DNA from: Elusimicrobia bacterium RIFCSPLOWO2_02_FULL_39_32 | GTDB taxonomy: Bacteria; Elusimicrobiota; Elusimicrobia; 2-02-FULL-39-32 | Reading direction: 5' to 3' | Assembly: GCA_001800135.1 (NCBI GenBank) | Contig: MGUU01000005.1 | Span: forward strand, 1-64,000 | Length of the DNA: 64,000 nt | Shown: in pieces, positions 1 to 64,000 of the stretch | Position numbering within the stretch: the stretch's first letter is position 1 | Layout: every line of letters starts with the position of its first letter | The notes under the pieces: generated by a model | What the model saw: the letters and a program-made list of their open reading frames with translations, nothing else | Database searches by the model: none | What the model was told of the DNA's origin: nothing | Position numbers and translations under genes: made by a program

Positions 1-2
1 AA

Positions 3-449
3 GAACTTTATTTAACTGGGTTCCCTCTTTCTAGATGGCTGTCCGCATCTTCCTGCGCACTCACTCTTGAACAAGAAGGATGGAAACTTGTGCCAATAAA
101 CCAAGCATGGCAAAAAAGAACCGATACCCCATCACCCCTAGTTCGTCCAGACTTCATTGTTGTAAAGGAAAAAATAGCCGCGTTTTATTTATTTGATTCT
201 CCATTTGGACTGCGTTCAGAATTTTTAGCGGCGCATGTCAGCAGAGGACTTAACTTTTTAAGTTCAGATAGTATAGCTGTCATACTCACCCATACAAAAG
301 AAGCTTTTACTAAGTTAATGAATAAACTGGAAAATGGGTCAATAAGTGAAAATAAGAACAGGATATTTGTGGGCGGTCTTGAATTCTTTCAGAAAAGCCG
401 CGGTCACTGCAAATTGACTAATTCAGATGGAGAAACGATTGTTTTATGA
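3..449 (+). CDS. Hypothetical protein, 5' end cut by window edge
   Basis: The frame is open from base 3 to the TAA... stop at 447-449 with no in-frame stop at the left edge, so the 148 visible residues are only the C-terminal part. A GTG at 90 could start a 119-residue version, but the upstream codons read as ordinary protein (for example EGWKLVPINQAWQ), which favours a longer gene entering from the left. No family is recognised; the segment DFIVVKEKIAAFYLFD is faintly like the beta strands of replication-relaxation or nuclease-like proteins, but not enough to assign. The stop overlaps the next start by 4 bases (ATGA), so the two genes are probably translationally coupled. It lies in the integrated element that ends at the tRNA-Leu. 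Confidence 0.55.
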   Translation, partial: ELYLTGFPLSRWLSASSCALTLEQEGWKLVPINQAWQKRTDTPSPLVRPDFIVVKEKIAAFYLFDSPFGLRSEFLAAHVSRGLNFLSSDSIAVILTHTKEAFTKLMNKLENGSISENKNRIFVGGLEFFQKSRGHCKLTNSDGETIVL

Positions 450-697
450 TAAATAACTGTTTTTTTGAAAGTTCTAATGCCGGTTCCAATTCAGGAGCCC
501 GAGGATATATTCTTTCGGGCGGCGAGAGTTACTATTCCACAGTGCTTAACTCGTTGCCGGCATGGCTATTAAATGGAACAAAATATCCATCGGGATTCCC
601 GGTGGAGAAAAAGCACGTGGAACCTATACTGTTCTCTGATTCTGCTTATAGCAGACAAAGAACTATAGGTAATGAAGTTTACCCGAAACTTAGGTAA
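446..697 (+). CDS. Small hypothetical protein, 83 aa
   Basis: A short ORF whose ATG overlaps the stop of the preceding gene (ATGA), with a GGAGA about 11 bases upstream as a possible weak ribosome binding site. The protein has no signal peptide or membrane segment and no motif I recognise; it is rich in Ser, Gly and Asn in its first third (SSNAGSNSGARGYILSGG). The overlap and the GC-rich hairpin just after its stop suggest it is the last gene of a short transcription unit. It could still be a chance ORF. Confidence 0.4.
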   Translation: MINNCFFESSNAGSNSGARGYILSGGESYYSTVLNSLPAWLLNGTKYPSGFPVEKKHVEPILFSDSAYSRQRTIGNEVYPKLR

Positions 698-705
698 ACT
701 GATAA

Positions 706-735
706 GGGAGGGGATAGATTATTCTTTCCCCTCCC
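706..735 (+). terminator. Hairpin after the first gene pair
   Basis: A 9-bp perfect stem (GGGAGGGGA pairing with TCCCCTCCC) with a 12-base loop starts 8 bases after the stop of the 83-aa ORF. It is GC-rich but lacks a clear T-tract, so it is either a weak intrinsic terminator or a 3'-end stabilising hairpin. Confidence 0.45.
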
Positions 736-797
736 CCAATTTCTCGTCGGAGTATAATTCTTGATTTTGTCGTCGATACATCGAGGGATAATTTTCC

Positions 798-826
798 TTG
801 ACTAATATTTTAAAATTTAGTATTCT
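798..826 (+). promoter_or_regulatory. Sigma-70-type promoter of a candidate small RNA
   Basis: TTGACT at 798-803, a 17-base AT-rich spacer and TATTCT at 821-826. The predicted start is near 833. The next 105 bases have no convincing ORF but end in an intrinsic terminator. Confidence 0.5.
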
Positions 827-832
827 TAAAAT

Positions 833-938
833 AATGGCAGTCGATTCTTCGGCTGTTGGCCGCTCAAAAAGAAGTTAATAGAAGTTTTATAAAGCACTGT
901 GGAAGATTGGCGCATCTAATGCGTTGTCTTCCTTTTTT
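833..938 (+). ncRNA. Candidate ~105-nt small RNA of the integrated element
   Basis: Between the promoter at 798-826 and the T-tract ending at 938 the sequence can fold into two hairpins. The first is CAGTCGA (838-844) with TCGGCTG (849-855) around a TTCT loop, with one G-U pair. The second is the terminator hairpin at 901-932. The space lies in a 327-bp gap between genes (698-1024). No known RNA family is recognised. Element-encoded RNAs of this size often regulate replication or lysogeny genes, but that role is inference. Alternatively it is a transcribed leader with an attenuator in front of the 76-aa ORF. Confidence 0.35.
901..938 (+). terminator. Intrinsic terminator
   Basis: An outer stem GGAAGA/TCTTCC and an inner stem CGCAT/ATGCG with a small internal loop, followed directly by six T residues (933-938). 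This is the classic Rho-independent layout. Confidence 0.7.
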
Positions 939-1024
939 ATTGCCAATCTGAAGTAATACCTAGCCTATAGGTCTCGCCCGCGCTTCTTGCGCTTGGCACA
1001 AAATCCAAGTACAGGAGGCGGACT

Positions 1025-1255
1025 ATGCATATCTCAGAATCAATCCATTGGGAGTTAATTCTTGATCCGATCTTTGCTCAAGAACTAATCCTTGTTGAGT
1101 CGCTCTTACAATCCAGCAGTCGTGTAACCATTGTCTGTGGCCGCACAAATATTACTGAAGAAGAATACGATGGAGTTAACACACTCTATTACCCTTCTAC
1201 AGTTCCTTTCACAGCTAGAAAAACAAATTCAGGAGTAATTATTGATTATGAATGA
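1025..1255 (+). CDS. Small hypothetical protein, 76 aa
   Basis: The ATG has a strong ribosome binding site, AGGAGG at 1013-1018, 6 bases upstream, which supports real translation. The protein is soluble and of mixed alpha/beta character. The first 30 residues can form an amphipathic helix (ELILVESLLQ) and the rest looks like beta strands. No family is recognised. Its stop lies before the true start of the next gene, with which it may form an operon. Confidence 0.55.
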   Translation: MHISESIHWELILDPIFAQELILVESLLQSSSRVTIVCGRTNITEEEYDGVNTLYYPSTVPFTARKTNSGVIIDYE

Positions 1256-1325
1256 ATTTTTAAATTCTTTAGCAGCCATCAATTTCTTTTTCTCTCGGAT
1301 AGAGAGGAAAAAGGAGTGTGGAAAG

Positions 1326-1640
1326 ATGATTGAACTGACCATGACTGGAAACGAGAATCGGAAGTTTAACCTAGGCGACATCTACCTGACAAAGGGAGTG
1401 TTTGAAGAGTGCAACGATAAAGCAGGTTTTTACGACTTCGTAACTGCCTCCGTTGAAAAACACTCAAAAGGTGACTGGGGTAATTTAAGCGAACAGGATA
1501 AAAAGGAGAACGAATTCTCCTTGGAAAAATACTTAAGAATCCTATCCGCTTATTATCATCCAATGTCAGGCAAGAAAATCTGGGTGCTTACGGAAGCAGA
1601 TAGATCCATTACAACTGTCTTGTTTCCAGAAGAATACTAG
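1326..1640 (+). CDS. Hypothetical mobile-element protein, 104 aa (conserved phage/plasmid family)
   Basis: An ORF is open from an ATG at 1242, but the ATG at 1326 is preferred. It has AAGGAG at 1311-1316, 9 bases upstream, and the conserved part starts there (MIELTMTGNENRKFNLGDIY). The stretch KIWVLTEADRSITTVLFPEE near the C-terminus resembles a conserved small protein family seen in plasmids, phages and integrative elements, where it is often misnamed as a restriction subunit or plasmid-related protein; no biochemical role is established that I know of. It sits just upstream of the ATPase gene and is probably accessory to it. Confidence is good for the gene and the family, low for any function. 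Confidence 0.7.
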   Translation: MIELTMTGNENRKFNLGDIYLTKGVFEECNDKAGFYDFVTASVEKHSKGDWGNLSEQDKKENEFSLEKYLRILSAYYHPMSGKKIWVLTEADRSITTVLFPEEY

Positions 1641-1653
1641 AGTCAGTAATAAT

Positions 1654-1675
1654 AGTGCCCCCTCCGGGGGGCGCT
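1654..1675 (+). terminator. Very GC-rich hairpin before the ATPase gene
   Basis: AGTGCCCCC pairs with GGGGGCGCT (one G-U) around a tetraloop. No T-tract follows, so it is more likely a processing or partial-termination hairpin than a full terminator. The GTG at 1655, the farthest upstream possible start of the ATPase frame, lies inside this stem, which argues against that start. Confidence 0.45.
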
Positions 1676-1714
1676 ACCTTTGATATAAAAATAATAAAGG
1701 AGGAAATGAATAAA

Positions 1715-3220
1715 ATGAACCCCATAAAATCTTCAATAGGATCGCTCGCAACAAGGATACTAAAGAAAAATGATGAAAATGAATCAGGCAAAAGTAGTTT
1801 TAAGGATTCCAAAGACAAACCTATTCTTACTGCTCATTTTAAGAATCTGGTTGACTTGGTGGAGTCTGATGGAAAACCAGCGTTTCTTGTAAAAGAAGAC
1901 GGTGTTCCTAGGGTTTTATTCAAAATAGAACTAGATGGCAAACCTTGTTTTCCACCGCCTAAAGATCAGATTCCATGGCTTCTGCCTAGAGCAGATAAAG
2001 TGATTGAATATTTTAATGTTTCCAAAAAACTTGAACCATTTGAAGCAGATATTAGCCTTTTTGAAGATTTAATCACTTATCATAGAGGAATCTCCGAACT
2101 CCCAGATAAAGAGTATTACGTTCTGCTTGCCTCATGGGTTATGCATACATATCTCATGGAGTCATTCCATTATTCTCCCATTCTCCTTTTCTTCGCTGTT
2201 CCTGAAAGAGGAAAGTCTAGAACCGGTAAAGGGTTAATTTATGTAGCTTACAGAGGGGTTCACACGGAAACGCTGAATGAAGCGAATCTTTTCCGCTGGT
2301 CAGAAAACCATAGGGCCAGCCTTTTCCTAGATGTAAGAGACCTCTGGAACAAAGCAGAAAAAAGAGGAGCGGATGATATTCTTCTCTCTAGAATGGAAAG
2401 AGGATGTAAGGTAAGTAGAGTCCTATGGCCGGAGAAAGGTGCTTTTAGAGATACAAAACATTACGATGTGTTTGGTCCCACCATTATTGCCACCAATGAA
2501 GCGATCCACCCCATTCTCGATACTCGTTGCATCTCAATTACCATGTCCGATAGCGTCAAAAACTTTGAAAGGAGCGTAAAACCAGAAGAAGCCCTGACCT
2601 TAAAAGAACGGCTCGTAGAATTTAGGCTAAGGCACTTAGGAGAACCCCTGCCCAAAGTGCCCAAACCTGCTAGAGGGCGTCTTGGAGATATTTTAAAACC
2701 CATATATCAAATTATAAGATTAGCGAATTCCAATAGAGAAAAAGAATTCATTAGTCTAGTGAAACAAATTGATGAAAAAAGAAGATTGGAGAAATATCAA
2801 AGTATAGAAGCTCAAATAATCTATTCCCTGCTAGAGTTAGAGTTTAGAGTCATGAAAGGGTTTCTGCCGCTCAAAGATATCACTGAAAAAGTAAATTTAG
2901 ACAAACCTGAAAGATATCATATCTCACCAAAAAGAATCGGGAAAACACTTAGAGCCCTGGGATTTGAATGGGGATGGACTCATGGCGGAACTACATCAAT
3001 CGCTTATGACCCTATAAAAATCGACCATTTATCCATAGCCTATGGACTTAAATTTGCCCCACCAAGCCCAGTTTCCCCACCAAGTCCAGCCTCCACAACA
3101 GAATCTAACGCAGAATTAGCTAAACCGGATGGACAAACTGGGCTTGGTGGACTTGGTGAGGCAAATTATGATACAGCCTCGGATGAAGAGCAAGATATCG
3201 AGGATAGCGTTGATCTCTGA
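1715..3220 (+). CDS. Primase/AAA+-like ATPase of the integrated element
   Basis: A 501-residue protein likely involved in replication of the element. A P-loop-like segment (VPERGKSRTGKG, about residues 162-173) is followed by a hydrophobic strand ending in Asp (ASLFLDVRDLW, Walker B-like), then GPTIIATNE (sensor-1-like Asn), an order typical of the helicase/ATPase halves of phage and plasmid primase proteins (DUF3631/VapE-type architecture). The C-terminus looks like a winged helix (HISPKRIGKTLRALGFEW) followed by a Pro/Ser-rich acidic tail. Start choice: the frame is open from GTG 1655, but AAAGGAGG at 1696-1703 fits ATG 1715 (11 bases) better than ATG 1706 (2 bases). The gene precedes the excisionase and integrase, the usual order rep-xis-int. 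The exact family is uncertain. Confidence 0.7.
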   Translation: MNPIKSSIGSLATRILKKNDENESGKSSFKDSKDKPILTAHFKNLVDLVESDGKPAFLVKEDGVPRVLFKIELDGKPCFPPPKDQIPWLLPRADKVIEYFNVSKKLEPFEADISLFEDLITYHRGISELPDKEYYVLLASWVMHTYLMESFHYSPILLFFAVPERGKSRTGKGLIYVAYRGVHTETLNEANLFRWSENHRASLFLDVRDLWNKAEKRGADDILLSRMERGCKVSRVLWPEKGAFRDTKHYDVFGPTIIATNEAIHPILDTRCISITMSDSVKNFERSVKPEEALTLKERLVEFRLRHLGEPLPKVPKPARGRLGDILKPIYQIIRLANSNREKEFISLVKQIDEKRRLEKYQSIEAQIIYSLLELEFRVMKGFLPLKDITEKVNLDKPERYHISPKRIGKTLRALGFEWGWTHGGTTSIAYDPIKIDHLSIAYGLKFAPPSPVSPPSPASTTESNAELAKPDGQTGLGGLGEANYDTASDEEQDIEDSVDL

Positions 3221-3246
3221 GGCAATTATTCTAATAAAATGAAAAT

Positions 3247-3480
3247 ATGGATATAACAAAAGAGATTTTAGAAACTTCCTCAACTAAGCGGTATTTAACC
3301 GTGAGAGAGTTGGAAGAATATGTTCGACTCTCAACCGCTACCATTTACGATTTTGTTAGGAAGAGAAAAATCCCTTTTATACCTTTTGGGAGAAAGATAA
3401 TATTTGATGCAGCGGCGATAGACAAGTGGATGCTAAAACGCATGGTGAAATCAATTGACACCATCGGTGATATGAGTTAG
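3247..3480 (+). CDS. Excisionase-type HTH protein
   Basis: A 77-residue DNA-binding protein of the MerR-like/HTH_17 'excisionase family'. The motif is complete: YLTVRELEEYVRLSTATIYD gives helix-turn-helix 1-2, and IPFIPFGRKIIFDAAAIDKW gives the wing and the closing helix. It lies 14 bases upstream of the integrase on the same strand, the normal place for a recombination directionality factor or a small repressor. There is no clear ribosome binding site. It may act as Xis (bending DNA at the att site) or as a transcription regulator; the sequence alone cannot separate these. Confidence 0.8.
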   Translation: MDITKEILETSSTKRYLTVRELEEYVRLSTATIYDFVRKRKIPFIPFGRKIIFDAAAIDKWMLKRMVKSIDTIGDMS

Positions 3481-3494
3481 AATTTTAAAATAAA

Positions 3495-4640
3495 ATGGCG
3501 CTTTATAAAAGAAAAGATAGTCCGTACTGGTGGTTTAGTTATAAGGTTGATGGAATCAGAGTCTTCCAAAGCAGCGATACCACGGATAAGGATTTGGCTG
3601 AGAAAATATATCATGTCAAACGCGCCCAACTTATTGAAGGAAAAAATTTCCCCATTCGCACTAAAATGAAGCTCTCATTAATGATAGATTTATATCTTAA
3701 TGATTACTCAAAATCATCAAAAAAATCCTATGTTAACGATATAACAATATCCAAAACAATTCTTAGTTATTTTAAAGATTGTTTGTTAAATGATATTACA
3801 CCACATAAAATAGAACTGTATAGAGGATATCGATTAAAATCAGTTTCAAAAGCTAGAACTAATAGAGAACTGGCATTTCTACGCCACTTGTTTACAAAAG
3901 CGATTGAATGGGGTAAATGGGCCGGAGAAAATTTAGTAAAGAGGGTAAAACCTTTTAGAGAGGAACGAAAACCTGAAAGATATTTAAGTCACGAAGAACG
4001 CATAAGGTTATTTAAGTCTAGCGTTGAATTTCTTAAACCTATCATACTTACCGCATTAAAAACCGGCATGAGACAGGGCGAAATATTGAAATTAAAGTGG
4101 GAAGATGTGGATTTGGAGAGGGCAGTTATATTTGTAAAAGATACAAAGGGCAGTAAATTGAGACAATTGCCAATTCACGCAGAACTATTGTTTGTATTAT
4201 CCAATATTCCTAGAAAAAGTATATACGTTTTTTGTGACGCTCAAGAAAAATCTTTTAAAAGAAATGGGATATTCAGGGGGGCATTTGAAAGGGCAGTTAA
4301 GGAAGCCAAAATCCCTAATTTTACCTTTCATGATTTAAGGCATACTTTCGCCAGTGAACTAATTATGAAGGGTGTAGATGTAAAAACAGTACAAGAATAT
4401 CTTGGACATAGTACAATAGCAATTACAGAGAGATATCTTCACGTAGCGCCAGACCAAAAGAGATCATCAATTCAACTTTTAAGCAGGGAAGGGGTCAATC
4501 CGTGTTACGCTGGTGTTACGTTAAGGTTTGAGAAGGTTATTAGGAATGGCCGGGAGTATTATAAAATCCCTAATAATTCAATATTTTCAGCAAGTGGGCG
4601 GGTGGCGGAACTGGCAGACGCACAGGACTTAAAATCCTGA
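3495..4640 (+). CDS. int: Tyrosine recombinase integrase
   Basis: A phage/ICE-type integrase, 381 residues. The N-terminal arm-binding region (YKRKDSPYWWFSYKVDG), a SAM-like core-binding domain and the catalytic domain are all present. The catalytic residues are visible in order: Arg in TGMRQGEIL, Lys in DTKGSKLRQLPI, His-x-x-Arg in HDLRHTF, His in LGHST and the nucleophile Tyr in ITERYLH. The last ~14 residues (GRVAELADAQDLKS) are encoded by the first 45 bases of the tRNA-Leu(UAA) gene, so gene and tRNA overlap. A tail of ~55 residues after the catalytic Tyr is longer than in most relatives. The enzyme probably integrates the element at a tRNA-Leu; which of the two adjacent tRNAs was the target is unclear. 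Confidence 0.95.
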   Translation: MALYKRKDSPYWWFSYKVDGIRVFQSSDTTDKDLAEKIYHVKRAQLIEGKNFPIRTKMKLSLMIDLYLNDYSKSSKKSYVNDITISKTILSYFKDCLLNDITPHKIELYRGYRLKSVSKARTNRELAFLRHLFTKAIEWGKWAGENLVKRVKPFREERKPERYLSHEERIRLFKSSVEFLKPIILTALKTGMRQGEILKLKWEDVDLERAVIFVKDTKGSKLRQLPIHAELLFVLSNIPRKSIYVFCDAQEKSFKRNGIFRGAFERAVKEAKIPNFTFHDLRHTFASELIMKGVDVKTVQEYLGHSTIAITERYLHVAPDQKRSSIQLLSREGVNPCYAGVTLRFEKVIRNGREYYKIPNNSIFSASGRVAELADAQDLKS

Positions 4641-4681
4641 CTGAGGCAACTCGGGTGAGGGTTCGATTCCCTCCCCGCCCA
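4596..4681 (+). tRNA. tRNA-Leu (anticodon UAA)
   Basis: A complete class II cloverleaf: acceptor GGGCGGG/CCCGCCC, D-arm GCG...CGC, anticodon stem CAGGA/TCCTG with loop CTTAAAA (anticodon TAA at 4630-4632), variable arm CTGAG/CTCGG, T-arm GAGGG-TTCGATT-CCCTC and discriminator A. No CCA is encoded. The 5' half doubles as the 3' end of the integrase gene. Confidence 0.96.
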
Positions 4682-4692
4682 TAAAAAAATAG

Positions 4693-4751
4693 GCGTAGAT
4701 AAAAAATAAAGGTAGTTCAAAAAATGAACTACCTTTATTTTTTATCTACGC
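4693..4751. terminator. Bidirectional terminator between the two tRNA-Leu genes
   Basis: A perfect 27-bp inverted repeat with a 5-base A loop. The central GC-richer part (AAAGGTAGTTC) is flanked by A-tracts on one side and T-tracts on the other. Each strand therefore reads as hairpin plus U-run, and it can end transcription of both convergent tRNA genes. A further T-run lies just left of it for minus-strand transcripts. Confidence 0.9.
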
Positions 4752-4819
4752 TATAATTATATACTTCTGTCGAAAAATACGCCTTACAAAACAATCAATT
4801 CCGAACAAGTTACATTTGG

Positions 4820-4903
4820 TGCCCGGAGAGGGAGTCGAACCCACACATCCCAAAGGATATGAGATTTTGAGTCTCACGCGTCTGCCAGTTCCGCCATCCG
4901 GGC
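4820..4903 (-). tRNA. tRNA-Leu (anticodon CAA)
   Basis: Read on the minus strand: acceptor GCCCGGA/TCCGGGC, the same D-arm as the neighbour (TGGCGGAACTGGCAGACGC), anticodon stem TGAGA/TCTCA with loop CTCAAAA (anticodon CAA), a long variable arm, T-arm with GTTCGAC and discriminator A. No CCA is encoded. Its 3' end points to the integrase side, which makes it a plausible attachment site. Confidence 0.95.
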
Positions 4904-4913
4904 TTCAGTAGAA

Positions 4914-4940
4914 ATATTTGATAAACTTATTATCAAATAT
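4914..4940 (-). terminator. AT-rich hairpin between nadB and tRNA-Leu(CAA)
   Basis: A perfect 10-bp stem (ATATTTGATA/TATCAAATAT) with a 7-base loop, about 95 bases beyond the nadB stop. It is AT-only apart from one G-C pair, so it may be a weak end or processing point for the operon transcript. The 4941-5033 stretch holds nothing else I can name. Confidence 0.3.
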
Positions 4941-5033
4941 TAGCAAAATTCCAATTTAGTTTGAAATTTTAACTTCTATTCTTAACCCCAAAACTAACAT
5001 CGAATATCACAATTCAATGACGATTGTGAGGTT

Positions 5034-6623
5034 TCAAAGAAGTGTGTCAGATAAAAAATTTCGATCGTCAGTATCAGGGTAGTCTAAATTATAGTGAAGA
5101 CCTCGGGACTCTTTTCTGGCCAAAGCAGAACGGATAACGCATTCTGCGACTAAGGCGATATTCCTAAGCTCAATTAAATCAGAAGTAATAATAAAGTTCC
5201 AATAATATTCCTGAATTTCCTGCTGCAAAAGTTCTATGCGCCTTAAGGCTCTTTCTAAACGTTTATCCGTGCGCACAATTCCCACATAATTCCACATAAA
5301 ACGACGGATCTCATCCCAATTTTGTTCAATCACAACTTGTTCGTTTGGATCCCGAGCCTTGCCTGGATTCCAATCCCCTATTTTAAAATTGGAAAAAGAT
5401 GGGATTTCTTGAAATAACGAATCCAATTTCTTGGCGCATCCTTGAGCCATGACCAAACCCTCAAGCAAAGAGTTAGACGCTAAACGATTTGCTCCATGGA
5501 GACCCGTGCAGGCGGATTCCCCAATGACAAATAAATTAGGAATAGAAGTTTGCCCGTTAATTTCAGTTTTTACTCCACCGCAAATATAGTGCGCAGCTGG
5601 AACCACAGGAATAGGTTCTCTAGCCATATCAAACCCAAATTTTTTGCAGGAACTTACCAAATTTGGGAACCTGCTCTTAATAAAATCTGATCCGCGGTGG
5701 CTAATGTCTAAATAAACGCACGCTTCACCGGACTTTTTTAGTTCAAAATCAATGGCTCTGGCTACAATATCCCTGGGAGCAAGCTCTTTTAAAACATGAT
5801 GTTTTTCCATAAAAGTCTTTCCATTAGAAAGAAGCAGTTTACCACCCTCTCCCCGAACCGCTTCTGAAATTAAAAAAGATTTTGCCTGTGGATGATAAAG
5901 ACAAGTTGGATGGAACTGCACAAATTCTAAATTCGCCACTTTCACCCCTGCTCGGTAAGCCATGGCAATGCCGTCGCCTGTTGCAACATCCGGATTAGTA
6001 GTATAGAGATAAACTTTCCCCGCGCCCCCAGTGGCCAGCACAGTCACTTGTGAAAGAAATTTCTCAACTTTTTGTTTTTCAATATCCAAGACATAAGCGC
6101 CTAAACAAAAATCAGAATTTTTTTGAGAAGTAATTTTCTTTTTTGTGATGAGATCAATGGCAACGCAGTTTTCATAAATTTTAATGTTAGGCTCTTTACG
6201 AACTTTTTGACAAAGAATTTTTTCCACTTCTCTGCCAGTAATATCTCCTACATGTAAAATCCTGCGGTGAGAATGCCCTCCCTCTAGACCTAATTCAAAA
6301 TGCTGGTTTCCGTAAGGAGAAAGGGAAAATTTTACCCCCCACTTTTCTAATTCTTGAATAACATTTGGCCCTTCTCTACAAACTTTTTCTACCACCTCTT
6401 TATGACAAAGACCTGCGCCTGAACTAAGCGTATCTTCAACATGTTTCTCTATGGAATCACCCGGAGCAACAGAAGCCGCAATCCCTCCTTGAGAATAATA
6501 AGTGTTGGATTCTTCGAGCTTGCGTTTAGTGACTATGCTCACTGTATATTTTTCACAAGCTCGCAACGCAAAGGTAAGTCCAGCGATACCGCTGCCAATA
6601 ATCAAGATTTGAGATTCAGCCAT
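5034..6623 (-). CDS. nadB: L-aspartate oxidase
   Basis: Oxidises L-aspartate to iminoaspartate, the first step of de novo NAD synthesis; a cytosolic flavoprotein. The N-terminal FAD fold is clear ([16 protein letters not shown]), followed by [14 protein letters not shown] typical of NadB and of the fumarate reductase flavoprotein family. Catalytic-region motifs present: [32 protein letters not shown] and [17 protein letters not shown]. The C-terminal helical domain keeps the Arg-rich [13 protein letters not shown]. At 529 residues the length is normal. It is the last gene of the minus-strand operon, 46 bases after panC. The partners nadA and nadC are not in this window. Confidence 0.95.
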
Positions 6624-6669
6624 TTTAATTATTTAGTTTATGATGACAAAGTGCTTTCGTATTATCTAT

Positions 6670-7536
6670 TTAACCTGAATAAATATGATGCGCTTTTAAT
6701 ATCAAAACATTATCTATGAGCCGAGTTTTGCCAATCCAAACTGCGGCGGCAAATAGGATAGGGGGGGTCAGTTTTTTTAAAGAAACTAAAGTTTCTGGAT
6801 CCACAGCTTCAAAATATTCAACCTTATCTTTCCCTTGAAGTTCAAGATGATTTTTAAAATAATCTCTAACGAATTTTAATGAGAGATTTTTCCTAGATCT
6901 TACCAAATCAGCGCATCGTCTTAAAGAAAAAGAAATTTTAGTTGCTCGTAAATTTTCTTTGAAACTGAGCCTGGAATTACGAGAAGAAAGAGCAAGACCA
7001 TTTTGATCACGAACTATGGGACAAGGAATAACATGAATTGGCAAATTCAAATCCTTACCCATTTGTTCTACTACTTTAACTTGTTGAAAATCTTTTAAGC
7101 CAAAATAAGCTTTGTCTGGCTGAACTAAATTAAAAAGTTTTAATACAATGGTAGCAACTCCTTGAAAATGTCCGGGCCTAAAAGCTCCGCATAAATTCTT
7201 AGTTAAACTGCCCAACTCTACTGAGGTTTGAAAACCTTTAGGATAAATTTCTTCTACAGAAGGCAGAAAAACTAAATCCACACTTTCTTTCCTTAATTTT
7301 GCAATATCTTTACTTTCGTTTCTTTTATATTTTTCAAAATCCTCTTTGCAATCAAACTGTTTAGGATTTACAAAAATGGAAACCACAGTAAAAATATTCT
7401 CTTTTTTTGAACGCTTTACCAAAGAAAGATGCCCCTCATGCAAGTCTCCCATGGTCGGGACAAAACCTAAAGAATGATGGACACGTTTCTTTTTTAAAAA
7501 ATTTTGAAGATCTCTAATTTTTCGCGCAATCACCAT
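6670..7536 (-). CDS. panC: Pantothenate synthetase
   Basis: Condenses pantoate with beta-alanine using ATP, the last step to pantothenate (vitamin B5, CoA precursor). The adenylating nucleotidyltransferase signature PTMGDLHEGH (HIGH-like) is near residue 28. VSIFVNPKQF, FRPGHFQGVATIV (pantoate-binding region) and ALSSRNSRLS follow in the family order. The length of 288 is usual. Its ATG has a GGAG about 8-9 bases upstream. It is 18 bases downstream of hpnE and so is cotranscribed. The other pantothenate genes (panB, panD) are not here. Confidence 0.95.
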   Translation of the reverse strand: MVIARKIRDLQNFLKKKRVHHSLGFVPTMGDLHEGHLSLVKRSKKENIFTVVSIFVNPKQFDCKEDFEKYKRNESKDIAKLRKESVDLVFLPSVEEIYPKGFQTSVELGSLTKNLCGAFRPGHFQGVATIVLKLFNLVQPDKAYFGLKDFQQVKVVEQMGKDLNLPIHVIPCPIVRDQNGLALSSRNSRLSFKENLRATKISFSLRRCADLVRSRKNLSLKFVRDYFKNHLELQGKDKVEYFEAVDPETLVSLKKLTPPILFAAAVWIGKTRLIDNVLILKAHHIYSG

Positions 7537-7554
7537 TTGAAGTTCTCCAGTTCT

Positions 7555-8859
7555 TTATAAATAAGAAACAGCTTTTACTCCGCTTAAAACTGCGGATTCA
7601 ATGGTTGCAGGAAGCCCGGTATCTGTCCAGTCTCCAGCCAAGAAAAAATTTTTTAAAGGGGTTTTTTGAGGAAGACGAAACTCTTGAGCTCCAATTTTAG
7701 GGGAAAGGGTTGCGTTTTTTTCCCTTTGAATTAAAGCCCGACGCAATTTAAAACCCTTGATTTTAGGAAAACAGTCCTGTAACTCCTCCATACATAGTTT
7801 TAAAATTTCCTGATCGCTTTTTGTTATGATTTGATGCGCTCCGCTAATCACTAAAGAGAGATGTTTTGAAGCGGATTTTAAAATTTTAGATTTATTAAAA
7901 AACCACTGAACTTGAGTGTCTAAAAGACCGGCAAATCTTAAGTCAGTCACAGGCTCATCAAACCAGAGCGCAATGGAACAAATAGGAGAGGATTGAAGAT
8001 TTTTCAATTTTCCAAAAAATTTTCTTTCAAATTCTTCCCCAACTAAGTTTGGCAAAACAAAAAAAGGAACCGCGCATATATAAACATCCGCTTTTAAAAC
8101 CGTCCCATCTCTTAAAATTACCCCTGAAACCGAATCTCCCTCAAACTCAATTTTACTGACTAAAACATTGGTTCGGATACTGCTATTTCTGTCTTGTAAA
8201 TATCTCTCCGTAGAACTACCGCACAACTCGCTTAAACCCACTGTAGATAAAGCGATCTTTGATTTCTCTTTGGAGCTGAAAAAAGCCTCTTTCAAAACAA
8301 TTCTTAAACTCTCCGCATCCGCAATAGAAGGCTGTTCATTTAATGTGGCTATGGTAATAAGATCCCAAAAATATTTTCTAGCTCTTTCTGATTGGCCTAA
8401 AGCGATTAGCCATTCCTCTACTGTTTTTGTCTTTAAATTTTGAGCCCCATTTTTTAACGCTCCATAAACTTTTAGCATACTGAACTTTTCAACAAGGGAT
8501 AGGGTTCCAAGGTTCGCCAAACCAAAAAATAAATGATAGGGAGCAGGGATTTGAGGACAATTTAAATTAAAAATTTTCCCTTTTCTATTGACAAAATTTA
8601 CAGACAATTTATCTTGAAACCTTAAATCTTTTAAAGATCCAATTTTTTCCAAAAATCGAATCGTAGAGCTATAACAGCCCATAAAAAGATGCTGCCCATT
8701 GTCTAAAATTTCTCCGGATTCCTTATCTTTAAAAGAAGAAGCCCTTCCCCCTAAGCGGCCGGATTGTTCCAATAAAGTAACCTCAAAACCTTTATCTTGA
8801 AGTTCAACTGCACTGGATAGTCCTGCCCAGCCTCCTCCTATTACGATAGCTCTATTCAT
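7555..8859 (-). CDS. hpnE: Hydroxysqualene dehydroxylase (squalene-associated FAD-dependent desaturase)
   Basis: The third enzyme of the bacterial HpnCDE squalene route; reduces hydroxysqualene to squalene. It is an amine-oxidase/phytoene desaturase-type flavoprotein. The N-terminal Rossmann motif is VIGGGWAGLSSAVELQ, followed by EQSGRLGGRASSF, and the C-terminal FAD-closing motif is FFLAGDWTDTGLPATIESAV. The length of 434 fits HpnE and is shorter than carotenoid desaturases. Context decides the assignment, because hpnD and hpnC lie directly upstream in the same orientation. No squalene-hopene cyclase is in the window, so the end product (hopanoid, sterol-like or other) is not shown. Confidence 0.92.
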   Translation of the reverse strand: MNRAIVIGGGWAGLSSAVELQDKGFEVTLLEQSGRLGGRASSFKDKESGEILDNGQHLFMGCYSSTIRFLEKIGSLKDLRFQDKLSVNFVNRKGKIFNLNCPQIPAPYHLFFGLANLGTLSLVEKFSMLKVYGALKNGAQNLKTKTVEEWLIALGQSERARKYFWDLITIATLNEQPSIADAESLRIVLKEAFFSSKEKSKIALSTVGLSELCGSSTERYLQDRNSSIRTNVLVSKIEFEGDSVSGVILRDGTVLKADVYICAVPFFVLPNLVGEEFERKFFGKLKNLQSSPICSIALWFDEPVTDLRFAGLLDTQVQWFFNKSKILKSASKHLSLVISGAHQIITKSDQEILKLCMEELQDCFPKIKGFKLRRALIQREKNATLSPKIGAQEFRLPQKTPLKNFFLAGDWTDTGLPATIESAVLSGVKAVSYL

Positions 8860-8934
8860 ACTATATCTTGTCTAAAAGAGAACCAAAAGCACTATTCTAA
8901 ATTTAATTTCAAAAACTTTTTTCCTCTTCAATCA

Positions 8935-9804
8935 TCACAACCTTGCATGCATCCATCCCACCAATAGTCTCCAAAAATATTCAATTTTGGAAAGTGTAAC
9001 TCGAGCATCCAAGATTCTAAAAGGATTTTTTTTAATCTTAATAAAAATCGCGTAGTAAATGGAGCGCATCACTTCCGCTGCCACTAACCTTGAGCGATCC
9101 TCTTCTGTCAGATTTTCTTTGGCTCTTTCATAATAACTTTGCGCTCTATCACACTGAAATTCTATCATTGCCTTAAAATTCTCTAACTTCTCTTCTTTAA
9201 AAAGATTGCAGCCACTAGACAAGCTGAGGATATCCTTTCTTTCCAAACCAAAATTTTTAAGCTCTACTTCTGGGATATAAACTCGATTTTGTTTTGCGTC
9301 AGATCGAATGTCTCTTAAAATATTGGTTAGTTGAAAGGCGACTCCTAAATGTATAGCGTAATCTTTTGATTTCTTATTTTTGTAACTAAAAATTTCAAGA
9401 CAGATAAGCCCAACAATACTAGCCACCTTGTAACAGTAAGGATAAAGTTCCTCAAAATTCAAAAACGATTTTTTCTGAAGATCTAGCCCCACCCCTTCAA
9501 TTAACTCCAAAAAATAATCTTCTGGAATCTTATATTTTTCAACTACTTTAAAAAGTTCTTGCAAAACCGGATGATCTGATTTTCCTTTAAAAGCAAAAAA
9601 AGTTTTCTCTTTCCACTCCTCTAAAGTTTTGGCAGCTTCTTTCTCCCCTTTTGCTAGAGACCCTTCATCCACAATGTCGTCAGTTAAACGGCAATAAGCG
9701 TAAACAGTGTTGAGCGCTTCTCTTTTTTCTTTGCTTAAAAAATAAAAAGAGGAGACAAAATTCGATTTGCTTTTAAGAACAATTTCTTCTGAATTAGAGT
9801 TCAT
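8935..9804 (-). CDS. hpnD: Presqualene diphosphate synthase
   Basis: Joins two farnesyl diphosphates into presqualene diphosphate. A trans-isoprenyl head-to-head synthase of 289 residues with both Asp-rich metal-binding motifs: LTDDIVDEG (about residue 40) and QLTNILRDIRSDAKQNRVY (about residue 152). The first five residues overlap the end of hpnC by 11 bases, typical of coupled translation. Assignment to HpnD rather than HpnC rests on its position as second of the pair and on closer likeness to the phytoene-synthase-like branch; a swap with its neighbour is possible. Confidence 0.88.
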   Translation of the reverse strand: MNSNSEEIVLKSKSNFVSSFYFLSKEKREALNTVYAYCRLTDDIVDEGSLAKGEKEAAKTLEEWKEKTFFAFKGKSDHPVLQELFKVVEKYKIPEDYFLELIEGVGLDLQKKSFLNFEELYPYCYKVASIVGLICLEIFSYKNKKSKDYAIHLGVAFQLTNILRDIRSDAKQNRVYIPEVELKNFGLERKDILSLSSGCNLFKEEKLENFKAMIEFQCDRAQSYYERAKENLTEEDRSRLVAAEVMRSIYYAIFIKIKKNPFRILDARVTLSKIEYFWRLLVGWMHARL

Positions 9805-10696
9805 GATTTAAAAACTCTAAAGGACGAATAGTCTTAAGAAAAAAGGAACGCGCCAGTAAAGAAAATTTATCTCTCCATGTTATCTCCGGACGGAACTCAA
9901 AAACATTATAATCTTTCTCTTTAATTTTTCTTAAAATAGTAGTTCCTCCCAGCCAGGTTAGTTTCATTTCAATTTTTAAGTCCTTGCCTACAAGCTCAGT
10001 GAGGGGCAACCCTTGATTAAAAAGTTGCGCGGTCTTCTGCGCGCAAAAATGAAGAAGCTTTTTAAAAGATTCGTTAGGGTTCTCCTTTTTTAAATCTTCT
10101 TCACTCACCCCAAAGCGCTGCATCTGGTCTTGAGGCAAATAAATTCTGTCTTTTTTAAAATCTATGGCGATATCCTGCCAAAAATTTGTGAGCTGTAAAG
10201 CGGTGCAAATGTGGTCAGACAACTGATGAAGCGCCTGTTCCTGATAGCCAAAAATATGGAGCACAAGCCTTCCTACAGGGTTCGCGGAATGCTTACAATA
10301 ATAAAGAACCTCTTCAAAATTTTTATAACGATTTTTTTCAACATCCATGCGATAAGCAGTAAGCAAATCCTTTAAAAGTTGCGGCGGCAGCGCCAATTTA
10401 GATATTGTTTCTGAAAGCGCGACAAAAATAGGATGATCGCACCTGCCAGAAACGCATTTTTCTAACAAATCCTCCCACTCATCCAACTGATCTAAGCGCT
10501 TCCTTAAGTCATCTAAAGTCTCCCCCTTAAAACGACCTTCATCCGCAAAATCATCTGCGGTTCTGGCAAAAGCATAGATCGCCCAGACATATTTTCTTTT
10601 TTCTTTAGGAACTAAAAAAGAGCCAACAGGAAAATTCTCATAATGCTTTTTGGCTAAATTTTCACAAAACCTAAAAGATTCTTCCAAAGTACTCAT
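9794..10696 (-). CDS. hpnC: Squalene synthase HpnC (hydroxysqualene-forming)
   Basis: Converts presqualene diphosphate to hydroxysqualene. 300 residues of the squalene/phytoene synthase fold. The metal motifs RTADDFADEG and QLTNFWQDIAIDFKKDRIYL are both intact. YYCKHSANPVGRLVL is the conserved helix of the family. The start is 6 bases after the Sua5 stop region, inside the same operon. Order hpnC-hpnD-hpnE matches that of other bacteria with this pathway. Confidence 0.9.
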   Translation of the reverse strand: MSTLEESFRFCENLAKKHYENFPVGSFLVPKEKRKYVWAIYAFARTADDFADEGRFKGETLDDLRKRLDQLDEWEDLLEKCVSGRCDHPIFVALSETISKLALPPQLLKDLLTAYRMDVEKNRYKNFEEVLYYCKHSANPVGRLVLHIFGYQEQALHQLSDHICTALQLTNFWQDIAIDFKKDRIYLPQDQMQRFGVSEEDLKKENPNESFKKLLHFCAQKTAQLFNQGLPLTELVGKDLKIEMKLTWLGGTTILRKIKEKDYNVFEFRPEITWRDKFSLLARSFFLKTIRPLEFLNHEL

Positions 10697-10701
10697 TAAA
10701 T

Positions 10702-11661
10702 TTAAGCGCTCGCCCTTTTTAACCTGTCCATAAAAGCCAGCCCTATCCCTTTTTGTTCAATCGTCTCAACTAAAAGGGTTTGAACCTTTGCTTTTTCCGC
10801 GTCATAGAAATAGGAATAAAGCTGTTTTGCCATTTCAAATTTATTTCCATGGAACATTTTATTAAAAACAATATTTTTAAAATTTGGAATTTTTTTACTG
10901 TAAGAAAAAACACCCAGCCTTGTTTTTTGATTTTGCCACTGTTCTAAAGTTTTCTCCCAATATTGAGGCTCCACCAGTACGACTTTACAATTTGGTTTAT
11001 AATGTTGGTGTTTTACTCCAGGGGATAGAACTTTTTTATTTTTTCCTTTAGCAGCCAAACAAATATTTGGCAATACTTTTTTTAACTTTTCTAAAGTTAC
11101 AAAACCAGGACGCAAAATCCTAAAAGGAACCCTCGTAATATCTAGAACAGTAGATTCAAGCCCTAATTCAGATTGTTCTCCTTTTAAAACCATGTTGACC
11201 TTATTCCCCAACTCCCTAACTACATCCTGATAGCGCGTTGAGCTGGGCCTGCCAGATATATTTGCGCTGGGAGCTGCAATGGGCTCTCCTAATGCACGGA
11301 TTAATTCTAATGCTGTTCTATGGTTTGGCATCCGAATCGCCACAGTCTTAAGACCTGCCGAGGCTAAAGCAGGCGCTAGAGCCGATCGTTTACAAACCAA
11401 TGTAAGTGGTCCAGGCCAAAATTTTTCTATTAATTTAAAAGCAGCTCTAGGAAAATTTTGAGTTAGCATTTTCAACTCTTTTAGATCAGCAATATGGACA
11501 ATTAAGGGATTATCCATAGGCCTATTTTTAACTTTAAAAATTTTTTGAAGCGCCTGCTCGTCAAAAAGACGAGCGCCTAAACCATAAACAGTTTCTGTTG
11601 GAAAACAAACCAACCCGCCCTGGTTTAAAAACCGAACAGCTTTTTTTATTTCTCTCTTCAT
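10702..11661 (-). CDS. tsaC: L-threonylcarbamoyladenylate synthase (Sua5 type)
   Basis: Makes threonylcarbamoyl-AMP from Thr, bicarbonate and ATP for the t6A modification at position 37 of ANN-decoding tRNAs. The N-terminal YrdC domain shows CFPTETVYGLGARL, KVKNRPMDNPLIVHI, PIAAPSANISGRPSSTRYQD and GLESTVLDIT. LRPGFVT and SPGVKHQHYKP mark the linker and start of the C-terminal Sua5 domain. At 319 residues it is therefore the two-domain Sua5 form, not the short TsaC/YrdC form. It lies in the metabolic operon between ilvD (55 bases) and hpnC (5 bases). Confidence 0.93.
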   Translation of the reverse strand: MKREIKKAVRFLNQGGLVCFPTETVYGLGARLFDEQALQKIFKVKNRPMDNPLIVHIADLKELKMLTQNFPRAAFKLIEKFWPGPLTLVCKRSALAPALASAGLKTVAIRMPNHRTALELIRALGEPIAAPSANISGRPSSTRYQDVVRELGNKVNMVLKGEQSELGLESTVLDITRVPFRILRPGFVTLEKLKKVLPNICLAAKGKNKKVLSPGVKHQHYKPNCKVVLVEPQYWEKTLEQWQNQKTRLGVFSYSKKIPNFKNIVFNKMFHGNKFEMAKQLYSYFYDAEKAKVQTLLVETIEQKGIGLAFMDRLKRASA

Positions 11662-11716
11662 GTTTGTGAAAAAAAATGGCTGGGTTTTTTTCTAAAAAAT
11701 GCGGTCTTTAAGAAAT

Positions 11717-13399
11717 TTATTTCCAAATGGTAACAGCGCCTAGGGAAGAGGAAGATACATCTTTTGCAAATTTATAAAGAACGCCTTTTTGACATTTTAA
11801 AGGAGGCGCTTTAAATTTTTTTAATCTCTGACCCATCTCTTTTTTAGAAAGATGAACTTTTAATTCTTTTTTCCCAACATCAATGGTGATTAAATCCCCA
11901 TTTTTCACAATCGCAATCGGCCCTCCAACTTGAGCCTCTGGCGCCACATGCCCAACCACTAAACCATGCGTTCCTCCGGAAAATCTACCATCTGTAATTA
12001 AACCCACCTCTTTGCCCAATCCTTTTCCAATTAAACTGGAAGTGACTGCCAGCATCTCTCTCATGCCAGGCCCTCCTTTTGGGCCTTCATAGCGCACAAT
12101 CACCATATCTCCTTTTTTAATTTTATCCGCAAGGATTGCTTTTAAAGTTTCTTCTTCTGAATTATAAATTTTAGCAGGCCCTGTCATGGAGATATTGTCT
12201 AAACCTGAAATTTTAGCCACGGCCCCTTCTGGCGCTAAATTGCCTTTTAAAATCACAAGAGGGCCGGAAGGATGCAAAGGATGAGAACAATCCCGCACAA
12301 TTTCTTGATGAGCTTTTAAATCCGGAACCTCTTTTAAATTTTCTTCCATGGTTTTTCCTGTCACTGTTAAACAATCCCCATGAAGTAATCCGCTCTTAAA
12401 TAGCATTTTTAAAACCCCTGTGATCCCGCCCACTAGATTTAAGTCATTCATCACATATTTTCCGCTTGGTTTTAAATCCGCTAAATGAGGTGAACGCCTG
12501 CCAATACGATTAAAATCTTCTAACTCTAAATCCACTCCAATAGTTCTTGCCATGGCCAACAAATGCAACACTGCATTGGTGGATCCGCCAAGGGCCATGA
12601 CTAATGTAATCGCGTTTTCAAAAGCTTTTTTAGTCATTATTTTTTTAGGCGTAATTTCCTTTTCTAAAAGCGGAACGATCGCTTCTCCTGCTTTTAAACA
12701 ATCCATGCTTTTATCCTGAGTAATCGCTGAATGAGAAGCGCTCCCGGGCAGACTCATCCCTAAAGCTTCAATGGCTGAAGCCATGGTATTGGCTGTGTAC
12801 ATGCCGCCGCAGGATCCAGCTCCTGGGCAAGCATTGCATTCAATCCCTTTAAACTGTTCTCTGCTAATTTTTCCAGCGGAAAGAGCTCCTACTGCTTCAA
12901 AAATGCTGACAATATCCACATCTTTATTTTCATAGTTGCCCGGCAGAATAGTTCCGCCGTAAATAAAAATACTAGGGATATTTAAACGGGCCATGGCCAT
13001 TAAAGCGCCGGGCATATTTTTATCACAGCCGCCAAGCGCAATTAAAGCGTCAAACCTCTGAGCAGAAGATACCAATTCTATGGAATCAGCAATCACTTCT
13101 CTAGAAACTAAAGAATATTTCATGCCTTCATGTCCCATAGAAATTCCATCGCTGACTGTAATGGTTCCAAAAATTTGAGCCACCCCTCCGGCCATTTTCA
13201 CCCCTTGCTTGGTTTTTTCCGCCAAGAGATTGATATGCGCATTGCAAGGCGTAATTTCACTCCATGTGCTGGCGATCCCAACCATGGGTTTTTCAAAATC
13301 CTCATCTTTAAAACCCACGGCTCTAAGCATGGCTCTATTTGGCGCCCGGCTGTCTCCCTCAGTAACCATCCAACTTTTTTTCTTTAGCGATTTTTTCAT
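11717..13399 (-). CDS. ilvD: Dihydroxy-acid dehydratase
   Basis: Dehydrates 2,3-dihydroxy-isovalerate and -methylvalerate to the 2-oxo acids, the third common step of valine and isoleucine synthesis. It needs an Fe-S cluster and Mg2+. Cluster-binding cysteines are in [16 protein letters not shown] and [18 protein letters not shown]. The C-terminal signature [15 protein letters not shown] is intact. 560 residues is normal. Its start overlaps the stop of the upstream acetyltransferase gene by 4 bases. No other ilv genes are in the window. Confidence 0.96.
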
Positions 13400-13797
13400 T
13401 TTGCCCTCGTTCTTAAAAATAACGGCTTTTGGCCATGCAGCTGCTCGGAAAAACCTAATCTTTTAAAAAGATTGATCCTGTCCGTAATAGCTAATATCTC
13501 CAAAATTTTTTTCTTTTTAGCTTCCTTTAAACAATGGTTTAATAAATGCGTGGCTAACCCTTTTTTCTGCTCTTTCACTTCCACAACTAAAGAGCGGATT
13601 TCAGCTAATTTTTTATTATATATCTCAAGAGCACAGCAGGCAATAATTTTATTCTGTTCTTCCACCACCCAAAAATGATGCGCTGCTTTCTCAATTTCTT
13701 TTAAGGATCGCTTTAAAATTTTGCCTCTTTGCGTAGCTTGGGTTATAAGATGATAAATTGCAGGAACATCTGTGAGTCGAGCAAGTCTAATGAGCAT
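13396..13797 (-). CDS. argA: GNAT N-acetyltransferase, short ArgA-type (N-acetylglutamate synthase-like)
   Basis: 133 residues of the GNAT fold. [15 protein letters not shown] at the start, a Gly-Lys-Ile-Leu-Lys-Arg-Ser segment (GKILKRS), [20 protein letters not shown] (acetyl-CoA pyrophosphate loop, Gln/Arg-x-x-Gly-x-Ala type) and INLFKRLGF at the end match the short stand-alone or ArgH-fused N-acetylglutamate synthase group. Its likely role is the first step of arginine synthesis, acetylating glutamate. Its position next to ilvD is compatible with amino acid synthesis. A different GNAT substrate cannot be ruled out. It overlaps ilvD by 4 bases and starts 17 bases after the stop of the upstream oxidoreductase gene. 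Confidence 0.72.
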
Positions 13798-13814
13798 ATT
13801 TTTTTTAAAAAACT

Positions 13815-16800
13815 CTATTTGAAAGAAAATTTCGTATTTGGATTTTGCTTTTTCAAAAATTCTATGTCGCTTAAAAGGTTAAACACTTTTTTTCTTGCCT
13901 CTTCCATTTTAGGATAACGGATTTCTCTATATCCAGACACTGTCTCCGGAATTTTTAAAATCTGAACATATTTCATATAGACTTCGGTGTCTAAAAAATA
14001 GTTAAAACCCCTGACTAAATCTATATACCAATTCCTAAAAGCCTTTTCCCTTGCATGCCAGAGGGGCAGGAGTCTCCTTAAAAATTTACAATATTTCATA
14101 ATGTTTAGCATCCAATTTTTAGTGTGGAAATCAAACTCTAACTCTAACCCCAGCAAAGAGAAATGAGGACGGTTAAAATGAGTATAGTGTATCTCATCCC
14201 CATTAGATTCATCCACCCTATACCGCAATTTATCCCGCTCAATTTTTTCTTGAGATGTTAAAAGATGAGAAACATAAATTTCATCCTTAATAGCCATGAC
14301 TTTAAAAAGGTTCTCGATCACGGCTTTTGTGGCGATAAAATCTTTATGATCTTTTCTATAAACTTCCCAAAGAAGAGAAAGGTAAAGTTCAGCAACCTCC
14401 ATACTTTCATACTGAATGAGCTCATAAAACCTCAAAGCGATTTTCTGATTAGAAACCTCGTCTAAATGCATCCAGCGAATGGCTCGTTCCATGCTTTGCC
14501 GGTATTTAAGCGCAAGTTTCTCTCCAATAAAAATTCTTTTTTTAAGAAACTCAGCTTTCAAGGAGATTGTTTCATCATAAGTACATCGTTTCTTTACAAT
14601 GGAATTTAAAAACTTCTTTGGATTACAAACAATTTCTCTACCCAGATGAAAAGCCTGACTATTTTCTTTAAGATCCTCTTCTCCCACAGTTTCTTTAATA
14701 GCTTTTTCTAAACTTTCAAGCCTCAATGGCAGCTCCCCTTTTTGATAAGCAGCTCCTATGATCAGTAAATTAGTATAGAGTTTAGAGCCCAAAATATTTT
14801 CAGAAATTTGAGAAAAATCAATGCAAAAAAATTTTTCTTTCTTTATTCTTTTTTTAATTTGATCTTCAATTTCGGATGCGTTAAAAGAATCTTTATGCAT
14901 CAAAGTTAAAATGGTTTCAGTTTTATGAGAATTAACAATGGCAGAACTTCTAAAAGGGCTTGCCACCTGCATGTTCGCTTTAGGATCTAACCCCCTAGCT
15001 GTTTCTAAAAGGTCTATGCCTAAAACTAAATCCGCCTTGCCGTAAGGCGCTTGCGGAGCTAGTACCTGATTTGAATTTTTAGAATAAACTACATGTCCAT
15101 AGACTCCGCCGTTTCTAATCGCAAGACCTTTTTTATCCTGAAATAAAACTGAATATCCTTCTTCTATTCCTGCCCGAACTAAAATCGCGGAAATCACGCC
15201 TGCTCCCATGCCGCCTACGGCAAAGGTAGAGATATAATAAGAAGAATCAAAATTAGAAACAGTTGGCAAAGGAATCTCTCCAACTTTTATTTCATTGAAT
15301 GTTTTCCGAGCTGATTTTTTTCTTGTGATCACCACTTTTTCAAAGGAAGGACAAACCTTTCCTTTCATGCAGGCTCCATCTGCAACGCATGTGGAAAGGT
15401 CTGTGACCACCTTAGGTCCAAAATCCGTATCTTCTATGGTTAAACCAGGACAGCCTGTGGTTTGGGTACACTCATGACAAGCTTCACACACATCCGGAGT
15501 GATATTAATGAATTCTTGAGAAGGCAGATAACCTTTTTCCCGAACCATGCTCTTTTTTTCTTTCCTCGTTCTTCGATGAAAAGTAATGGCGCACTCTTTA
15601 TCTGCAATCACCACCTTCACCCCTTCCTTTAAAGCCAAATTTTCTATGAGACGACTGTAGGATTCTCTTTCTTCTGGGTTGGCCCGTATCACAGGAATAT
15701 TTTCACCGCCTGCTAAGGCGCGCACGATTCTTTCAATTTTTTGCTGCAAAGTTTTACGCCCTAAAATATCAAAATCATTGCCCGGAGTGGGTTGGTGACC
15801 GGTCATGGCTGTAGTTTTATTGTCCAGAATAATATAAGTGATGTTCTGATTATTCTTAATAGAATCGGAAATGGCGATCATGCCTGAATGAAAAAATGTA
15901 GAATCCCCTAAAAACACAACCTGCTTATTTTTAATAAAAGGGTCAATGCCTGCCCCTGTTCCTCCTCCCAACCCCATGCCAGAATAGTTCTGCATTAAAC
16001 CCTCATTGGGAGCGAACTGAAGCATGGAGTGACAGCCAGATTCGCCATGAAACACAAAATCTACAGGGCCGCTCTTTTTAGTTTTTATGGAGTTGGGATC
16101 AGAAAATTCCTTTTTCATCTTTAAAGAAACAATGGCGGAATCTCTATGCGGACACCCGGGACAAAAAGTTGGGGTTCTCACAGGAATTTGCAAATTGAGA
16201 TTAGAAGTTTCTTGAATAAGTTTAATTTCTTCCTCAATCTTTTTCTCTTTTCCTTTTATTTGAGGAATCCCTAATGTTAGGAAGAGTTTCCCTAAACGGT
16301 CAATAAGAATAGAGGTATTGATGCCGCGAACTTGTGGAATGCCTTCACAAGCATGAGGAAACTCTTTGCCGTAAATAGAAATTTCATGCGAAAAAGAATC
16401 TGCTCTTTCTTGCGCCATTCCTTGAGCTATCACTTTTATTTGATTCTCTAGAAATGGTCTTTTTTCTTCAATCACAATAACTGTTTTTACTCTTTCTAAA
16501 AACTTTTTTACAAGCTCCTGATCCAAAGGATAGGTAGATCCTAATTTTAAAATTGGAAAAAGAGCTTTTAAATCCATTTCATAAAGAGCATGCTCTAAAT
16601 AACAATAAGACATTCCAGAGGTAATAAATCCAAGAGGGACCTCCAGATTTTGAGAATTAAAATAAAGCAAAGAATTTAAATTTTTTTCCCTAATTTTTTC
16701 TATAAATTTTTTATATCGTGCTTGAAGCGTGGCTTCTTTTTGAGATGTATGGGGCGGAATCATGACAAAATCTTTAACATCCAACTCTTGGTTAGAAAGA

Positions 16801-17414
16801 GTCATCTTCCAATTCGAATTTATTTTTGGATAAACATTGGATTTTACAACCACGCTTCCACCCCCGTCTGCTTGCGGGGTTGTAATTAAAAAAGTGACAT
16901 AAAGATTACAAGCTCCGGAAAGCTCAAAACCAATGTTAATCCAATCTTTTATTTCCTGAAAAGTAGAAGGCTCTAAAATAGGCGCTTGCAAATGTTGAGA
17001 GAGGAATCTGGAATCTGACACGATCTGAGTCGTTTCATTCCAAGGGTCATCTCCTACCACAATTAAAGCTCCGCCTTCTGGGTGTTTAGGTTCCGCAAGG
17101 TTTCCTATGGCAATACCGTCTGAAGCTACATGCAGCCCTACAGATTTCATCACAGCCATGGCTCTTAAGTTAGCCATGCGGCAGCCGTTCAACCTAGCAA
17201 CAGCCAGAGCCTCGTTATTCGCAATTTGTCCTACAATTCCATGCTCTAAAAAAAGATCCCGATTAAAGTAAATAGAATCAAAAACATCAGAAATAGGAGA
17301 GCCTGGATAGCCGGTAAAAAGAGCGATTCCACCCTCTAATCCCCCTTTTAAAAGCAGTTCATTGCCGGTAAAAGCTCTTATACCTTTTGAGGCTCTAAAT
17401 CTTTCATCGCTCAT
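13815..17414 (-). CDS. ior: Indolepyruvate ferredoxin oxidoreductase, fused alpha-beta (1199 aa)
   Basis: Oxidatively decarboxylates arylpyruvates to acyl-CoA with ferredoxin, or runs in reverse to make aromatic or branched-chain 2-oxo acids. Domains in order: pyrimidine-binding domain (LFTGYPGSPISDVFDS), a linker with CPGCPHRDSAIVS, the TPP-binding domain (GDSTFFHSGMIAISDS and DNKTTAMTGHQ), a Cys-rich segment (CEACHECTQTTGCPG and CMKGKVCPSF), the gamma domain (GGMGAGVISAILVRAG) and a long C-terminal region. This full fusion with the CPSF-type second Cys motif resembles the proteobacterial one-chain enzyme, not the two-subunit archaeal IorAB. It has AAGG 8 bases before the ATG and lies 5 bases after recN. 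Confidence 0.88.
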   Translation of the reverse strand: MSDERFRASKGIRAFTGNELLLKGGLEGGIALFTGYPGSPISDVFDSIYFNRDLFLEHGIVGQIANNEALAVARLNGCRMANLRAMAVMKSVGLHVASDGIAIGNLAEPKHPEGGALIVVGDDPWNETTQIVSDSRFLSQHLQAPILEPSTFQEIKDWINIGFELSGACNLYVTFLITTPQADGGGSVVVKSNVYPKINSNWKMTLSNQELDVKDFVMIPPHTSQKEATLQARYKKFIEKIREKNLNSLLYFNSQNLEVPLGFITSGMSYCYLEHALYEMDLKALFPILKLGSTYPLDQELVKKFLERVKTVIVIEEKRPFLENQIKVIAQGMAQERADSFSHEISIYGKEFPHACEGIPQVRGINTSILIDRLGKLFLTLGIPQIKGKEKKIEEEIKLIQETSNLNLQIPVRTPTFCPGCPHRDSAIVSLKMKKEFSDPNSIKTKKSGPVDFVFHGESGCHSMLQFAPNEGLMQNYSGMGLGGGTGAGIDPFIKNKQVVFLGDSTFFHSGMIAISDSIKNNQNITYIILDNKTTAMTGHQPTPGNDFDILGRKTLQQKIERIVRALAGGENIPVIRANPEERESYSRLIENLALKEGVKVVIADKECAITFHRRTRKEKKSMVREKGYLPSQEFINITPDVCEACHECTQTTGCPGLTIEDTDFGPKVVTDLSTCVADGACMKGKVCPSFEKVVITRKKSARKTFNEIKVGEIPLPTVSNFDSSYYISTFAVGGMGAGVISAILVRAGIEEGYSVLFQDKKGLAIRNGGVYGHVVYSKNSNQVLAPQAPYGKADLVLGIDLLETARGLDPKANMQVASPFRSSAIVNSHKTETILTLMHKDSFNASEIEDQIKKRIKKEKFFCIDFSQISENILGSKLYTNLLIIGAAYQKGELPLRLESLEKAIKETVGEEDLKENSQAFHLGREIVCNPKKFLNSIVKKRCTYDETISLKAEFLKKRIFIGEKLALKYRQSMERAIRWMHLDEVSNQKIALRFYELIQYESMEVAELYLSLLWEVYRKDHKDFIATKAVIENLFKVMAIKDEIYVSHLLTSQEKIERDKLRYRVDESNGDEIHYTHFNRPHFSLLGLELEFDFHTKNWMLNIMKYCKFLRRLLPLWHAREKAFRNWYIDLVRGFNYFLDTEVYMKYVQILKIPETVSGYREIRYPKMEEARKKVFNLLSDIEFLKKQNPNTKFSFK

Positions 17415-17419
17415 TGTTT

Positions 17420-19120
17420 TTACCTTGCATTCAAAAGCAGTTCAGAGGCATGCTTTAAAGAAATTGCAGTGGGTTCCACTCCATCTTCTAAAATTCCGCC
17501 TAACATGCGGGCGACCTCTTTTACTCTATTTTTATCATCTAAAAGTTCCAAAACCACTTTTGTAGTTTCACCCCTAACATTCTTTCTTACTAAAAGATGG
17601 CGATCCGCAAAAGCAGCGATCTGCGGCAAGTGCGTAATCAAAAGAATTTGATGGGCTTTAGCTAAAGATTGAAGTTTCTCTCCTAACACATGTCCCATGG
17701 AGCCGCCAATGCCAGTATCAATTTCATCAAAAATTAAGGTTGGGACTAAATCGCACTCTGATAAAACTTTTTTTAAAGCTAGCATGATTCTGGAAAGCTC
17801 CCCGCCAGAAGCCACCTGCCTTAAAGGTTTAATTGCTTCTCCGGGATTGGCGGAAAAAAGAAATTCTATCTTTTCCAAACCGTGAGTGGCAGGCATCTCT
17901 TGTCCCTCAGAATTTAAATTCGGCGTCAGTTGAACAGAAAATTGAGCTTTGCTAAAACCTAAATCTTTTAACTCTCTCATTGCCAGTAAAGAGAGTTTTT
18001 CTCCTGCTTTTTTTCTTAAGGCGGTAAGTTTCTTGCTTTTTTTAATCAGTTCATCATAGATGGTTTGTATCTCTTGCTTCACTCCATCCAAAGTCTGGTC
18101 ATAAAATTCCAGGGATTTGACTTCCAATCTAATCTTTTCAGCAACAGTTAAAATTTCTTCAATGCTAGAACCATATTTTTTCTTACATTTGGAAATAAGG
18201 TCCTGCCGAGAAATTAAAGCGTCTAGTTTTTCCGGATCCGCATTTAAATTTTCCCGAAAACTCTGCATAAAATTAGCAACTTCATTTAATTTTAAAAAAG
18301 ATTCCTCTAATAAAAAAGGAGAATCTTTAAGTTCCCCTTGAAGACTCTCTAAGTTATGCATTAAACCCTGACAAATTTTAAGTCTCTCTAAAACTGAACC
18401 TTCAGATTCATAAAGATGTGAATAGAGTTCATCAGAAAATTGCCTTAATTTATCCGCATTTTTTAATTGAGGTAATTTTTTTTCTATTTCTTCCTCTTCG
18501 CCCGGAACAAGTTTAGAAGTATCAATCTCCCTTAACTGATATTGAAAAAGATCTAACCTCTGGGCTCTCTCTTGCTCAGAAAGCAGGAGGCTCTCTTTTT
18601 TTTCAAGTAATGTTTTCCATTGAAGGTAAAGATTTTCTATTTCTTTGATCAAAGAACCATTCCCTGAGTAGCGGTCTAAGAGTTCGCGCTGCTCATTTAA
18701 CTTTAACAAAAGCTGGTGTTCATGCTGGCCGTGCAGGTCAACTAAAAAATTGCCTAAAGAACTAAGGGTATTTAAACTCACCTGCCGATCATTCACAAAA
18801 GATTTGGATTTACCTTCAAGGTCAATTTCTCTGCGCAAGATAAGAGGTGAATCATCCTCTGGATTAAGAGATAGCGAATCTAAAAAATCTTTTGCGAGAC
18901 ACTTATTTTTTAAATCAAAAGTTCCAAGAATCTCGCAATTTTTAGCGCCTTTACGCACACAAGAGCCAGCGCTTCTCTCTCCTAATAGAAGACCAAGCGC
19001 ATCAATCAGGATCGTCTTGCCCGCTCCTGTTTCCCCAGTTAAAGCATTCAGGTTACTAGAAAACTGAATTTCCAGAGAATCAATCAGCAGGTAGTTACGA
19101 ATCTTAAGCTCTAGCAGCAT
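17420..19120 (-). CDS. recN: DNA repair protein RecN
   Basis: SMC-like ATPase acting in double-strand break repair. The N-terminal Walker A is ALTGETGAGKTILIDALGLL, followed by LHGQHEHQLLLK. A long coiled-coil-rich centre follows (about residues 150-370). The ABC signature VASGGELSRIMLALK, Walker B TLIFDEIDTGIGG and ITHLPQIAAFAD complete the head. 566 residues is typical. The ATG follows the nadK stop after one base (TAACATG), and its Shine-Dalgarno (GGAGAG) lies inside the end of nadK, so the two are coupled; a nadK-recN pair is common in bacteria. Confidence 0.96.
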   Translation of the reverse strand: MLLELKIRNYLLIDSLEIQFSSNLNALTGETGAGKTILIDALGLLLGERSAGSCVRKGAKNCEILGTFDLKNKCLAKDFLDSLSLNPEDDSPLILRREIDLEGKSKSFVNDRQVSLNTLSSLGNFLVDLHGQHEHQLLLKLNEQRELLDRYSGNGSLIKEIENLYLQWKTLLEKKESLLLSEQERAQRLDLFQYQLREIDTSKLVPGEEEEIEKKLPQLKNADKLRQFSDELYSHLYESEGSVLERLKICQGLMHNLESLQGELKDSPFLLEESFLKLNEVANFMQSFRENLNADPEKLDALISRQDLISKCKKKYGSSIEEILTVAEKIRLEVKSLEFYDQTLDGVKQEIQTIYDELIKKSKKLTALRKKAGEKLSLLAMRELKDLGFSKAQFSVQLTPNLNSEGQEMPATHGLEKIEFLFSANPGEAIKPLRQVASGGELSRIMLALKKVLSECDLVPTLIFDEIDTGIGGSMGHVLGEKLQSLAKAHQILLITHLPQIAAFADRHLLVRKNVRGETTKVVLELLDDKNRVKEVARMLGGILEDGVEPTAISLKHASELLLNAR

Positions 19121-19121
19121 G

Positions 19122-19979
19122 TTAACGCTCTCCCCACCTAAGTTTTGTTCTTAAAATTTGGTAATAACTTCTTTTTGGATCCACCAGCAGTTTAAGTTTT
19201 TGAGAAGCATTTTCAATTCGAATGCGATCTTTAAGCTGGATAGAGACACTCTCTTGTCCATCAAAAGATAAAAAAATAAATTTGCTTAAAGCGCAATTTT
19301 TTATGACTAATTCCACCTGATCTTGGCTAGAAACTAAAAGCGGGCGTTGAGCCAAAGTGTGCGGACAAATTGGAGTAAGAAGCATCACCGGAAGTTGCGG
19401 CACCACAATAGGACCAGAAGCAGCTAAAGAATAAGCAGTGGATCCTGTGGGTGTGGAAACAATCAACCCATCCCCAATATAAGTGGCTAGAAATTCTCCA
19501 TTGACATACGCGTCTAATTCAATAATTCTTGAACTGGATCCTGTATGGATGTAACAATCATTTAGAGCAAGAGAACTTTTTACCAAATTGTCTGAAATTT
19601 CAGTTTTTGACCGCTTATTTTTGCCGTCTCTAAAAACTGAAATTTTCAACATGTCCCTATCTTCTATTTTTAACTCTTTATTCAATGCTTTTTTTAAAAT
19701 TTTATAAAGGTCTTTGATATCAGTTTCAGCTAAAAAACCAAGCCTGCCTAAGTTGATGCCAAGGATAGGAATCCCATGCGGCGCTAAAGTTCTACCAACT
19801 CTTAAAATAGTGCCGTCTCCGCCTAAAACAAGAGCAAACTCCGCTAACCTCAAATCTGCGTGAGAGAGCTTAGCAATAACCTGCACCCCTTGTTTTTTAA
19901 GCCATTCAATAAGGTGAGCAAAGATATTTTTTATATTAGGTTTGTCTGGATTGTAAAAGACAGCGATTATTTTACTCAT
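19122..19979 (-). CDS. nadK: NAD kinase
   Basis: Phosphorylates NAD to NADP. The GGDGT signature (LGGDGTILRVGRTL) is at about residue 53; NLGRLGFLAETD and TPTGSTAYSLAASGPIV follow, as in all NadK proteins. 285 residues. It is the first gene of the minus-strand operon: an extended -10 promoter (TGGTATAAT) lies about 20 bases upstream, giving a very short leader without a Shine-Dalgarno. With nadB at the far end of the run, both ends of the operon serve NAD(P) supply. Confidence 0.95.
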   Translation of the reverse strand: MSKIIAVFYNPDKPNIKNIFAHLIEWLKKQGVQVIAKLSHADLRLAEFALVLGGDGTILRVGRTLAPHGIPILGINLGRLGFLAETDIKDLYKILKKALNKELKIEDRDMLKISVFRDGKNKRSKTEISDNLVKSSLALNDCYIHTGSSSRIIELDAYVNGEFLATYIGDGLIVSTPTGSTAYSLAASGPIVVPQLPVMLLTPICPHTLAQRPLLVSSQDQVELVIKNCALSKFIFLSFDGQESVSIQLKDRIRIENASQKLKLLVDPKRSYYQILRTKLRWGER

Positions 19980-19997
19980 ATATAATTGTAATTATGA

Positions 19998-20006
19998 ATT
20001 ATACCA
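19998..20006 (-). promoter_or_regulatory. Extended -10 promoter of the nadK operon
   Basis: On the minus strand TGGTATAAT, a perfect TGn plus TATAAT. The predicted start is near 19991, about 12 bases before the nadK ATG. There is no good -35, which extended -10 promoters do not need. Confidence 0.6.
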
Positions 20007-20014
20007 AAAAAAAT

Positions 20015-20044
20015 TTGACTTTTTTCTATTGCTTTTGATAGGAT
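20015..20044 (+). promoter_or_regulatory. Promoter of the outer-membrane protein gene
   Basis: TTGACT (20015-20020), an 18-base spacer and TAGGAT (20039-20044). The predicted start near 20051 practically coincides with the GTG start codon at 20052, so the mRNA may be leaderless. It is arranged back to back with the nadK promoter. Confidence 0.4.
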
Positions 20045-20051
20045 TTGCTCT

Positions 20052-20819
20052 GTGAGACAAACGAAATCTTATCTTTCTTTTTCCTTTGTTCTTCTGACCC
20101 TTCTTTTTTACTCTCTAAATCTCTTTGCTTTTGAAATAGAAACAGGAGTAGGCATAACCCAAATAACGCCGTCTGGTAATTTGTCTTATAAAGGGATTGG
20201 TGTAGATGTAAAGAACGATTTAAAATATGATAAGGTAAGCAACTTTACCGGACGAATTAGATTAGACCTGCCGCTTTTTCTGCCCAACCTTTATATTGCC
20301 GCCACACCTTTAAAGTTTGACGCTACAGGATCTAAAACTGTGCCATTTCAATTTGGAAACTTAAGTTTTAGCGCAAATGTTCCTTTTACCTCTACTTTAA
20401 AATTAGATCACTATGACTTAACTCTTTTTTACGGAATTCCATTTATAGAAACCGTTACGGATGAAAAACTACGAATAGATGTAGGACTGAATGTACGGCT
20501 AATTGATTTTAAAGCAGAAATAAATCAGGCGCAAACCGGATTAAATGAGTCAAAAAGTTTAGCAGTGCCTGTTCCCATGGGATTCCTTGCCTTACAATTA
20601 AAACCCATTGATAAATTGAGTGTAGGCGCTGAAATTAAAGCAATTGCTTATGGAAAAAACCGCTATTATGACGCGAACGCGCTGGTAAAATACCGCATAC
20701 TAAAATTTCTTTTTATTGGAGCTGGCTATAAAGTTCAAAATATCACCCTAGATCAAAACGATATTCATACTGAACTAGAATTTTCCGGACCTGCCGCAGA
20801 AATAGGAATTATATTCTGA
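20052..20819 (+). CDS. Outer-membrane beta-barrel protein with signal peptide
   Basis: 255 residues with a GTG start. Residues 1-26 form a signal peptide (KSYLSFSFVLLTLLFYSLNL then AFA-like cleavage before FEIETGVG). The rest alternates polar and hydrophobic residues, as in barrel strands, for example GVGITQITPSGNLSYKGIGV and LDHYDLTLFYGIPF, and ends with a strand closing in an aromatic residue (AAEIGIIF), the usual beta-barrel C-terminal signal. It resembles the TIGR04219-type outer-membrane protein family, known only as a putative outer-membrane protein. It is a single gene with its own promoter; 135 bases follow before mtnB without a clear feature. It supports a double-membrane envelope. 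Confidence 0.75.
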   Translation: MRQTKSYLSFSFVLLTLLFYSLNLFAFEIETGVGITQITPSGNLSYKGIGVDVKNDLKYDKVSNFTGRIRLDLPLFLPNLYIAATPLKFDATGSKTVPFQFGNLSFSANVPFTSTLKLDHYDLTLFYGIPFIETVTDEKLRIDVGLNVRLIDFKAEINQAQTGLNESKSLAVPVPMGFLALQLKPIDKLSVGAEIKAIAYGKNRYYDANALVKYRILKFLFIGAGYKVQNITLDQNDIHTELEFSGPAAEIGIIF

Positions 20820-20954
20820 TCTCTTCATTTTAATACGATTTTTGCATGATTATAAGCAGACAAATTTGTTCTTATTTATATCATATTATTTTTCTTATCC
20901 CTGTCATCTAGGTTTTAATTTTTTCTTGCGCTATTTGGGTTAAATTCTTAATTT

Positions 20955-21629
20955 ATGGAAAATATCAAAAATCGCACGATTGAATCCCTGATGACTCAAG
21001 AATCTGCTTCCAGCGATCAGGAAATTCGGCGACTGATTTGTGAACTCTGCCAACTTTTTTACTTCAAAGGCTGGGCCAGCGGAACTGGCGGCGGGATTTC
21101 AATCCGACAAGGCGAAAAAATCTACATGGCGCCAAGCGGGGTTCAAAAAGAACAGCTTGATCCCAATGACATCTTTGTCTTGGACTTAGATGGCAATGTG
21201 CTGGAAGAGCCAGTATCCAATTTAAAATGTTCGGAATGTAAACCGCTTTTTATTCTCGCGTATCATTTGAGAAACGCAGGAGCTGTTCTCCACAGCCACT
21301 CTATTCATGCCATGACAGCCACATGGCTTTACGACAGCCATTTTAAAATTAGTAATCTTGAAATGCAGAAAGGAATTATTGGCGCTAATGCATTCGATAC
21401 AGTAGAAGTTCCCATTATTCCAAACATGGCAAAGGAATCTGATCTGACAGATTCTTTAAGGCAGGCAATTTTAGAAAATCCAAAAACACATGCGGTTCTA
21501 GTGCGCGGTCATGGAGTGTATGTATGGGGAAAGGATTGGATTCAAGCAAAAACTCAGGCTGAATGTTACGATTATCTTTTTGAAGCAGCAATAAAATTAA
21601 AACATCTGGGAATAGACCTCTTAAATTAA
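20955..21629 (+). CDS. mtnB: Methylthioribulose-1-phosphate dehydratase
   Basis: Methionine salvage: dehydrates 5-methylthioribulose-1-phosphate to the diketo form. Class II aldolase fold, 224 residues. Substrate loop SGTGGGISIR and YMAPSGVQKEQL, zinc ligands in LHSHSIHAMT (His-x-His) and VRGHGVYVWG (third His), and the EMQKGI segment typical of MtnB rather than fuculose aldolase. Gene order mtnB-mtnD supports this. The enolase-phosphatase (mtnC) is not nearby. Confidence 0.92.
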   Translation: MENIKNRTIESLMTQESASSDQEIRRLICELCQLFYFKGWASGTGGGISIRQGEKIYMAPSGVQKEQLDPNDIFVLDLDGNVLEEPVSNLKCSECKPLFILAYHLRNAGAVLHSHSIHAMTATWLYDSHFKISNLEMQKGIIGANAFDTVEVPIIPNMAKESDLTDSLRQAILENPKTHAVLVRGHGVYVWGKDWIQAKTQAECYDYLFEAAIKLKHLGIDLLN

Positions 21630-21638
21630 ACCTATCCA

Positions 21639-22073
21639 ATGAAAGCAACTTGGTTGGATTCTGGCATTGAAATCCTTGCAGACAAACTGATGGAAGAAGG
21701 AATTTATTATCAAAAAATTCCTACAGAAAATTTTCAACCCTCTTTAGACAAAATTAAAAAAAGTTGGAGATATAGCGCTCAAGATATTGTAGAACTTTAT
21801 CCTGCCATGCCTAATTTAGACGCCATCTGCGCAAAATTTGATAAAGAGCATATCCATACGGACGATGAGGTTCGGTTTGTCTTAAATGGAGAGGGGATTT
21901 TTGATATCCGCTCTAAAAAAGATCAATGGATGCGCCTCCTTGTAGAAAAAGGAGATTTTATTTTAGTGCCGGCAAATAGAAACCATCTTTTTTATCTTAC
22001 CCCTACAAAAACAATCCAATGTGTGCGACTTTTTAAAGAAAACCCAAGTTGGACTCCAATCTATAGATCGTGA
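21639..22073 (+). CDS. mtnD: Acireductone dioxygenase
   Basis: Oxidises the acireductone of the methionine salvage pathway to the 2-oxo acid precursor of methionine plus formate (Fe form). A cupin of 144 residues, shorter than the usual ~180. The metal ligands are complete: His-x-His-x3-Glu in HIHTDDEVRF and the last His in PANRNHLFY; NGEGIFDIR is the conserved turn. The shortening affects the C-terminal end after the cupin core. It starts 10 bases after mtnB and overlaps pepA by 4 bases, so the three are one operon. Confidence 0.9.
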   Translation: MKATWLDSGIEILADKLMEEGIYYQKIPTENFQPSLDKIKKSWRYSAQDIVELYPAMPNLDAICAKFDKEHIHTDDEVRFVLNGEGIFDIRSKKDQWMRLLVEKGDFILVPANRNHLFYLTPTKTIQCVRLFKENPSWTPIYRS

Positions 22074-23530
22074 AAATCTCAATCGCAACCACAATCCCTA
22101 AAGAAAAGACTCTGATCCTTTTTGCCTTGGAAAACGAAACTTTTGGAATCCAAGATAAAAAATTAATTGAAGAAGCAAAAGAACAGGGATTTAAAGGCAA
22201 AGAAAACACAACTGTTCTTCTCTTTCCAAAAAATGAATCTCCTGCTAAAAGAATTATTCTTACCGGGCTTGGAAAAGAAAAAACTTTAACTGAAGAAAAA
22301 TTAAGACGAGCCAGCGCTTGCGCTTTAAGAAAAGCTCAAAACATATCTTCTGAGGAAATTTCTCTTTTTTTACCTCAAATTCTGAATAATCCATACAAAG
22401 AATCCTATGCAATTTTAGAAGGAGCGCTGCTGGCAAACTACAAATTCGACAAATATTTAAGCAAACAAGATGGTTCCAAAAAAATTCAAAGTTGTAGTGT
22501 GATTGGTTCTGAAAAATTTGAGTCAGACATAAAAAAAGGGATAGAACTTGCCCAAACCCTATCTGAAACCGCTTGTTTTGTGAGGGATTTAGTGAATGAA
22601 CCTCCCAGTTCCATGACTCCAACCCAGTTTGCAAAACTTGCAAAAGAAGTTGAGAAAAATTGCAAATCTTCTGGGATTAGATTAAAAATTTTTGAAAAAA
22701 AAGAGATTGAAAAAATGGGGATGGGCGCTCTTTTAGGAGTTAATCGAGGAAGCGCTGAGCCTCCCATATTTTTGCACTTTCATTACAAACCTGTAAAAGC
22801 CTCTAAATCCATTGCCTTTGTAGGCAAAGGCATTACCTTTGATTCAGGCGGCCTTTCTTTAAAAACCGCAGAAGGCATGGAAACCATGAAGATGGACATG
22901 GCTGGAGCAGCAACAATTTTAGGAATTTTTAAAGCCATCCCAAAAATAAAACCTGCGGTTGAACTTCATGGAATTATGGCTTTAACGGAAAACATGCCTG
23001 GAGGCAGAGCTTACAAACCCGGGGATGTATTAAAAGCAATGAATGGAAAAACCATTGAGGTTTTAAATACAGACGCTGAAGGCAGATTAATTTTAGCAGA
23101 TGCTCTTTCTTACGCGGTGAAACAAAACCCAGATGCGATTATTGATTTAGCCACTTTAACCATGGCTGTGGTCATAGGTTTAGGAGCGCTTGTGGCAGGA
23201 TACATGGGAAATAATGAAGAACTGCTTAATGCCATTAAAAAAGCGAGTTTAGAAAGCAATGAAAAATTTTGGCCTCTTCCCTTAGAAAAAGACTATCGAG
23301 AAGGCTTAAATTCCACAGTCGCTGACATTAAAAACATCTCTTCTACCCGCAGAGAAGGCGGCTCAATTGTGGGAGGCCTTTTCTTGCAAGAATTTGTGGG
23401 AGATAAACCCTGGGCACATTTAGATATTGCCGGCCCTGCCTGGAGCGCCAAAGAATCCCACTACCTTTCACCCGGCGGCACAGGATTCCCAAGCCGCACC
23501 CTCTTACACTACCTGTTAAGTTTTAACTAA
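22070..23530 (+). CDS. pepA: Leucyl aminopeptidase (M17)
   Basis: Cytosolic two-metal aminopeptidase, 486 residues, GTG start overlapping the mtnD stop (GTGA). The variable N-terminal macro-like domain spans about 1-160. The catalytic domain carries GKGITFDSGGLSLK (Lys and Asp), MKMDMAGAA and the M17 signature NTDAEGRLILADALSY with Asp and Glu ligands and the catalytic Arg. The C-terminal PAWSAKE and GGTGFPSRTL are typical. In some bacteria PepA also binds DNA; nothing here speaks for or against that. Confidence 0.96.
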   Translation: MKISIATTIPKEKTLILFALENETFGIQDKKLIEEAKEQGFKGKENTTVLLFPKNESPAKRIILTGLGKEKTLTEEKLRRASACALRKAQNISSEEISLFLPQILNNPYKESYAILEGALLANYKFDKYLSKQDGSKKIQSCSVIGSEKFESDIKKGIELAQTLSETACFVRDLVNEPPSSMTPTQFAKLAKEVEKNCKSSGIRLKIFEKKEIEKMGMGALLGVNRGSAEPPIFLHFHYKPVKASKSIAFVGKGITFDSGGLSLKTAEGMETMKMDMAGAATILGIFKAIPKIKPAVELHGIMALTENMPGGRAYKPGDVLKAMNGKTIEVLNTDAEGRLILADALSYAVKQNPDAIIDLATLTMAVVIGLGALVAGYMGNNEELLNAIKKASLESNEKFWPLPLEKDYREGLNSTVADIKNISSTRREGGSIVGGLFLQEFVGDKPWAHLDIAGPAWSAKESHYLSPGGTGFPSRTLLHYLLSFN

Positions 23531-23566
23531 TTTCCGCTTAAAAAATTATTCTTAAACAAAAACTAA

Positions 23567-23598
23567 TTAACCCGAATAGGTTAGATTATTCAGGTTAA
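23567..23598 (+). terminator. Possible terminator after pepA
   Basis: A 12-bp stem (TTAACCCGAATA with TATTCAGGTTAA, one G-U) and an 8-base loop, 36 bases after the pepA stop. There is no T-tract, so confidence is low. The rest of the 217-base gap is AT-rich. Confidence 0.35.
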
Positions 23599-23738
23599 AT
23601 CCCCATCCAATAGCCTAATCGGAATTATCTAGTTAAAAATCTCTTTTATTGTCAAAATCACCGTTTTTGCTTTTATGAAACTTTACAAAAGTGTTACAAA
23701 TTTTTTACAAAAAGTTTAAGATTTATTTAACGGTAACT

Positions 23739-23747
23739 TGATATAGT
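23739..23747 (+). promoter_or_regulatory. Extended -10 promoter of the giant gene
   Basis: TGATATAGT (TGn plus TATAGT). The predicted start near 23754 is three bases before the ATG at 23757. A TTG at 23748 that would lengthen the frame lies between the -10 and the start point, so it cannot be on this transcript. There is no Shine-Dalgarno before the ATG. Confidence 0.45.
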
Positions 23748-23756
23748 TTGAGCTTA

Positions 23757-26700
23757 ATGCGTACGCGCGTGTACTTAAATTTTGCTCTTATCAATTTAAA
23801 GAAAATGGGGATTAAAGCGTGTTTTATCCAGCTCTTAATCCTAACTTTTCTTTTTTCTGTAATCGCTCCTCCATTTGCCGAAGCCAGTCTTTATGGTGAA
23901 AGAAGGCGAACTATTTGGCAAGAACGGAAAGCCTCTGTAGAAAAAATAAAGGAGGATCAACTTAAAAATTTAAATAAAAATAAGCCCGAAGCTCTTCTCT
24001 TAGCGCAGATTCCTTCAAACTTTAATTCTTTACCTTTGCCTCAGAAAAATATTTCTTCCTCTCTTATCCAATCTTTAAAGCAAGAACTTCCAAAAGAATC
24101 GTTAGAGCCGCTAGCAACTCTGCTTGAATCTGTGCCTTCTCAATATGGAACAATTAGTAAAATCCAGATTCCAAAAAATAAAAAGATTGCAAAAACTGTT
24201 CTCTATATTCAAGATGTGCACTTAAACCCAGAAGTTCAAACCAATATAAGTAAAACCATACAATCGCTGATTGACTCTAAAAAAATAAATCTGATTGCCT
24301 TAGAAGGCGCTTTCGAGGAGATTGATCTAACCCATTTTCGCACTTCTCCTTATCCAGAAGCTATCCAAAAATCAACAGATTATCTTTTTAGACAGAAAAA
24401 AATTTCAGGCGCAATCCATACAGCTCTTACCAGCCCAAAAGAGATTCCGCCTATTGTAGGAATAGATGACCATGACCACTACTGGGCACATGTAAATTCT
24501 TACAAACAATCTGTTGGACTTGTTGCCCAATATAAAAAAGAGTTAACAGATTTAAAATTAAAAATAAATCAGGAAAAAGAGAAAGGTTGGAACCAAAAAT
24601 TAAAGGATTTTGATCAGCAAGTAGATCTCTACCAGAAAGGAACCATAAAGTTAGGAGACTATCTCTCTTTACTTAGCAGCCAAAATAGTCAGAATTACCC
24701 ATCCATTCAAAACTTCCTTAAAGCTTTAAAATTAGAGAATAGTTTAAACTTTAGCCAAGTAGCAAAGGAAAGAGAATTTTTAGTAAAAAATTTAGTTCCG
24801 CTTCTAACCAATCAACAAATCCAAGAGTTCATGCAGCAGACTCTTCATTATCGTACAGGAGAGATCGGGCATTCAGACTATTACCAAGTTCTTAAAAATC
24901 TTTGTTTGAACCATGGGATTGAACTCTCTCAATATCCTGCGCTCACAGAATATCTGCGCTATGTATTACTCTCTGATTCTATTCAGTCTGAAAATCTCTT
25001 TACCGAAATCAAAGAGTTAGAAAAAAGGAATTATGATTCCTTAACTAAAAATGATGAGGAAAAAAGATTAGTAAAAAAGTCTAGGAGACTTTATCTTACA
25101 GAAAAACTCCTAAATTTTACCCTAACCAAGGAGGAGTGGGAAGATTATGAGGAGCTTAAATTTATGTCTGCCAACCCCATAACCCCAAACCCAAACTTAT
25201 CCTCTCTCACCTCTTTTGAATCTTTTTACAAAGAAGGTCTTGCTAGGGATCAGCTTATGGCAAAAAATCTAATCCGTACACTACAAAATGATACTCCACT
25301 TCCACAGTCGTTTGAATCCCTTAGCGTATTAGTCACTGGCGGGTTTCACTCTACAGGGATCGCTCAGCTCCTGAATAAAGCGGGTTTTGCAGTCATCACA
25401 TTCACCCCTAAACTTACCCAAGTTGATACGAAAAATGGCGCTGCTTATTTGAGTGTGTTCACTCAAGAAAAAACCCCTCTGGAAAAACTTTTCTCTGGAG
25501 AAAAACTTTCAGTGCCTCCTCCCACCTATCCTAAAAAAGTTCTACCGCCTCTTATCGCTGCGATTGCAGCTGGATTCTTGGTGATTGTATCTCCTCAGAT
25601 GACATCTGCAGCTCAAGCGAACAGCGCGTTTTATTCCATTCTAGGTCCAGAAAGAGAACAGGGAACAAAAATTGAGCAGGTCAAACGCATCCCTCCAAAT
25701 AAATCTGAACTATTGTTTAAAAAGCCTGAAAGAGCTGTAAGACTTACCACGATCATAGATGAGAATAAAAGTATCACAAATGCTGAAGAGGAAATAATTA
25801 AAAATGCTAAGGAAGATTGGTTAAAACAATTTTTACTGCAAGTAAGAAGGTGGATAAATAAAAGGTTAGAAAAACTTTCAACAATCTATAAAGCAGCACT
25901 AATAAAAATAACGGGAATCATTAAGAACAGACCTGAAGAATTAAGAATTCTTCAGGTCTTCATTAAGAATGGGATGATTGCTTTTTCTTTTTTTTCTGGT
26001 ACATTTCCCATTCAAATAGCGCAAGGGTTCCTAAAACAAATGCGAACAAAATCCACACGGTTATCATATCAGTTTTCCTCCTCTCCATTATTATTAGGAC
26101 ATACAGCCACACCTATGACAAAAAAAATTAATCCAACAGTGATTGTAAGAAATTTGATCCAGTTCTTTAATGTTAAAGAAATCGTGAAAGAAAAAATTAG
26201 AGCCATCCTCACAATAGATAAAATTGTTGTATTTTGGGCGGTATCGCTTACAACTGCGGCAGGAGCTCCATTCATTGTTAACGAGAATTATGGCGCTGCG
26301 GTGGCGATTATCACGGGCGGGTTGCTTGTAGTTCTGAAGTTGACGATTGGAAAGAATTTATTGAATAGCCGAATGCCGGCGTTCGCGGGCGGCGTTCATT
26401 CACCCTTAAATTTTAAGGATGATCTATCTGCAATGTTTTCAGGGAAAGCTGGGGATGATAGTCCAGACTCGATCTTTAGTGAACGGGAACGAATGGCCAA
26501 AAAGTTACAGAGCCTAATGAACGGCATAGAAAAGGTTTCTCTCATAGTTGATTTATCGCATGGGTTAGGAGATGAACTAATCTTTTTCTTTAGTTTTGGT
26601 CCCGCTATTAGGGCAAAATATCCACATGTCAAGATAAATGTTTACACTCGCAGGCCGTGGTTATGGCATGCCCAGCCAGGGATAGAGATTATCGGCCGAT

Positions 26701-29700
26701 CCTACCCATCAGAAGAGGAAAAAGATTTATGGAAAGAGAAAGGAACTCTTGTCATTTTCGGGAGCCCTCTCACATCAAACTACCGTTATGAATTCAAGAG
26801 GAGGGATGTAACTGTAACAAGCGATAAAGATTTTGCGTTCGCCCAAAACGCTCTTAAAAACCACTATGCATGGAGAATATTTTTTGAAAATGCCCTTGGA
26901 ATCGCTACCGATAGAAAGCTGGATGCTGGATACCTCATCAACAAAGAATCTTCCTTATTTCGGGAAGCAGAAGCTTTTGTGGAAAAGCATTCTCCGGATC
27001 CTACAAAACCCAGAATACTATTTAATGGTATGGGAGGTGAGTTTAAAAGAAAAGGGTTCGAAAGTGCTGAGCTGCTAGCTGAATTTATCTCTTCATTGGT
27101 TGAAAAAACTAATGGCTATGTTTTTGTTGTTCTCAATGACAGAACCAATCAAGAGTTGTTAGATAATTTGAGAGATCATCTTAAATCCAATTTACGTTTA
27201 AAAGCAGGACAGGCAGTTCTTCTTCCGCCTACACTAGAGGATAAATACCTTTCCAAGCATGTAGCTGCCCTTGTAGATATGGGGGTTACCGTTGAAGGCG
27301 GGATGATGCATTTGCTTTATGCTTTAGGGAAACCATTTGTTTCGCTTCATAATTTACCTCAACCTTTTACCTTCGGTATTTATGGCTATTATCCAGTTTC
27401 CGGCAGTGTGGAGGCTTATTTCCCGCTTGAGTACGATAAACGTACGCAAGCGCCAATTGAATTAGAAAAATCTTTTGGCTATCTGCCCGGAGAAAATGAT
27501 GAAATGAACCAAATTCTTGGCAAGGTTCAAGACATTCTTTCCATCGTACGTCAAGGTGTTCTCAAACAGCCCGACGCGATAGAGGTTGGGGATAAATCTT
27601 TCAAAAATCCTCCCACTAAACAATCAGGATTTACAACCACAGAAGCGGTTGGTTTTGCGACGATATTGATGGTTTTTGCCGCGTTGGTTCCTGTGGTGTT
27701 ATGTACGGTTAATTTTCCTTTCTATGTTTTAGGCAGCGGGATTTTATTGATTGGCCTTAAAGTATTTTTAGCAAGATTAAGCATGCACAGGAAGATTTAC
27801 GTTCACATGATCCAATTCCTTCATGGGAACTCTCTGGCTAACGTCCAAAATCTCAATCCCGAAAAGTTTTCCATTCTTGCCAATATCTACCAAAATTCCA
27901 TCTTTCAATTTAAGAGTCTCTTTAACCTTTCCAGTTTGAAATTGAATATACAACGCATCCGCATTTTGATCAAATTTTATATCCATAATTTATTCCTAAA
28001 TCTACCATCCGAACCACTAAATGTCAAGGAATGGCAAAAATCCACTCGCAACCTTTCACTCATCTTCAAATGGATTCTTAGGGTACCTAAGTTTGTCATT
28101 GCGCATCCAATGATGATTGCTTTCTTAATGCTAGGAGTTCATTGGATTATCCAAAACTTAAGTGGTGGTGAGCATACGGTGCAAATGTTGGGAACTGCAA
28201 TGCCATTTGTAGGAGGTCTCCTGCCGCAGCCAAGAGGGAAGAACCATTTATTCGCTGTAAAGGATTGGGATGAAGAAAGAAAAGCTGACTTTGTGAACCT
28301 GCTATTCTATAACTCAAATATTAAAAGAAGAATTGAAGAAGGATTAAAAGAAGGTGATTTTATAACCCTTAAAGATATTGGAGTTCATGCGATCCGCAAT
28401 CATGTGGCCGATATCAGCGATAGAGACATTAAACGGTGGATCGAAGAATGTAATCGTCGAGCAATTCAATCCTTTCGTGAGGGAAAAGAATCAGGTTCAA
28501 GTTGGATCGTCACGGCAGGTGAGATATTGGTTGCTGCCATTGAACATAGAGCAAAAGCGATAGAGGGCGCATTGGTCACAGCCATTTATTGGCAAGCATT
28601 AAATTATAATGAACCCCGACTTGCTGGAAAAATTGCGATTGCAGAACTCAAAAAAGGGATGAATGGTTCCAGCATTCATCGTTTGGAGACAGCGGTTAAT
28701 CATGCCTTTGGCAGGCATGCCCCAAAAGCAATTCGCACAATTGTTAAGCTTGCCATTGAAAATGATCTCCTTGATCTCAAAGTTAGGAAAATAAAGCAAT
28801 GGATACGAGCTCTTCAAAAATATCGGCATTATCTTGAAGCAGCGGAAATTGCAGTTGCACTAAGATCAAAGAAAAAAAGAAGCATCGAAGATACTAGAAT
28901 TAAAGAACTATTTGATCAATCCCTCAAGAAGGGACCTCACTTTTATAAGGATTCAGGACAAATCTTAAAACTGATGATGGAAAATGATGTCCATGGTATA
29001 AACGCAAATGATGTAAATAATTTTATTCTCTCTTCTTTTTTGGCTAGAGAATATTTCATAGCGGCTGAGGTCGCGATCTCTGCAATGCAACATGGTTTTG
29101 CAGAAAAATTTAGTGTTGATGTCATTAAAGATTCAGTTCAGCGACTGCAAGCAGAAGGCGGCAAGATATATGCCAGGGAGATAGTCCTAAAGGCGATAGA
29201 GGCTGGGATTGAAGAAACTGGTTTTAGTCTGCGAAGTCTCAAAGGGAGTATTGATGATGATTTGGATTATGGCAGAGATATAGATAATGCATGGCAAAGG
29301 GTTGTTGATCTTTTAAGGATGAAAAGAAAACTAGAAGGAGTGGATATCAATGATGCACACCGTTGGTTTGACGGATTTTTGGATGAAACATCTGTATATT
29401 CGGAGTCTATTGCACTCGGCGCAATAGAAAATAATATTGAGGGATTAAAACCAAATGATATTAAGATATGGATTGCCAAGTTAATTGCGCGTGGAAGATT
29501 AAGTGAGGCAGCAAGGATTGCTGCAGTTGCCTATCCGCTGATTTTTTCTTCTCAGAATAACAATCAGCTTATACCCACGATCCAAAATTCCTTCCGATTG
29601 CTCAGCCGATATCACTTATTGCCCATCAGCCAATTTCCAGAGATCATAAAAATGATAATTGCTTCCGGTCCTGAAGAATTTAACAAAAAGATACAGGAAC

Positions 29701-32700
29701 TGGAAAACCTTAAATCTGCGTTTAAAGAGGCAAATAAGAAACTGCCGAGGACGAGGCGCCATAACCAAAAAAAGTTTGAAGAAGAATATTCCGCCTCTCT
29801 TTATGCCTTAGAGATTTTGTTACCAGGCTCCCTCCGCCATTTAAAAGGTCTTTTGCACCAAAGTTCAAACCCTCAGGGTTCAATACGTTTTCTGGAATCA
29901 AAGAAAGAGGCTCTCCTAAATGAGCCTGTTTTCCAGTCACTAAAAAAATTAATTGATGAGTTGAATAGTCAAAAGGAGGGATCGAGGAAAAAAATCTCCA
30001 TAGATCAAAGCGCGATCTTCAAAATTATAGATATTGCCAATAGTTACGTGAACACAGGCAAAAAAAATGAATTTATCAATCAAATGAATGGGTACAGCAA
30101 GGATACCCCAATATCCGATCTAATCAAAGAACTGTCAAAAGGACTCCTAACCCCCCTTGCGGAATCTTTTGGCATAGATAAAGTAACGATTAGTCCCGAA
30201 GCGTATAAGAAAATATATTTTCCTTTTCTTAGCCGTCTTAATCAAGCAAAAAATAACATTGAGCATTCATCCCCGCATCGTTTCCCTGCATTTAAAGGAT
30301 TAATTAAAGCAATCCTTGAAGATCGGTTTTGGGGCTACATTGAAGATGAAAACCAAAATGACGCAACCGGCAGAAAAATTGCAAATCACAATAAAAATGT
30401 GAGGGGTCTTCTGGAAAAAACCGGAATCAATGTCTCAAGATGGTTAGGCAAAACTCCTCAAGAAAGGCAAGAGTCGGGTGAGATATTTTATGTTCCAAGC
30501 GGCATTACAAAACATGATCCCGTATCAGAGATTGAGAGTGTAATTGACTACCTACAAAGGACTCTTAAGTTAGGGTTACAAATAGAACACAGACAAGGGA
30601 TGGAAGCATTTCTTCAAGAGTCGGGGTTATCTGTAGAAAATAAAAAAGAACTTGTGCTTCAATTATCAAAACCCACTACCTTAACAAAGCTATTGCAGCT
30701 AACTCATCGCATTCTTTCCTTTGAAGAGGTTCAAGGGAATATTTTATATTACGAAACAGTTAATCACTTTAAAGAGCGTGTGGATGTTCTTAAAGCGCGT
30801 CTCAGCGCTACCGAATATCGCCAAGCATTAAGCCAAGGGAAACACTTCACGGTCCGACCTATTTTTAGAAATCCAGGGAATGACCTTTTTATGGGAGACT
30901 TTACAAGCTGCTGTCTAGCAATGAACTCCAGTCTATATCCCCATGCTATGGTCGAGCGACTAATTGATGAGGGGATGAATGTTATTGAGGTCGTGGACGA
31001 CTTAACTGGTAAACCGATAGCAAACCTCTGGCTTTATATTGCGGAAGATGGGAGTTTAGTAATCCAGAATATGGAAATTAACTCTGAATATGAAAAGCAG
31101 AGTCAACATCTGACGTTTGCAATCGGTCAAGGGATGATTAACTATGCGGCCGAATTCGCAAAACAGTTTAGAGCTAAAAGATTGTTGATTGGTCAGGTAG
31201 AACATGGAAAATATTTTACCAACGGCTTTGTGCGGAAAAGGTATGGAGAGCGAGTTGTACCCTTTGAATTAGGCAAGATAGGCGGCAGTTATGATGGTAA
31301 AAAATATTATCTCGATTCTGAACAAAAAGAGTCCGCTTACTTAGTGGAAGATTTTAGATCTGTATCCTCACCGAGTCTAAAACGTTCAATCCGCAAAACA
31401 GTAGTTTCCATTCCCAAAGGAAAATATTTCAAACAAGCGGGAATGTCGAATATAGAAACTGCAGGTCTAGGCATGGCTTTGATTTGGGTTGCTCTGGGGT
31501 TAGTTGCAGCAATGTTAGCCGGCGGGGCGAGTTTGATCGCAGTTCTCCTTGTTGCAGGCGGGCTAGTGACCGCATTCATCTCACTAAAAAATAGAAGTTC
31601 AAAAAAAATATCTTTGGCGAATCGTGGTTTAGAAATTTACGTTGATGGGATGGTCAATCATCTTTTGAATAGTAAAACTCCAGAATTCATGGCATCTAAC
31701 TATATTGCTGGTTTTATAAAAATCAGCGATGTGGATGAAAGTTTTGACTATGGCGACAGCTTGATTGGAAAAATTGAACAAGCCAAAACTCACTTAAAGA
31801 TAGCTACTGAAGATCCACTTGCCAGAAAACGAGTTGAAATTGCGTTAGAACTATTAGCTAAACACCCGCTTGCAAAAGAGCTGTCCGTTTTACAGTTTGA
31901 AGGTATTGCCAATGGGTTGGTCAAACATTTTAGCGGAAATGATCATGCCTACAAACCTTATAAAGAAAATTTGGATCATGCAGTAGAAAAACTGTATGAA
32001 CCAATGCGTCAAGAAGTTTTAAAACTCGTTCAAAAGCCTGAAGAGAAAGGGCTTACTGAAGAAAGAATAGAAGCTTTGCGGATGGCGATGGTCTCGGCAG
32101 GCATTATGAATTTGTTTGACCATACCCGCATGCAGCCGTTAGAAGATTTTGCAAACTCTTTAGGAATTGTCTTTGATTGGAAAGATCCCAACAGTTTCAA
32201 TCGCTTAGAACCTGTGATCAAAGAAATGGTCCTAAAAACCAAAGTTCAAGGACCCATTGTAGATGAGTTTGAACAATTCATCGCTACTCTTAGAAAAAAT
32301 CCTCAAGGAAGAATAATCTATTTTTTAGATAATCATGGGGAAGCTATCTTTGACCAGCTACCAATTGAACAACTCTTGCTTGCTGGATATAGCGTAACAG
32401 TTGTTGCCCGAGGCGAAGTGGTTCGAGATGACATAACCGAAGAAGAAGCAAGGGAAATGATAAAGAGGAACCCGGTCCTTGCTCCCTACCTAGAAAACAA
32501 ATCATTGTTAGTAACAACAGATGGCAGCTTTCTATTAGGAGCTGACCTGTCTCAAAGCTCTCAACATCCCGAATTCTTGGAAGCATGGGGCGAAGCAATC
32601 GCTTATATTGCGAAGGGCGCTGGAAATTTCCATACGCTTTACACTCAAAATTTATCCATTCCCGGATTCCATATCCTGATGTCTAAAAAAATTGGAACTG

Positions 32701-35700
32701 TGATTAAAAAATTAAATGAGGTTAAGGGAACGGACATCTCATTTAATACAAACCGTCTTATATTCGCTTATCAAAAAGTCCAGTATCCTCTACATTTAGC
32801 CTCAACGGATCAACCAGCGGATGATGATATTAGACATCAACCCGGGCAGAAACCAATCGGGAATTTTGAGGATGTGAAAGAATTGTGGGGCAAGATCGTT
32901 GATTTATATGGGAAGGAAAATTTAACTCATCTTGTGGCAGTGAAAACAGATGATATTTTAAGTAAGCCTATTGAAAAACAGTATGCATTTGGCGCTCCGC
33001 ATACCATACGTTTGGGAGAGGCATGCAGAATAGAAAGAGGGGATGCCTCGGGGTATCCCAACCCTCCGGAAAAACAGGAGATTCACTTACAGCTTAGAAT
33101 GGTTCAGAAAAGATACGAAGGAATAAAAATAAATTTTCAATTGTATATTGATGCTCTGCCCAATGGGGTTAAAGTTGCGAAAGTTGGAGTTACACAAATT
33201 CCTGAACACGAAACCAGACCTGTGTCGGGAAAAAGCTCTTTGCATTTAGCGCTAGAGTACGCGAAAAAAATGATTGGAATCGGAAAAAATTCCGAAGCCG
33301 CCTCCACACTTTCAGAACTTCTCTTAGATTTTTCCGGTTATTTGGTTAAGCTTGGAGGGACTGGGGACATGCAAAGAGATTTCGTGCCCAAGTGGGACGA
33401 GCGCTTTGGGGTACTAAGCCGCGTTCCCATACCAGATCTTCGCGATATTCTTGAGGAAGCCGGGGCGCTTTTAAAGTCCATTGAAAAAAAACAAAGTTTA
33501 AAAAAATTCATTGTTTCCGTTTATGCGCGGCACGTTATGCAGATGATGATGAAAAAGTTAAGCACTGAGGAACTGCAGACCGTAATTGATGCTTACTTTG
33601 ATTCCTCTGGACTTTACATGGGGGAATCCATGATGCTGATTTTTGAAGAAATGAGAGCGGACTATTCAGTACGTTTATTTGAAACGTTAGAAAAATCAAT
33701 GTCAAAAAAATCAGACCGGCCAGACCAATTCGTGTCCCCCCACAGCCATTATCGAGAAAAATATAAGGAGCTGGCAAATCGCTATCCAGAAATCCCCTTC
33801 TTTCCTTATCATGTGAACCTTCCGCTCAATTTGAAATGGGAAGATTTTGAATTTAAATTAGCGACTTTCATTCGACTGGGCGGCGGGGTTAGACTGTTGA
33901 TGGAAGCTAAGGAAATAAAAGAGTTGGGCGGGGCAATGCCGGATGCTGAAAAGACCAATGAAGAACTGAAACAGGAATTAAAACAGTTGGGGCTTGAATT
34001 TTTGGCAAGAGAATTTATAGACCCCGATGAAGAAAATATGAACTTTTACAATAGTTTTAAAGCAGAAAGGAAAATTTTTGAACCTTTAGAAGAAAAAGGA
34101 GAAATTTCAATTGGGGAAGCGAGGTATGAATGGGCCGCGGAAGGAGGGATTCAATGGAAAGGAGGGCGTTTATCCAGCAGGGTAAGCCAAGAAAGAGAAT
34201 TTCTTAAAATTCTAGGATTGCAATATACGGATATTGAGATTGCCGATGCTCTGGCGCGATATGCGGAAACCCTTCAGCAAAAACAAGCAGATTCAAAATC
34301 TTTACCCGGAGATGGTGTCGTGGAAGCCCATATTCTTCAAATAGTGATTGATTATATAAAAGAGCTGGATTTGCACTATCCCAATGAGGAAACTTGGGAG
34401 ATTATTGCTTTTCAGATGCACTCCTATGAATTCTGGCTGAATTATATAAGAGCCATTTATCGGAACAAAAACATGGATATTTCCGAACACGCGCTTTATA
34501 AGACAGCAGCGCTAGCATTGCTGTATGTTTTAGAAGCAGAACATAAAATAAATACTTTTACGAATGAAATCAAGCTCAATTCACTTGTAGATAGATTTAA
34601 GGGTGGAGATCAATTAGAAGAGGGCAGCGATCCTAGTTCGTTTGTAAAAGCATTTTTGGGCGGAGATGAGCTAAAATCCATCTTCCAGTGGAACCGAAAA
34701 GCGTATCAGGAATTGATGTTGTTATCGCTTCGTAATGACCCAAATTTAAGAACAGTTTATGATCGCTTATTCTCGGCAAAAGCATTTTCCCCAGATAGAA
34801 AAATTATTTTCAAACAGATTCTGGATAAATTAGAAAGTAACGAAGGTCCAATAGGTGACCAACCCGGGGCCATTGGGATTTGGCCGTTTAAAAATTTGGT
34901 TTTGATTGGATTTGTGGAAGGGGTGATTATCGTTGGGTTTTCACTTTTAACATTGATGGGGTTCATGCCGCACGCCCCTCCTGTATTTTTAGAAAATATA
35001 GATATCTTTTCTCTTGGTCTCTTTGTTGCCGCACTTCTAGTATGGTATCCCCTCTTAGTCCGCCTCCATTATTATTTTGGTATTCGTCAATTGAACGGAA
35101 AAATTTTAATTTCTAGGACAATTTTTGAAAAAAGAAAAAATTGGCTTATCTTTAGAATCAAACCATCTGCTGAAGAGCACTTTCATATAGTTGAAGATGA
35201 GAATGAATACCTAAACAATGCAAAAAAAGCTGCAAGCACAGCGCTCTTTAGTTTAATACCTATACTTATTTTTCCATTCGCCCTACAAAGTTTACCTGGA
35301 GTCAATCCCTATTTTATGACTGCGGTTGGAGCTATCCTTGGTGGAATCTTCCATGCCGCTCGGAACTCCCCTGCGCTGCATAGCGTAAAACTGGATACGG
35401 ATATAGACCGCATTGTTCAAGAAGAAATCGTCCATATTTTTAATGTAACTGGGGCTCCAGAACTTAAAAAGAAAATCAAACTGGTTATTATGAAAAACGT
35501 CTTTGATCCAATAATTTTATTATTTTTTGCAGATAGGATTCTTTCTGTTAGGATTCCTCCTTACATAGCTCTTTTAGCCATGGCGCTATATTCAGGGTTC
35601 CCTGTAAATCTCGCGCTTCCCCTTGCTCGTATTTTAATCTTTATTGCAGTCATTCAAGGACTATTTGAGACTTTACATTGGATAAAAAATTTTTATGGGA

Positions 35701-38700
35701 CAATATCCCCGCTCACAAAGACGATATATATACTTGGCTGGAAAGTAAGGGATGAAAAAGATTTTAGAACTCTGCTCTCCCACGAATTGACCCATTACAG
35801 ATACCCCGGGAAATTATTAGATCGTGGGACTAGATCCACTGGATATTTGGCATCCTTTTTTGAAACTGTTCGGAAAAGTGAACTGAACACTGCTAATGAT
35901 GACCCTGAAGATATTAACGAATTAGCAAAAAGGTTTGCAAGAACACATTTAGAAATGTACGGCGCAGCCGCTTTGCCTTTGCCCGGTCTTGCTTCAAGAT
36001 TCATGAAGCTGGCGAAAAAGCGAGCGGGCTTGGTACACAATATCGTTGGAGCGCTAAAGGCGGAGCCAGAATTCAGTTATCTTTATGGTGAGCTTCTAGC
36101 TTACGCTGCTTTGGAACTATTGGAAGGAGATCACCAAAAAGCATATCAAGTCGGTAACCTGCTGGCTCAGAAAGTAGAATTCGAAGATGCTGTCCGTTTG
36201 GTGGCAGGCAAAAAAATAGCTGACTCTCCAATTGGCTTGAGCGCCTCAGATTATTCTGCACCCAAAACTCTAACTACCACTGAACGAGAATATTTCAACA
36301 GCATCAGTTTAGAATCGCATTTGTGCGTTCTATTGAGCCGCACGGGTGTGTTTATGGAAAACAATATTTTTAATCCTGGACTAGCGGATCATGCCATCAT
36401 TGGCTCGTTTACGGATAAAGAGTTCGGCATTTTTATTCTTAAGACCGAATGGCAAGATGGATCGTCCAAAATCAAAAAAGAAATATTTAATTTTATTGGG
36501 ATACGTTTGGATACCGGGGAACCCATTTCAACCGCCAAAATTATTAAAGATGGATCGGATTATATTGTGGACAACGCTATTGTGTTGGATGGTTATGACT
36601 TTATGGAACAAAGAATTGCCGCGATGCTTCAAGCAGGAAGGATCATTGAATGGCGTTCAAGACCCATGGCTCAATTTACCGTTCGGGAAAAAGCGCTGTA
36701 TGATAAACTAACGGAAAATCATACTGTAGAGCGAACCGCAGGCGAAAAATCGGTGATGAAAGTTTCCTTGCTTCCACTGCAACAAATCGTTTTTGCTCTT
36801 GCCCAACCATCTAGACTTTCAAAAATCTTACCGTTGGAAGTGTCTATCGCCAACGATAGCTCTTCAGAAAACTACCCATGGGCACAGGACTATTGCCAAA
36901 CTCTGATTGCAAACATTCAAAAAGTGCTTCCCAAGGAGTTTGCTCCTTACTCTGGAGATATACCAAAACTTATCGAAGAAAAACAAACAGGCATGCTGCT
37001 AGGAGAGAGGGATCAATTCGTTCAACTAGTACCCTTATCGCAGAGTGGGGAATCGCAGTTAGGCGCACTCCCATCCATGATCCCTCGGAAAGTAATTATA
37101 GATGCTTTAGCTGAAGCATTTATGAGTGCGCCATTGTGGGCTCCGCATGGAGTTGAAGAAGGCCTATCTGGAAATGAATCAAATTTATATGGAAGGCTCT
37201 TAATAGCCCAGATTGAATTACTTCGCAAATTGTTGCCCGACATCACTGATCAGGAAATCATTCAAATAATTGGAGAGGATAATTTCGTGGCATACTTCAC
37301 GTTAACTCACCCAGTTAATTGGGATACATATTCTGAGGATATTTTACCTCCCCAACCCGGGGCCATGGGGATTTGGAAAACGTGGTTTGGAATAAAAAAT
37401 ATTGCGGTGATCAATCTGCTTGAAAGTTTTTTGTTCGGAGGCATTTTCTTCTGGCGGACGGAGAGTGTTTATGAATCCATGATGAAAATGATGGAAAATT
37501 ATTTAAGTCAGCCGGATTACTATACAACTACGGTTGTTTGGTCATCGGTGATTTCTGCCTTGAGCGTTCTCCCCATTGCTCTTCTTATTCTATTTTTAGG
37601 ACATTTCTTCTCTGGAATTGTTCAAGAAAACGGCATGTTGTTGCGATGGAAAAAGTTGGGCGGGAATGTAGAACTAAAAACCGATTTAAAAATAGCTCTC
37701 AAAGCGTCTGTAAAGGCAACCATTCGAGGCAGTTGGTCCATGATTCTTGTAATACCCATCGCTTTATTCCTTAACATTCTCTCTCCTTTGGGACCTTTGA
37801 AAATAAAAATGGCGATCGCCTTGGGTTTATTCAATGGCGTTTTCTTGCTATCGCAATTAGGGAAATTTTTTTCGCAGGCATCAATTGTACTGAAAAATAT
37901 GGAACACCATTTTGAAAAAATGGATGAAATCCTAACCTCTTACGATGAGGAAAAAAAAGGAGATGGCTTCCCTCACGCTGGATCTCAAGATACCCCTATT
38001 CTTGAGAAACCGAAGGATGCAACACCTATAGTATTGGCAGAAGATGAAGGGAAGATTTCTACCCCATCCGCTGCAGAATCTGCTGCAAAACCGGAATCCG
38101 AAGTTGAGGATTCAGCAGAAACTGTTTCAGAAAAAACAGCGATTCATAAAGCCCTAGAAATGGTGGAGAGTATGATTAACCATGGTCTATACGATTCGGC
38201 TTATCACTTGCTGACAGAGTTGTTAAACGATATCGCTGCAGTTGTCAAAAGACATCTTGATCTCAATACATTCACAAGGAAGTGGGATGGCAGGTTTGGA
38301 ATGACGAATGGCCCTAAAATTTTATTTAACCAATTGGATGGAGTTACAAGGAAAATAGGAGAGTTCCATGGAAGAATTATACAGGCTAGCAGGTCAGCTC
38401 CTGAACCAATACGCATTAGGATAAACATGATGGATTCTGATAAAGGATATAAAGGATATTTAAGTGCGGAAGAGACATGGAAAAAAATTCTAGAGCTCCG
38501 CAAAGAGAATAAAATTTTGTTTTGTATGACCCTGCTTTCTGAAAAGGATGTGGCGAAACCCATTGAAGATTACAGCGATGCAACTGATTTTGAATCTATA
38601 GGAATGGTGGGGATTGTAAGGGCGATTGATGAGGATATTGCAAGCCATTCATATTTAAGCGTGGATGGCAATGTTCACCCAATGCTGACCCAGCTTCAGC

Positions 38701-41700
38701 ATGAGCGTTATACAAAATTTCAAAATAAAGGAATCAGTTCCGAAATGTTTAAACTCAGAGCCGAGTTTCATATTTACGTGGATGAAGTTGAAAAAATTGC
38801 AAAAATAGTTTTGGTTGATCCGGATGATTCAGAATCTAATCTCCCCCCTTCTGGCCCAAAACCTACAAATCAATCTGGTTTTACTTTGCTTGAAGGTGTA
38901 CTAATCGGCTTATCGCTGTTTGGGTTAGGAACCATTGCTTACTCCATTTACCATGGATGGAGTTGGGGCGGGATTATTTTAAGCGCTCTTGCGGTTTTGC
39001 CGGTTGGAGGTATTCTTTTAGGTAAGTTTTATGATTTGTTTATGAAATCACTTGAAGGCGATGCTTTGGAAGGATATTTTTCTGTAATAAAAGGCAAAAA
39101 AAATACTCTGAATGATAGGGATAGGAAAGGAGAAATTAAATTCCAAAATGTAGGAGCCGACACTTTTTACATTATTGGTTCACGATTATACTACTTAGCC
39201 CAAAACTTCGAAGAGGCGAATCAATCTGGCGGATTCTTTGATGAATTGAAACTTTCTTCGCGAGACCGCGCTATTGTATTGAAACTGTATTATGATGAAC
39301 AAGGTTTGCCATTAAGCGATAAAACACGGGTGCATGACATTATGATGGCATTCCAGAATATATGGCGTTCAGGGAACAGAAATTTTAAGGTTCTTTCAGC
39401 AGAAGCTGTAATTCGTTTAATTGCAGAATATGTTCCAGAGATTAAAATTAACGACGCCGAAAAATCAGAGGGCGCCAAAAATACAAAAAAACTTGGGGAC
39501 GCTAAAGCTACAAAACCAGGCATTGCTCCTTTTTTAAGATCTGTAACTTCCAGACTATACAGAAAAGGAAATATCGAAATCCAAACAGAAATTGATCCTA
39601 TTGAACCATTGCCCCGCCAGTTTGATGATAATCCATTGCGTTCTGATATTCTAGAGGATGATAAGAAAACTGATAGAGACAATGGTCTCGCATCCACCAA
39701 AGATGAGTGGGCGATAGAAAAATGGGGAGAGGATTCGTGGCAGTATTATCTCTACACAACTGTAGGAGTGAACTTGGAGGTGGTGTATCAACTGCCAGTA
39801 CTTTTGGCGGTGTGGTTTAATTTAGATGTGCCTGTGGTAGTGGCAGTAACGGTCGCTTCGGCTTTTGTGTTTAGCGGCGCGCACAAAGGGAGGGGAGTTA
39901 CATATAGGGAATGGTTTGGCTCAGATAAAGGAAAGAAATTATTTTTCTGGGGCTTAGTTCTTGCAGGAGTTTTGGTCACTCCTGCATTTTTATTTTCTGT
40001 AGGGTTGGGAACCGCTGCAACTGGCTTAGGATATTATTGTTTGACTCACACTTCCCACAACGGCGCGATTCTTTTGGCAAGGAGGTATGTAAACAAAAAG
40101 TTAGACATAAGTAATCTGCGTCTGGATAGACTATTCTCTCCTAAATTCCTGCCGCAGGTAGTTGAGCTATTCCAAGATAGAAATTTGCATTGGCTTGAAT
40201 TGAGCTGGTTTTTCAGGCTTGCCTTTTGGCTTTCCCAATCTCCCCTTGCCTCGGTTGAGGAAAAAGGTGAACTATCCTTTATTGAAAAACTTAAAAAAGT
40301 AAATCTTCTTTATAGTATTCCAGAAATGTCAGCTTTATCGAATGTGCCCAAATCTACTCTGGGGAATATTTTATTAAATGGAGCCATCCCGACTCCTAAA
40401 AATTTAGAAAAGCTTCAGGGTCTTGTAAGTGAGATTGAACAAAAATACGATTTGCGCTTATTGCCCGATCGAAAGACTATGTTCGCAACACTAAAGGCTG
40501 TTGCAGAAAAGAACGGCAGAGACGTTACTGCGCGCGAATCCGGCATCCCTTACAACGCTATTTGGCAAATACTTAACGGTGATTTTCAGATGAGTCCTCG
40601 TGTGTATCGGCAATTTTATGATTTTATGATTGCCAGAGTGAACGATCGCTTTGAAATTCAATTAGAGTCTGATTTGTCCCCTAAATTGAGCGCGGATGCA
40701 ATTCTAGAAAAATTGGGGGTTGATTTAAGCGATCCCATAGACTCAGAAAGTAAACTGAGAAATATGTCTAAAGTATTTGAGAATCTTCTAAAGGATAAAG
40801 AAACGAATAAACACGCAATTGTAAAGTTGTTATCTATGATTACCAGGGATGGAAAACAATTCTTTCAAGGGTATTCAATAGAATCAATTTTGTCTTTGTC
40901 CGCAGCCAAGTTTATGAGCAAGTTCGAGATTTTGCTTTACCTTTACTCCTATAAAGATAACGGGGATTTTATTTTCAATGGAGGGGCTATTAGCGGAATC
41001 TTGCGCACCACTCGAACTTTAGAGGATATAAAAAATTTTATATTGCTTCTAAATAGAAAAGAAATTCGGAACGGGAATCACATTGCTCAAATTTTAAAAA
41101 GCAGTAAAAGTTTGGTTGATGCAGAACAATTTATTAATTATCTGCAAATTTTAGGTATAAAAAGCAGCGGTGATATTAGCGGGATCATCCATTCCAAAAG
41201 GAAGTTGAGAGAAGTAATCGAATTTATAAACCATCTTCGCGGCATAGGAATCCAATCTCCCCAACACCTTAGTCATATCATTGGGAGCAGTAAGAGCTTA
41301 GAGGATGTTAGCGCATTCATCGCCTACCTTATTGGAATTGAGGTTACCGGAGAGACAACGATCTGCACAATTGTGCGCAGCTCTCTTCGTTTGGACCAGG
41401 CGCAAATGTTAAGAACAAATATTGACAAGATCGGGCTGGATGGAATTCGAAAAAAATATGAAAGAGAAAATCAAGGGCAATTGAATTTTTACAAAGATGT
41501 TTTTGGAGATGGTTTAGATAAGCTGCCTTTGGCAGTCCTTTATTTTTTGTTGCCGGCAGAACTTAAAATGGATAAACGATTTAGGTGGAACAAACTTTCA
41601 TTTCCTTATTCGGATGCTCAGGTTCTGGCCACAATTTCCCTGAATGAAGATAGGACAAAAATTTTGGTTGGTTCAAAGGAATATGATCTGCCGCGCTACC

Positions 41701-44700
41701 ATGGATATAGCGGAATCCAAGATTTTTTTAAACAGTTAAGGGCAGACCATCTCTTTTCATCCAAAAGAAGCGTTCCTTGGCACTACATCATTCCAATCCC
41801 TTCTGATGTCCGCATCGAGATGGGCTGGTATTATCACCCTCTTATTTTATCAATGGATTCCCATGTTCGCGGAGAAGATCCTGGTTATACGGGTCATGAC
41901 ATTTTAGGCGATGAAGACGATTTAGAAACTAAAATAATTCTTAATCAAATCAAGGAGATTCTTGGGTCAGAGGGTTATGAAAAATTTTTATCATTAACAG
42001 AGAATACAAATCGGTCCACCAACGAAAAATCTGAATACAAAAAAATGCTCAAACAGGTTCAAAAAAGGATGGGATTAGAGAGTGAATCAGGAAGCATAGA
42101 CCCTGAACAAGATTTGGATACGGATGATGAGGAAATTGAAGAAACAGAAAATGGGAATACTCCCGCCTCCATTCTTGGAGCAAAGTGGGCGCATCTAGCG
42201 GGTGAGTTAGAATGGGCATTTTCAGTTCCATTCTTAATCATGGGCGCTAAGACCATTCTGCGGTGGGAAGCGGATCGGCTGATTGGTGAAGGAAAAGCAG
42301 ATACAAGTTTGTTGGATGATCTGGATAAACTAGAACCCATGGGTGCGGTTTCTTGGTTCACTGGAGCATTTGGTTCTATATCTTTAACTGCATGGATGGT
42401 CTATTCCATGATTTCCGGTGTGTGGTGGGATGGTGGAATAGCAGTTGGAATCTGGCTTTTAGCAAGTGGGATTGTATTTTCGCGAGAACATCCAAAATAT
42501 AAAAAAGATGGAAAGAAGCTTAACTATTTTGACAGAGCCATCCTAACAATAGTAGGAGCAATATTCGCCGCAGTAACTGTATCTCCAGCTGTTGTGTTCT
42601 CTATAGCGATCTCTATTCTTGGAATCCCTTTACTTTTGGCAGTCGTTGCTGGAATATTGTTTATTGAACCTTTCCGAAAACTAGCGCTTACCTATTTTGA
42701 GTTGGGGATCAAGGGAAGCATAAAACTACACAATTTTTATAATAACCGCATCTCACCCAAACTGGGTCTTATCCCTGCTTCGGTTTTACCTACCGGCGAT
42801 GAAGACGATACGGATCAAAAGTTCGATCAGTATCTAGCCCAAAATAATCTATCTGAATATAAAGCTCTCAAACAATCCTTTTCATCTGAAATTAAAAAAG
42901 CATTGTTAGAAGATTCTGCTTTAAAGCCGGTATTCTTGGTGCACGAACCGCCAGCTGAAATTATGAAGATAGAAAAGTATATGGGGCCGATTGAAGTTTT
43001 GCGCGAGAACGCTGTGGCGCAGATCGGAGGCGAGGAAATTCTGCACCGGACAAGCGGCTACTTCGCAGGCAGCGCCGAGGTGGCAAATTTAATGGCAGAA
43101 AATGGATACGTTATTGTTGCTGGAATGACAGACAAAGGGTATCCCGGGGAAAAAGATATTGCGAATGGTCGGCAATGCTACTTTCCTTCAGAAGATGGAA
43201 CATGGTTGTCTTTGAAAGGAAGCGGGAATTTTAGTCACGAAGATAAACCGTACGAATTTTATCCGGAGCATGGGAGCTATCGAGGGGTTGTTATTGGTAA
43301 AGAGCTGGGTTTTGCAGAAAAAGGAACTGCCGCAGTTGCCAAAGCAGGCGCTGGGAATTTGTTCCCTCTATTGCTTGCTGTAAGGCAACTGTACGCTCTA
43401 CCTGATGGCAAAGGGAATCTGGTAAAAATAGATTCTATTGAAGAGATTAAAGCGAACGGAATCACCCCGCGTCTTCTATTCAATCGGTTTATTACGCCGC
43501 ACCGCTTTTCAAAACTTGCTCAGCTGCTTCAAACAGACCCCGGTTTGCATAAACTTAAGGCAAGAATTTCCAGTACACTCGTGAACCTTGGCGAGGAACC
43601 TATTCGTTCGTCAGAAGAACTTTTGACTAGAGCGATGTATAAACTAGGCAAATTTGAAGCCTTCAAGCAGAATGCCGGATGGTTTAAAAAAACCCTGCAC
43701 GATCAGGATTTTACATTGGCGGGCGAAGAGGCGGACAACGAGGAATTTATTTCCGCAAAGGACTATATTGAGCGTTACTTAGAAGACCCATTTGAGAACG
43801 CAACTTATATGAGTGAAAACAAAAATCTTTTAGTGGATCATGGATTAAGTTTTTCGGGCTTGCACTCAAAAATTGCCGCTTGCGGATATGCGGCCAAACA
43901 TTTAATCAATCTCTATTTTGATGACACCCCAAAAGTGACTTTACCAGAGTTTTTGCTCTCACTGTTTTCTGGATACTTCGATCAGTTGGATGATAAATAC
44001 CTTGATTTATGGGTAGAACAATCGAAGATGGGAGAAAATGGGGACTTGTTTAAACTTCTTCAAATGACGGTTTCTGACAGCGTTAAACAAAGTAACAGCG
44101 CCGCTGATTCGAACGAGCTGGTTCAATCTATTTTTGCCTTAGCCATAGAAAAAGTGAGAGAGAAAACCGTCGCAGTCCTAGTTAAACAACTTAAAACGAT
44201 TGGGGATAAGGAAAAAAAAGATAAAAAAGAAGAGAAAAAGGAGATCAAAACTCACATAAGCGAAATATTGTTATTTGTTCAAAAACACAGAGAAGAAATA
44301 GAAAAAGACAAAAACTGGGGGCGGGAATGGATATTGGGCAAAATCAAAATTATAGAAGAATTAATACAAAACACTGTATCAAAGTACGATATTGATAATA
44401 AGAGAAAAACTAAAAATGAAATCACCCAACTAAAGATCTTTTGGCAATCAAAATACTGGCTGGCAAATAATGAGGTGACATTGGAAAGAGTTTGTTCTTT
44501 AGATAGTTTGATGGATCAAATTATTTCTGACTCTCTCAGCGTAGGGAATAAATATAAAGCAGAAAAAACGAATCTGTCAAAAGAGATGGAAGAAAGCCTT
44601 GCTGCCTTGTTTCAAATTGTAAAAGTGGATTTGGCAAACTCTAAAATTAGAGATCCAGCGGTTTTCGGAAGCACAGCAGAAGCTGCTGCCAAAGCTCGTA

Positions 44701-47700
44701 TTGAAATGTTTTATCGTCTAAATAAAGAGACACGGAAATTTCTCTTATCAGCTTTAGGAAGTCCCTATGTTCTCTTTTTTGGAGGGAAGTCGCAGCTCAT
44801 TGCTAAAGTTATTAAAAGCATTGATTTGCTTTATCGGGACATGGGGCGCTTTTCTGCAATGATTAAAGACTGGGTTCTGAATATTGCCTCAAATTTTGAA
44901 ACATTAAATGAAGTAGCGTGGGATAGAGATAAGAAGGTGTCGCACGATTTCGATTCCTCCGCCTCTATCACAGATGCGCTGCGTTTATATCAAAATCTGC
45001 TTGACAATAACCCTATCTTATCCTTGCCATTTGTGGGACATGCAATGGCAATAAAAAATGTTGTCAATCCTGATAACCATTTACAGGTTGGTCTCTATGG
45101 CGGCGCAGGGGCAGATATTTCTTCCTTTTTATTGGCAACGAATATAACTCAAGCCTATTTTGTTGAACAATATAAAGTAGATGCTCGTAAATTGCTTCAT
45201 CTAATAGATAATCATTGGGAATTTCTCTCATTTCTTTTATCAAAAGATGAGTATGCTCGTCAGAAAAAATTTTATAGTTTTGGAGCGCATATGGATATTC
45301 ATCAAAGTTCAATGGTCGTGGATGGAATAGAAATTGATCTCAATGTGCGGATTGTGCAGGAATTGATTGCAATGAAAATTGATAAAAAAACTATTTTTAT
45401 AAGCGAAGAAAATGGGAATACAAAAATCAGTTTTGAATGGAAATATCCGGGAACTCAAGAGACAAAAATCTACAACATTACCTATATTCAAGAAGATATA
45501 AAAACGATTGGACAACAAAAATTTGAAAAGCAAAATCCTTTCTTAGATCGCCTGCTTAAAGAGGGAATTGACCTTTATTACCAGCGCGCTCCCTCAACAA
45601 TTCCAAAATTTTACGAACAATTTATGGGGAGGATAGGATCATCTTTAAAACCAGGGGGCTTTGCTATTACGGATGATTTTATGGAGTTGGTTCTGAATAA
45701 TCCCACCCAATATTTAGAGTCAGAAGGCTCTATGTTTGGCCCTCCGATTTATTCCTACATGATGCGCTGGTGGGAATCCTTAATCCCTTTTAGTCCAGAC
45801 ACTTGGCCTTATGGCTGGTATCTTTCGATCCGACAAAAGATAAGAGTAGCTACAAGCTCTGAAGAGACCTTAGGAGCTGTGATGGTTTGGGCTTGGAAGC
45901 TGATCTTATTTTTGAGCCAATGGGCGCATTCAAGACTTAATTTTGTCCCGCTTCTTAAAAAAGAAAAATATAGTCTTGCAATGTATCGTAAAACTACAGC
46001 CTGGTGGTTAGAAAATATAATCTCACTTGTTGCTAGCGGATTCTCAACTGGGCTGCCGGTTTATCTTTTAACTGGAGAGCTCCACTTGGCAGCGGCTGCT
46101 ACCTTTAATTTTGTCTGGCCCATCTTTACACTCCTACATTTCCCTAATTTTATCGGCTCTTATGGATCACGAGATCCGCCTTTGCTCTATTTTGCAGCTG
46201 CGGGATTTTTAAGTTTTACAGGACTAGTCTTTGGATTTTCACCCTTTGATATTCAAGGGATAGTTTTCCACCTACTTATCAATTTTTCTCTTCCTTTCAT
46301 TACAGATTTTTCATTAAAAGTCCGATTCAAAAAAGTTTTAGAGGATAATTATGAGATTGGAAAAGTTAGAAAAATAGAACTCATTGGGAAAGGCACATAT
46401 ACAACCGCATATCAAGTTATAACTGACCATTCAAAATTTATTCTCCGATTAAATCAAGATAAGAAACCAGCAATTCTCTTTGAAACTCAATTAAGAAATA
46501 TTGCTGAACCAAATAGCCAAATTCCAAATTTTATTTTAACTAGAAATAGGAATAGCTCTGTTCAGTTTAGAAAACAAACCTTAACTCTTACCACTTTCCT
46601 TGATGGGATACGTGTCTCATGGAACGAAATTAATAATAATAGACTAAAAAATGCAGCATTACGATTGGCTGAATTCCACAAAATGTTCAAAGGCGCTATT
46701 GATTCATTCTCTATTGATCCACGCCGATTTGATTCTATTCCTGTCATTGATCTTGCAAATCTCGATCAAAGAGATCAGAGCGCAGAAAAAAAATTCGAAC
46801 GATTTTATGATTCACTGCCGTCCATTCTGCCAGTTGCAAGCTACTTCCACAATCATTATGAATTCTATATCGCTCAAATCAGGAAACTGAAAGAGAACAC
46901 TGCTGGAAAAATTGAACATCTTCCTCAAACAGTTTTTCACGGAGATTTCGCTGCATGCAATTTACTTTTCAAGGGAGATGATGTAAACGCGGTAATAGAT
47001 TTTGGCAACTCCAATATAGGCCCTCGAATTCTTGATTTTGCTAATCCCATTGTGCAGCAAGATGGCCAGTTAGATTGGCAGCGCTTTAAAGAATTTATCT
47101 CTGTCTATCAGTCGGTTGCAGAGGAACCATTGACTAGAGAGGAATTGGAACTTCTTCCTGAAATGTTTCGCCGCCAAATCTTACAGCAGATATTGTCTCT
47201 ATCTACTGTTATAAGGAATGGAAAAATTCGTAACTGGATCAATATGAAACGATGTCTGGTAAGCAATACTGAATTGCTCAAAAAATTAGAAACTCTTCCA
47301 TGGAATGAGCTAATGGCGGAAATCACAAATTTAAGTCCTACAATTCAGAATATCTCCTCTGCTAGAACCGATAAGGATAAGGCAAAAATTGGCAATCCTT
47401 CAGCCTCCATCCTTGGCGCAAAGTGGGCGAAGGTGGCAGGGATGCTTGAATGGGCGCTTGCTGTGCCAGCGCTGGCGTTAGCTGGAAAAGTAATCATTAA
47501 AGGAATGGCATGGGTTTTGGTGAAGGCGGGGCTGGCGGATGAGGAATTGCTAAAAGATGTGAGGGACGAATCCAAACTAAAACCAATGGATGCGTTTTCT
47601 AAGCTATTAATTATAGCGGGTTCGGTTTCAATGATTTTCTGGTTCGCATCAGCGATGATCTCAGGAATTTGGTGGCACGCGTATGTTTCGATAGGGATAT

Positions 47701-50700
47701 GGATGTTCTTTAGCGGGATTGTTTTCTCCAGAGAACATCCAGAAGTTCAAGAAGATGGGAAGGTATTAACCTATTTTGATCGCCTTATTTTGTTTGTTGT
47801 AGGCGCACTCTTAGCAGGAGTTACAGTGACTCCTGCTATTTTTGTTTTGATGGGAAGCCCGATTGCAAATTTGGAGGGTGTGACGCACTTATTGCAGGCG
47901 GCTGGACTTGGGTTAGTTCTAAATATTCTGCTGCATAAAACTTACAATGACACTATTCTTGCTGCGAGATGGTATGTAAATAAAGTCGAATCTGGTTTTG
48001 ATGCTAGATCGCCCCGAGAACTAATGCCAATTATGGCTGCGGCGGCCCTTGGTGTTTCTTCCTCACACGGTATTGTTCCCACTCAAATAAACCAAGAATT
48101 ACCAAGGCTAAGATCGAAAGAGTTATTACGGCTGTCATTTTATTCCTCCTCTGGGCAAATGAGAACACCCAATACAAAAAAGAGAATCCCAAGTATTATC
48201 ACACCAATCTTCAAAATCTTAGGAAGCTCTCTAAACACATCAGCTATTAAAAACGAAGAAAGCGCAACCGCTGACAGATTCATTGCCCATGATGATATTA
48301 GCTTTCTACGTCCTCTAGTGAAAAAACTCTCTAGCATGCCACTGATTATAACAGATACCCTGCTAAACCTCAACGCCGCTCTTTTTTACCATCTCATGCT
48401 TTGGATTTCAAAACTTCCTCTAGCTACCATTCCCCAGCTTAAACCAGAGGATGAAGATGCAAAAAAAATCGTTGAACTTGAAATAACAAGATTGAGATTT
48501 GAAAAAGCCCATCTGCTTTATCCTTTAAGTTACTTTTCTGATCGTTTGGGTATTAGCATTACTCAGATTCACCGCTTTTTGCATCGCCAAAGAAGCCTTA
48601 GTAAAGAAAAGTATGCTGAACTTATAATCCTGCTCGCAGAACTGGATAAGAGATATGATCTCAATTCCCTCCCTGACCATCCAACCCTTCTTGCAAAACT
48701 AAAGAAAACTGTGCTTGTTTATACTCATGCGGAAATCGCAAAAAGAAGCGGAATTGAAAGCGAGGGAACTATTTCCTTAATTCTTTCTGAAGCCCAAGGA
48801 TTTGGGCATGAAACTTACCGCAAGTTAGTTCCTTTTATAAGAGAAGTGGAACAACAATATCATCTGGATTCTTTACCGTATCACGAAATTATGATCGCAT
48901 TGCTTATAAAGGTTGTTAAAAATTATTCTTTAGGGATAGTTGCCAAGGAATCAAAAGTGAACAAATCAACGATTGCTAAACTTGTGTCTGGCGAGCACAA
49001 AGGCATGATCCAAAAAACATATCTCAAACTACTCTCATTTTTTGAACGAGTGAATGACCATTCTGAAATTGTTTCTCTACTACAAAACCAAAGGCAGCAG
49101 CATCCCCGAGCCTTAGATCATAAGTTTAATCAATATCTTATCCAAAACGATTTATCGCAATACAGCACACTAAAAACATCCTTTACTCCTGAAATAAAAA
49201 AAGTATTGCTGGAAAATCCAACCTTGCGTCCAGTATTTTTAGTATCCCTATCAGAAGAAAAAAAACAGGTGGGTCAACTAGAAGTTGTGGATCAAAAAGT
49301 ATTAGATCAGGTTGGCAAGGACGAACACCTTTCCAAATATCCGGACTTATTGAATAATGACTTCGATGATATGCGCGAAAAAATTTTGGAACGAGCCGGT
49401 GAAGATTTACTGGATGAATATACAGGATTTTTAGCTGGCTCTTTAGAGGTCGCAAATCGCATGGCGTTAGAGGGTCACAAAATGATCATAGGAGTTACAG
49501 ATCGGCCATACAATAATAATATGGGAATGGATTTCAATGTTGCCAATGGAAGACAAGTTTATTTCCCTTTAAAGGATGGAACCTGGCTGGGAGTAAAAGG
49601 AATAGGACAATTGATTGAAGAGGATCATGTTCCCTATGACCCGATGCATCATCGAGGCGTTCAATTTGGACTTGTGATTAAGATTGAAGTGGATCAAGCA
49701 GTAAAAGGATATTTAAAAATTAAAGAAAGCAGCGGAAGGTTTGCGCAGTTCTTAGGTTACAGGAGGCTTTATTCTGTGCCAAATGGTCATGGCGGTTTTA
49801 TAAGCACCTCAAAATTAAAAGACAGCGATGAAGAACTAATCCAACCTGTTTTGGTTTTTAACCGAGTTTTAACCCCGCATCGTTTAGGTAAACTTAATCA
49901 ATTACTGCAATCAGATCCAGAACTTCTAAATTTTAGAACCAGAGCTTCTAAAATTGCGGCAGCTGGTTTTACTCCGCCAAATAGAATTCTATCCAGCTCT
50001 GAATTCATGAATATGATTTTCTCTGAACTAGGCCGTTCTGAAGCGGTTAAACAGAATCATGGTTTATTTAAACAAACAATACACATACAAGATTTCACAT
50101 TATTTGGCGAAGAATCGGACAATGAGGAATTTTTCAACAAAGAAGAATATTTATCCTATTTAAATATTGACGGATGGGGTGGCAGAGAGAGTTTTTCTCT
50201 TTTTACAGAACAGGGGATCGGGGTTCAAGGAATAGAAAATAAGATGGTGGCCCTTGGCCGAATATTGACAAGATTAGAACCTACGGATTTAAAAATTTTA
50301 TTTCCTTCCCCTTCTCAAACTCTGGAAGTACTGTTCCAAAGTTACTTCAGTAATTTAGAAGAACCCTATTTAAAAGTTTGGGCAGAAAAACTCCCCAAAT
50401 CAAAAAGAGATTCTGTTCATCCCGCAGGATGGATACTGGATATTTCTAAACGAGGACTTGCTCTAATTCTAGCATTCAAAGAAATTGCGCCGCAGGATGA
50501 TTTTCTTTCAAACCCAACACAGTTAAGAGATAAAATCATTTATAAAATAATCGGTTGGGCTAGAGCAGAAGTTAAAGAGAGACGAAAAACCAATAAAATC
50601 ATAAATCGGTTGCTGAAGCGTTATACCAAAGCATCTCTTCCCCCTGCTTCTATCGCGGCAGATCCGGAAAATTATAAGGTTGGACCAAGCTGGTACAAAG

Positions 50701-53525: not shown

Positions 53526-53542
53526 TTCGATAGAATAATGTA

Positions 53543-53571
53543 TTGACATTTAGTATACATTGTGATAAACT
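53543..53571 (+). promoter_or_regulatory. Promoter of the toxin-antitoxin pair
   Basis: TTGACA (53,543-53,548), exactly 17 bases, TAAACT (53,566-53,571). The spacer has GTATAC and a loose dyad (AGTATAC...TAAACT), a plausible operator for the antitoxin. The predicted start, about 53,578, falls on the first ATG of the toxin frame. Confidence 0.75.
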
Positions 53572-53577
53572 GCTTTT

Positions 53578-53859
53578 ATGGGAGGCAACTATGTTTGGAA
53601 TACCGAAAAAAATAAATGGCTGAAAGCCAACCGCGGTATTTCGTTTGAGGAAGTTGTGTTCTGCATTGAACATGACGGACTGGTTGATACCATCAAACAT
53701 CCTAACTCTCAAAAATATTCCAATCAGCAAATTTTTGTTGTTGCCGTTAATAACTATATTTACTACATACCATTTGTGCGAAACCGTTCAGAATTTTTCT
53801 TGAAAACTATTATCCCAAGCAGGAAAGGCACTAAAAGATATTTAAGTGGAGGTTTATAA
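53578..53859 (+). CDS. brnT: BrnT-family toxin (ribonuclease fold)
   Basis: 93 residues of the BrnT/RelE-related toxin family, whose members cleave mRNA. VWNTEKNKWLKANRGISFEE (family: W-x-x-x-K-N ... G-[IV]-[ST]-F-[ED]-[ED]), FVVAVNNYIYYIPFV and FFLKTIIPSRKGTKRYLSGG are diagnostic. The antitoxin follows after one base. Start problem: the only Shine-Dalgarno (GGAGG at 53,581-53,585) serves an ATG at 53,591 in another frame that ends after 10 codons; the toxin frame needs the ATG at 53,578, which would be leaderless. One extra base at 53,593-53,596 would join the good start to the toxin frame. Confidence 0.85.
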   Translation: MGGNYVWNTEKNKWLKANRGISFEEVVFCIEHDGLVDTIKHPNSQKYSNQQIFVVAVNNYIYYIPFVRNRSEFFLKTIIPSRKGTKRYLSGGL

Positions 53860-53860
53860 T

Positions 53861-54136
53861 ATGTCTAATTTAAACAAAGAAGAAAAAGAAATATTAAGGT
53901 CAATAGAAAAAGGAGAATGGAAGTCTGTCCCAAACTTAAAAGAAAAGATAGCTTATTATCAGAAAGTTGCTAGAGCAACCATGAGAAAAAACAAGACGAT
54001 TAATTTTCGTATCTCGTCCCTAGATTTAGATGGTATTAGACAGAGGGCATTTGAAGAAGGAATTCCTTATCAGACTCTTATCTCCAGCATCATTCATAAA
54101 TATGTGATTGGTGCATTCGTTGAAAGAGTTAGATAA
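53861..54136 (+). CDS. brnA: BrnA-type (ribbon-helix-helix) antitoxin
   Basis: 91 residues from the ATG at 53,861, which has GGAGG 8 bases upstream; a GTG at 53,846 would overlap the toxin and is less likely. The N-terminus EEKEILRSIEKGEWKSVPNL and the C-terminal ribbon-helix-helix part TINFRISSLDLDGIRQRAFE plus EGIPYQTLISSIIHKYVIG match antitoxins of BrnT toxins. It presumably binds the toxin and represses the promoter at 53,543-53,571. The pair sits between the giant gene and hppA and is convergent to the latter. Confidence 0.88.
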   Translation: MSNLNKEEKEILRSIEKGEWKSVPNLKEKIAYYQKVARATMRKNKTINFRISSLDLDGIRQRAFEEGIPYQTLISSIIHKYVIGAFVERVR

Positions 54137-54149
54137 ATTGAATAAAGGA

Positions 54150-56408
54150 TTACTTTAAGGTGGCGAGGCCGCCGCGGCGGCTAAACAGAACTGCTAAAAG
54201 AAGAAAAGAAGCGCAAACCAGAACAATCATAATTCTTACTTGAATGGCAAAATCGCGTATAGCAAAGGGAGCTACTAAAATTCCTACTAAATTCATAACC
54301 TTAATCATTGGGTTAAGAGCCGGCCCTGCGGTATCTTTATAAGGATCCCCCACTGTGTCGCCAATCACTGCTGCCTTATGGGATTCTGTCCCTTTTCCAC
54401 CAAGATATCCATCTTCAATTTTTTTCTTGGCATTGTCCCAATTAGCTCCAGCATTAGCCATATAAACTGCAAGCAGCTGTCCAGTTACAATAGCGCCTCC
54501 TAAAAATCCGCCTAGAGGAGCTGCGCCTAAAGAAAATGCAACTAAAATTGGAGAGAATATCGCTAAGATTCCAGGCCCAAGCAGCTCTTTCTGCGCCATG
54601 CCAGTTACAATGGAAACACAGCGCGCATAATCTGGTTTTTCCTGTCCTTCCATAATGCCTGGATGCTCTCTAAACTGCCGCCTAACCTCTTCCACAACTC
54701 CAAAAGCTGCTCGGCCAACTGCTTTAATCGCAAAAGCGGAAAAAAGAAATGGAACCGCAGCTCCTAAAAGTAACCCCACAAAAACTTTAGGCATGTTAAT
54801 TTGAATTCCAATTTCCGCTAAATGAGCTTCATCAATAAAGGAACGGAAAAGAGCAATAGCAGCTAAAACCGCTGTGGCGATCGCTAATCCTTTTGTCAAT
54901 GCTTTGGTTGTGTTGCCTATCGCATCCATCCAGGCTAAAGTTTTTGCAGCTTCTTTTTCCTGCTCGATCCCAGACATTTCAAAAATTCCGTGCGCATTAT
55001 CTGTGATGGGTCCATAAGTGTCCATGGCTAAAATATAGCCAGTTGTGGTAAGGAGCCCCAACCCCGCAAGCGCAATGCCATAGGCGGAAAGCGCGGGATC
55101 TCCTCGAAAAATAAATCCAGAAGAAATGATCGTGGCTCCAATCGTAACAATGGCCCAGACAGTGGATTCCATGCCTTCAGCCATGCCAGAAAGAATTGTG
55201 GTTGCAGCTCCGGTTTTAGTTGCAGTGGCGGTTTCCATTACAGGTCTTTTGTCTGGATGGGTAAAATAGTTAGTGATCCAAAGAGTTAAAAGGGCAAGAA
55301 CAATGCCGATGGTAGTAGCCCAAAAAAATCTCCAATCTGGCAGCCCTGTATTTGGATTTTTAAGATAAAAAAAAGTGACAATGGCAAAACCTAGCACACT
55401 GCTTAAAGAAGATACCCAATATCCAATATTAATGGGAAGCATGGGATCTTTCATTTGAGATCCTTCTTTTACTTTTACGCTCCAAATCCCAAGGATGGAA
55501 GAAAAAACTCCTACTGCTCTTAAAAGTAATGGGAAAAAAATAAGCATTAAAGCGAAAGAAGACGCGTTTGCTCCATAAGTGGCTTTAAAATTAGGATCTA
55601 AAAGCGTAGCTGAAGCCAAAATAATGGCTGCAACTAAAGTAACCTCGTAAGATTCAAACACATCTGCTGCCATGCCCGCGCAATCCCCAACATTGTCTCC
55701 TACATTGTCCGCAATAGTGGCTGCGTTGCGCGGATCATCTTCTGGAATTCCCACTTCCACTTTTCCTACCAAATCTCCACCCACATCTGCGGCTTTAGTG
55801 AAAATTCCTCCGCCAACTCTCATAAATAAAGCTGCTAAAGATCCGCCAAAACCAAAACCAACTAATACTTTTGTGGCATGCTCTCTAAAAATAATAAAAA
55901 TAATAGTGGCGCCCAATAAACCAAAGCCAACTGTAAAAAGCCCGGAGACAGCGCCCGCTCTAAATGCAAGTTCCATGGAAGCTTTAAAACTTTTTAATGC
56001 CGCATTAGCAGAGCGCACATTCCCTTTAACCGCTAACCACATGCCTACAAAACCAGCTCCATAAGAAGCGAGCACTCCCATTAAAAAAGAGAGAGCCACG
56101 CCCAGAGGAATCCATTCTAAGCTAGGGTCGCCAGCATAAATTTTTCTATACATGGCAAAAAGAGCTATGGTTAAAGGAATAATGATCCAACTCATCATTC
56201 TAAACTGCTGACCCAAATAAGCCATGGCGCCCTCTTCAATAGCTTTTGCCACCTCTTGCATCTTGGCAGAGCCTGGATCTTGGCGTAAAACATTCCAACA
56301 AAGATAAATCCCGTAAAGAATTGCAACAAAAGCGGATCCTAAAACAATCCAGAGAATATTCCACTCTGCGATTCCTAAAGCGGGTAAAATAATATTAGAT
56401 TCGTTCAT
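54150..56408 (-). CDS. hppA: Membrane H+-translocating pyrophosphatase
   Basis: Couples pyrophosphate hydrolysis to ion pumping across the membrane; 752 residues with about 16 helices. The substrate-binding segment is complete: TKAADVGGDLVGKVEVGIPE, DDPRNAATIADNVGDNVGDC and, near the C-terminus, GDTVGDPYKDTAGPALN. The position that decides potassium dependence reads GNTTKALTKG, with Lys where K+-dependent enzymes have Ala, so this is predicted to be the K+-independent, proton-pumping type. Third-Gly variant: DVGGDLVGK instead of the usual DVGADLVGK. It stands alone, 14 bases from the antitoxin stop. Confidence 0.96.
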   Translation of the reverse strand: MNESNIILPALGIAEWNILWIVLGSAFVAILYGIYLCWNVLRQDPGSAKMQEVAKAIEEGAMAYLGQQFRMMSWIIIPLTIALFAMYRKIYAGDPSLEWIPLGVALSFLMGVLASYGAGFVGMWLAVKGNVRSANAALKSFKASMELAFRAGAVSGLFTVGFGLLGATIIFIIFREHATKVLVGFGFGGSLAALFMRVGGGIFTKAADVGGDLVGKVEVGIPEDDPRNAATIADNVGDNVGDCAGMAADVFESYEVTLVAAIILASATLLDPNFKATYGANASSFALMLIFFPLLLRAVGVFSSILGIWSVKVKEGSQMKDPMLPINIGYWVSSLSSVLGFAIVTFFYLKNPNTGLPDWRFFWATTIGIVLALLTLWITNYFTHPDKRPVMETATATKTGAATTILSGMAEGMESTVWAIVTIGATIISSGFIFRGDPALSAYGIALAGLGLLTTTGYILAMDTYGPITDNAHGIFEMSGIEQEKEAAKTLAWMDAIGNTTKALTKGLAIATAVLAAIALFRSFIDEAHLAEIGIQINMPKVFVGLLLGAAVPFLFSAFAIKAVGRAAFGVVEEVRRQFREHPGIMEGQEKPDYARCVSIVTGMAQKELLGPGILAIFSPILVAFSLGAAPLGGFLGGAIVTGQLLAVYMANAGANWDNAKKKIEDGYLGGKGTESHKAAVIGDTVGDPYKDTAGPALNPMIKVMNLVGILVAPFAIRDFAIQVRIMIVLVCASFLLLAVLFSRRGGLATLK

Positions 56409-56454
56409 AAGAAAGCGTGGTATTGTAACATAAAATTTTACTGGCTTTCAACAT

Positions 56455-57162
56455 TTAAGCAGCGCCAAGATAAGCTTCCCTTACTTGCGCATTATGCAAG
56501 AGGTCAGAGCCAGTACCCTCTAAAACAACAGATCCAGTTTCTAACACATACGCGCGGTGAGCAAATTGAAGCGCTTGGTGCGCGTTTTGCTCTACCATTA
56601 AAATAGTGGTTCCTTGCGCGTTAATTTCTTGAATCGCGCTAAAAATTTTTTCAACTAAAATTGGAGCAAGCCCCATGGAAGGCTCATCTAACATCAATAA
56701 TTTTGGCTCTGACATCAATGCCCGCGCAATCGCCAGCATTTGCTGTTCCCCGCCAGACAAAGTTCCAGCCATCTGGCTGGTTCTTTCTTTTAAGAGAGGA
56801 AAAAGAGCATAAACTTTTTCTAATTTTCTAGCAATCTCTTTTCCATTCATATAGCTGCCCATCTCTAAGTTTTCTAAAACAGTCAATCTGGAAAAAACTC
56901 TTCTGCCTTCAGGCACATGGGCAATGCCTAAAGCCGCTATTTTATAAGCTGGAGAATGTTGAATGGGTTTGCCTTCAAACAAAATCTCACCCTTTGCTAC
57001 TTTTAAAATCCCAGAGATGGTTCTTAAAAAAGTGCTTTTTCCAGCTCCATTGGCTCCAATAAAAGCCACGATTTCTTTTGTCTGAACATTTAAAGAAACA
57101 TTCGCCAAAGCGCAAATTTTTTTGCTGTAAATAACAGAAATTCCCCTGCACTCAAGCAGCAT
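56455..57162 (-). CDS. livF: Branched-chain amino acid ABC transporter ATP-binding protein LivF
   Basis: One of two ATPases of a LIV-type importer. Walker A GANGAGKSTFLRTI, signature TLSGGEQQMLAIARAL, Walker B LLMLDEPSMGLAP, switch His in LMVEQNAHQAL. The frame is open to an ATG at 57,186, but the ATG at 57,162 gives the usual N-terminus (MLLECRGISVIYSK) and a shorter overlap (11 bases) with livG, so I place the start there (235 aa). Confidence 0.93.
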   Translation of the reverse strand: MLLECRGISVIYSKKICALANVSLNVQTKEIVAFIGANGAGKSTFLRTISGILKVAKGEILFEGKPIQHSPAYKIAALGIAHVPEGRRVFSRLTVLENLEMGSYMNGKEIARKLEKVYALFPLLKERTSQMAGTLSGGEQQMLAIARALMSEPKLLMLDEPSMGLAPILVEKIFSAIQEINAQGTTILMVEQNAHQALQFAHRAYVLETGSVVLEGTGSDLLHNAQVREAYLGAA

Positions 57163-57919
57163 GCGGCGCCCCAAGATAGGCTTCAATCACTGCCTGATTA
57201 TTTTGAATCTCTTTTGGTTTTCCCTCTGCGATTTTTACCCCATGGTCTAAAACGACCACCCTGTCAGAAATTCCCATCACCACACGCATTTGATGCTCAA
57301 TCAATAAAATGGTGATTCCCTGCTTGCGAATTTTTTGAATTAAACCAATCAACTCCTCGCTTTCTTTTGGATTCATCCCGGCTGTAGGTTCATCTAAAAG
57401 CAAAAGTCTTGGCTCAGACGCCAGAGCTCTTGCGATTTCTAATTTTCTTTGATCTCCATAAGGCAAATTTTTCGCAAGTTCATTTCCAATGCTCAGCAGC
57501 CCTACAAAAGAGAGCATCTCTTTTGCGCTTTTTTCAATTTGATCTTCTTCATTAAAAAAAGATTTTGTTCTAAAAATCGCGGCAAGCACTTCATTTCTAG
57601 TGCGGCAATGTCTGCCAACCATTACATTTTCTAAAGCTGTCATGTTGGGAAAAAGCCTTATATTTTGAAAAGTCCTGGCAATGCCCCTGGCAATAATCCA
57701 ATGCGCTGGAAAGCCTTGAATCTCTTCTCCAGAAAAAAAAATTTTACCCTCACTTGGCTCTGAAGCTCCTGTGAGAAGATTAAAAAACGTTGTTTTTCCA
57801 GCGCCATTGGGGCCAATTAAACTTACAATTTCACCCGGTGAAATTTGTAAATCTATATTGGTAAGAGCCGCAAGACCCCCAAATTTTTTAGAACATTTTA
57901 CAGTTTCAAGTAAATTCAT
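57152..57919 (-). CDS. livG: Branched-chain amino acid ABC transporter ATP-binding protein LivG
   Basis: 255 residues. Walker A GPNGAGKTTFFNLL, the LivG-specific FQNIRLFPNMTALENVMVG, signature LPYGDQRKLEIARAL, Walker B LLLLDEPTAGMNPKE and LLIEHQMRVVMGISD. It follows livM by 5 bases and overlaps livF. It forms the ATPase pair with LivF on the cytoplasmic side. Confidence 0.95.
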   Translation of the reverse strand: MNLLETVKCSKKFGGLAALTNIDLQISPGEIVSLIGPNGAGKTTFFNLLTGASEPSEGKIFFSGEEIQGFPAHWIIARGIARTFQNIRLFPNMTALENVMVGRHCRTRNEVLAAIFRTKSFFNEEDQIEKSAKEMLSFVGLLSIGNELAKNLPYGDQRKLEIARALASEPRLLLLDEPTAGMNPKESEELIGLIQKIRKQGITILLIEHQMRVVMGISDRVVVLDHGVKIAEGKPKEIQNNQAVIEAYLGAPHAA

Positions 57920-57924
57920 GTTTT

Positions 57925-58932
57925 TTAAACAGTGGAAGAAAATTGCTCAACTTCTAACTCCAGCTCCTGGCGTTTAGAAGGGATCAGCCCTTGGGGCCTA
58001 AAAATAATAATGACCACTAAAGCAATGCCAAAAATAAGATAGCGATAAGAAATTAAATCCCCGCCCAACACTACTTGCAAAATCTGAGGGATTCCACTAA
58101 TTAAAACCGCTCCTAATATGACGCCGGAAATAGAACCAATGCCTCCTAAAACAATCATGCTTACCACTAAAACTGATTCCCAAAAGGTAAAAGATTCCGG
58201 AGTAATAAATCTTTCCCAATGCACAAAAATGGATCCTGCAATCGCGGCAAAAAGAGCGCTCGTGGCAAAAGCGAGCATTTTTACTCTGGTCACAGGGATT
58301 CCAGAAAGTTCTGCCGCGATTTCATCTTCTCTGACAGCGGTCCAGGCTCTCCCAATCCTGGAATTCTCCAATCGTTTGGATACAATCACCGCTAAGAACA
58401 CCACTGCTAAAATTAGATAGTAAAAATGAATGTTCTCGCTAAATTCAAAATTAAAAAATAGTAGCGGTGTAAGCGCTTCTCCCACTCTAGGCAATCCTTT
58501 AGGTCCATTGGTCAGGGAATCAGTATTATTTAAAACCAATCTAATAATTTCTCCAAATCCTAAAGTAACAATCGCTAAATAGTCTCCGCGCAATCTCAAT
58601 ACAGGAGCGCCTAAAAGCAGACGGAAAATAATAGAAATTAAAATAGCCGCTAAAGTGGAAAACCAAAAATTCCAGCCTGCAATGGAAAGGATCGCGGCGC
58701 TATAGGCTCCTATTGCATAAAAAGCCATGTAACCTAAATCAAAAAGTCCCACAAAGCCAAGCGTTACATTTAAGCCTAAGGCTAAAATCACATAAAGCCC
58801 GATCATGCCAAAAGTGCGGATGGTATAGCTAAAAGGACTATTTTGCACGAACAATGGATAGAAAGTAAAGAAGAAAAGAAAAAAGAAGGGGATTTTTTTT
58901 GAAATTTTTAAAAAAGAAAGTCTGGAAATCAA
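57925..58932 (-). CDS. livM: Branched-chain amino acid ABC transporter permease LivM
   Basis: 335 residues, 8-10 membrane helices. GLNVTLGFVGLFDLGYMAFY, RLRGDYLAIVTLGFGEIIRL and GRAWTAVREDEIAAELSG are the typical LivM landmarks, the last being the cytoplasmic loop that contacts the ATPase. The upstream neighbour is a signalling gene, so the partner permease LivH and the binding protein LivK are missing from this cluster. Confidence 0.95.
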   Translation of the reverse strand: MISRLSFLKISKKIPFFFLFFFTFYPLFVQNSPFSYTIRTFGMIGLYVILALGLNVTLGFVGLFDLGYMAFYAIGAYSAAILSIAGWNFWFSTLAAILISIIFRLLLGAPVLRLRGDYLAIVTLGFGEIIRLVLNNTDSLTNGPKGLPRVGEALTPLLFFNFEFSENIHFYYLILAVVFLAVIVSKRLENSRIGRAWTAVREDEIAAELSGIPVTRVKMLAFATSALFAAIAGSIFVHWERFITPESFTFWESVLVVSMIVLGGIGSISGVILGAVLISGIPQILQVVLGGDLISYRYLIFGIALVVIIIFRPQGLIPSKRQELELEVEQFSSTV

Positions 58933-59019
58933 ACGAAAATAAGAAGAACTCTAAAACATTTATTTTGTTTGCGCCGCAAAAATCTCTTGCTTGAAAAAAC
59001 TTGGATATTGCGGCATAAA

Positions 59020-59997
59020 CTATTTAACATCTTGCGCGCCTATTTTAGTTTGGCTCAACAGTTCGTTAGATTCTGACACCAAATGGCCGTAATGCAAAAA
59101 TTTTTCCATGCTCACATCTAAAACCGCCATGGAAAGATTCATTAAAGGAAAAATCTGATCTGTCTGATCTCTTCCTTTTTCATAGAAGAAACCTTTATCC
59201 TGTTCATCTTTAGAATAAAATTTCAAAATGGTTTTGGAAAACTCCTCTCTTAAACAACTTTTAATTTTATCCGCAGCCTCTTTAGAAACCAAAAGAATAA
59301 AATCATCCCCGCCCACATGGGCTAAAAAAGGTTTTAAGGGATCAGCGCCTTGATTCTCTTTTAAAACTTTTTGAATTAATTCCATCACCACTTTTAAAAC
59401 CTCGTCTCCTTTTTGTGCGCTGGTGTGATCATTAAAAGGCCTAAAATGATTGATGTCTATCCAAAGAGTGGTGAAAGTCTCTCCTTTAGAAAGACGGCTA
59501 ATCACCTCTTGTTCCATTTGCGGGTGACCGCCCAAACCTGTAACAGGGTGCGGACCATTATGTTTACGAAAATGTTTTACCATGCTATGAATTTCGCTTT
59601 GAATTTCCTGCAAGGTAAAAGGTTTTTGCAAATAATTATCTGCCAATAAACGGATTTTTGTTTGCACGGTTTTAGGCTCTCCTGCTCCGGACTGATAGCG
59701 GGAAAAGGCTGAACCGCTTTTGCCAATCAGCATAAGGACAGGCGTCTCTTTGATTAATGGAATTTCTTGAAATTGTTTTATCACTTCATAGCCGTCAATT
59801 TTAGGAAGAAAAGCCTCTAAAACCACGCATTTATAATTAGAAACTGTCACGGTAGATTCTTTGATGGATTCCACTGCTTCTAAACCATCCCCGCAAAGGG
59901 TCGTCTCCAAGCTTTCATTTTGCGCGGCTGTTTTTACCAATTCTCGAATGTTTGGATCATCGCTCGCAACTAATATTAAATTTTTATCATTTGCCAT
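59020..59997 (-). CDS. Response regulator with GGDEF-like output domain
   Basis: 325 residues. N-terminal receiver domain (about 5-145): acidic pair in VASDDPNIREL, Lys in YLQKPFTLQEI. At the place of the phospho-acceptor Asp the sequence is CVVLEAFLPKIDGYEV, with Glu instead of Asp. The C-terminal domain (about 160-320) is GGDEF-like (TTLWIDINHFRPFNDHTSAQ, GDEVLKVV) with the signature loop HVGGDDF in place of GGDEF/GGEEF. Cyclic-di-GMP synthesis is therefore possible but not certain. The ATG has AGGAG inside the end of degP, 9 bases upstream, so it is translationally coupled to degP. Confidence 0.85.
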   Translation of the reverse strand: MANDKNLILVASDDPNIRELVKTAAQNESLETTLCGDGLEAVESIKESTVTVSNYKCVVLEAFLPKIDGYEVIKQFQEIPLIKETPVLMLIGKSGSAFSRYQSGAGEPKTVQTKIRLLADNYLQKPFTLQEIQSEIHSMVKHFRKHNGPHPVTGLGGHPQMEQEVISRLSKGETFTTLWIDINHFRPFNDHTSAQKGDEVLKVVMELIQKVLKENQGADPLKPFLAHVGGDDFILLVSKEAADKIKSCLREEFSKTILKFYSKDEQDKGFFYEKGRDQTDQIFPLMNLSMAVLDVSMEKFLHYGHLVSESNELLSQTKIGAQDVK

Positions 59998-59999
59998 TT

Positions 60000-61568
60000 T
60001 TATTTCTCCTGACCCATATAGCTAATGTAAAGAGATTCATTTCTGCGCAGGATGTCAAAAACAACCCCGCTTTTTGTTTCTGTTTTTTTCGCAAATTCTT
60101 CAAAAACTTTTGTATTGGTTACAGTCTCCTGATTAATGGCGCGGATCAAATCTCCAATGGCTAAACCCATCTCTTCAGAAGGGGAGCCGGATTCTATTTC
60201 TGTGATGAGCACTCCAGTTACATCTTCCTGAATTCCAAACTGTTCCTTTAATCTGGAGGACAGTTCACTCACTGTCATTCCCAGCCACTTGGCATTTGCG
60301 CCCTCTTCTTTGGAAGGAGCTTGCTCTTCTTTTTGTTTAAGAGAACCTAAAGAAGCAGGCGCTTCCACTGTTGTTAAATTTAATGCCATCTCTTTTTTAT
60401 TGCGAATAATTTTTACCGCCACTCTTTTATTAGGAGGCGTGGCAGAAACAATATTTTGCAATTCATAATTATCTTTTATTTTTTTCCCGTCAAATTCAAT
60501 TAACACATCTCCTCTTTTAATGCCTGCTTTCTCAGCCGGGTACCCGCTCAAGACTTCTTTTACTAACACTCCTTCTTGGTTCGGCACCGCAAACACTTTA
60601 GCTGTGGCTTCATCTATTTTACCTTCTAAAATAATGCCGATCCATCCCCTCACAACTTTTCCTTTTTCTCTAAGTTCAGGAATAATTTCTTTGGCCCGGT
60701 TAATGGGAATGGCAAAACCAATGCCGGCAAAACCGCCGCTAGGCGTATAAATCGCAGAGTTAATGCCAATCACTTCCCCATAAATGTTCACCAAGGGGCC
60801 TCCTGAATTGCCCGGATTAATCGCCGCATCCGTTTGAATTAAATCCTTATAATTTCTGCCTTCAATAGAAAGGTTCTGGCGCGAAGCTGAAATAATTCCC
60901 ACAGTTACGGTTTGGGATAAGCCAAACGGGCTGCCAATCGCAATAGCCCAATCTCCCACCCTTAAACGGTCAGAATCGCCCAAGCGGGCATAAGGGAGTT
61001 TTGCGGAAGAATTAATTTTTACCACAGCCAGGTCCGTGCGTTCATCCCTGCCAATCACTTTGCCGTCTAATTTTTTGTCCGGGTTATCCGCCAATGTCAC
61101 TTTTATTTCATCCGCGTTCCTGACCACATGCTCATTGGTCAGAATATAACCTTCCGGATCAATAATCACTCCGGACCCGGTTCCTGGAATTTTGCGTTGA
61201 AAATATTTTTTTTGCTGCTCAGGATTTTTTTTAGGCTGGACTTGTCCGTGAGGCGAATTAAAAAATTGCTCGAAAAGATCCTGCGGATCCATAAAGAAAA
61301 ACTCATACGGATTAACTGCGAATTTTTCCAGATGCACTGTCGTAATATTCACCACAGCCGGTTTAACGCTCTCTGCAACTTGAGCAAAAGATTCCTGTAA
61401 GTTTAAAACTTCCGAGTGAGTGCCGACCGCGGGCGGATTGTTTTTAGATTTAAAAAAAAGCGTTGGGGTATAAGAGATTGGATTCAAATCCAAGACAAAT
61501 TTATTTCGATCTAAACTTAAGATCAAAATAAACAATAAAAGGATCACCAATAAAATTTTCTTAAGCAT
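60000..61568 (-). CDS. degP: Periplasmic serine protease of the DegP/HtrA family
   Basis: Envelope protein quality control. 522 residues: an N-terminal membrane anchor or signal (ILLVILLLFILILSL), a trypsin-like domain with the triad His (LTNEHVV), Asp (ERTDLAVVKI) and Ser (INPGNSGGPLVN), then two PDZ domains (about 310-400 and 430-515; VLVKEVLSGYPAEKAGIKRG and VLITEIESGSPSEEMGLAIG). Normal length for a Do-type protease. It lies between the large periplasmic protein and the signalling gene, with 2-5 base gaps, so these are one transcription unit. Confidence 0.95.
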   Translation of the reverse strand: MLKKILLVILLLFILILSLDRNKFVLDLNPISYTPTLFFKSKNNPPAVGTHSEVLNLQESFAQVAESVKPAVVNITTVHLEKFAVNPYEFFFMDPQDLFEQFFNSPHGQVQPKKNPEQQKKYFQRKIPGTGSGVIIDPEGYILTNEHVVRNADEIKVTLADNPDKKLDGKVIGRDERTDLAVVKINSSAKLPYARLGDSDRLRVGDWAIAIGSPFGLSQTVTVGIISASRQNLSIEGRNYKDLIQTDAAINPGNSGGPLVNIYGEVIGINSAIYTPSGGFAGIGFAIPINRAKEIIPELREKGKVVRGWIGIILEGKIDEATAKVFAVPNQEGVLVKEVLSGYPAEKAGIKRGDVLIEFDGKKIKDNYELQNIVSATPPNKRVAVKIIRNKKEMALNLTTVEAPASLGSLKQKEEQAPSKEEGANAKWLGMTVSELSSRLKEQFGIQEDVTGVLITEIESGSPSEEMGLAIGDLIRAINQETVTNTKVFEEFAKKTETKSGVVFDILRRNESLYISYMGQEK

Positions 61569-61573
61569 GATTT

Positions 61574-63475
61574 TTATAATTTTTTCCTTAGCATGGGTAA
61601 AATTGGTTTTTCATCCTCAATCGTAATAGAAGTTTCTAAAAGATGTTTCAAAAATTCCTCTTTATTTTCTAAGGGACTAAAAAGATCTTCAATTTGGTTA
61701 TCTTCTTTTTTTATTATAGCAACTAAATATCCCCAGCGTAAAGGATAGGCTCCCAAGAGATTTTTTGGTATCCGAACTTGCAAAAATGTGTTGTCCAAAA
61801 AAGTTAAACCAATTTTATCTGTGGAAGAAAAACTATTCCCAACCAAAAGTTTAGAATTCATTCTTCCATTTTCTTTTTCCAGAACTAAAACATATTCCCA
61901 GCCCTCTTGGGGTTCTACTCTGGCATTGATTCCATTCAGCAAAGAGACAGATCCCGCTCCCTCTCGATGGTTAATATCCACATAAATATGCACTCGCGCC
62001 TCTTCCAAAAGTTCCTTTTTTCTAAAAAAGAGAGTTAAGAGAAGTTCCTCCTCTTGATTTTTGCTAAGTTCTACGGAAAAACCTTTTAATAAAGATTCGG
62101 TCTGGTCTCTTAAATCTGACCAACGAATGGAATCATTGTCAGTTTCAGTTTTTAACCAAAAAGAGGATGGAACGCTCTCTTGATTTTGGTTTGTAATTGG
62201 CGCTTTGGCAGAAAGTTCTTCTAAAACAGTTGGGACAGGAACCGATAAATGCTTATAAATGTTGGCTACAGTGGCTCTAAAAAGAAGCCTTTTTTCTATC
62301 TGTTTTCTCGCAATCTCTTTGCCATAAATTTTTTTAAGCTCCCCTTTTTTGCCAAACCACTCAAAAAATTCACTGCTCAGAGCTTCCTGGAACTCTTGGG
62401 ACGCGCTCTCTAATTTTTTTAAATCAGCAGAACCGGAATTTCTGTATTTTTGTATCTCTTCTTTAGCTTGGCATAAAGTTTCCCAAGCTCTATTTTTTTC
62501 AGGCTCGCCCACCCAGTTTAAAAGACCAGGGTCTAAAGAACCCACACCTTTAATCCAGTCCCAGGAATAGGGCCAAATCTGAAGAGAATTAAAACGTTTT
62601 TTAGGATAAAATTTAAATAGAGCTGAGCCATGAACCACTTCCACATTCTTAATAGAAGAAAGTTCTTTTTCCAATTCATTCAGGAAATCTTCCAGACTCA
62701 AAGGCGAGCGCTGTTCATCAAAAACAAGAATTCGTCCTGTTTTAGGCTGGTTAGTTGAAGATAGTTCCTTAAATATTTTTTTAATGGCTGCTTTTGTTAA
62801 ACCAGGATCGCTTTTTTCATAGTATAAATTGGAAAGCGGATCTGCCCTCCAAATAGAAAATGGCTGCTCTGTATTTTCATCTAAAATTAATCCAACTCCC
62901 GCGCCCCATTCTTCTAAAGGGAACCCTGCTACAGTCCAAGAAAATTTTTCCTTTTGTAAAAGGTCGGCAATTTCTAAAATTAACGAGCCTCCGCCGGGCA
63001 CAAAACCTTTAGGAAACTCTTTCCAAAACTCCTTAAACTTCATTTTTCCCTGCACTACCGGCTCCACGATATCTTCTTCCCAATGCATGTCGCAAGAGGG
63101 AAGAACCGCTTCTTTAGAAAAAAAATTTTTGCATAAACTCATGCTATATATTAGAGGAAGCGGGGGATCTCCATCCAATTTTAAAACAGGCTCTATTTTC
63201 TTAGACTCTTTTAATCGTAAAAGAAGATCGCGGTGTGGTTCTAAACGGCCAAGTTCTTTAGCGGAAAAAGCAAGGGTGAGTTTTAGATGAGAAAATTTCC
63301 CTAAAGATTTTAACCAAACAGGGTTTTCCAGCTTTTGAGATGAGGGGAGGATCAAGATCGCTACTCTGGATTTTTCATCCAGTCTTTCTTCTTTAGCAAA
63401 AACAGATTTTGGCAGTAAACTAAAAATTACAAAAAAAAGCAGCGCGCTTATTTGAATAAAAAATATCTTTTTCAT
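61574..63475 (-). CDS. Exported protein, possibly GH57/polysaccharide-deacetylase-like
   Basis: 633 residues with a clear signal peptide (FFIQISALLFFVIFSLLPKS, cut after VFA). The first half is weakly like a (beta/alpha)7 hydrolase: KLTLAFSAKELGRLEPHRDL, SCDMHWEEDIVEP and FPKGFVPGGGSLILEIADLL recall GH57-type proteins, but I cannot point to a certain nucleophile. The last ~150 residues form a beta-sandwich (YVDINHREGAGSVSLLNGIN, WEYVLVLEKENGRMNSKLLV) like the C-terminal module found after GH57 and glucodextranase domains. A role on envelope polysaccharide is inference. Next to degP, 5 bases apart. Confidence 0.6.
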   Translation of the reverse strand: MKKIFFIQISALLFFVIFSLLPKSVFAKEERLDEKSRVAILILPSSQKLENPVWLKSLGKFSHLKLTLAFSAKELGRLEPHRDLLLRLKESKKIEPVLKLDGDPPLPLIYSMSLCKNFFSKEAVLPSCDMHWEEDIVEPVVQGKMKFKEFWKEFPKGFVPGGGSLILEIADLLQKEKFSWTVAGFPLEEWGAGVGLILDENTEQPFSIWRADPLSNLYYEKSDPGLTKAAIKKIFKELSSTNQPKTGRILVFDEQRSPLSLEDFLNELEKELSSIKNVEVVHGSALFKFYPKKRFNSLQIWPYSWDWIKGVGSLDPGLLNWVGEPEKNRAWETLCQAKEEIQKYRNSGSADLKKLESASQEFQEALSSEFFEWFGKKGELKKIYGKEIARKQIEKRLLFRATVANIYKHLSVPVPTVLEELSAKAPITNQNQESVPSSFWLKTETDNDSIRWSDLRDQTESLLKGFSVELSKNQEEELLLTLFFRKKELLEEARVHIYVDINHREGAGSVSLLNGINARVEPQEGWEYVLVLEKENGRMNSKLLVGNSFSSTDKIGLTFLDNTFLQVRIPKNLLGAYPLRWGYLVAIIKKEDNQIEDLFSPLENKEEFLKHLLETSITIEDEKPILPMLRKKL

Positions 63476-63540
63476 TTTTTAATTCTTAATTCTATATATA
63501 CTAAAATCCTGACACTTAAACTCCCTGCTTTTTAAGACTA

Positions 63541-64000
63541 TTACCCAAAATTAAGTTTTAAATGTTTCTTAAGAGAGACCCTGGCTCGAAATAACAGAGC
63601 TTCCACAGAGGATACTGTGCATTCCATACGTTCTGCAATTTCCTGCATGGGACAATCTTCAAAATAGGCTAAAATAATAGCCAGCCTTTGGCGCAAAGGG
63701 AGCAGGCTTAAAGCTTTTTTAATTTGATCTTCCCGCTCGTTTCTTTCCAAAATCTCTTCTGGACGCTCTTTTTTTGGACCCGGAGGATCCTCCTGTTCCA
63801 AAAAATCCGACAAAGAAAAAAAACTTAAAAAATGGTTTCTCCTAGAAATATTAATGGCCAGATTTCTTGCGATGCGGTAAAGATAAGTGGAAAATTTAGC
63901 TTCGATCCTATAGCGGGGCAAAGATTTATAAACTTGGAGGAACAACTGCTGGGCCGCGTCTTCTGCGGTTTCTTTATTGCCTAAAAAACGAAAGAAAAAA
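63541..64000 (-). CDS. ECF-type RNA polymerase sigma factor, 5' end cut by window edge
   Basis: The frame continues to the window edge: 18 further codons upstream of the TTG at 63,945 read FLGNKETAEDAAQQ, the end of sigma region 2.1-2.2, so the true start is outside. Visible parts: region 2.3-2.4 (FSTYLYRIARNLAINISRR) and region 4 with its HTH (MQEIAERMECTVSSVEALLF plus RARVSLKKHL). A Pro/Glu-rich linker joins them. An anti-sigma factor would be expected downstream but the next gene is the exported 633-aa protein, which may be one of its targets or simply unrelated. Confidence 0.92.
   Translation of the reverse strand, partial: FFFRFLGNKETAEDAAQQLFLQVYKSLPRYRIEAKFSTYLYRIARNLAINISRRNHFLSFFSLSDFLEQEDPPGPKKERPEEILERNEREDQIKKALSLLPLRQRLAIILAYFEDCPMQEIAERMECTVSSVEALLFRARVSLKKHLKLNFG

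What the first reader, a model, noticed from the sequence alone, without database searches (positions are those of the whole stretch)
23757..53525. A 9.9-thousand-residue protein carrying many intact enzyme motifs
Seen: one open frame joins a signal peptide with EreA/ChaN-like, GT9-like, DUF89-like, HEXXH, SelO-like, methyltransferase-like and APH-like domains and many membrane hairpins. Catalytic signatures (HELTH, HGD...N plus IDFG, GLGD, DNHGE) are preserved, unlike in a structural adhesin. Known: Omnitrophota encode giant proteins of unclear role. Inference: an assembly-line or modification scaffold in the envelope, or a polyprotein cut by its own HEXXH protease.
Basis: partly seen in the sequence, partly recalled or inferred. 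Interest (0 to 1): 0.85.

Follow-up and report, generated by a model that had tools for sequence, protein, structure and literature searches.

The report
Exported giant modular multi-enzyme protein
This groundwater bacterium encodes a 9,925-residue protein of many enzyme-like domains that begins with a secretion signal and a hydrolase-like domain, and whose near-absence of cysteine suggests its enzymes sit outside the cell's interior; it belongs to an apparently undescribed family of such giants shared by Elusimicrobiota, Omnitrophota and Auribacterota.

Summary
The frame is real: 23748-53525 (+), 9,925 aa, no stop. A 10,906-aa orthologue sits at the same place in a sister species, and every aligned block is under purifying selection (dN/dS 0.17-0.59). 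The host is Elusimicrobiota, not Omnitrophota. Two results go further. (1) Signal peptide plus header is a family-wide N-terminal unit: 80 of 80 closed frames, at least 15 in this genome, 61/294 genomes of its phylum and 105/193 in an Omnitrophota-type phylum, in front of frames up to 35,113 aa. (2) The payload is purged of cysteine (0.17% against 1.49% in cytosolic neighbours), as exported proteins are; a sibling giant's only payload cysteine is the catalytic one of a GAPDH-like domain. So the modules probably lie outside the cytoplasm and some catalysis is selected. Modules are gained and lost in frame; the sister protein lacks the HEXXH block, with a crossover at boundary repeats, so self-cutting by it is not general. 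Assembly line: unsupported. What the giants act on is unknown; no protein-level data exist.

The parts
23748..53525 (+). Giant open frame, 9,925 aa (TTG 23748; ATG 23757)
   Evidence: orthologue of 10,906 aa in the same gene neighbourhood; dN/dS 0.295
23748..23888 (+). N-terminal signal peptide (KK...FIQLLILTFLFSVIAPPFAEA)
   Evidence: hydropathy peak aa 22-40; a signal-like segment precedes the header in most relatives
24069..25562 (+). Header: Ere/TIKI/ChaN-superfamily hydrolase-like domain (aa 108-605), with a long helical insertion
   Evidence: AF2 model pLDDT 86; the eight best VIA rows are EreC, BcR135, RRSP, HopBA1, Z up to 8.4; IQDxH, E(+28), R and GGxH invariant in 67 sequences
25539..25595 (+). 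Hydrophobic segment after the header (aa 598-616); its end resembles a second signal peptide
   Evidence: not conserved family-wide
26535..27527 (+). GT9-like domain (GLGDE ... MMHLLYALGKP), absent in the orthologue
   Evidence: Pfam GT9 E 0.067; block aa 810-1421 missing in G001
27627..27704 (+). Internal type IV prepilin-like motif KQSG/FTTTEA plus hydrophobic helix (aa 1294)
30345..31457 (+). Most conserved block (aa 2200-2570, 94% identity), fold unidentified
31440..31556 (+). Prepilin-like motif KQAG/MSNIETAG plus helix (aa 2565), conserved in the orthologue
31773..32657 (+). DUF89/ARMT1-like phosphatase domain 1 (LDNHGE, KGAGN)
   Evidence: Pfam PF01937 E 2e-16; PDB 2g8l E 2e-8
34860..35108 (+). 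Boundary repeat copy 1: QPGAIGIW plus TM pair
   Evidence: self-match to aa 4536-4632; crossover point in the orthologue
35109..37331 (+). Membrane/zincin-like module with HELTH at 35781-35795; absent in the orthologue
37353..37643 (+). Boundary repeat copy 2: QPGAMGIW plus TM
38877..38936 (+). Prepilin-like motif NQSG/FTLLEGVLIGL (aa 5044); the orthologue has KRRG/FTIVEVVV
40104..40727 (+). Helix-turn-helix-like region 1
   Evidence: HTH_3 E 0.0024, below cut-off; similar to aa 8208-8441
42156..42752 (+). ASILGAKW TM module 1
   Evidence: 45% identical to module 2
42795..44042 (+). SelO-like domain 1; replaced after about 150 aa by another DUF89 unit in the orthologue
   Evidence: Foldseek SelO/YdiU probability 1.00, VIA Z 17.6 over 287 residues
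44970..45857 (+). Class I methyltransferase-like domain 1 (GLYGGAGAD)
   Evidence: VIA Z about 10 to many SAM methyltransferases; giant-specific family
46374..47042 (+). APH-type kinase (HGDFAACN ... IDFG)
   Evidence: Pfam PF01636 E 2e-14
47391..47957 (+). ASILGAKW TM module 2
48369..49070 (+). Helix-turn-helix-like region 2
49116..50390 (+). SelO-like domain 2
   Evidence: 38% identical to copy 1
50775..51521 (+). DUF89/ARMT1-like domain 2 (MDN, GTD, KGEGN)
   Evidence: Pfam PF01937 E 1e-27
52035..52856 (+). Methyltransferase-like domain 2
   Evidence: 44% identical to copy 1

Best explanation
The protein is an exported, envelope-attached multi-enzyme megaprotein and a member of a header-defined family. 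A signal peptide sends it through the Sec route (inferred). The N-terminal Ere/TIKI-type domain, with an invariant His/Glu/Arg/His set, acts as a hydrolase outside the cytoplasm (fold and residues shown, activity inferred). The downstream chain is a string of swappable modules (SelO, SAM-methyltransferase, DUF89 phosphatase, APH kinase, in some forms GT9-like and zincin-like), held at the membrane by short hydrophobic hairpins. These modules are purged of cysteine as exported proteins are, so they probably work in the periplasm or on the cell surface, on material from outside such as that of prey, hosts or dead cells (location supported, target inferred). Modules are gained, lost and copied in frame by recombination between boundary repeats (shown for one block against the sister species).
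For: Header: Ere/TIKI folds fill the top eight VIA rows; the H51 to E79 spacing is 28 residues, as in BcR135 and RRSP (PMC6254334), and R393 and GGxH427 are invariant in 67 sequences. The header is always N-terminal: 80/80 closed frames, median 111 aa from the frame start. Cysteine: payload 16/9306 (0.17%) against 1.49% in 14 cytosolic proteins of the window, Fisher 5e-22; other residues are near 1 except Trp (1.7) and Tyr (1.3); across the family payload median 0.24%, signal-peptide-like ORFs 0.36%, cytosolic-like 0.98%. In sibling giants G000:C8 and G001:C43 the only payload Cys is the catalytic one of a GAPDH-like domain (SCTTGA), while the stand-alone GAPDH has 5. Purifying selection in all blocks. 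In-frame module exchange with a crossover inside QPGAxGIW.
Against: SelO, APH and methyltransferase folds normally need ATP or SAM, which the periplasm is not expected to supply. The charge test of hairpin topology gave no signal, so sidedness rests on the signal peptide and cysteine content. Low cysteine may also reflect membrane association (the H+-pyrophosphatase has 0.53%, a permease 0.00). The SelO motif apparently has Phe in place of the metal-binding Asn (motif matching only), so that domain may be inactive. dN/dS (0.295) is higher than in neighbouring genes (0.03-0.22). No expression or protein data.
Confidence: 0.5

Rival explanations
1. Interbacterial or trans-kingdom effector: the payload is delivered into another cell, where ATP, SAM and NAD are available, and the header and hairpins are delivery or processing parts, much as in large polymorphic effectors.
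For: Common N-terminal part plus fast-changing payload; cofactor-requiring enzymes in an exported chain; giants in related phyla have been proposed as predation proteins (PMC10066038; PMC12419801).
Against: No known delivery apparatus or toxin domain was identified in this protein; module content looks metabolic; many giants carry membrane segments; the lifestyle of this species is unknown.
Confidence: 0.2
2. Polyprotein: the chain is cut into separate enzymes, by the zincin-like module, by the header, or by prepilin peptidase at the three internal GF/M[TS]xxE sites.
For: HExxH enriched in family payloads, 29 seen against 3.6 expected; prepilin-like motif plus helix 3 times here and twice in the orthologue, 6 forward (one a duplicate record of the orthologue) against 0 reversed over 104 proteins; prepilin peptidase gene present at G000:C10.
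Against: The orthologue has no HExxH at all; the prepilin-like motif is found only in this locus, not in other family members; homologues of SelO and MT units never occur alone.
Confidence: 0.12
3. Mostly neutral accretion: recombination keeps fusing and shuffling pieces of genes behind a functional header, and the payload is largely non-functional.
For: Broken SelO unit fused to a DUF89 unit in the orthologue; rearranged enolase and TIM in relatives; higher dN/dS than neighbours.
Against: All 24 blocks have dN/dS 0.17-0.59; catalytic motifs conserved; the catalytic GAPDH cysteine is kept while all other payload cysteines are lost, in two species.
Confidence: 0.1
4. Cytoplasm-facing inner-membrane scaffold: only the header is outside; the kinase, methyltransferase, HTH and SelO modules face the cytoplasm.
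For: The modules belong to families that normally use cytoplasmic cofactors; a hydrophobic segment follows the header here.
Against: Cysteine purge of the payload to the level of the header; 22 of 74 relatives have no TM segment after the header, so header and payload should be on one side there.
Confidence: 0.08

Closest known systems
Giant ORFs of Omnitrophota (Ca. Velamenicoccus archaeovorus 39,678-aa protein; Seymour et al. 2023, PMC10066038)
   Same: Frames over 20 kb in small-genome bacteria, many TM segments, few annotated domains; the header found here heads frames up to 35,113 aa in the phylum of an Omnitrophota record.
   Different: The published accounts that could be read stress adhesins, polysaccharide degradation and poor conservation; none describes a shared Ere/TIKI-like header, cysteine purge, or copies of housekeeping enzymes.
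Huge proteins of Elusimicrobiota (PMC11573180)
   Same: Same phylum, reported as enriched in proteins over 5,000 aa.
   Different: Those proteins were left without functional assignment in that study.
Omnitrophota giants with enzyme, peptidase and methylase domains (lipocone paper, PMC12419801)
   Same: Giant proteins combining enzymes, peptidases, methylases and TM segments; predation role proposed.
   Different: Singled out by a lipocone domain, not by an N-terminal header; nothing on cysteine or glycolytic-enzyme copies in the passages read.
Ere/TIKI/ChaN superfamily hydrolases
   Same: Fold, His/Glu spacing, Arg and second His of the header.
   Different: First Glu of the 2His/2Glu set is an invariant Asp; large helical insertion (model residues about 133-393); always the N-terminal unit of a longer chain or a header-only protein.
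SelO/YdiU pseudokinases
   Same: Fold over 287 aligned residues (Z 17.6).
   Different: Exported context, two copies inside one chain, no match in Pfam; Phe at the apparent metal-binding Asn.

Membership tests
[quoted passage not shown]
   Top eight VIA rows EreC, BcR135, RRSP, HopBA1 (Z 6.3-8.4, 156-205 residues). Z is middling and Foldseek alone is weak; the residue pattern supports it.
Ere/TIKI/ChaN superfamily (header) | Catalytic His-Glu pair, conserved Arg and second His | tested here: met
   H51, E79 (spacing 28 as in BcR135 H85/E113 and RRSP H3902/E3930), R393, H427 invariant in 67 sequences.
Ere/TIKI/ChaN superfamily (header) | First Glu of the 2His/2Glu set (ExH) of RRSP and BcR135 | tested here: not met
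   Invariant Asp (IQDxH) in its place. Described in PMC6254334 for active members, not as a condition of the superfamily (PMT lacks the whole set); so fold kinship is kept, identity of chemistry is not claimed.
Ere/TIKI/ChaN superfamily (header) | Hydrolase activity | not testable with these tools
   No assay possible.
SelO | SelO fold | tested here: met
   Foldseek probability 1.00, E 8e-5; VIA Z 17.6.
SelO | Conserved Lys, Glu, Asp, Asn, Asp active site | tested here: inconclusive
   KGxG and QDF...GExxD motifs conserved in 8 copies but Asn appears to be Phe; no residue-level structural alignment was available.
DUF89/ARMT1 | Pfam PF01937 above curated cut-off with DN, GTD/GAD, KGxGN motifs | tested here: met
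   60.3 and 97.7 bits, cut-off 25; motifs; PDB 2g8l.
APH kinases | Pfam PF01636 above cut-off, HGDxxxxN and IDFG | tested here: met
   54.1 bits, cut-off 23.2; motif kept in both species.
Class I SAM methyltransferases | Rossmann-like MT fold with glycine-rich motif I | tested here: met
   VIA Z 9-10.5 over 160-190 residues to many SAM methyltransferases; GxGAGAD motif. SAM binding not tested.
GT9 glycosyltransferases | Pfam PF01075 above cut-off | tested here: not met
   12.9 bits against 22; filed only as GT9-like.
NRPS/PKS assembly lines | Carrier, condensation, adenylation or ketosynthase domains | tested here: not met
   None in Pfam scans of the whole protein.
Self-cleaving zincin polyprotein | Protease module present in orthologues with the same modules | tested here: not met
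   HExxH absent from the 10,906-aa orthologue.
Header family of giant proteins (defined here) | Signal peptide followed by the header at the N-terminus of the frame | tested here: met
   80/80 closed frames; at least 15 frames in this genome.

The most novel reading that the evidence does not exclude
These phyla run an extracytoplasmic enzyme system: giant exported chains carry cysteine-purged, often rearranged copies of central enzymes (TIM, GAPDH, enolase, phosphofructokinase, phosphoglucomutase, PPDK, SecA-like, SelO, methyltransferases) that are catalytically active outside the cytoplasm or inside another cell, all behind one TIKI-type header, and many of the unexplained giant ORFs of Omnitrophota are members of the same family.
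Probability: 0.35. Interest if true: 0.95.

Novelty: new variant of a known kind. Interest (0 to 1): 0.82.

Why it matters
Giant bacterial ORFs have stayed unexplained because they look unrelated and unannotated. A single N-terminal domain, detectable by one profile, groups many of them across three phyla and gives a handle (a predicted active site, a defined border) for experiments. The cysteine pattern gives independent evidence on where the payload sits, and the retained catalytic GAPDH cysteine argues that enzymes normally confined to the cytoplasm are kept active in an exported chain. If that holds, it raises the question of what such cells do with glycolytic, kinase and methyltransferase chemistry outside, which can be tested by proteomics on enrichment cultures.

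Tried and rejected
Assembly line (no such modules). Self-cutting by HEXXH as the general mechanism (absent in orthologue). Topology from charge: K/R-poor short loops looked like a positive-inside signal, but D/E are equally poor there (KR share of charged residues 0.54 in both, Fisher p 0.9), so no conclusion. Prepilin-like sites as a family-wide processing code: found only in this protein and its orthologue. PDB profile searches with the header, SelO and MT alignments found no sequence relatives. Plain Foldseek on the header was weak; the call rests on VIA plus residues. 'Clean circular permutation' of TIM in G000:C8 was my first reading (notebook); BLAST against the stand-alone TIM showed partial extra copies around a central copy, so I claim only rearranged copies there; the enolase of L144 does have its C-domain before its N-domain. 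The key preprint on giant genes (West-Roberts et al. 2023, cited in PMC12057145) is not in the library, so its content could not be checked: novelty of the header means 'not found in what I could read'.

Full report
Observation. The frame 23748-53525 (+) is open over 9,925 codons. The window lies in an Elusimicrobiota genome of 2.52 Mb in 27 contigs; its closest relative held, of the same genus, is the MAG JACPBF010000001.1, titled Elusimicrobia bacterium. There the same neighbours flank a 10,906-aa frame. In 24 aligned blocks dN/dS runs from 0.17 to 0.59, overall 0.295 at dS 0.29; neighbouring genes give 0.03-0.22 at dS 0.12-0.31. The frame is therefore constrained as protein over its whole shared length, though less than housekeeping genes.

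Anatomy. After a signal peptide comes a domain (aa 108-605) that Pfam does not name. A model with pLDDT 86 from 67 homologues gives, as the eight best VIA rows, erythromycin esterase EreC, BcR135, RRSP and HopBA1, all of the Ere/TIKI superfamily. The superfamily's catalytic His-Glu pair is 28 residues apart in BcR135 and RRSP (PMC6254334); here H51 and E79 of the aligned segment are 28 apart and invariant, as are R393 and the His of GGxH. The first Glu of the 2His/2Glu set is an invariant Asp. Downstream lie DUF89 twice and an APH kinase, two SelO-like domains (Foldseek probability 1.00, VIA Z 17.6) and two methyltransferase-like domains (Z about 10) (the second copies by sequence), weak GT9 and HTH matches, one HELTH, and some sixteen clusters of hydrophobic segments. 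The units at aa 6110-7364 (TM unit, SelO, MT) recur at 7855-9703, where the APH kinase is missing and a DUF89 domain stands between SelO and MT.

Module exchange. Against the sister protein most blocks align at 73-94% identity (two short linkers at 45-57%), but the GT9 block (aa 810-1421) and the HEXXH block (aa 3788-4528) are missing there, a DUF89 unit is duplicated, and SelO 1 is cut short and continued by DUF89 sequence. At the HEXXH block the sister sequence passes from QILDKLERNEDSIG into PQPGAMGIWKTLFGIKNIAV, that is, from the left copy to the right copy of a repeated QPGAxGIW-TM segment: an in-frame crossover between repeats, either a loss there or a gain here. SelO and MT homologues were found only inside frames of 1,745 aa or more, in 3 and 5 of 294 genomes of the phylum.

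A family defined by its first domain. A profile of the header matches 61 of 294 genomes of this phylum and, with the wider alignment, 105 of 193 genomes of the phylum of L096, a record titled Omnitrophota, with frames up to 35,113 and 23,964 aa. A scan of one genome per species (84,980 species) returned 111 loci; the 80 kept carry Elusimicrobiota, Omnitrophota or Auribacterota names, except one titled only 'bacterium'. In all 80 closed frames examined the IQDxH motif lies 62-237 aa from the frame start. This genome has at least 15 such frames (16 pattern hits, 15 verified, none in the reversed control); Ca. Auribacter fodinae has about 40 matches. Header-only frames of about 520-650 aa exist too.

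Payload. Pfam finds few but telling domains behind headers: triosephosphate isomerase, enolase, phosphofructokinase, phosphoglucomutase, pyruvate phosphate dikinase, SNF2, ABC1 and protein kinases, metallophosphatases, M48, M23, S8 and transglycosylase domains. In the window's own genome another header frame (4,094 aa) carries TIM-like and GAPDH-like stretches and a further one (4,433 aa) a SecA-like ATPase; each has a normal stand-alone counterpart elsewhere. In L144 the enolase has its C-terminal domain before its N-terminal one. Motifs such as GHSEVRR and AYEP (TIM), SCTTG and TLHELTNDQ (GAPDH), GEGKS, DEVDS and GRAGRQG (SecA) are kept. The window protein itself carries none of the glycolytic domains; it is linked to those giants by its header and its cysteine pattern.

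Where the payload sits. The payload here has 16 Cys in 9,306 residues (0.17%), the header 0.18%, cytosolic neighbours 1.49% (Fisher 5e-22); other residues are close to the cytosolic set except Trp (1.7 times) and Tyr (1.3 times). Over the family: payload median 0.24% (66), signal-peptide-like soluble ORFs 0.36% (26), cytosolic-like ORFs 0.98% (145). In the GAPDH-bearing giants of both species the only payload Cys is the catalytic one, while the neighbouring Cys of CTTNC is Ala; stand-alone GAPDH, TIM and SecA have 5, 5 and 7. This is what exported enzymes under selection for activity should look like. It is not proof: membrane proteins can be poor in Cys, the signal-peptide classes are hydropathy guesses, and a charge-based topology test was uninformative. 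Twenty-two of 74 relatives have no TM segment after the header, so there the payload should share the header's side.

Processing. HExxH motifs are enriched in family payloads (29 against 3.6 expected), but the orthologue has none, so self-cutting by this module cannot be the rule. Three prepilin-like motifs followed by hydrophobic helices occur in this protein, two in the orthologue, none in other members, and a prepilin peptidase gene is present; this remains a testable but weak lead.

Judgement. Shown: frame, orthology, selection, header fold and residues, SelO/MT/DUF89/APH identity, module exchange, family spread, cysteine purge. Inferred: export of the payload, activity, and any role in dealing with other organisms. 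Published work knows the giants (PMC10066038, PMC11573180, PMC12419801) and proposes predation or adhesion; none of the passages I could read names the header or the cysteine pattern.

Noticed in passing
L186:1994-14275 (-) = G000:C8:25993-38274: 4,094-aa header protein in the same genome with TIM-like (partial extra copies around a central copy) and GAPDH-like stretches; its only payload Cys is the GAPDH catalytic one. Same in the sister species (G001:C43).
   Followed up: partly
L189:3-9296 (-) = G000:C25: Header giant (4,433 aa) containing a SecA-like ATPase with intact Walker and GRAGRQG motifs and no Cys in that stretch, beside a normal 903-aa SecA gene.
   Followed up: partly
L144 (RIFCSPLOWO2_01_FULL_54_10), ORF of 3,123 aa: Header protein with enolase in the order C-domain then N-domain, a TIM lacking its start, and an HERGH membrane-protease-like motif; the only TIM match found in that genome, which may be incomplete.
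   Followed up: partly
G356:C37:183504-184949 and G336:C88:88619-90094: Header inside frames of 35,113 and 23,964 aa in the phylum of L096; not read further.
   Followed up: no
window 3495-4682: Phage-type integrase ORF (3495-4640) overlapping a tRNA-Leu gene (4595-4682), with a second tRNA-Leu on the other strand at 4817-4903: possible integrated element or its remnant.
   Followed up: no
window 30345-31457 (aa 2200-2570): Most conserved block (94% identity) with an unusual conserved Cys-Cys pair (GDFTSCCLAMN) in an otherwise Cys-poor protein; fold unidentified.
   Followed up: partly
window 27627, 31440, 38877: Three internal type IV prepilin-like motifs before hydrophobic helices, unique to this protein and its orthologue among 104 family proteins.
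   Followed up: partly

What the first reader, a model, noticed from the sequence alone, without database searches (positions are those of the whole stretch)
48031..48373. Second, homologous antisense cassette 22 kb away (copy 2)
Seen: the same gene order, the same one-base stop-to-ATG gap, the same helix endings (LGILFFVLGVLICP against VGLIFFVIGVAVCP) and the same FEWE-x-Y plus basic tail recur on the minus strand. Two independent copies with peptide-level similarity but different DNA mean the antisense peptides have been under selection or spread as a unit. I know of no named family with this pair.
Basis: partly seen in the sequence, partly recalled or inferred. Interest (0 to 1): 0.88.

Follow-up and report, generated by a model that had tools for sequence, protein, structure and literature searches.

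The report
Membrane-microprotein operon antisense inside giant genes
A tiny two-gene unit with its own promoter, coding for two small membrane proteins, sits backwards inside bacterial giant genes again and again, always in the one reading frame that leaves the giant gene unbroken, so the same DNA appears to be kept as coding sequence on both strands.

Summary
On the minus strand at 48031-48373, inside a 9,925-codon sense ORF, lie a promoter, a 65-aa two-helix protein (p1) and, one base after its stop, a 35-aa single-helix protein with a basic tail (p2). I found 15 copies in 4 of the 9 held genomes of this GTDB family, all antisense inside giant or long ORFs. Fourteen were analysed; all lie in the same frame relative to the host ORF. 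Selection on the antisense peptides is supported: they align better than the sense translations, and p2 changes fall on the sense strand's second codon position. The sense frame stays open in 14/14 copies, although synonymous recoding keeps it open in only 3% on average. Free-standing relatives elsewhere in the phylum all have stops in that frame. So this is a small self-promoted operon, weakly DUF6722-like and intergenic elsewhere, that this family carries nested antisense in giant genes and that has adapted to be read through. The two copies are paralogues, not independent events; copy 1 has a broken p1. Expression, function and route of spread are unproven.

The parts
48345..48373 (-). sigma-70-type promoter of the cassette: -35 TTGAGG (48373-48368), 17-nt spacer, TG-extended -10 TATAAT (48350-48345)
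   Evidence: 10 of 12 consensus matches with TG before the -10; same layout in 12 of 14 copies
48140..48337 (-). p1: 65-aa protein, basic N-terminus, two transmembrane helices; ATG lies 7 nt after the -10 (near-leaderless mRNA inferred)
   Evidence: profile family of 15 members; AlphaFold2 helices 8-31 and 40-60, mean pLDDT 83; selection tests
48031..48138 (-). p2: 35-aa protein, one transmembrane helix, FEWEQY and basic tail; starts 1 nt after the p1 stop with GGAGG in the last p1 codons
   Evidence: same 1-nt gap in 13 of 14 copies; family search; substitution pattern
25963..26067 (-). p2 of copy 1, intact (MITVWILFAFVLGTLALFEWEMYQKKKKKQSSHS)
   Evidence: orthologue in the sister species
26069..26161 (-). 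p1 of copy 1, C-terminal remnant; the 5' half is cut off by a 1.85-kb segment (26161-28011) absent from the sister species
   Evidence: alignment with G001:C18:606992
27999..28027 (-). displaced 5' end of the copy-1 cassette: TTGACA-N17-TAGATT promoter-like sequence that now precedes the antisense DUF2283 ORF
   Evidence: homologous to the 5' end of the cassette in G001:C18
27777..27986 (-). second kind of antisense gene in the same giant ORF: DUF2283, 69 aa
   Evidence: PF10049, E=7.2e-16, above the curated cut-off; absent at this place in the sister species
40098..40218 (+). site without a cassette in this genome; the sister species has a cassette here (503 bp in place of 121 bp)
23748..53525 (+). 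host giant ORF, 9,925 codons, open through both cassettes
   Evidence: sense-type substitution pattern outside the cassettes

Best explanation
A compact two-gene operon lies nested antisense inside a giant gene. It has its own extended -10 sigma-70 promoter. It encodes p1, a two-helix membrane protein whose start codon lies where transcription should begin, and p2, a one-helix microprotein with a basic tail, translated from an SD at the end of p1. Elsewhere in the phylum the operon stands free between genes. In this family it has been taken into giant ORFs, where it moved or multiplied with giant-gene segments and adapted its codons so that the giant frame reads through it on the other strand. 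Shown by sequence: anatomy, recurrence, fixed frame, selection on the peptides, sense frame kept open, free-standing relatives. Inferred: that both strands are expressed, that p1 and p2 act together in the inner membrane, and that nesting couples the two genes. The giant mRNA is a perfect antisense to the cassette mRNA and the two RNA polymerases converge, so the peptides would be made mainly when the giant gene is silent. I put this regulatory coupling at about 0.35.
For: Exactly five p1 and five p2 places in the genome, always paired. Ten more cassettes in three other genomes of the family, all antisense inside long ORFs. Same relative frame in all 14 analysed, and it is the only open sense frame. 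Promoter with 17-nt spacer in 12/14, ATG exactly 7 nt after the -10 in most; the stringent promoter pattern hits only cassettes in G000 and G001. p2 changes fall at the sense second position in 37/64 cases against 127/598 in flanking sense coding, p=2.5e-9. Antisense similarity far above the sense-forced expectation. Sense frame open 14/14, mean 0.03 expected after synonymous recoding. Free-standing homologues 7/7 closed in that frame. Free-standing pairs in other families with the same gene layout, some with the same promoter layout.
Against: No RNA-seq, ribosome profiling or proteomics for these uncultured genomes. Several copies are damaged (C5 26k; G001 C34 lacks helix 1; G001 607k lacks an obvious start and promoter; G001 627k has a swapped p1), so individual copies are dispensable. 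Promoter matches are weak in the G004 copies. The 14 copies are related by descent and duplication, so the summed statistics are not independent trials. The link of free-standing pairs to p1 rests on low-identity short membrane proteins (18-27% to window p1).
Confidence: 0.78

Rival explanations
1. Selfish or passenger cassette: the operon gives the host nothing. It persists only where it does no harm, and giant ORFs tolerate antisense inserts that keep the sense frame open. It copies itself passively with giant-gene segmental duplications.
For: Patchy distribution (4 of 9 family genomes), multi-copy, damaged copies, site with and without cassette between sister species; shared flanks in the C16/G001-C21 copies; p1 exchange at one site with the old p2 left behind.
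Against: Both peptides are under purifying selection in most copies. No copy lies in an intergenic region in these genomes, although free-standing copies do elsewhere. No terminal repeats were seen.
Confidence: 0.3
2. Type-I-toxin-like addiction: p1 and/or p2 are toxic membrane peptides and the giant mRNA acts as the antisense RNA that silences them, so loss or silencing of the giant gene frees the toxin.
For: Small hydrophobic peptides with basic tails; perfect antisense to the host mRNA in every copy; multi-copy, patchy, degenerating distribution. Works like a type I system in logic only.
Against: Two conserved membrane ORFs rather than one; free-standing copies have no giant gene over them and no antisense RNA was identified; the toxin would be lost together with a deleted giant gene. 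No toxicity data.
Confidence: 0.15
3. Overprinting by the giant gene: the operon stayed in place and the giant ORF grew across it by fusing neighbouring genes and spacers, the sense frame being the newcomer.
For: The sense translation of the cassette shows little constraint beyond what the antisense forces; free-standing relatives are closed in that frame.
Against: Cassettes lie in many unrelated places in several giant genes, including a site that is empty in the sister species, which needs movement as well.
Confidence: 0.2
4. Sense-strand paralogy: repeated giant-protein domains force the likeness and the antisense ORFs are accidental.
For: The giant genes do contain repeated modules.
Against: Sense aligns worse than antisense; p2 substitutions spare the antisense second position (= sense third) and hit the sense second position; promoters, SD, starts and stops are conserved; free-standing homologues exist.
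Confidence: 0.02

Closest known systems
DUF6722 (Pfam PF20482)
   Same: Short (about 50-70 aa) two-helix membrane protein of unknown function; free-standing pairs in G021 align over the whole model (E=0.001 and 0.0033) and one swapped p1 weakly (E=0.031)
   Different: All scores (15-19.7 bits) are below the 27-bit cut-off; the giant-resident p1 proteins do not match; no paper in the open library mentions the family
Antisense-embedded (overlapping) genes of bacteria (review PMC7457138; E. coli O157:H7 cases PMC9927249)
   Same: A complete protein-coding gene on the opposite strand of an annotated gene, with its own promoter
   Different: Here it is a two-gene operon, in 15 copies, confined to giant genes in this family, in one fixed frame, with free-standing relatives and codon-level evidence on both strands
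Rickettsia palindromic elements (described in PMC10969869)
   Same: Repeated DNA inserted inside protein-coding genes so that the host frame stays open
   Different: RPEs are about 150-bp palindromes read as part of the host protein; here the unit is about 340 bp, has no terminal repeats, and carries a promoter and two genes on the other strand
Type I toxin-antitoxin systems (TisB, Hok, Ldr types; own knowledge)
   Same: Tiny membrane peptides opposed by a complementary RNA
   Different: Two ORFs per unit; the complementary RNA would be a protein-coding mRNA of 30-40 kb; toxicity not known
Giant genes/huge proteins of Elusimicrobiota and Omnitrophota (PMC11573180)
   Same: Host genes of this size are known from these phyla
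   Different: In the passages of that paper that I read, nested antisense operons are not mentioned; I searched only the open library

Membership tests
DUF6722 (PF20482) | HMM score at or above the gathering cut-off (27 bits) | tested here: not met
   Best 19.7 bits (free-standing G021), 15 bits (G001 swapped p1), none for the giant-resident p1; no genome over the cut-off
DUF6722 (PF20482) | Small protein with two transmembrane helices | tested here: met
   AlphaFold2 model of window p1: helices 8-31 and 40-60, mean pLDDT 83
Antisense-embedded protein-coding gene | ORF lies wholly inside a gene on the other strand | tested here: met
   All 15 copies
Antisense-embedded protein-coding gene | Selection on the antisense peptide beyond what the sense strand forces | tested here: met
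   Recoding test; substitution positions, p=2.5e-9
Antisense-embedded protein-coding gene | Transcribed and translated in the cell | not testable with these tools
   Only sequence: promoter, SD, start and stop codons
Type I toxin-antitoxin | Small hydrophobic toxin peptide | tested here: inconclusive
   Size and helices fit; toxicity unknown
Type I toxin-antitoxin | Antitoxin is an antisense RNA transcribed against the toxin mRNA | tested here: inconclusive
   The giant mRNA would be fully complementary; free-standing copies show no obvious antisense gene; expression not testable
Rickettsia palindromic element | Insertion that leaves the host frame open | tested here: met
   14/14 open
Rickettsia palindromic element | Palindromic, about 150 bp | tested here: not met
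   No terminal inverted repeat spanning the cassette

The most novel reading that the evidence does not exclude
Giant genes of this lineage carry resident antisense operons as a regular part of their make-up: the operon's membrane microproteins are produced only when the giant gene is not being transcribed, the giant mRNA being their antisense silencer, so that each such giant gene contains built-in sensors or guards of its own expression state, and both strands are kept coding by codon choice.
Probability: 0.25. Interest if true: 0.92.

Novelty: new variant of a known kind. Interest (0 to 1): 0.77.

Why it matters
Convincing antisense-nested genes in bacteria are few and usually single and young. 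Here there are 15 copies, free-standing relatives as outgroup, and a frame geometry in which the second codon position of one strand faces the third of the other, so selection on the two strands can be separated from sequence alone. It also shows that giant genes, whose function and upkeep are unclear, carry other genes inside them, and gives a direct hypothesis of convergent transcription to test.

Tried and rejected
Sense-paralogy explanation: rejected. Known families: Pfam, PHROGs and NCBIfam gave nothing above cut-off for p1 or p2; PADLOC was not searched. Phage and plasmid collections: no tblastn match. Hits of profile A1 in other families (f8, f10, f14; E 1e-6 to 1e-2) sit inside ORFs of mostly about 260-510 aa and match only part of p1; judged spurious and not counted. 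Profile A1 was too divergent for the search for related loci; a single-protein search of GTDB r220 contigs found only the sister genome JACPBF01 'Elusimicrobia bacterium'. Fold searches against PDB and viral models: nothing below E=1. Terminal repeats at the cassette: none. Promoter-pattern hits in G002 turned out to be promoters of other genes. A Pfam scan of all 35 antisense ORFs of 60 aa or more in the window's giant ORF found only the DUF2283 gene.

Full report
WHAT IS THERE. The window is part of contig C5 of a 2.52-Mb genome. The plus strand carries an ORF of 9,925 codons, 23748-53525. On the minus strand inside it, at 48031-48373, are, in order: TTGAGG-N17-TATAAT with TG before the -10 (48373-48345), 7 nt, ATG 48337 of p1 (65 aa), stop, one base, ATG 48138 of p2 (35 aa), stop at 48031. 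GGAGG in the last p1 codons is the presumed SD of p2. AlphaFold2 gives p1 as two long helices, mean pLDDT 83. p2 is one hydrophobic stretch with a basic tail.

HOW OFTEN. Independent searches of the own genome with p1 and p2 each return the same five paired places: two in this giant ORF and three in a second giant ORF on contig C16 of 13,470 codons. All five are antisense to the giant ORF. Profile searches of 341 genomes of the phylum find closely similar cassettes only in this GTDB family: G001 (same genus), G004 and G007, that is, with the window's own genome, 4 of 9 held genomes. Counting one with a swapped p1 there are 15 cassettes, all antisense inside giant ORFs or the long open frames of short contigs. 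G001 corresponds to JACPBF01, deposited as 'Elusimicrobia bacterium'.

FRAME. In 14 of 14 analysed copies p1 and p2 have the same frame relation to the host ORF, and that is the only sense frame without a stop. The gap between p1 and p2 is 1 nt in 13 copies and 7 nt in one, the same modulo 3. In p1 the two wobble positions face each other. In p2 the antisense third position faces the sense second position and the antisense second faces the sense third, which makes p2 a clean test of which strand is selected.

WHICH STRAND IS SELECTED. Among copies, p2 mismatch rates at antisense positions 1/2/3 are 0.44/0.35/0.57 and p1 rates 0.48/0.34/0.64: the pattern of antisense coding, with the sense second position the most variable in p2. 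Over close pairs 37 of 64 p2 changes fall on the sense second position, against 127 of 598 in flanking giant-gene DNA, where the sense pattern is normal (Fisher p=2.5e-9). Recoding tests: with the sense protein fixed, antisense identity is expected at 0.268 (p1) and 0.135 (p2), observed 0.364 and 0.437; with the antisense proteins fixed, sense identity is expected at 0.291 and 0.227, observed 0.319 and 0.271. So the antisense peptides carry the likeness and the sense strand mostly follows. The copies are related, so these values describe the family and are not independent trials.

BOTH STRANDS ARE KEPT OPEN. Synonymous recoding of p1 and p2 leaves the sense frame open in only 0.1-14% of trials per copy, mean 3%, yet 14 of 14 are open. 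In most copies the effect sits in p2, where codons ending in TA or TG, not TT or TC, precede A. Survivorship alone could select such copies, but seven free-standing relatives all have 1-6 stops in p2 in the same frame, so openness is particular to the giant-resident copies.

FREE-STANDING RELATIVES. The swapped p1 of G001 pointed weakly to DUF6722 (15 bits, cut-off 27). That family and a mixed profile led to intergenic pairs of a two-helix protein and a 30-36-aa one-helix protein in G021, G331, G335, G336 and G337. Gene distance is -4 to +4 nt where p1 comes first; in L125 and L127 p2 comes first. The G336 copy has TTGACA-N17-TATACT 10 nt before its ATG. Two free-standing copies are broken. 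The membership claim 'p1 is DUF6722' fails its cut-off; 'p1-p2 is a distant relative of the free-standing pair' rests on profile hits and shared layout. The strongest hits (G021, down to 1e-25) are inflated because two G021 sequences were in the profile; the hits in G331, G335, G336 and G337 (best per genome 2e-11 to 6e-6) were not in it.

HOW IT SPREADS. The three C16 copies and the G001 C21 copies share flanking sequence, so they multiplied by duplication of giant-gene segments. Flanks of the C5, C34, G004 and G007 copies are unrelated to those. A tree of p1+p2 separates the C5/C18 cassettes from the C16/C21 ones. No terminal repeats were seen. The route of movement is unknown.

MECHANISM. 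Shown by sequence: a self-promoted, two-gene operon nested antisense, with both reading directions kept intact. Inferred: transcription from the promoter with a start at or next to the p1 ATG (so p1 is read from a near-leaderless mRNA), coupled translation of p2, both peptides in the inner membrane. Inferred with lower probability (about 0.35): regulatory coupling by convergent transcription and complementarity, so that the peptides appear when the giant gene is silent. A toxin role is possible but has no direct support. A passenger role is the main rival and the damaged copies fit it.

NOVELTY. Antisense-embedded genes are an accepted though small class (PMC7457138, PMC9927249), in-frame insertion into ORFs is known from Rickettsia (PMC10969869), and huge proteins are enriched in Elusimicrobiota (PMC11573180). 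I found no description of a recurrent antisense operon tied to giant genes; subscription literature and preprints were not searchable.

Noticed in passing
window 27777-27986 (-), promoter-like 27999-28027: A DUF2283 gene (PF10049, E=7e-16) lies antisense inside the same giant ORF, just behind the displaced promoter end of the copy-1 cassette, on a 1.85-kb segment absent from the sister species. No usual partner gene was seen next to it.
   Followed up: partly
window 47812-47838 (+): A strong intrinsic-terminator-like hairpin (12 pairs, then TTTTTGTTTT) in the sense direction inside the giant ORF; it would stop giant-gene transcription if used.
   Followed up: no
Cassettes seem to be replaced or stacked at existing cassettes.
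   Followed up: partly
G001:C21 8989-9579 (L044): The giant ORF of the sister species is interrupted by frame changes where two cassettes stand in tandem; assembly error or real break not resolved.
   Followed up: no
G000:C5 75709-96591 (-): A third giant ORF of 6,960 codons on the same contig carries no cassette.
   Followed up: no
window 44748-50747 (+): The giant protein holds a phosphotransferase (APH, PF01636, E=8e-15) domain just upstream of copy 2.
   Followed up: no
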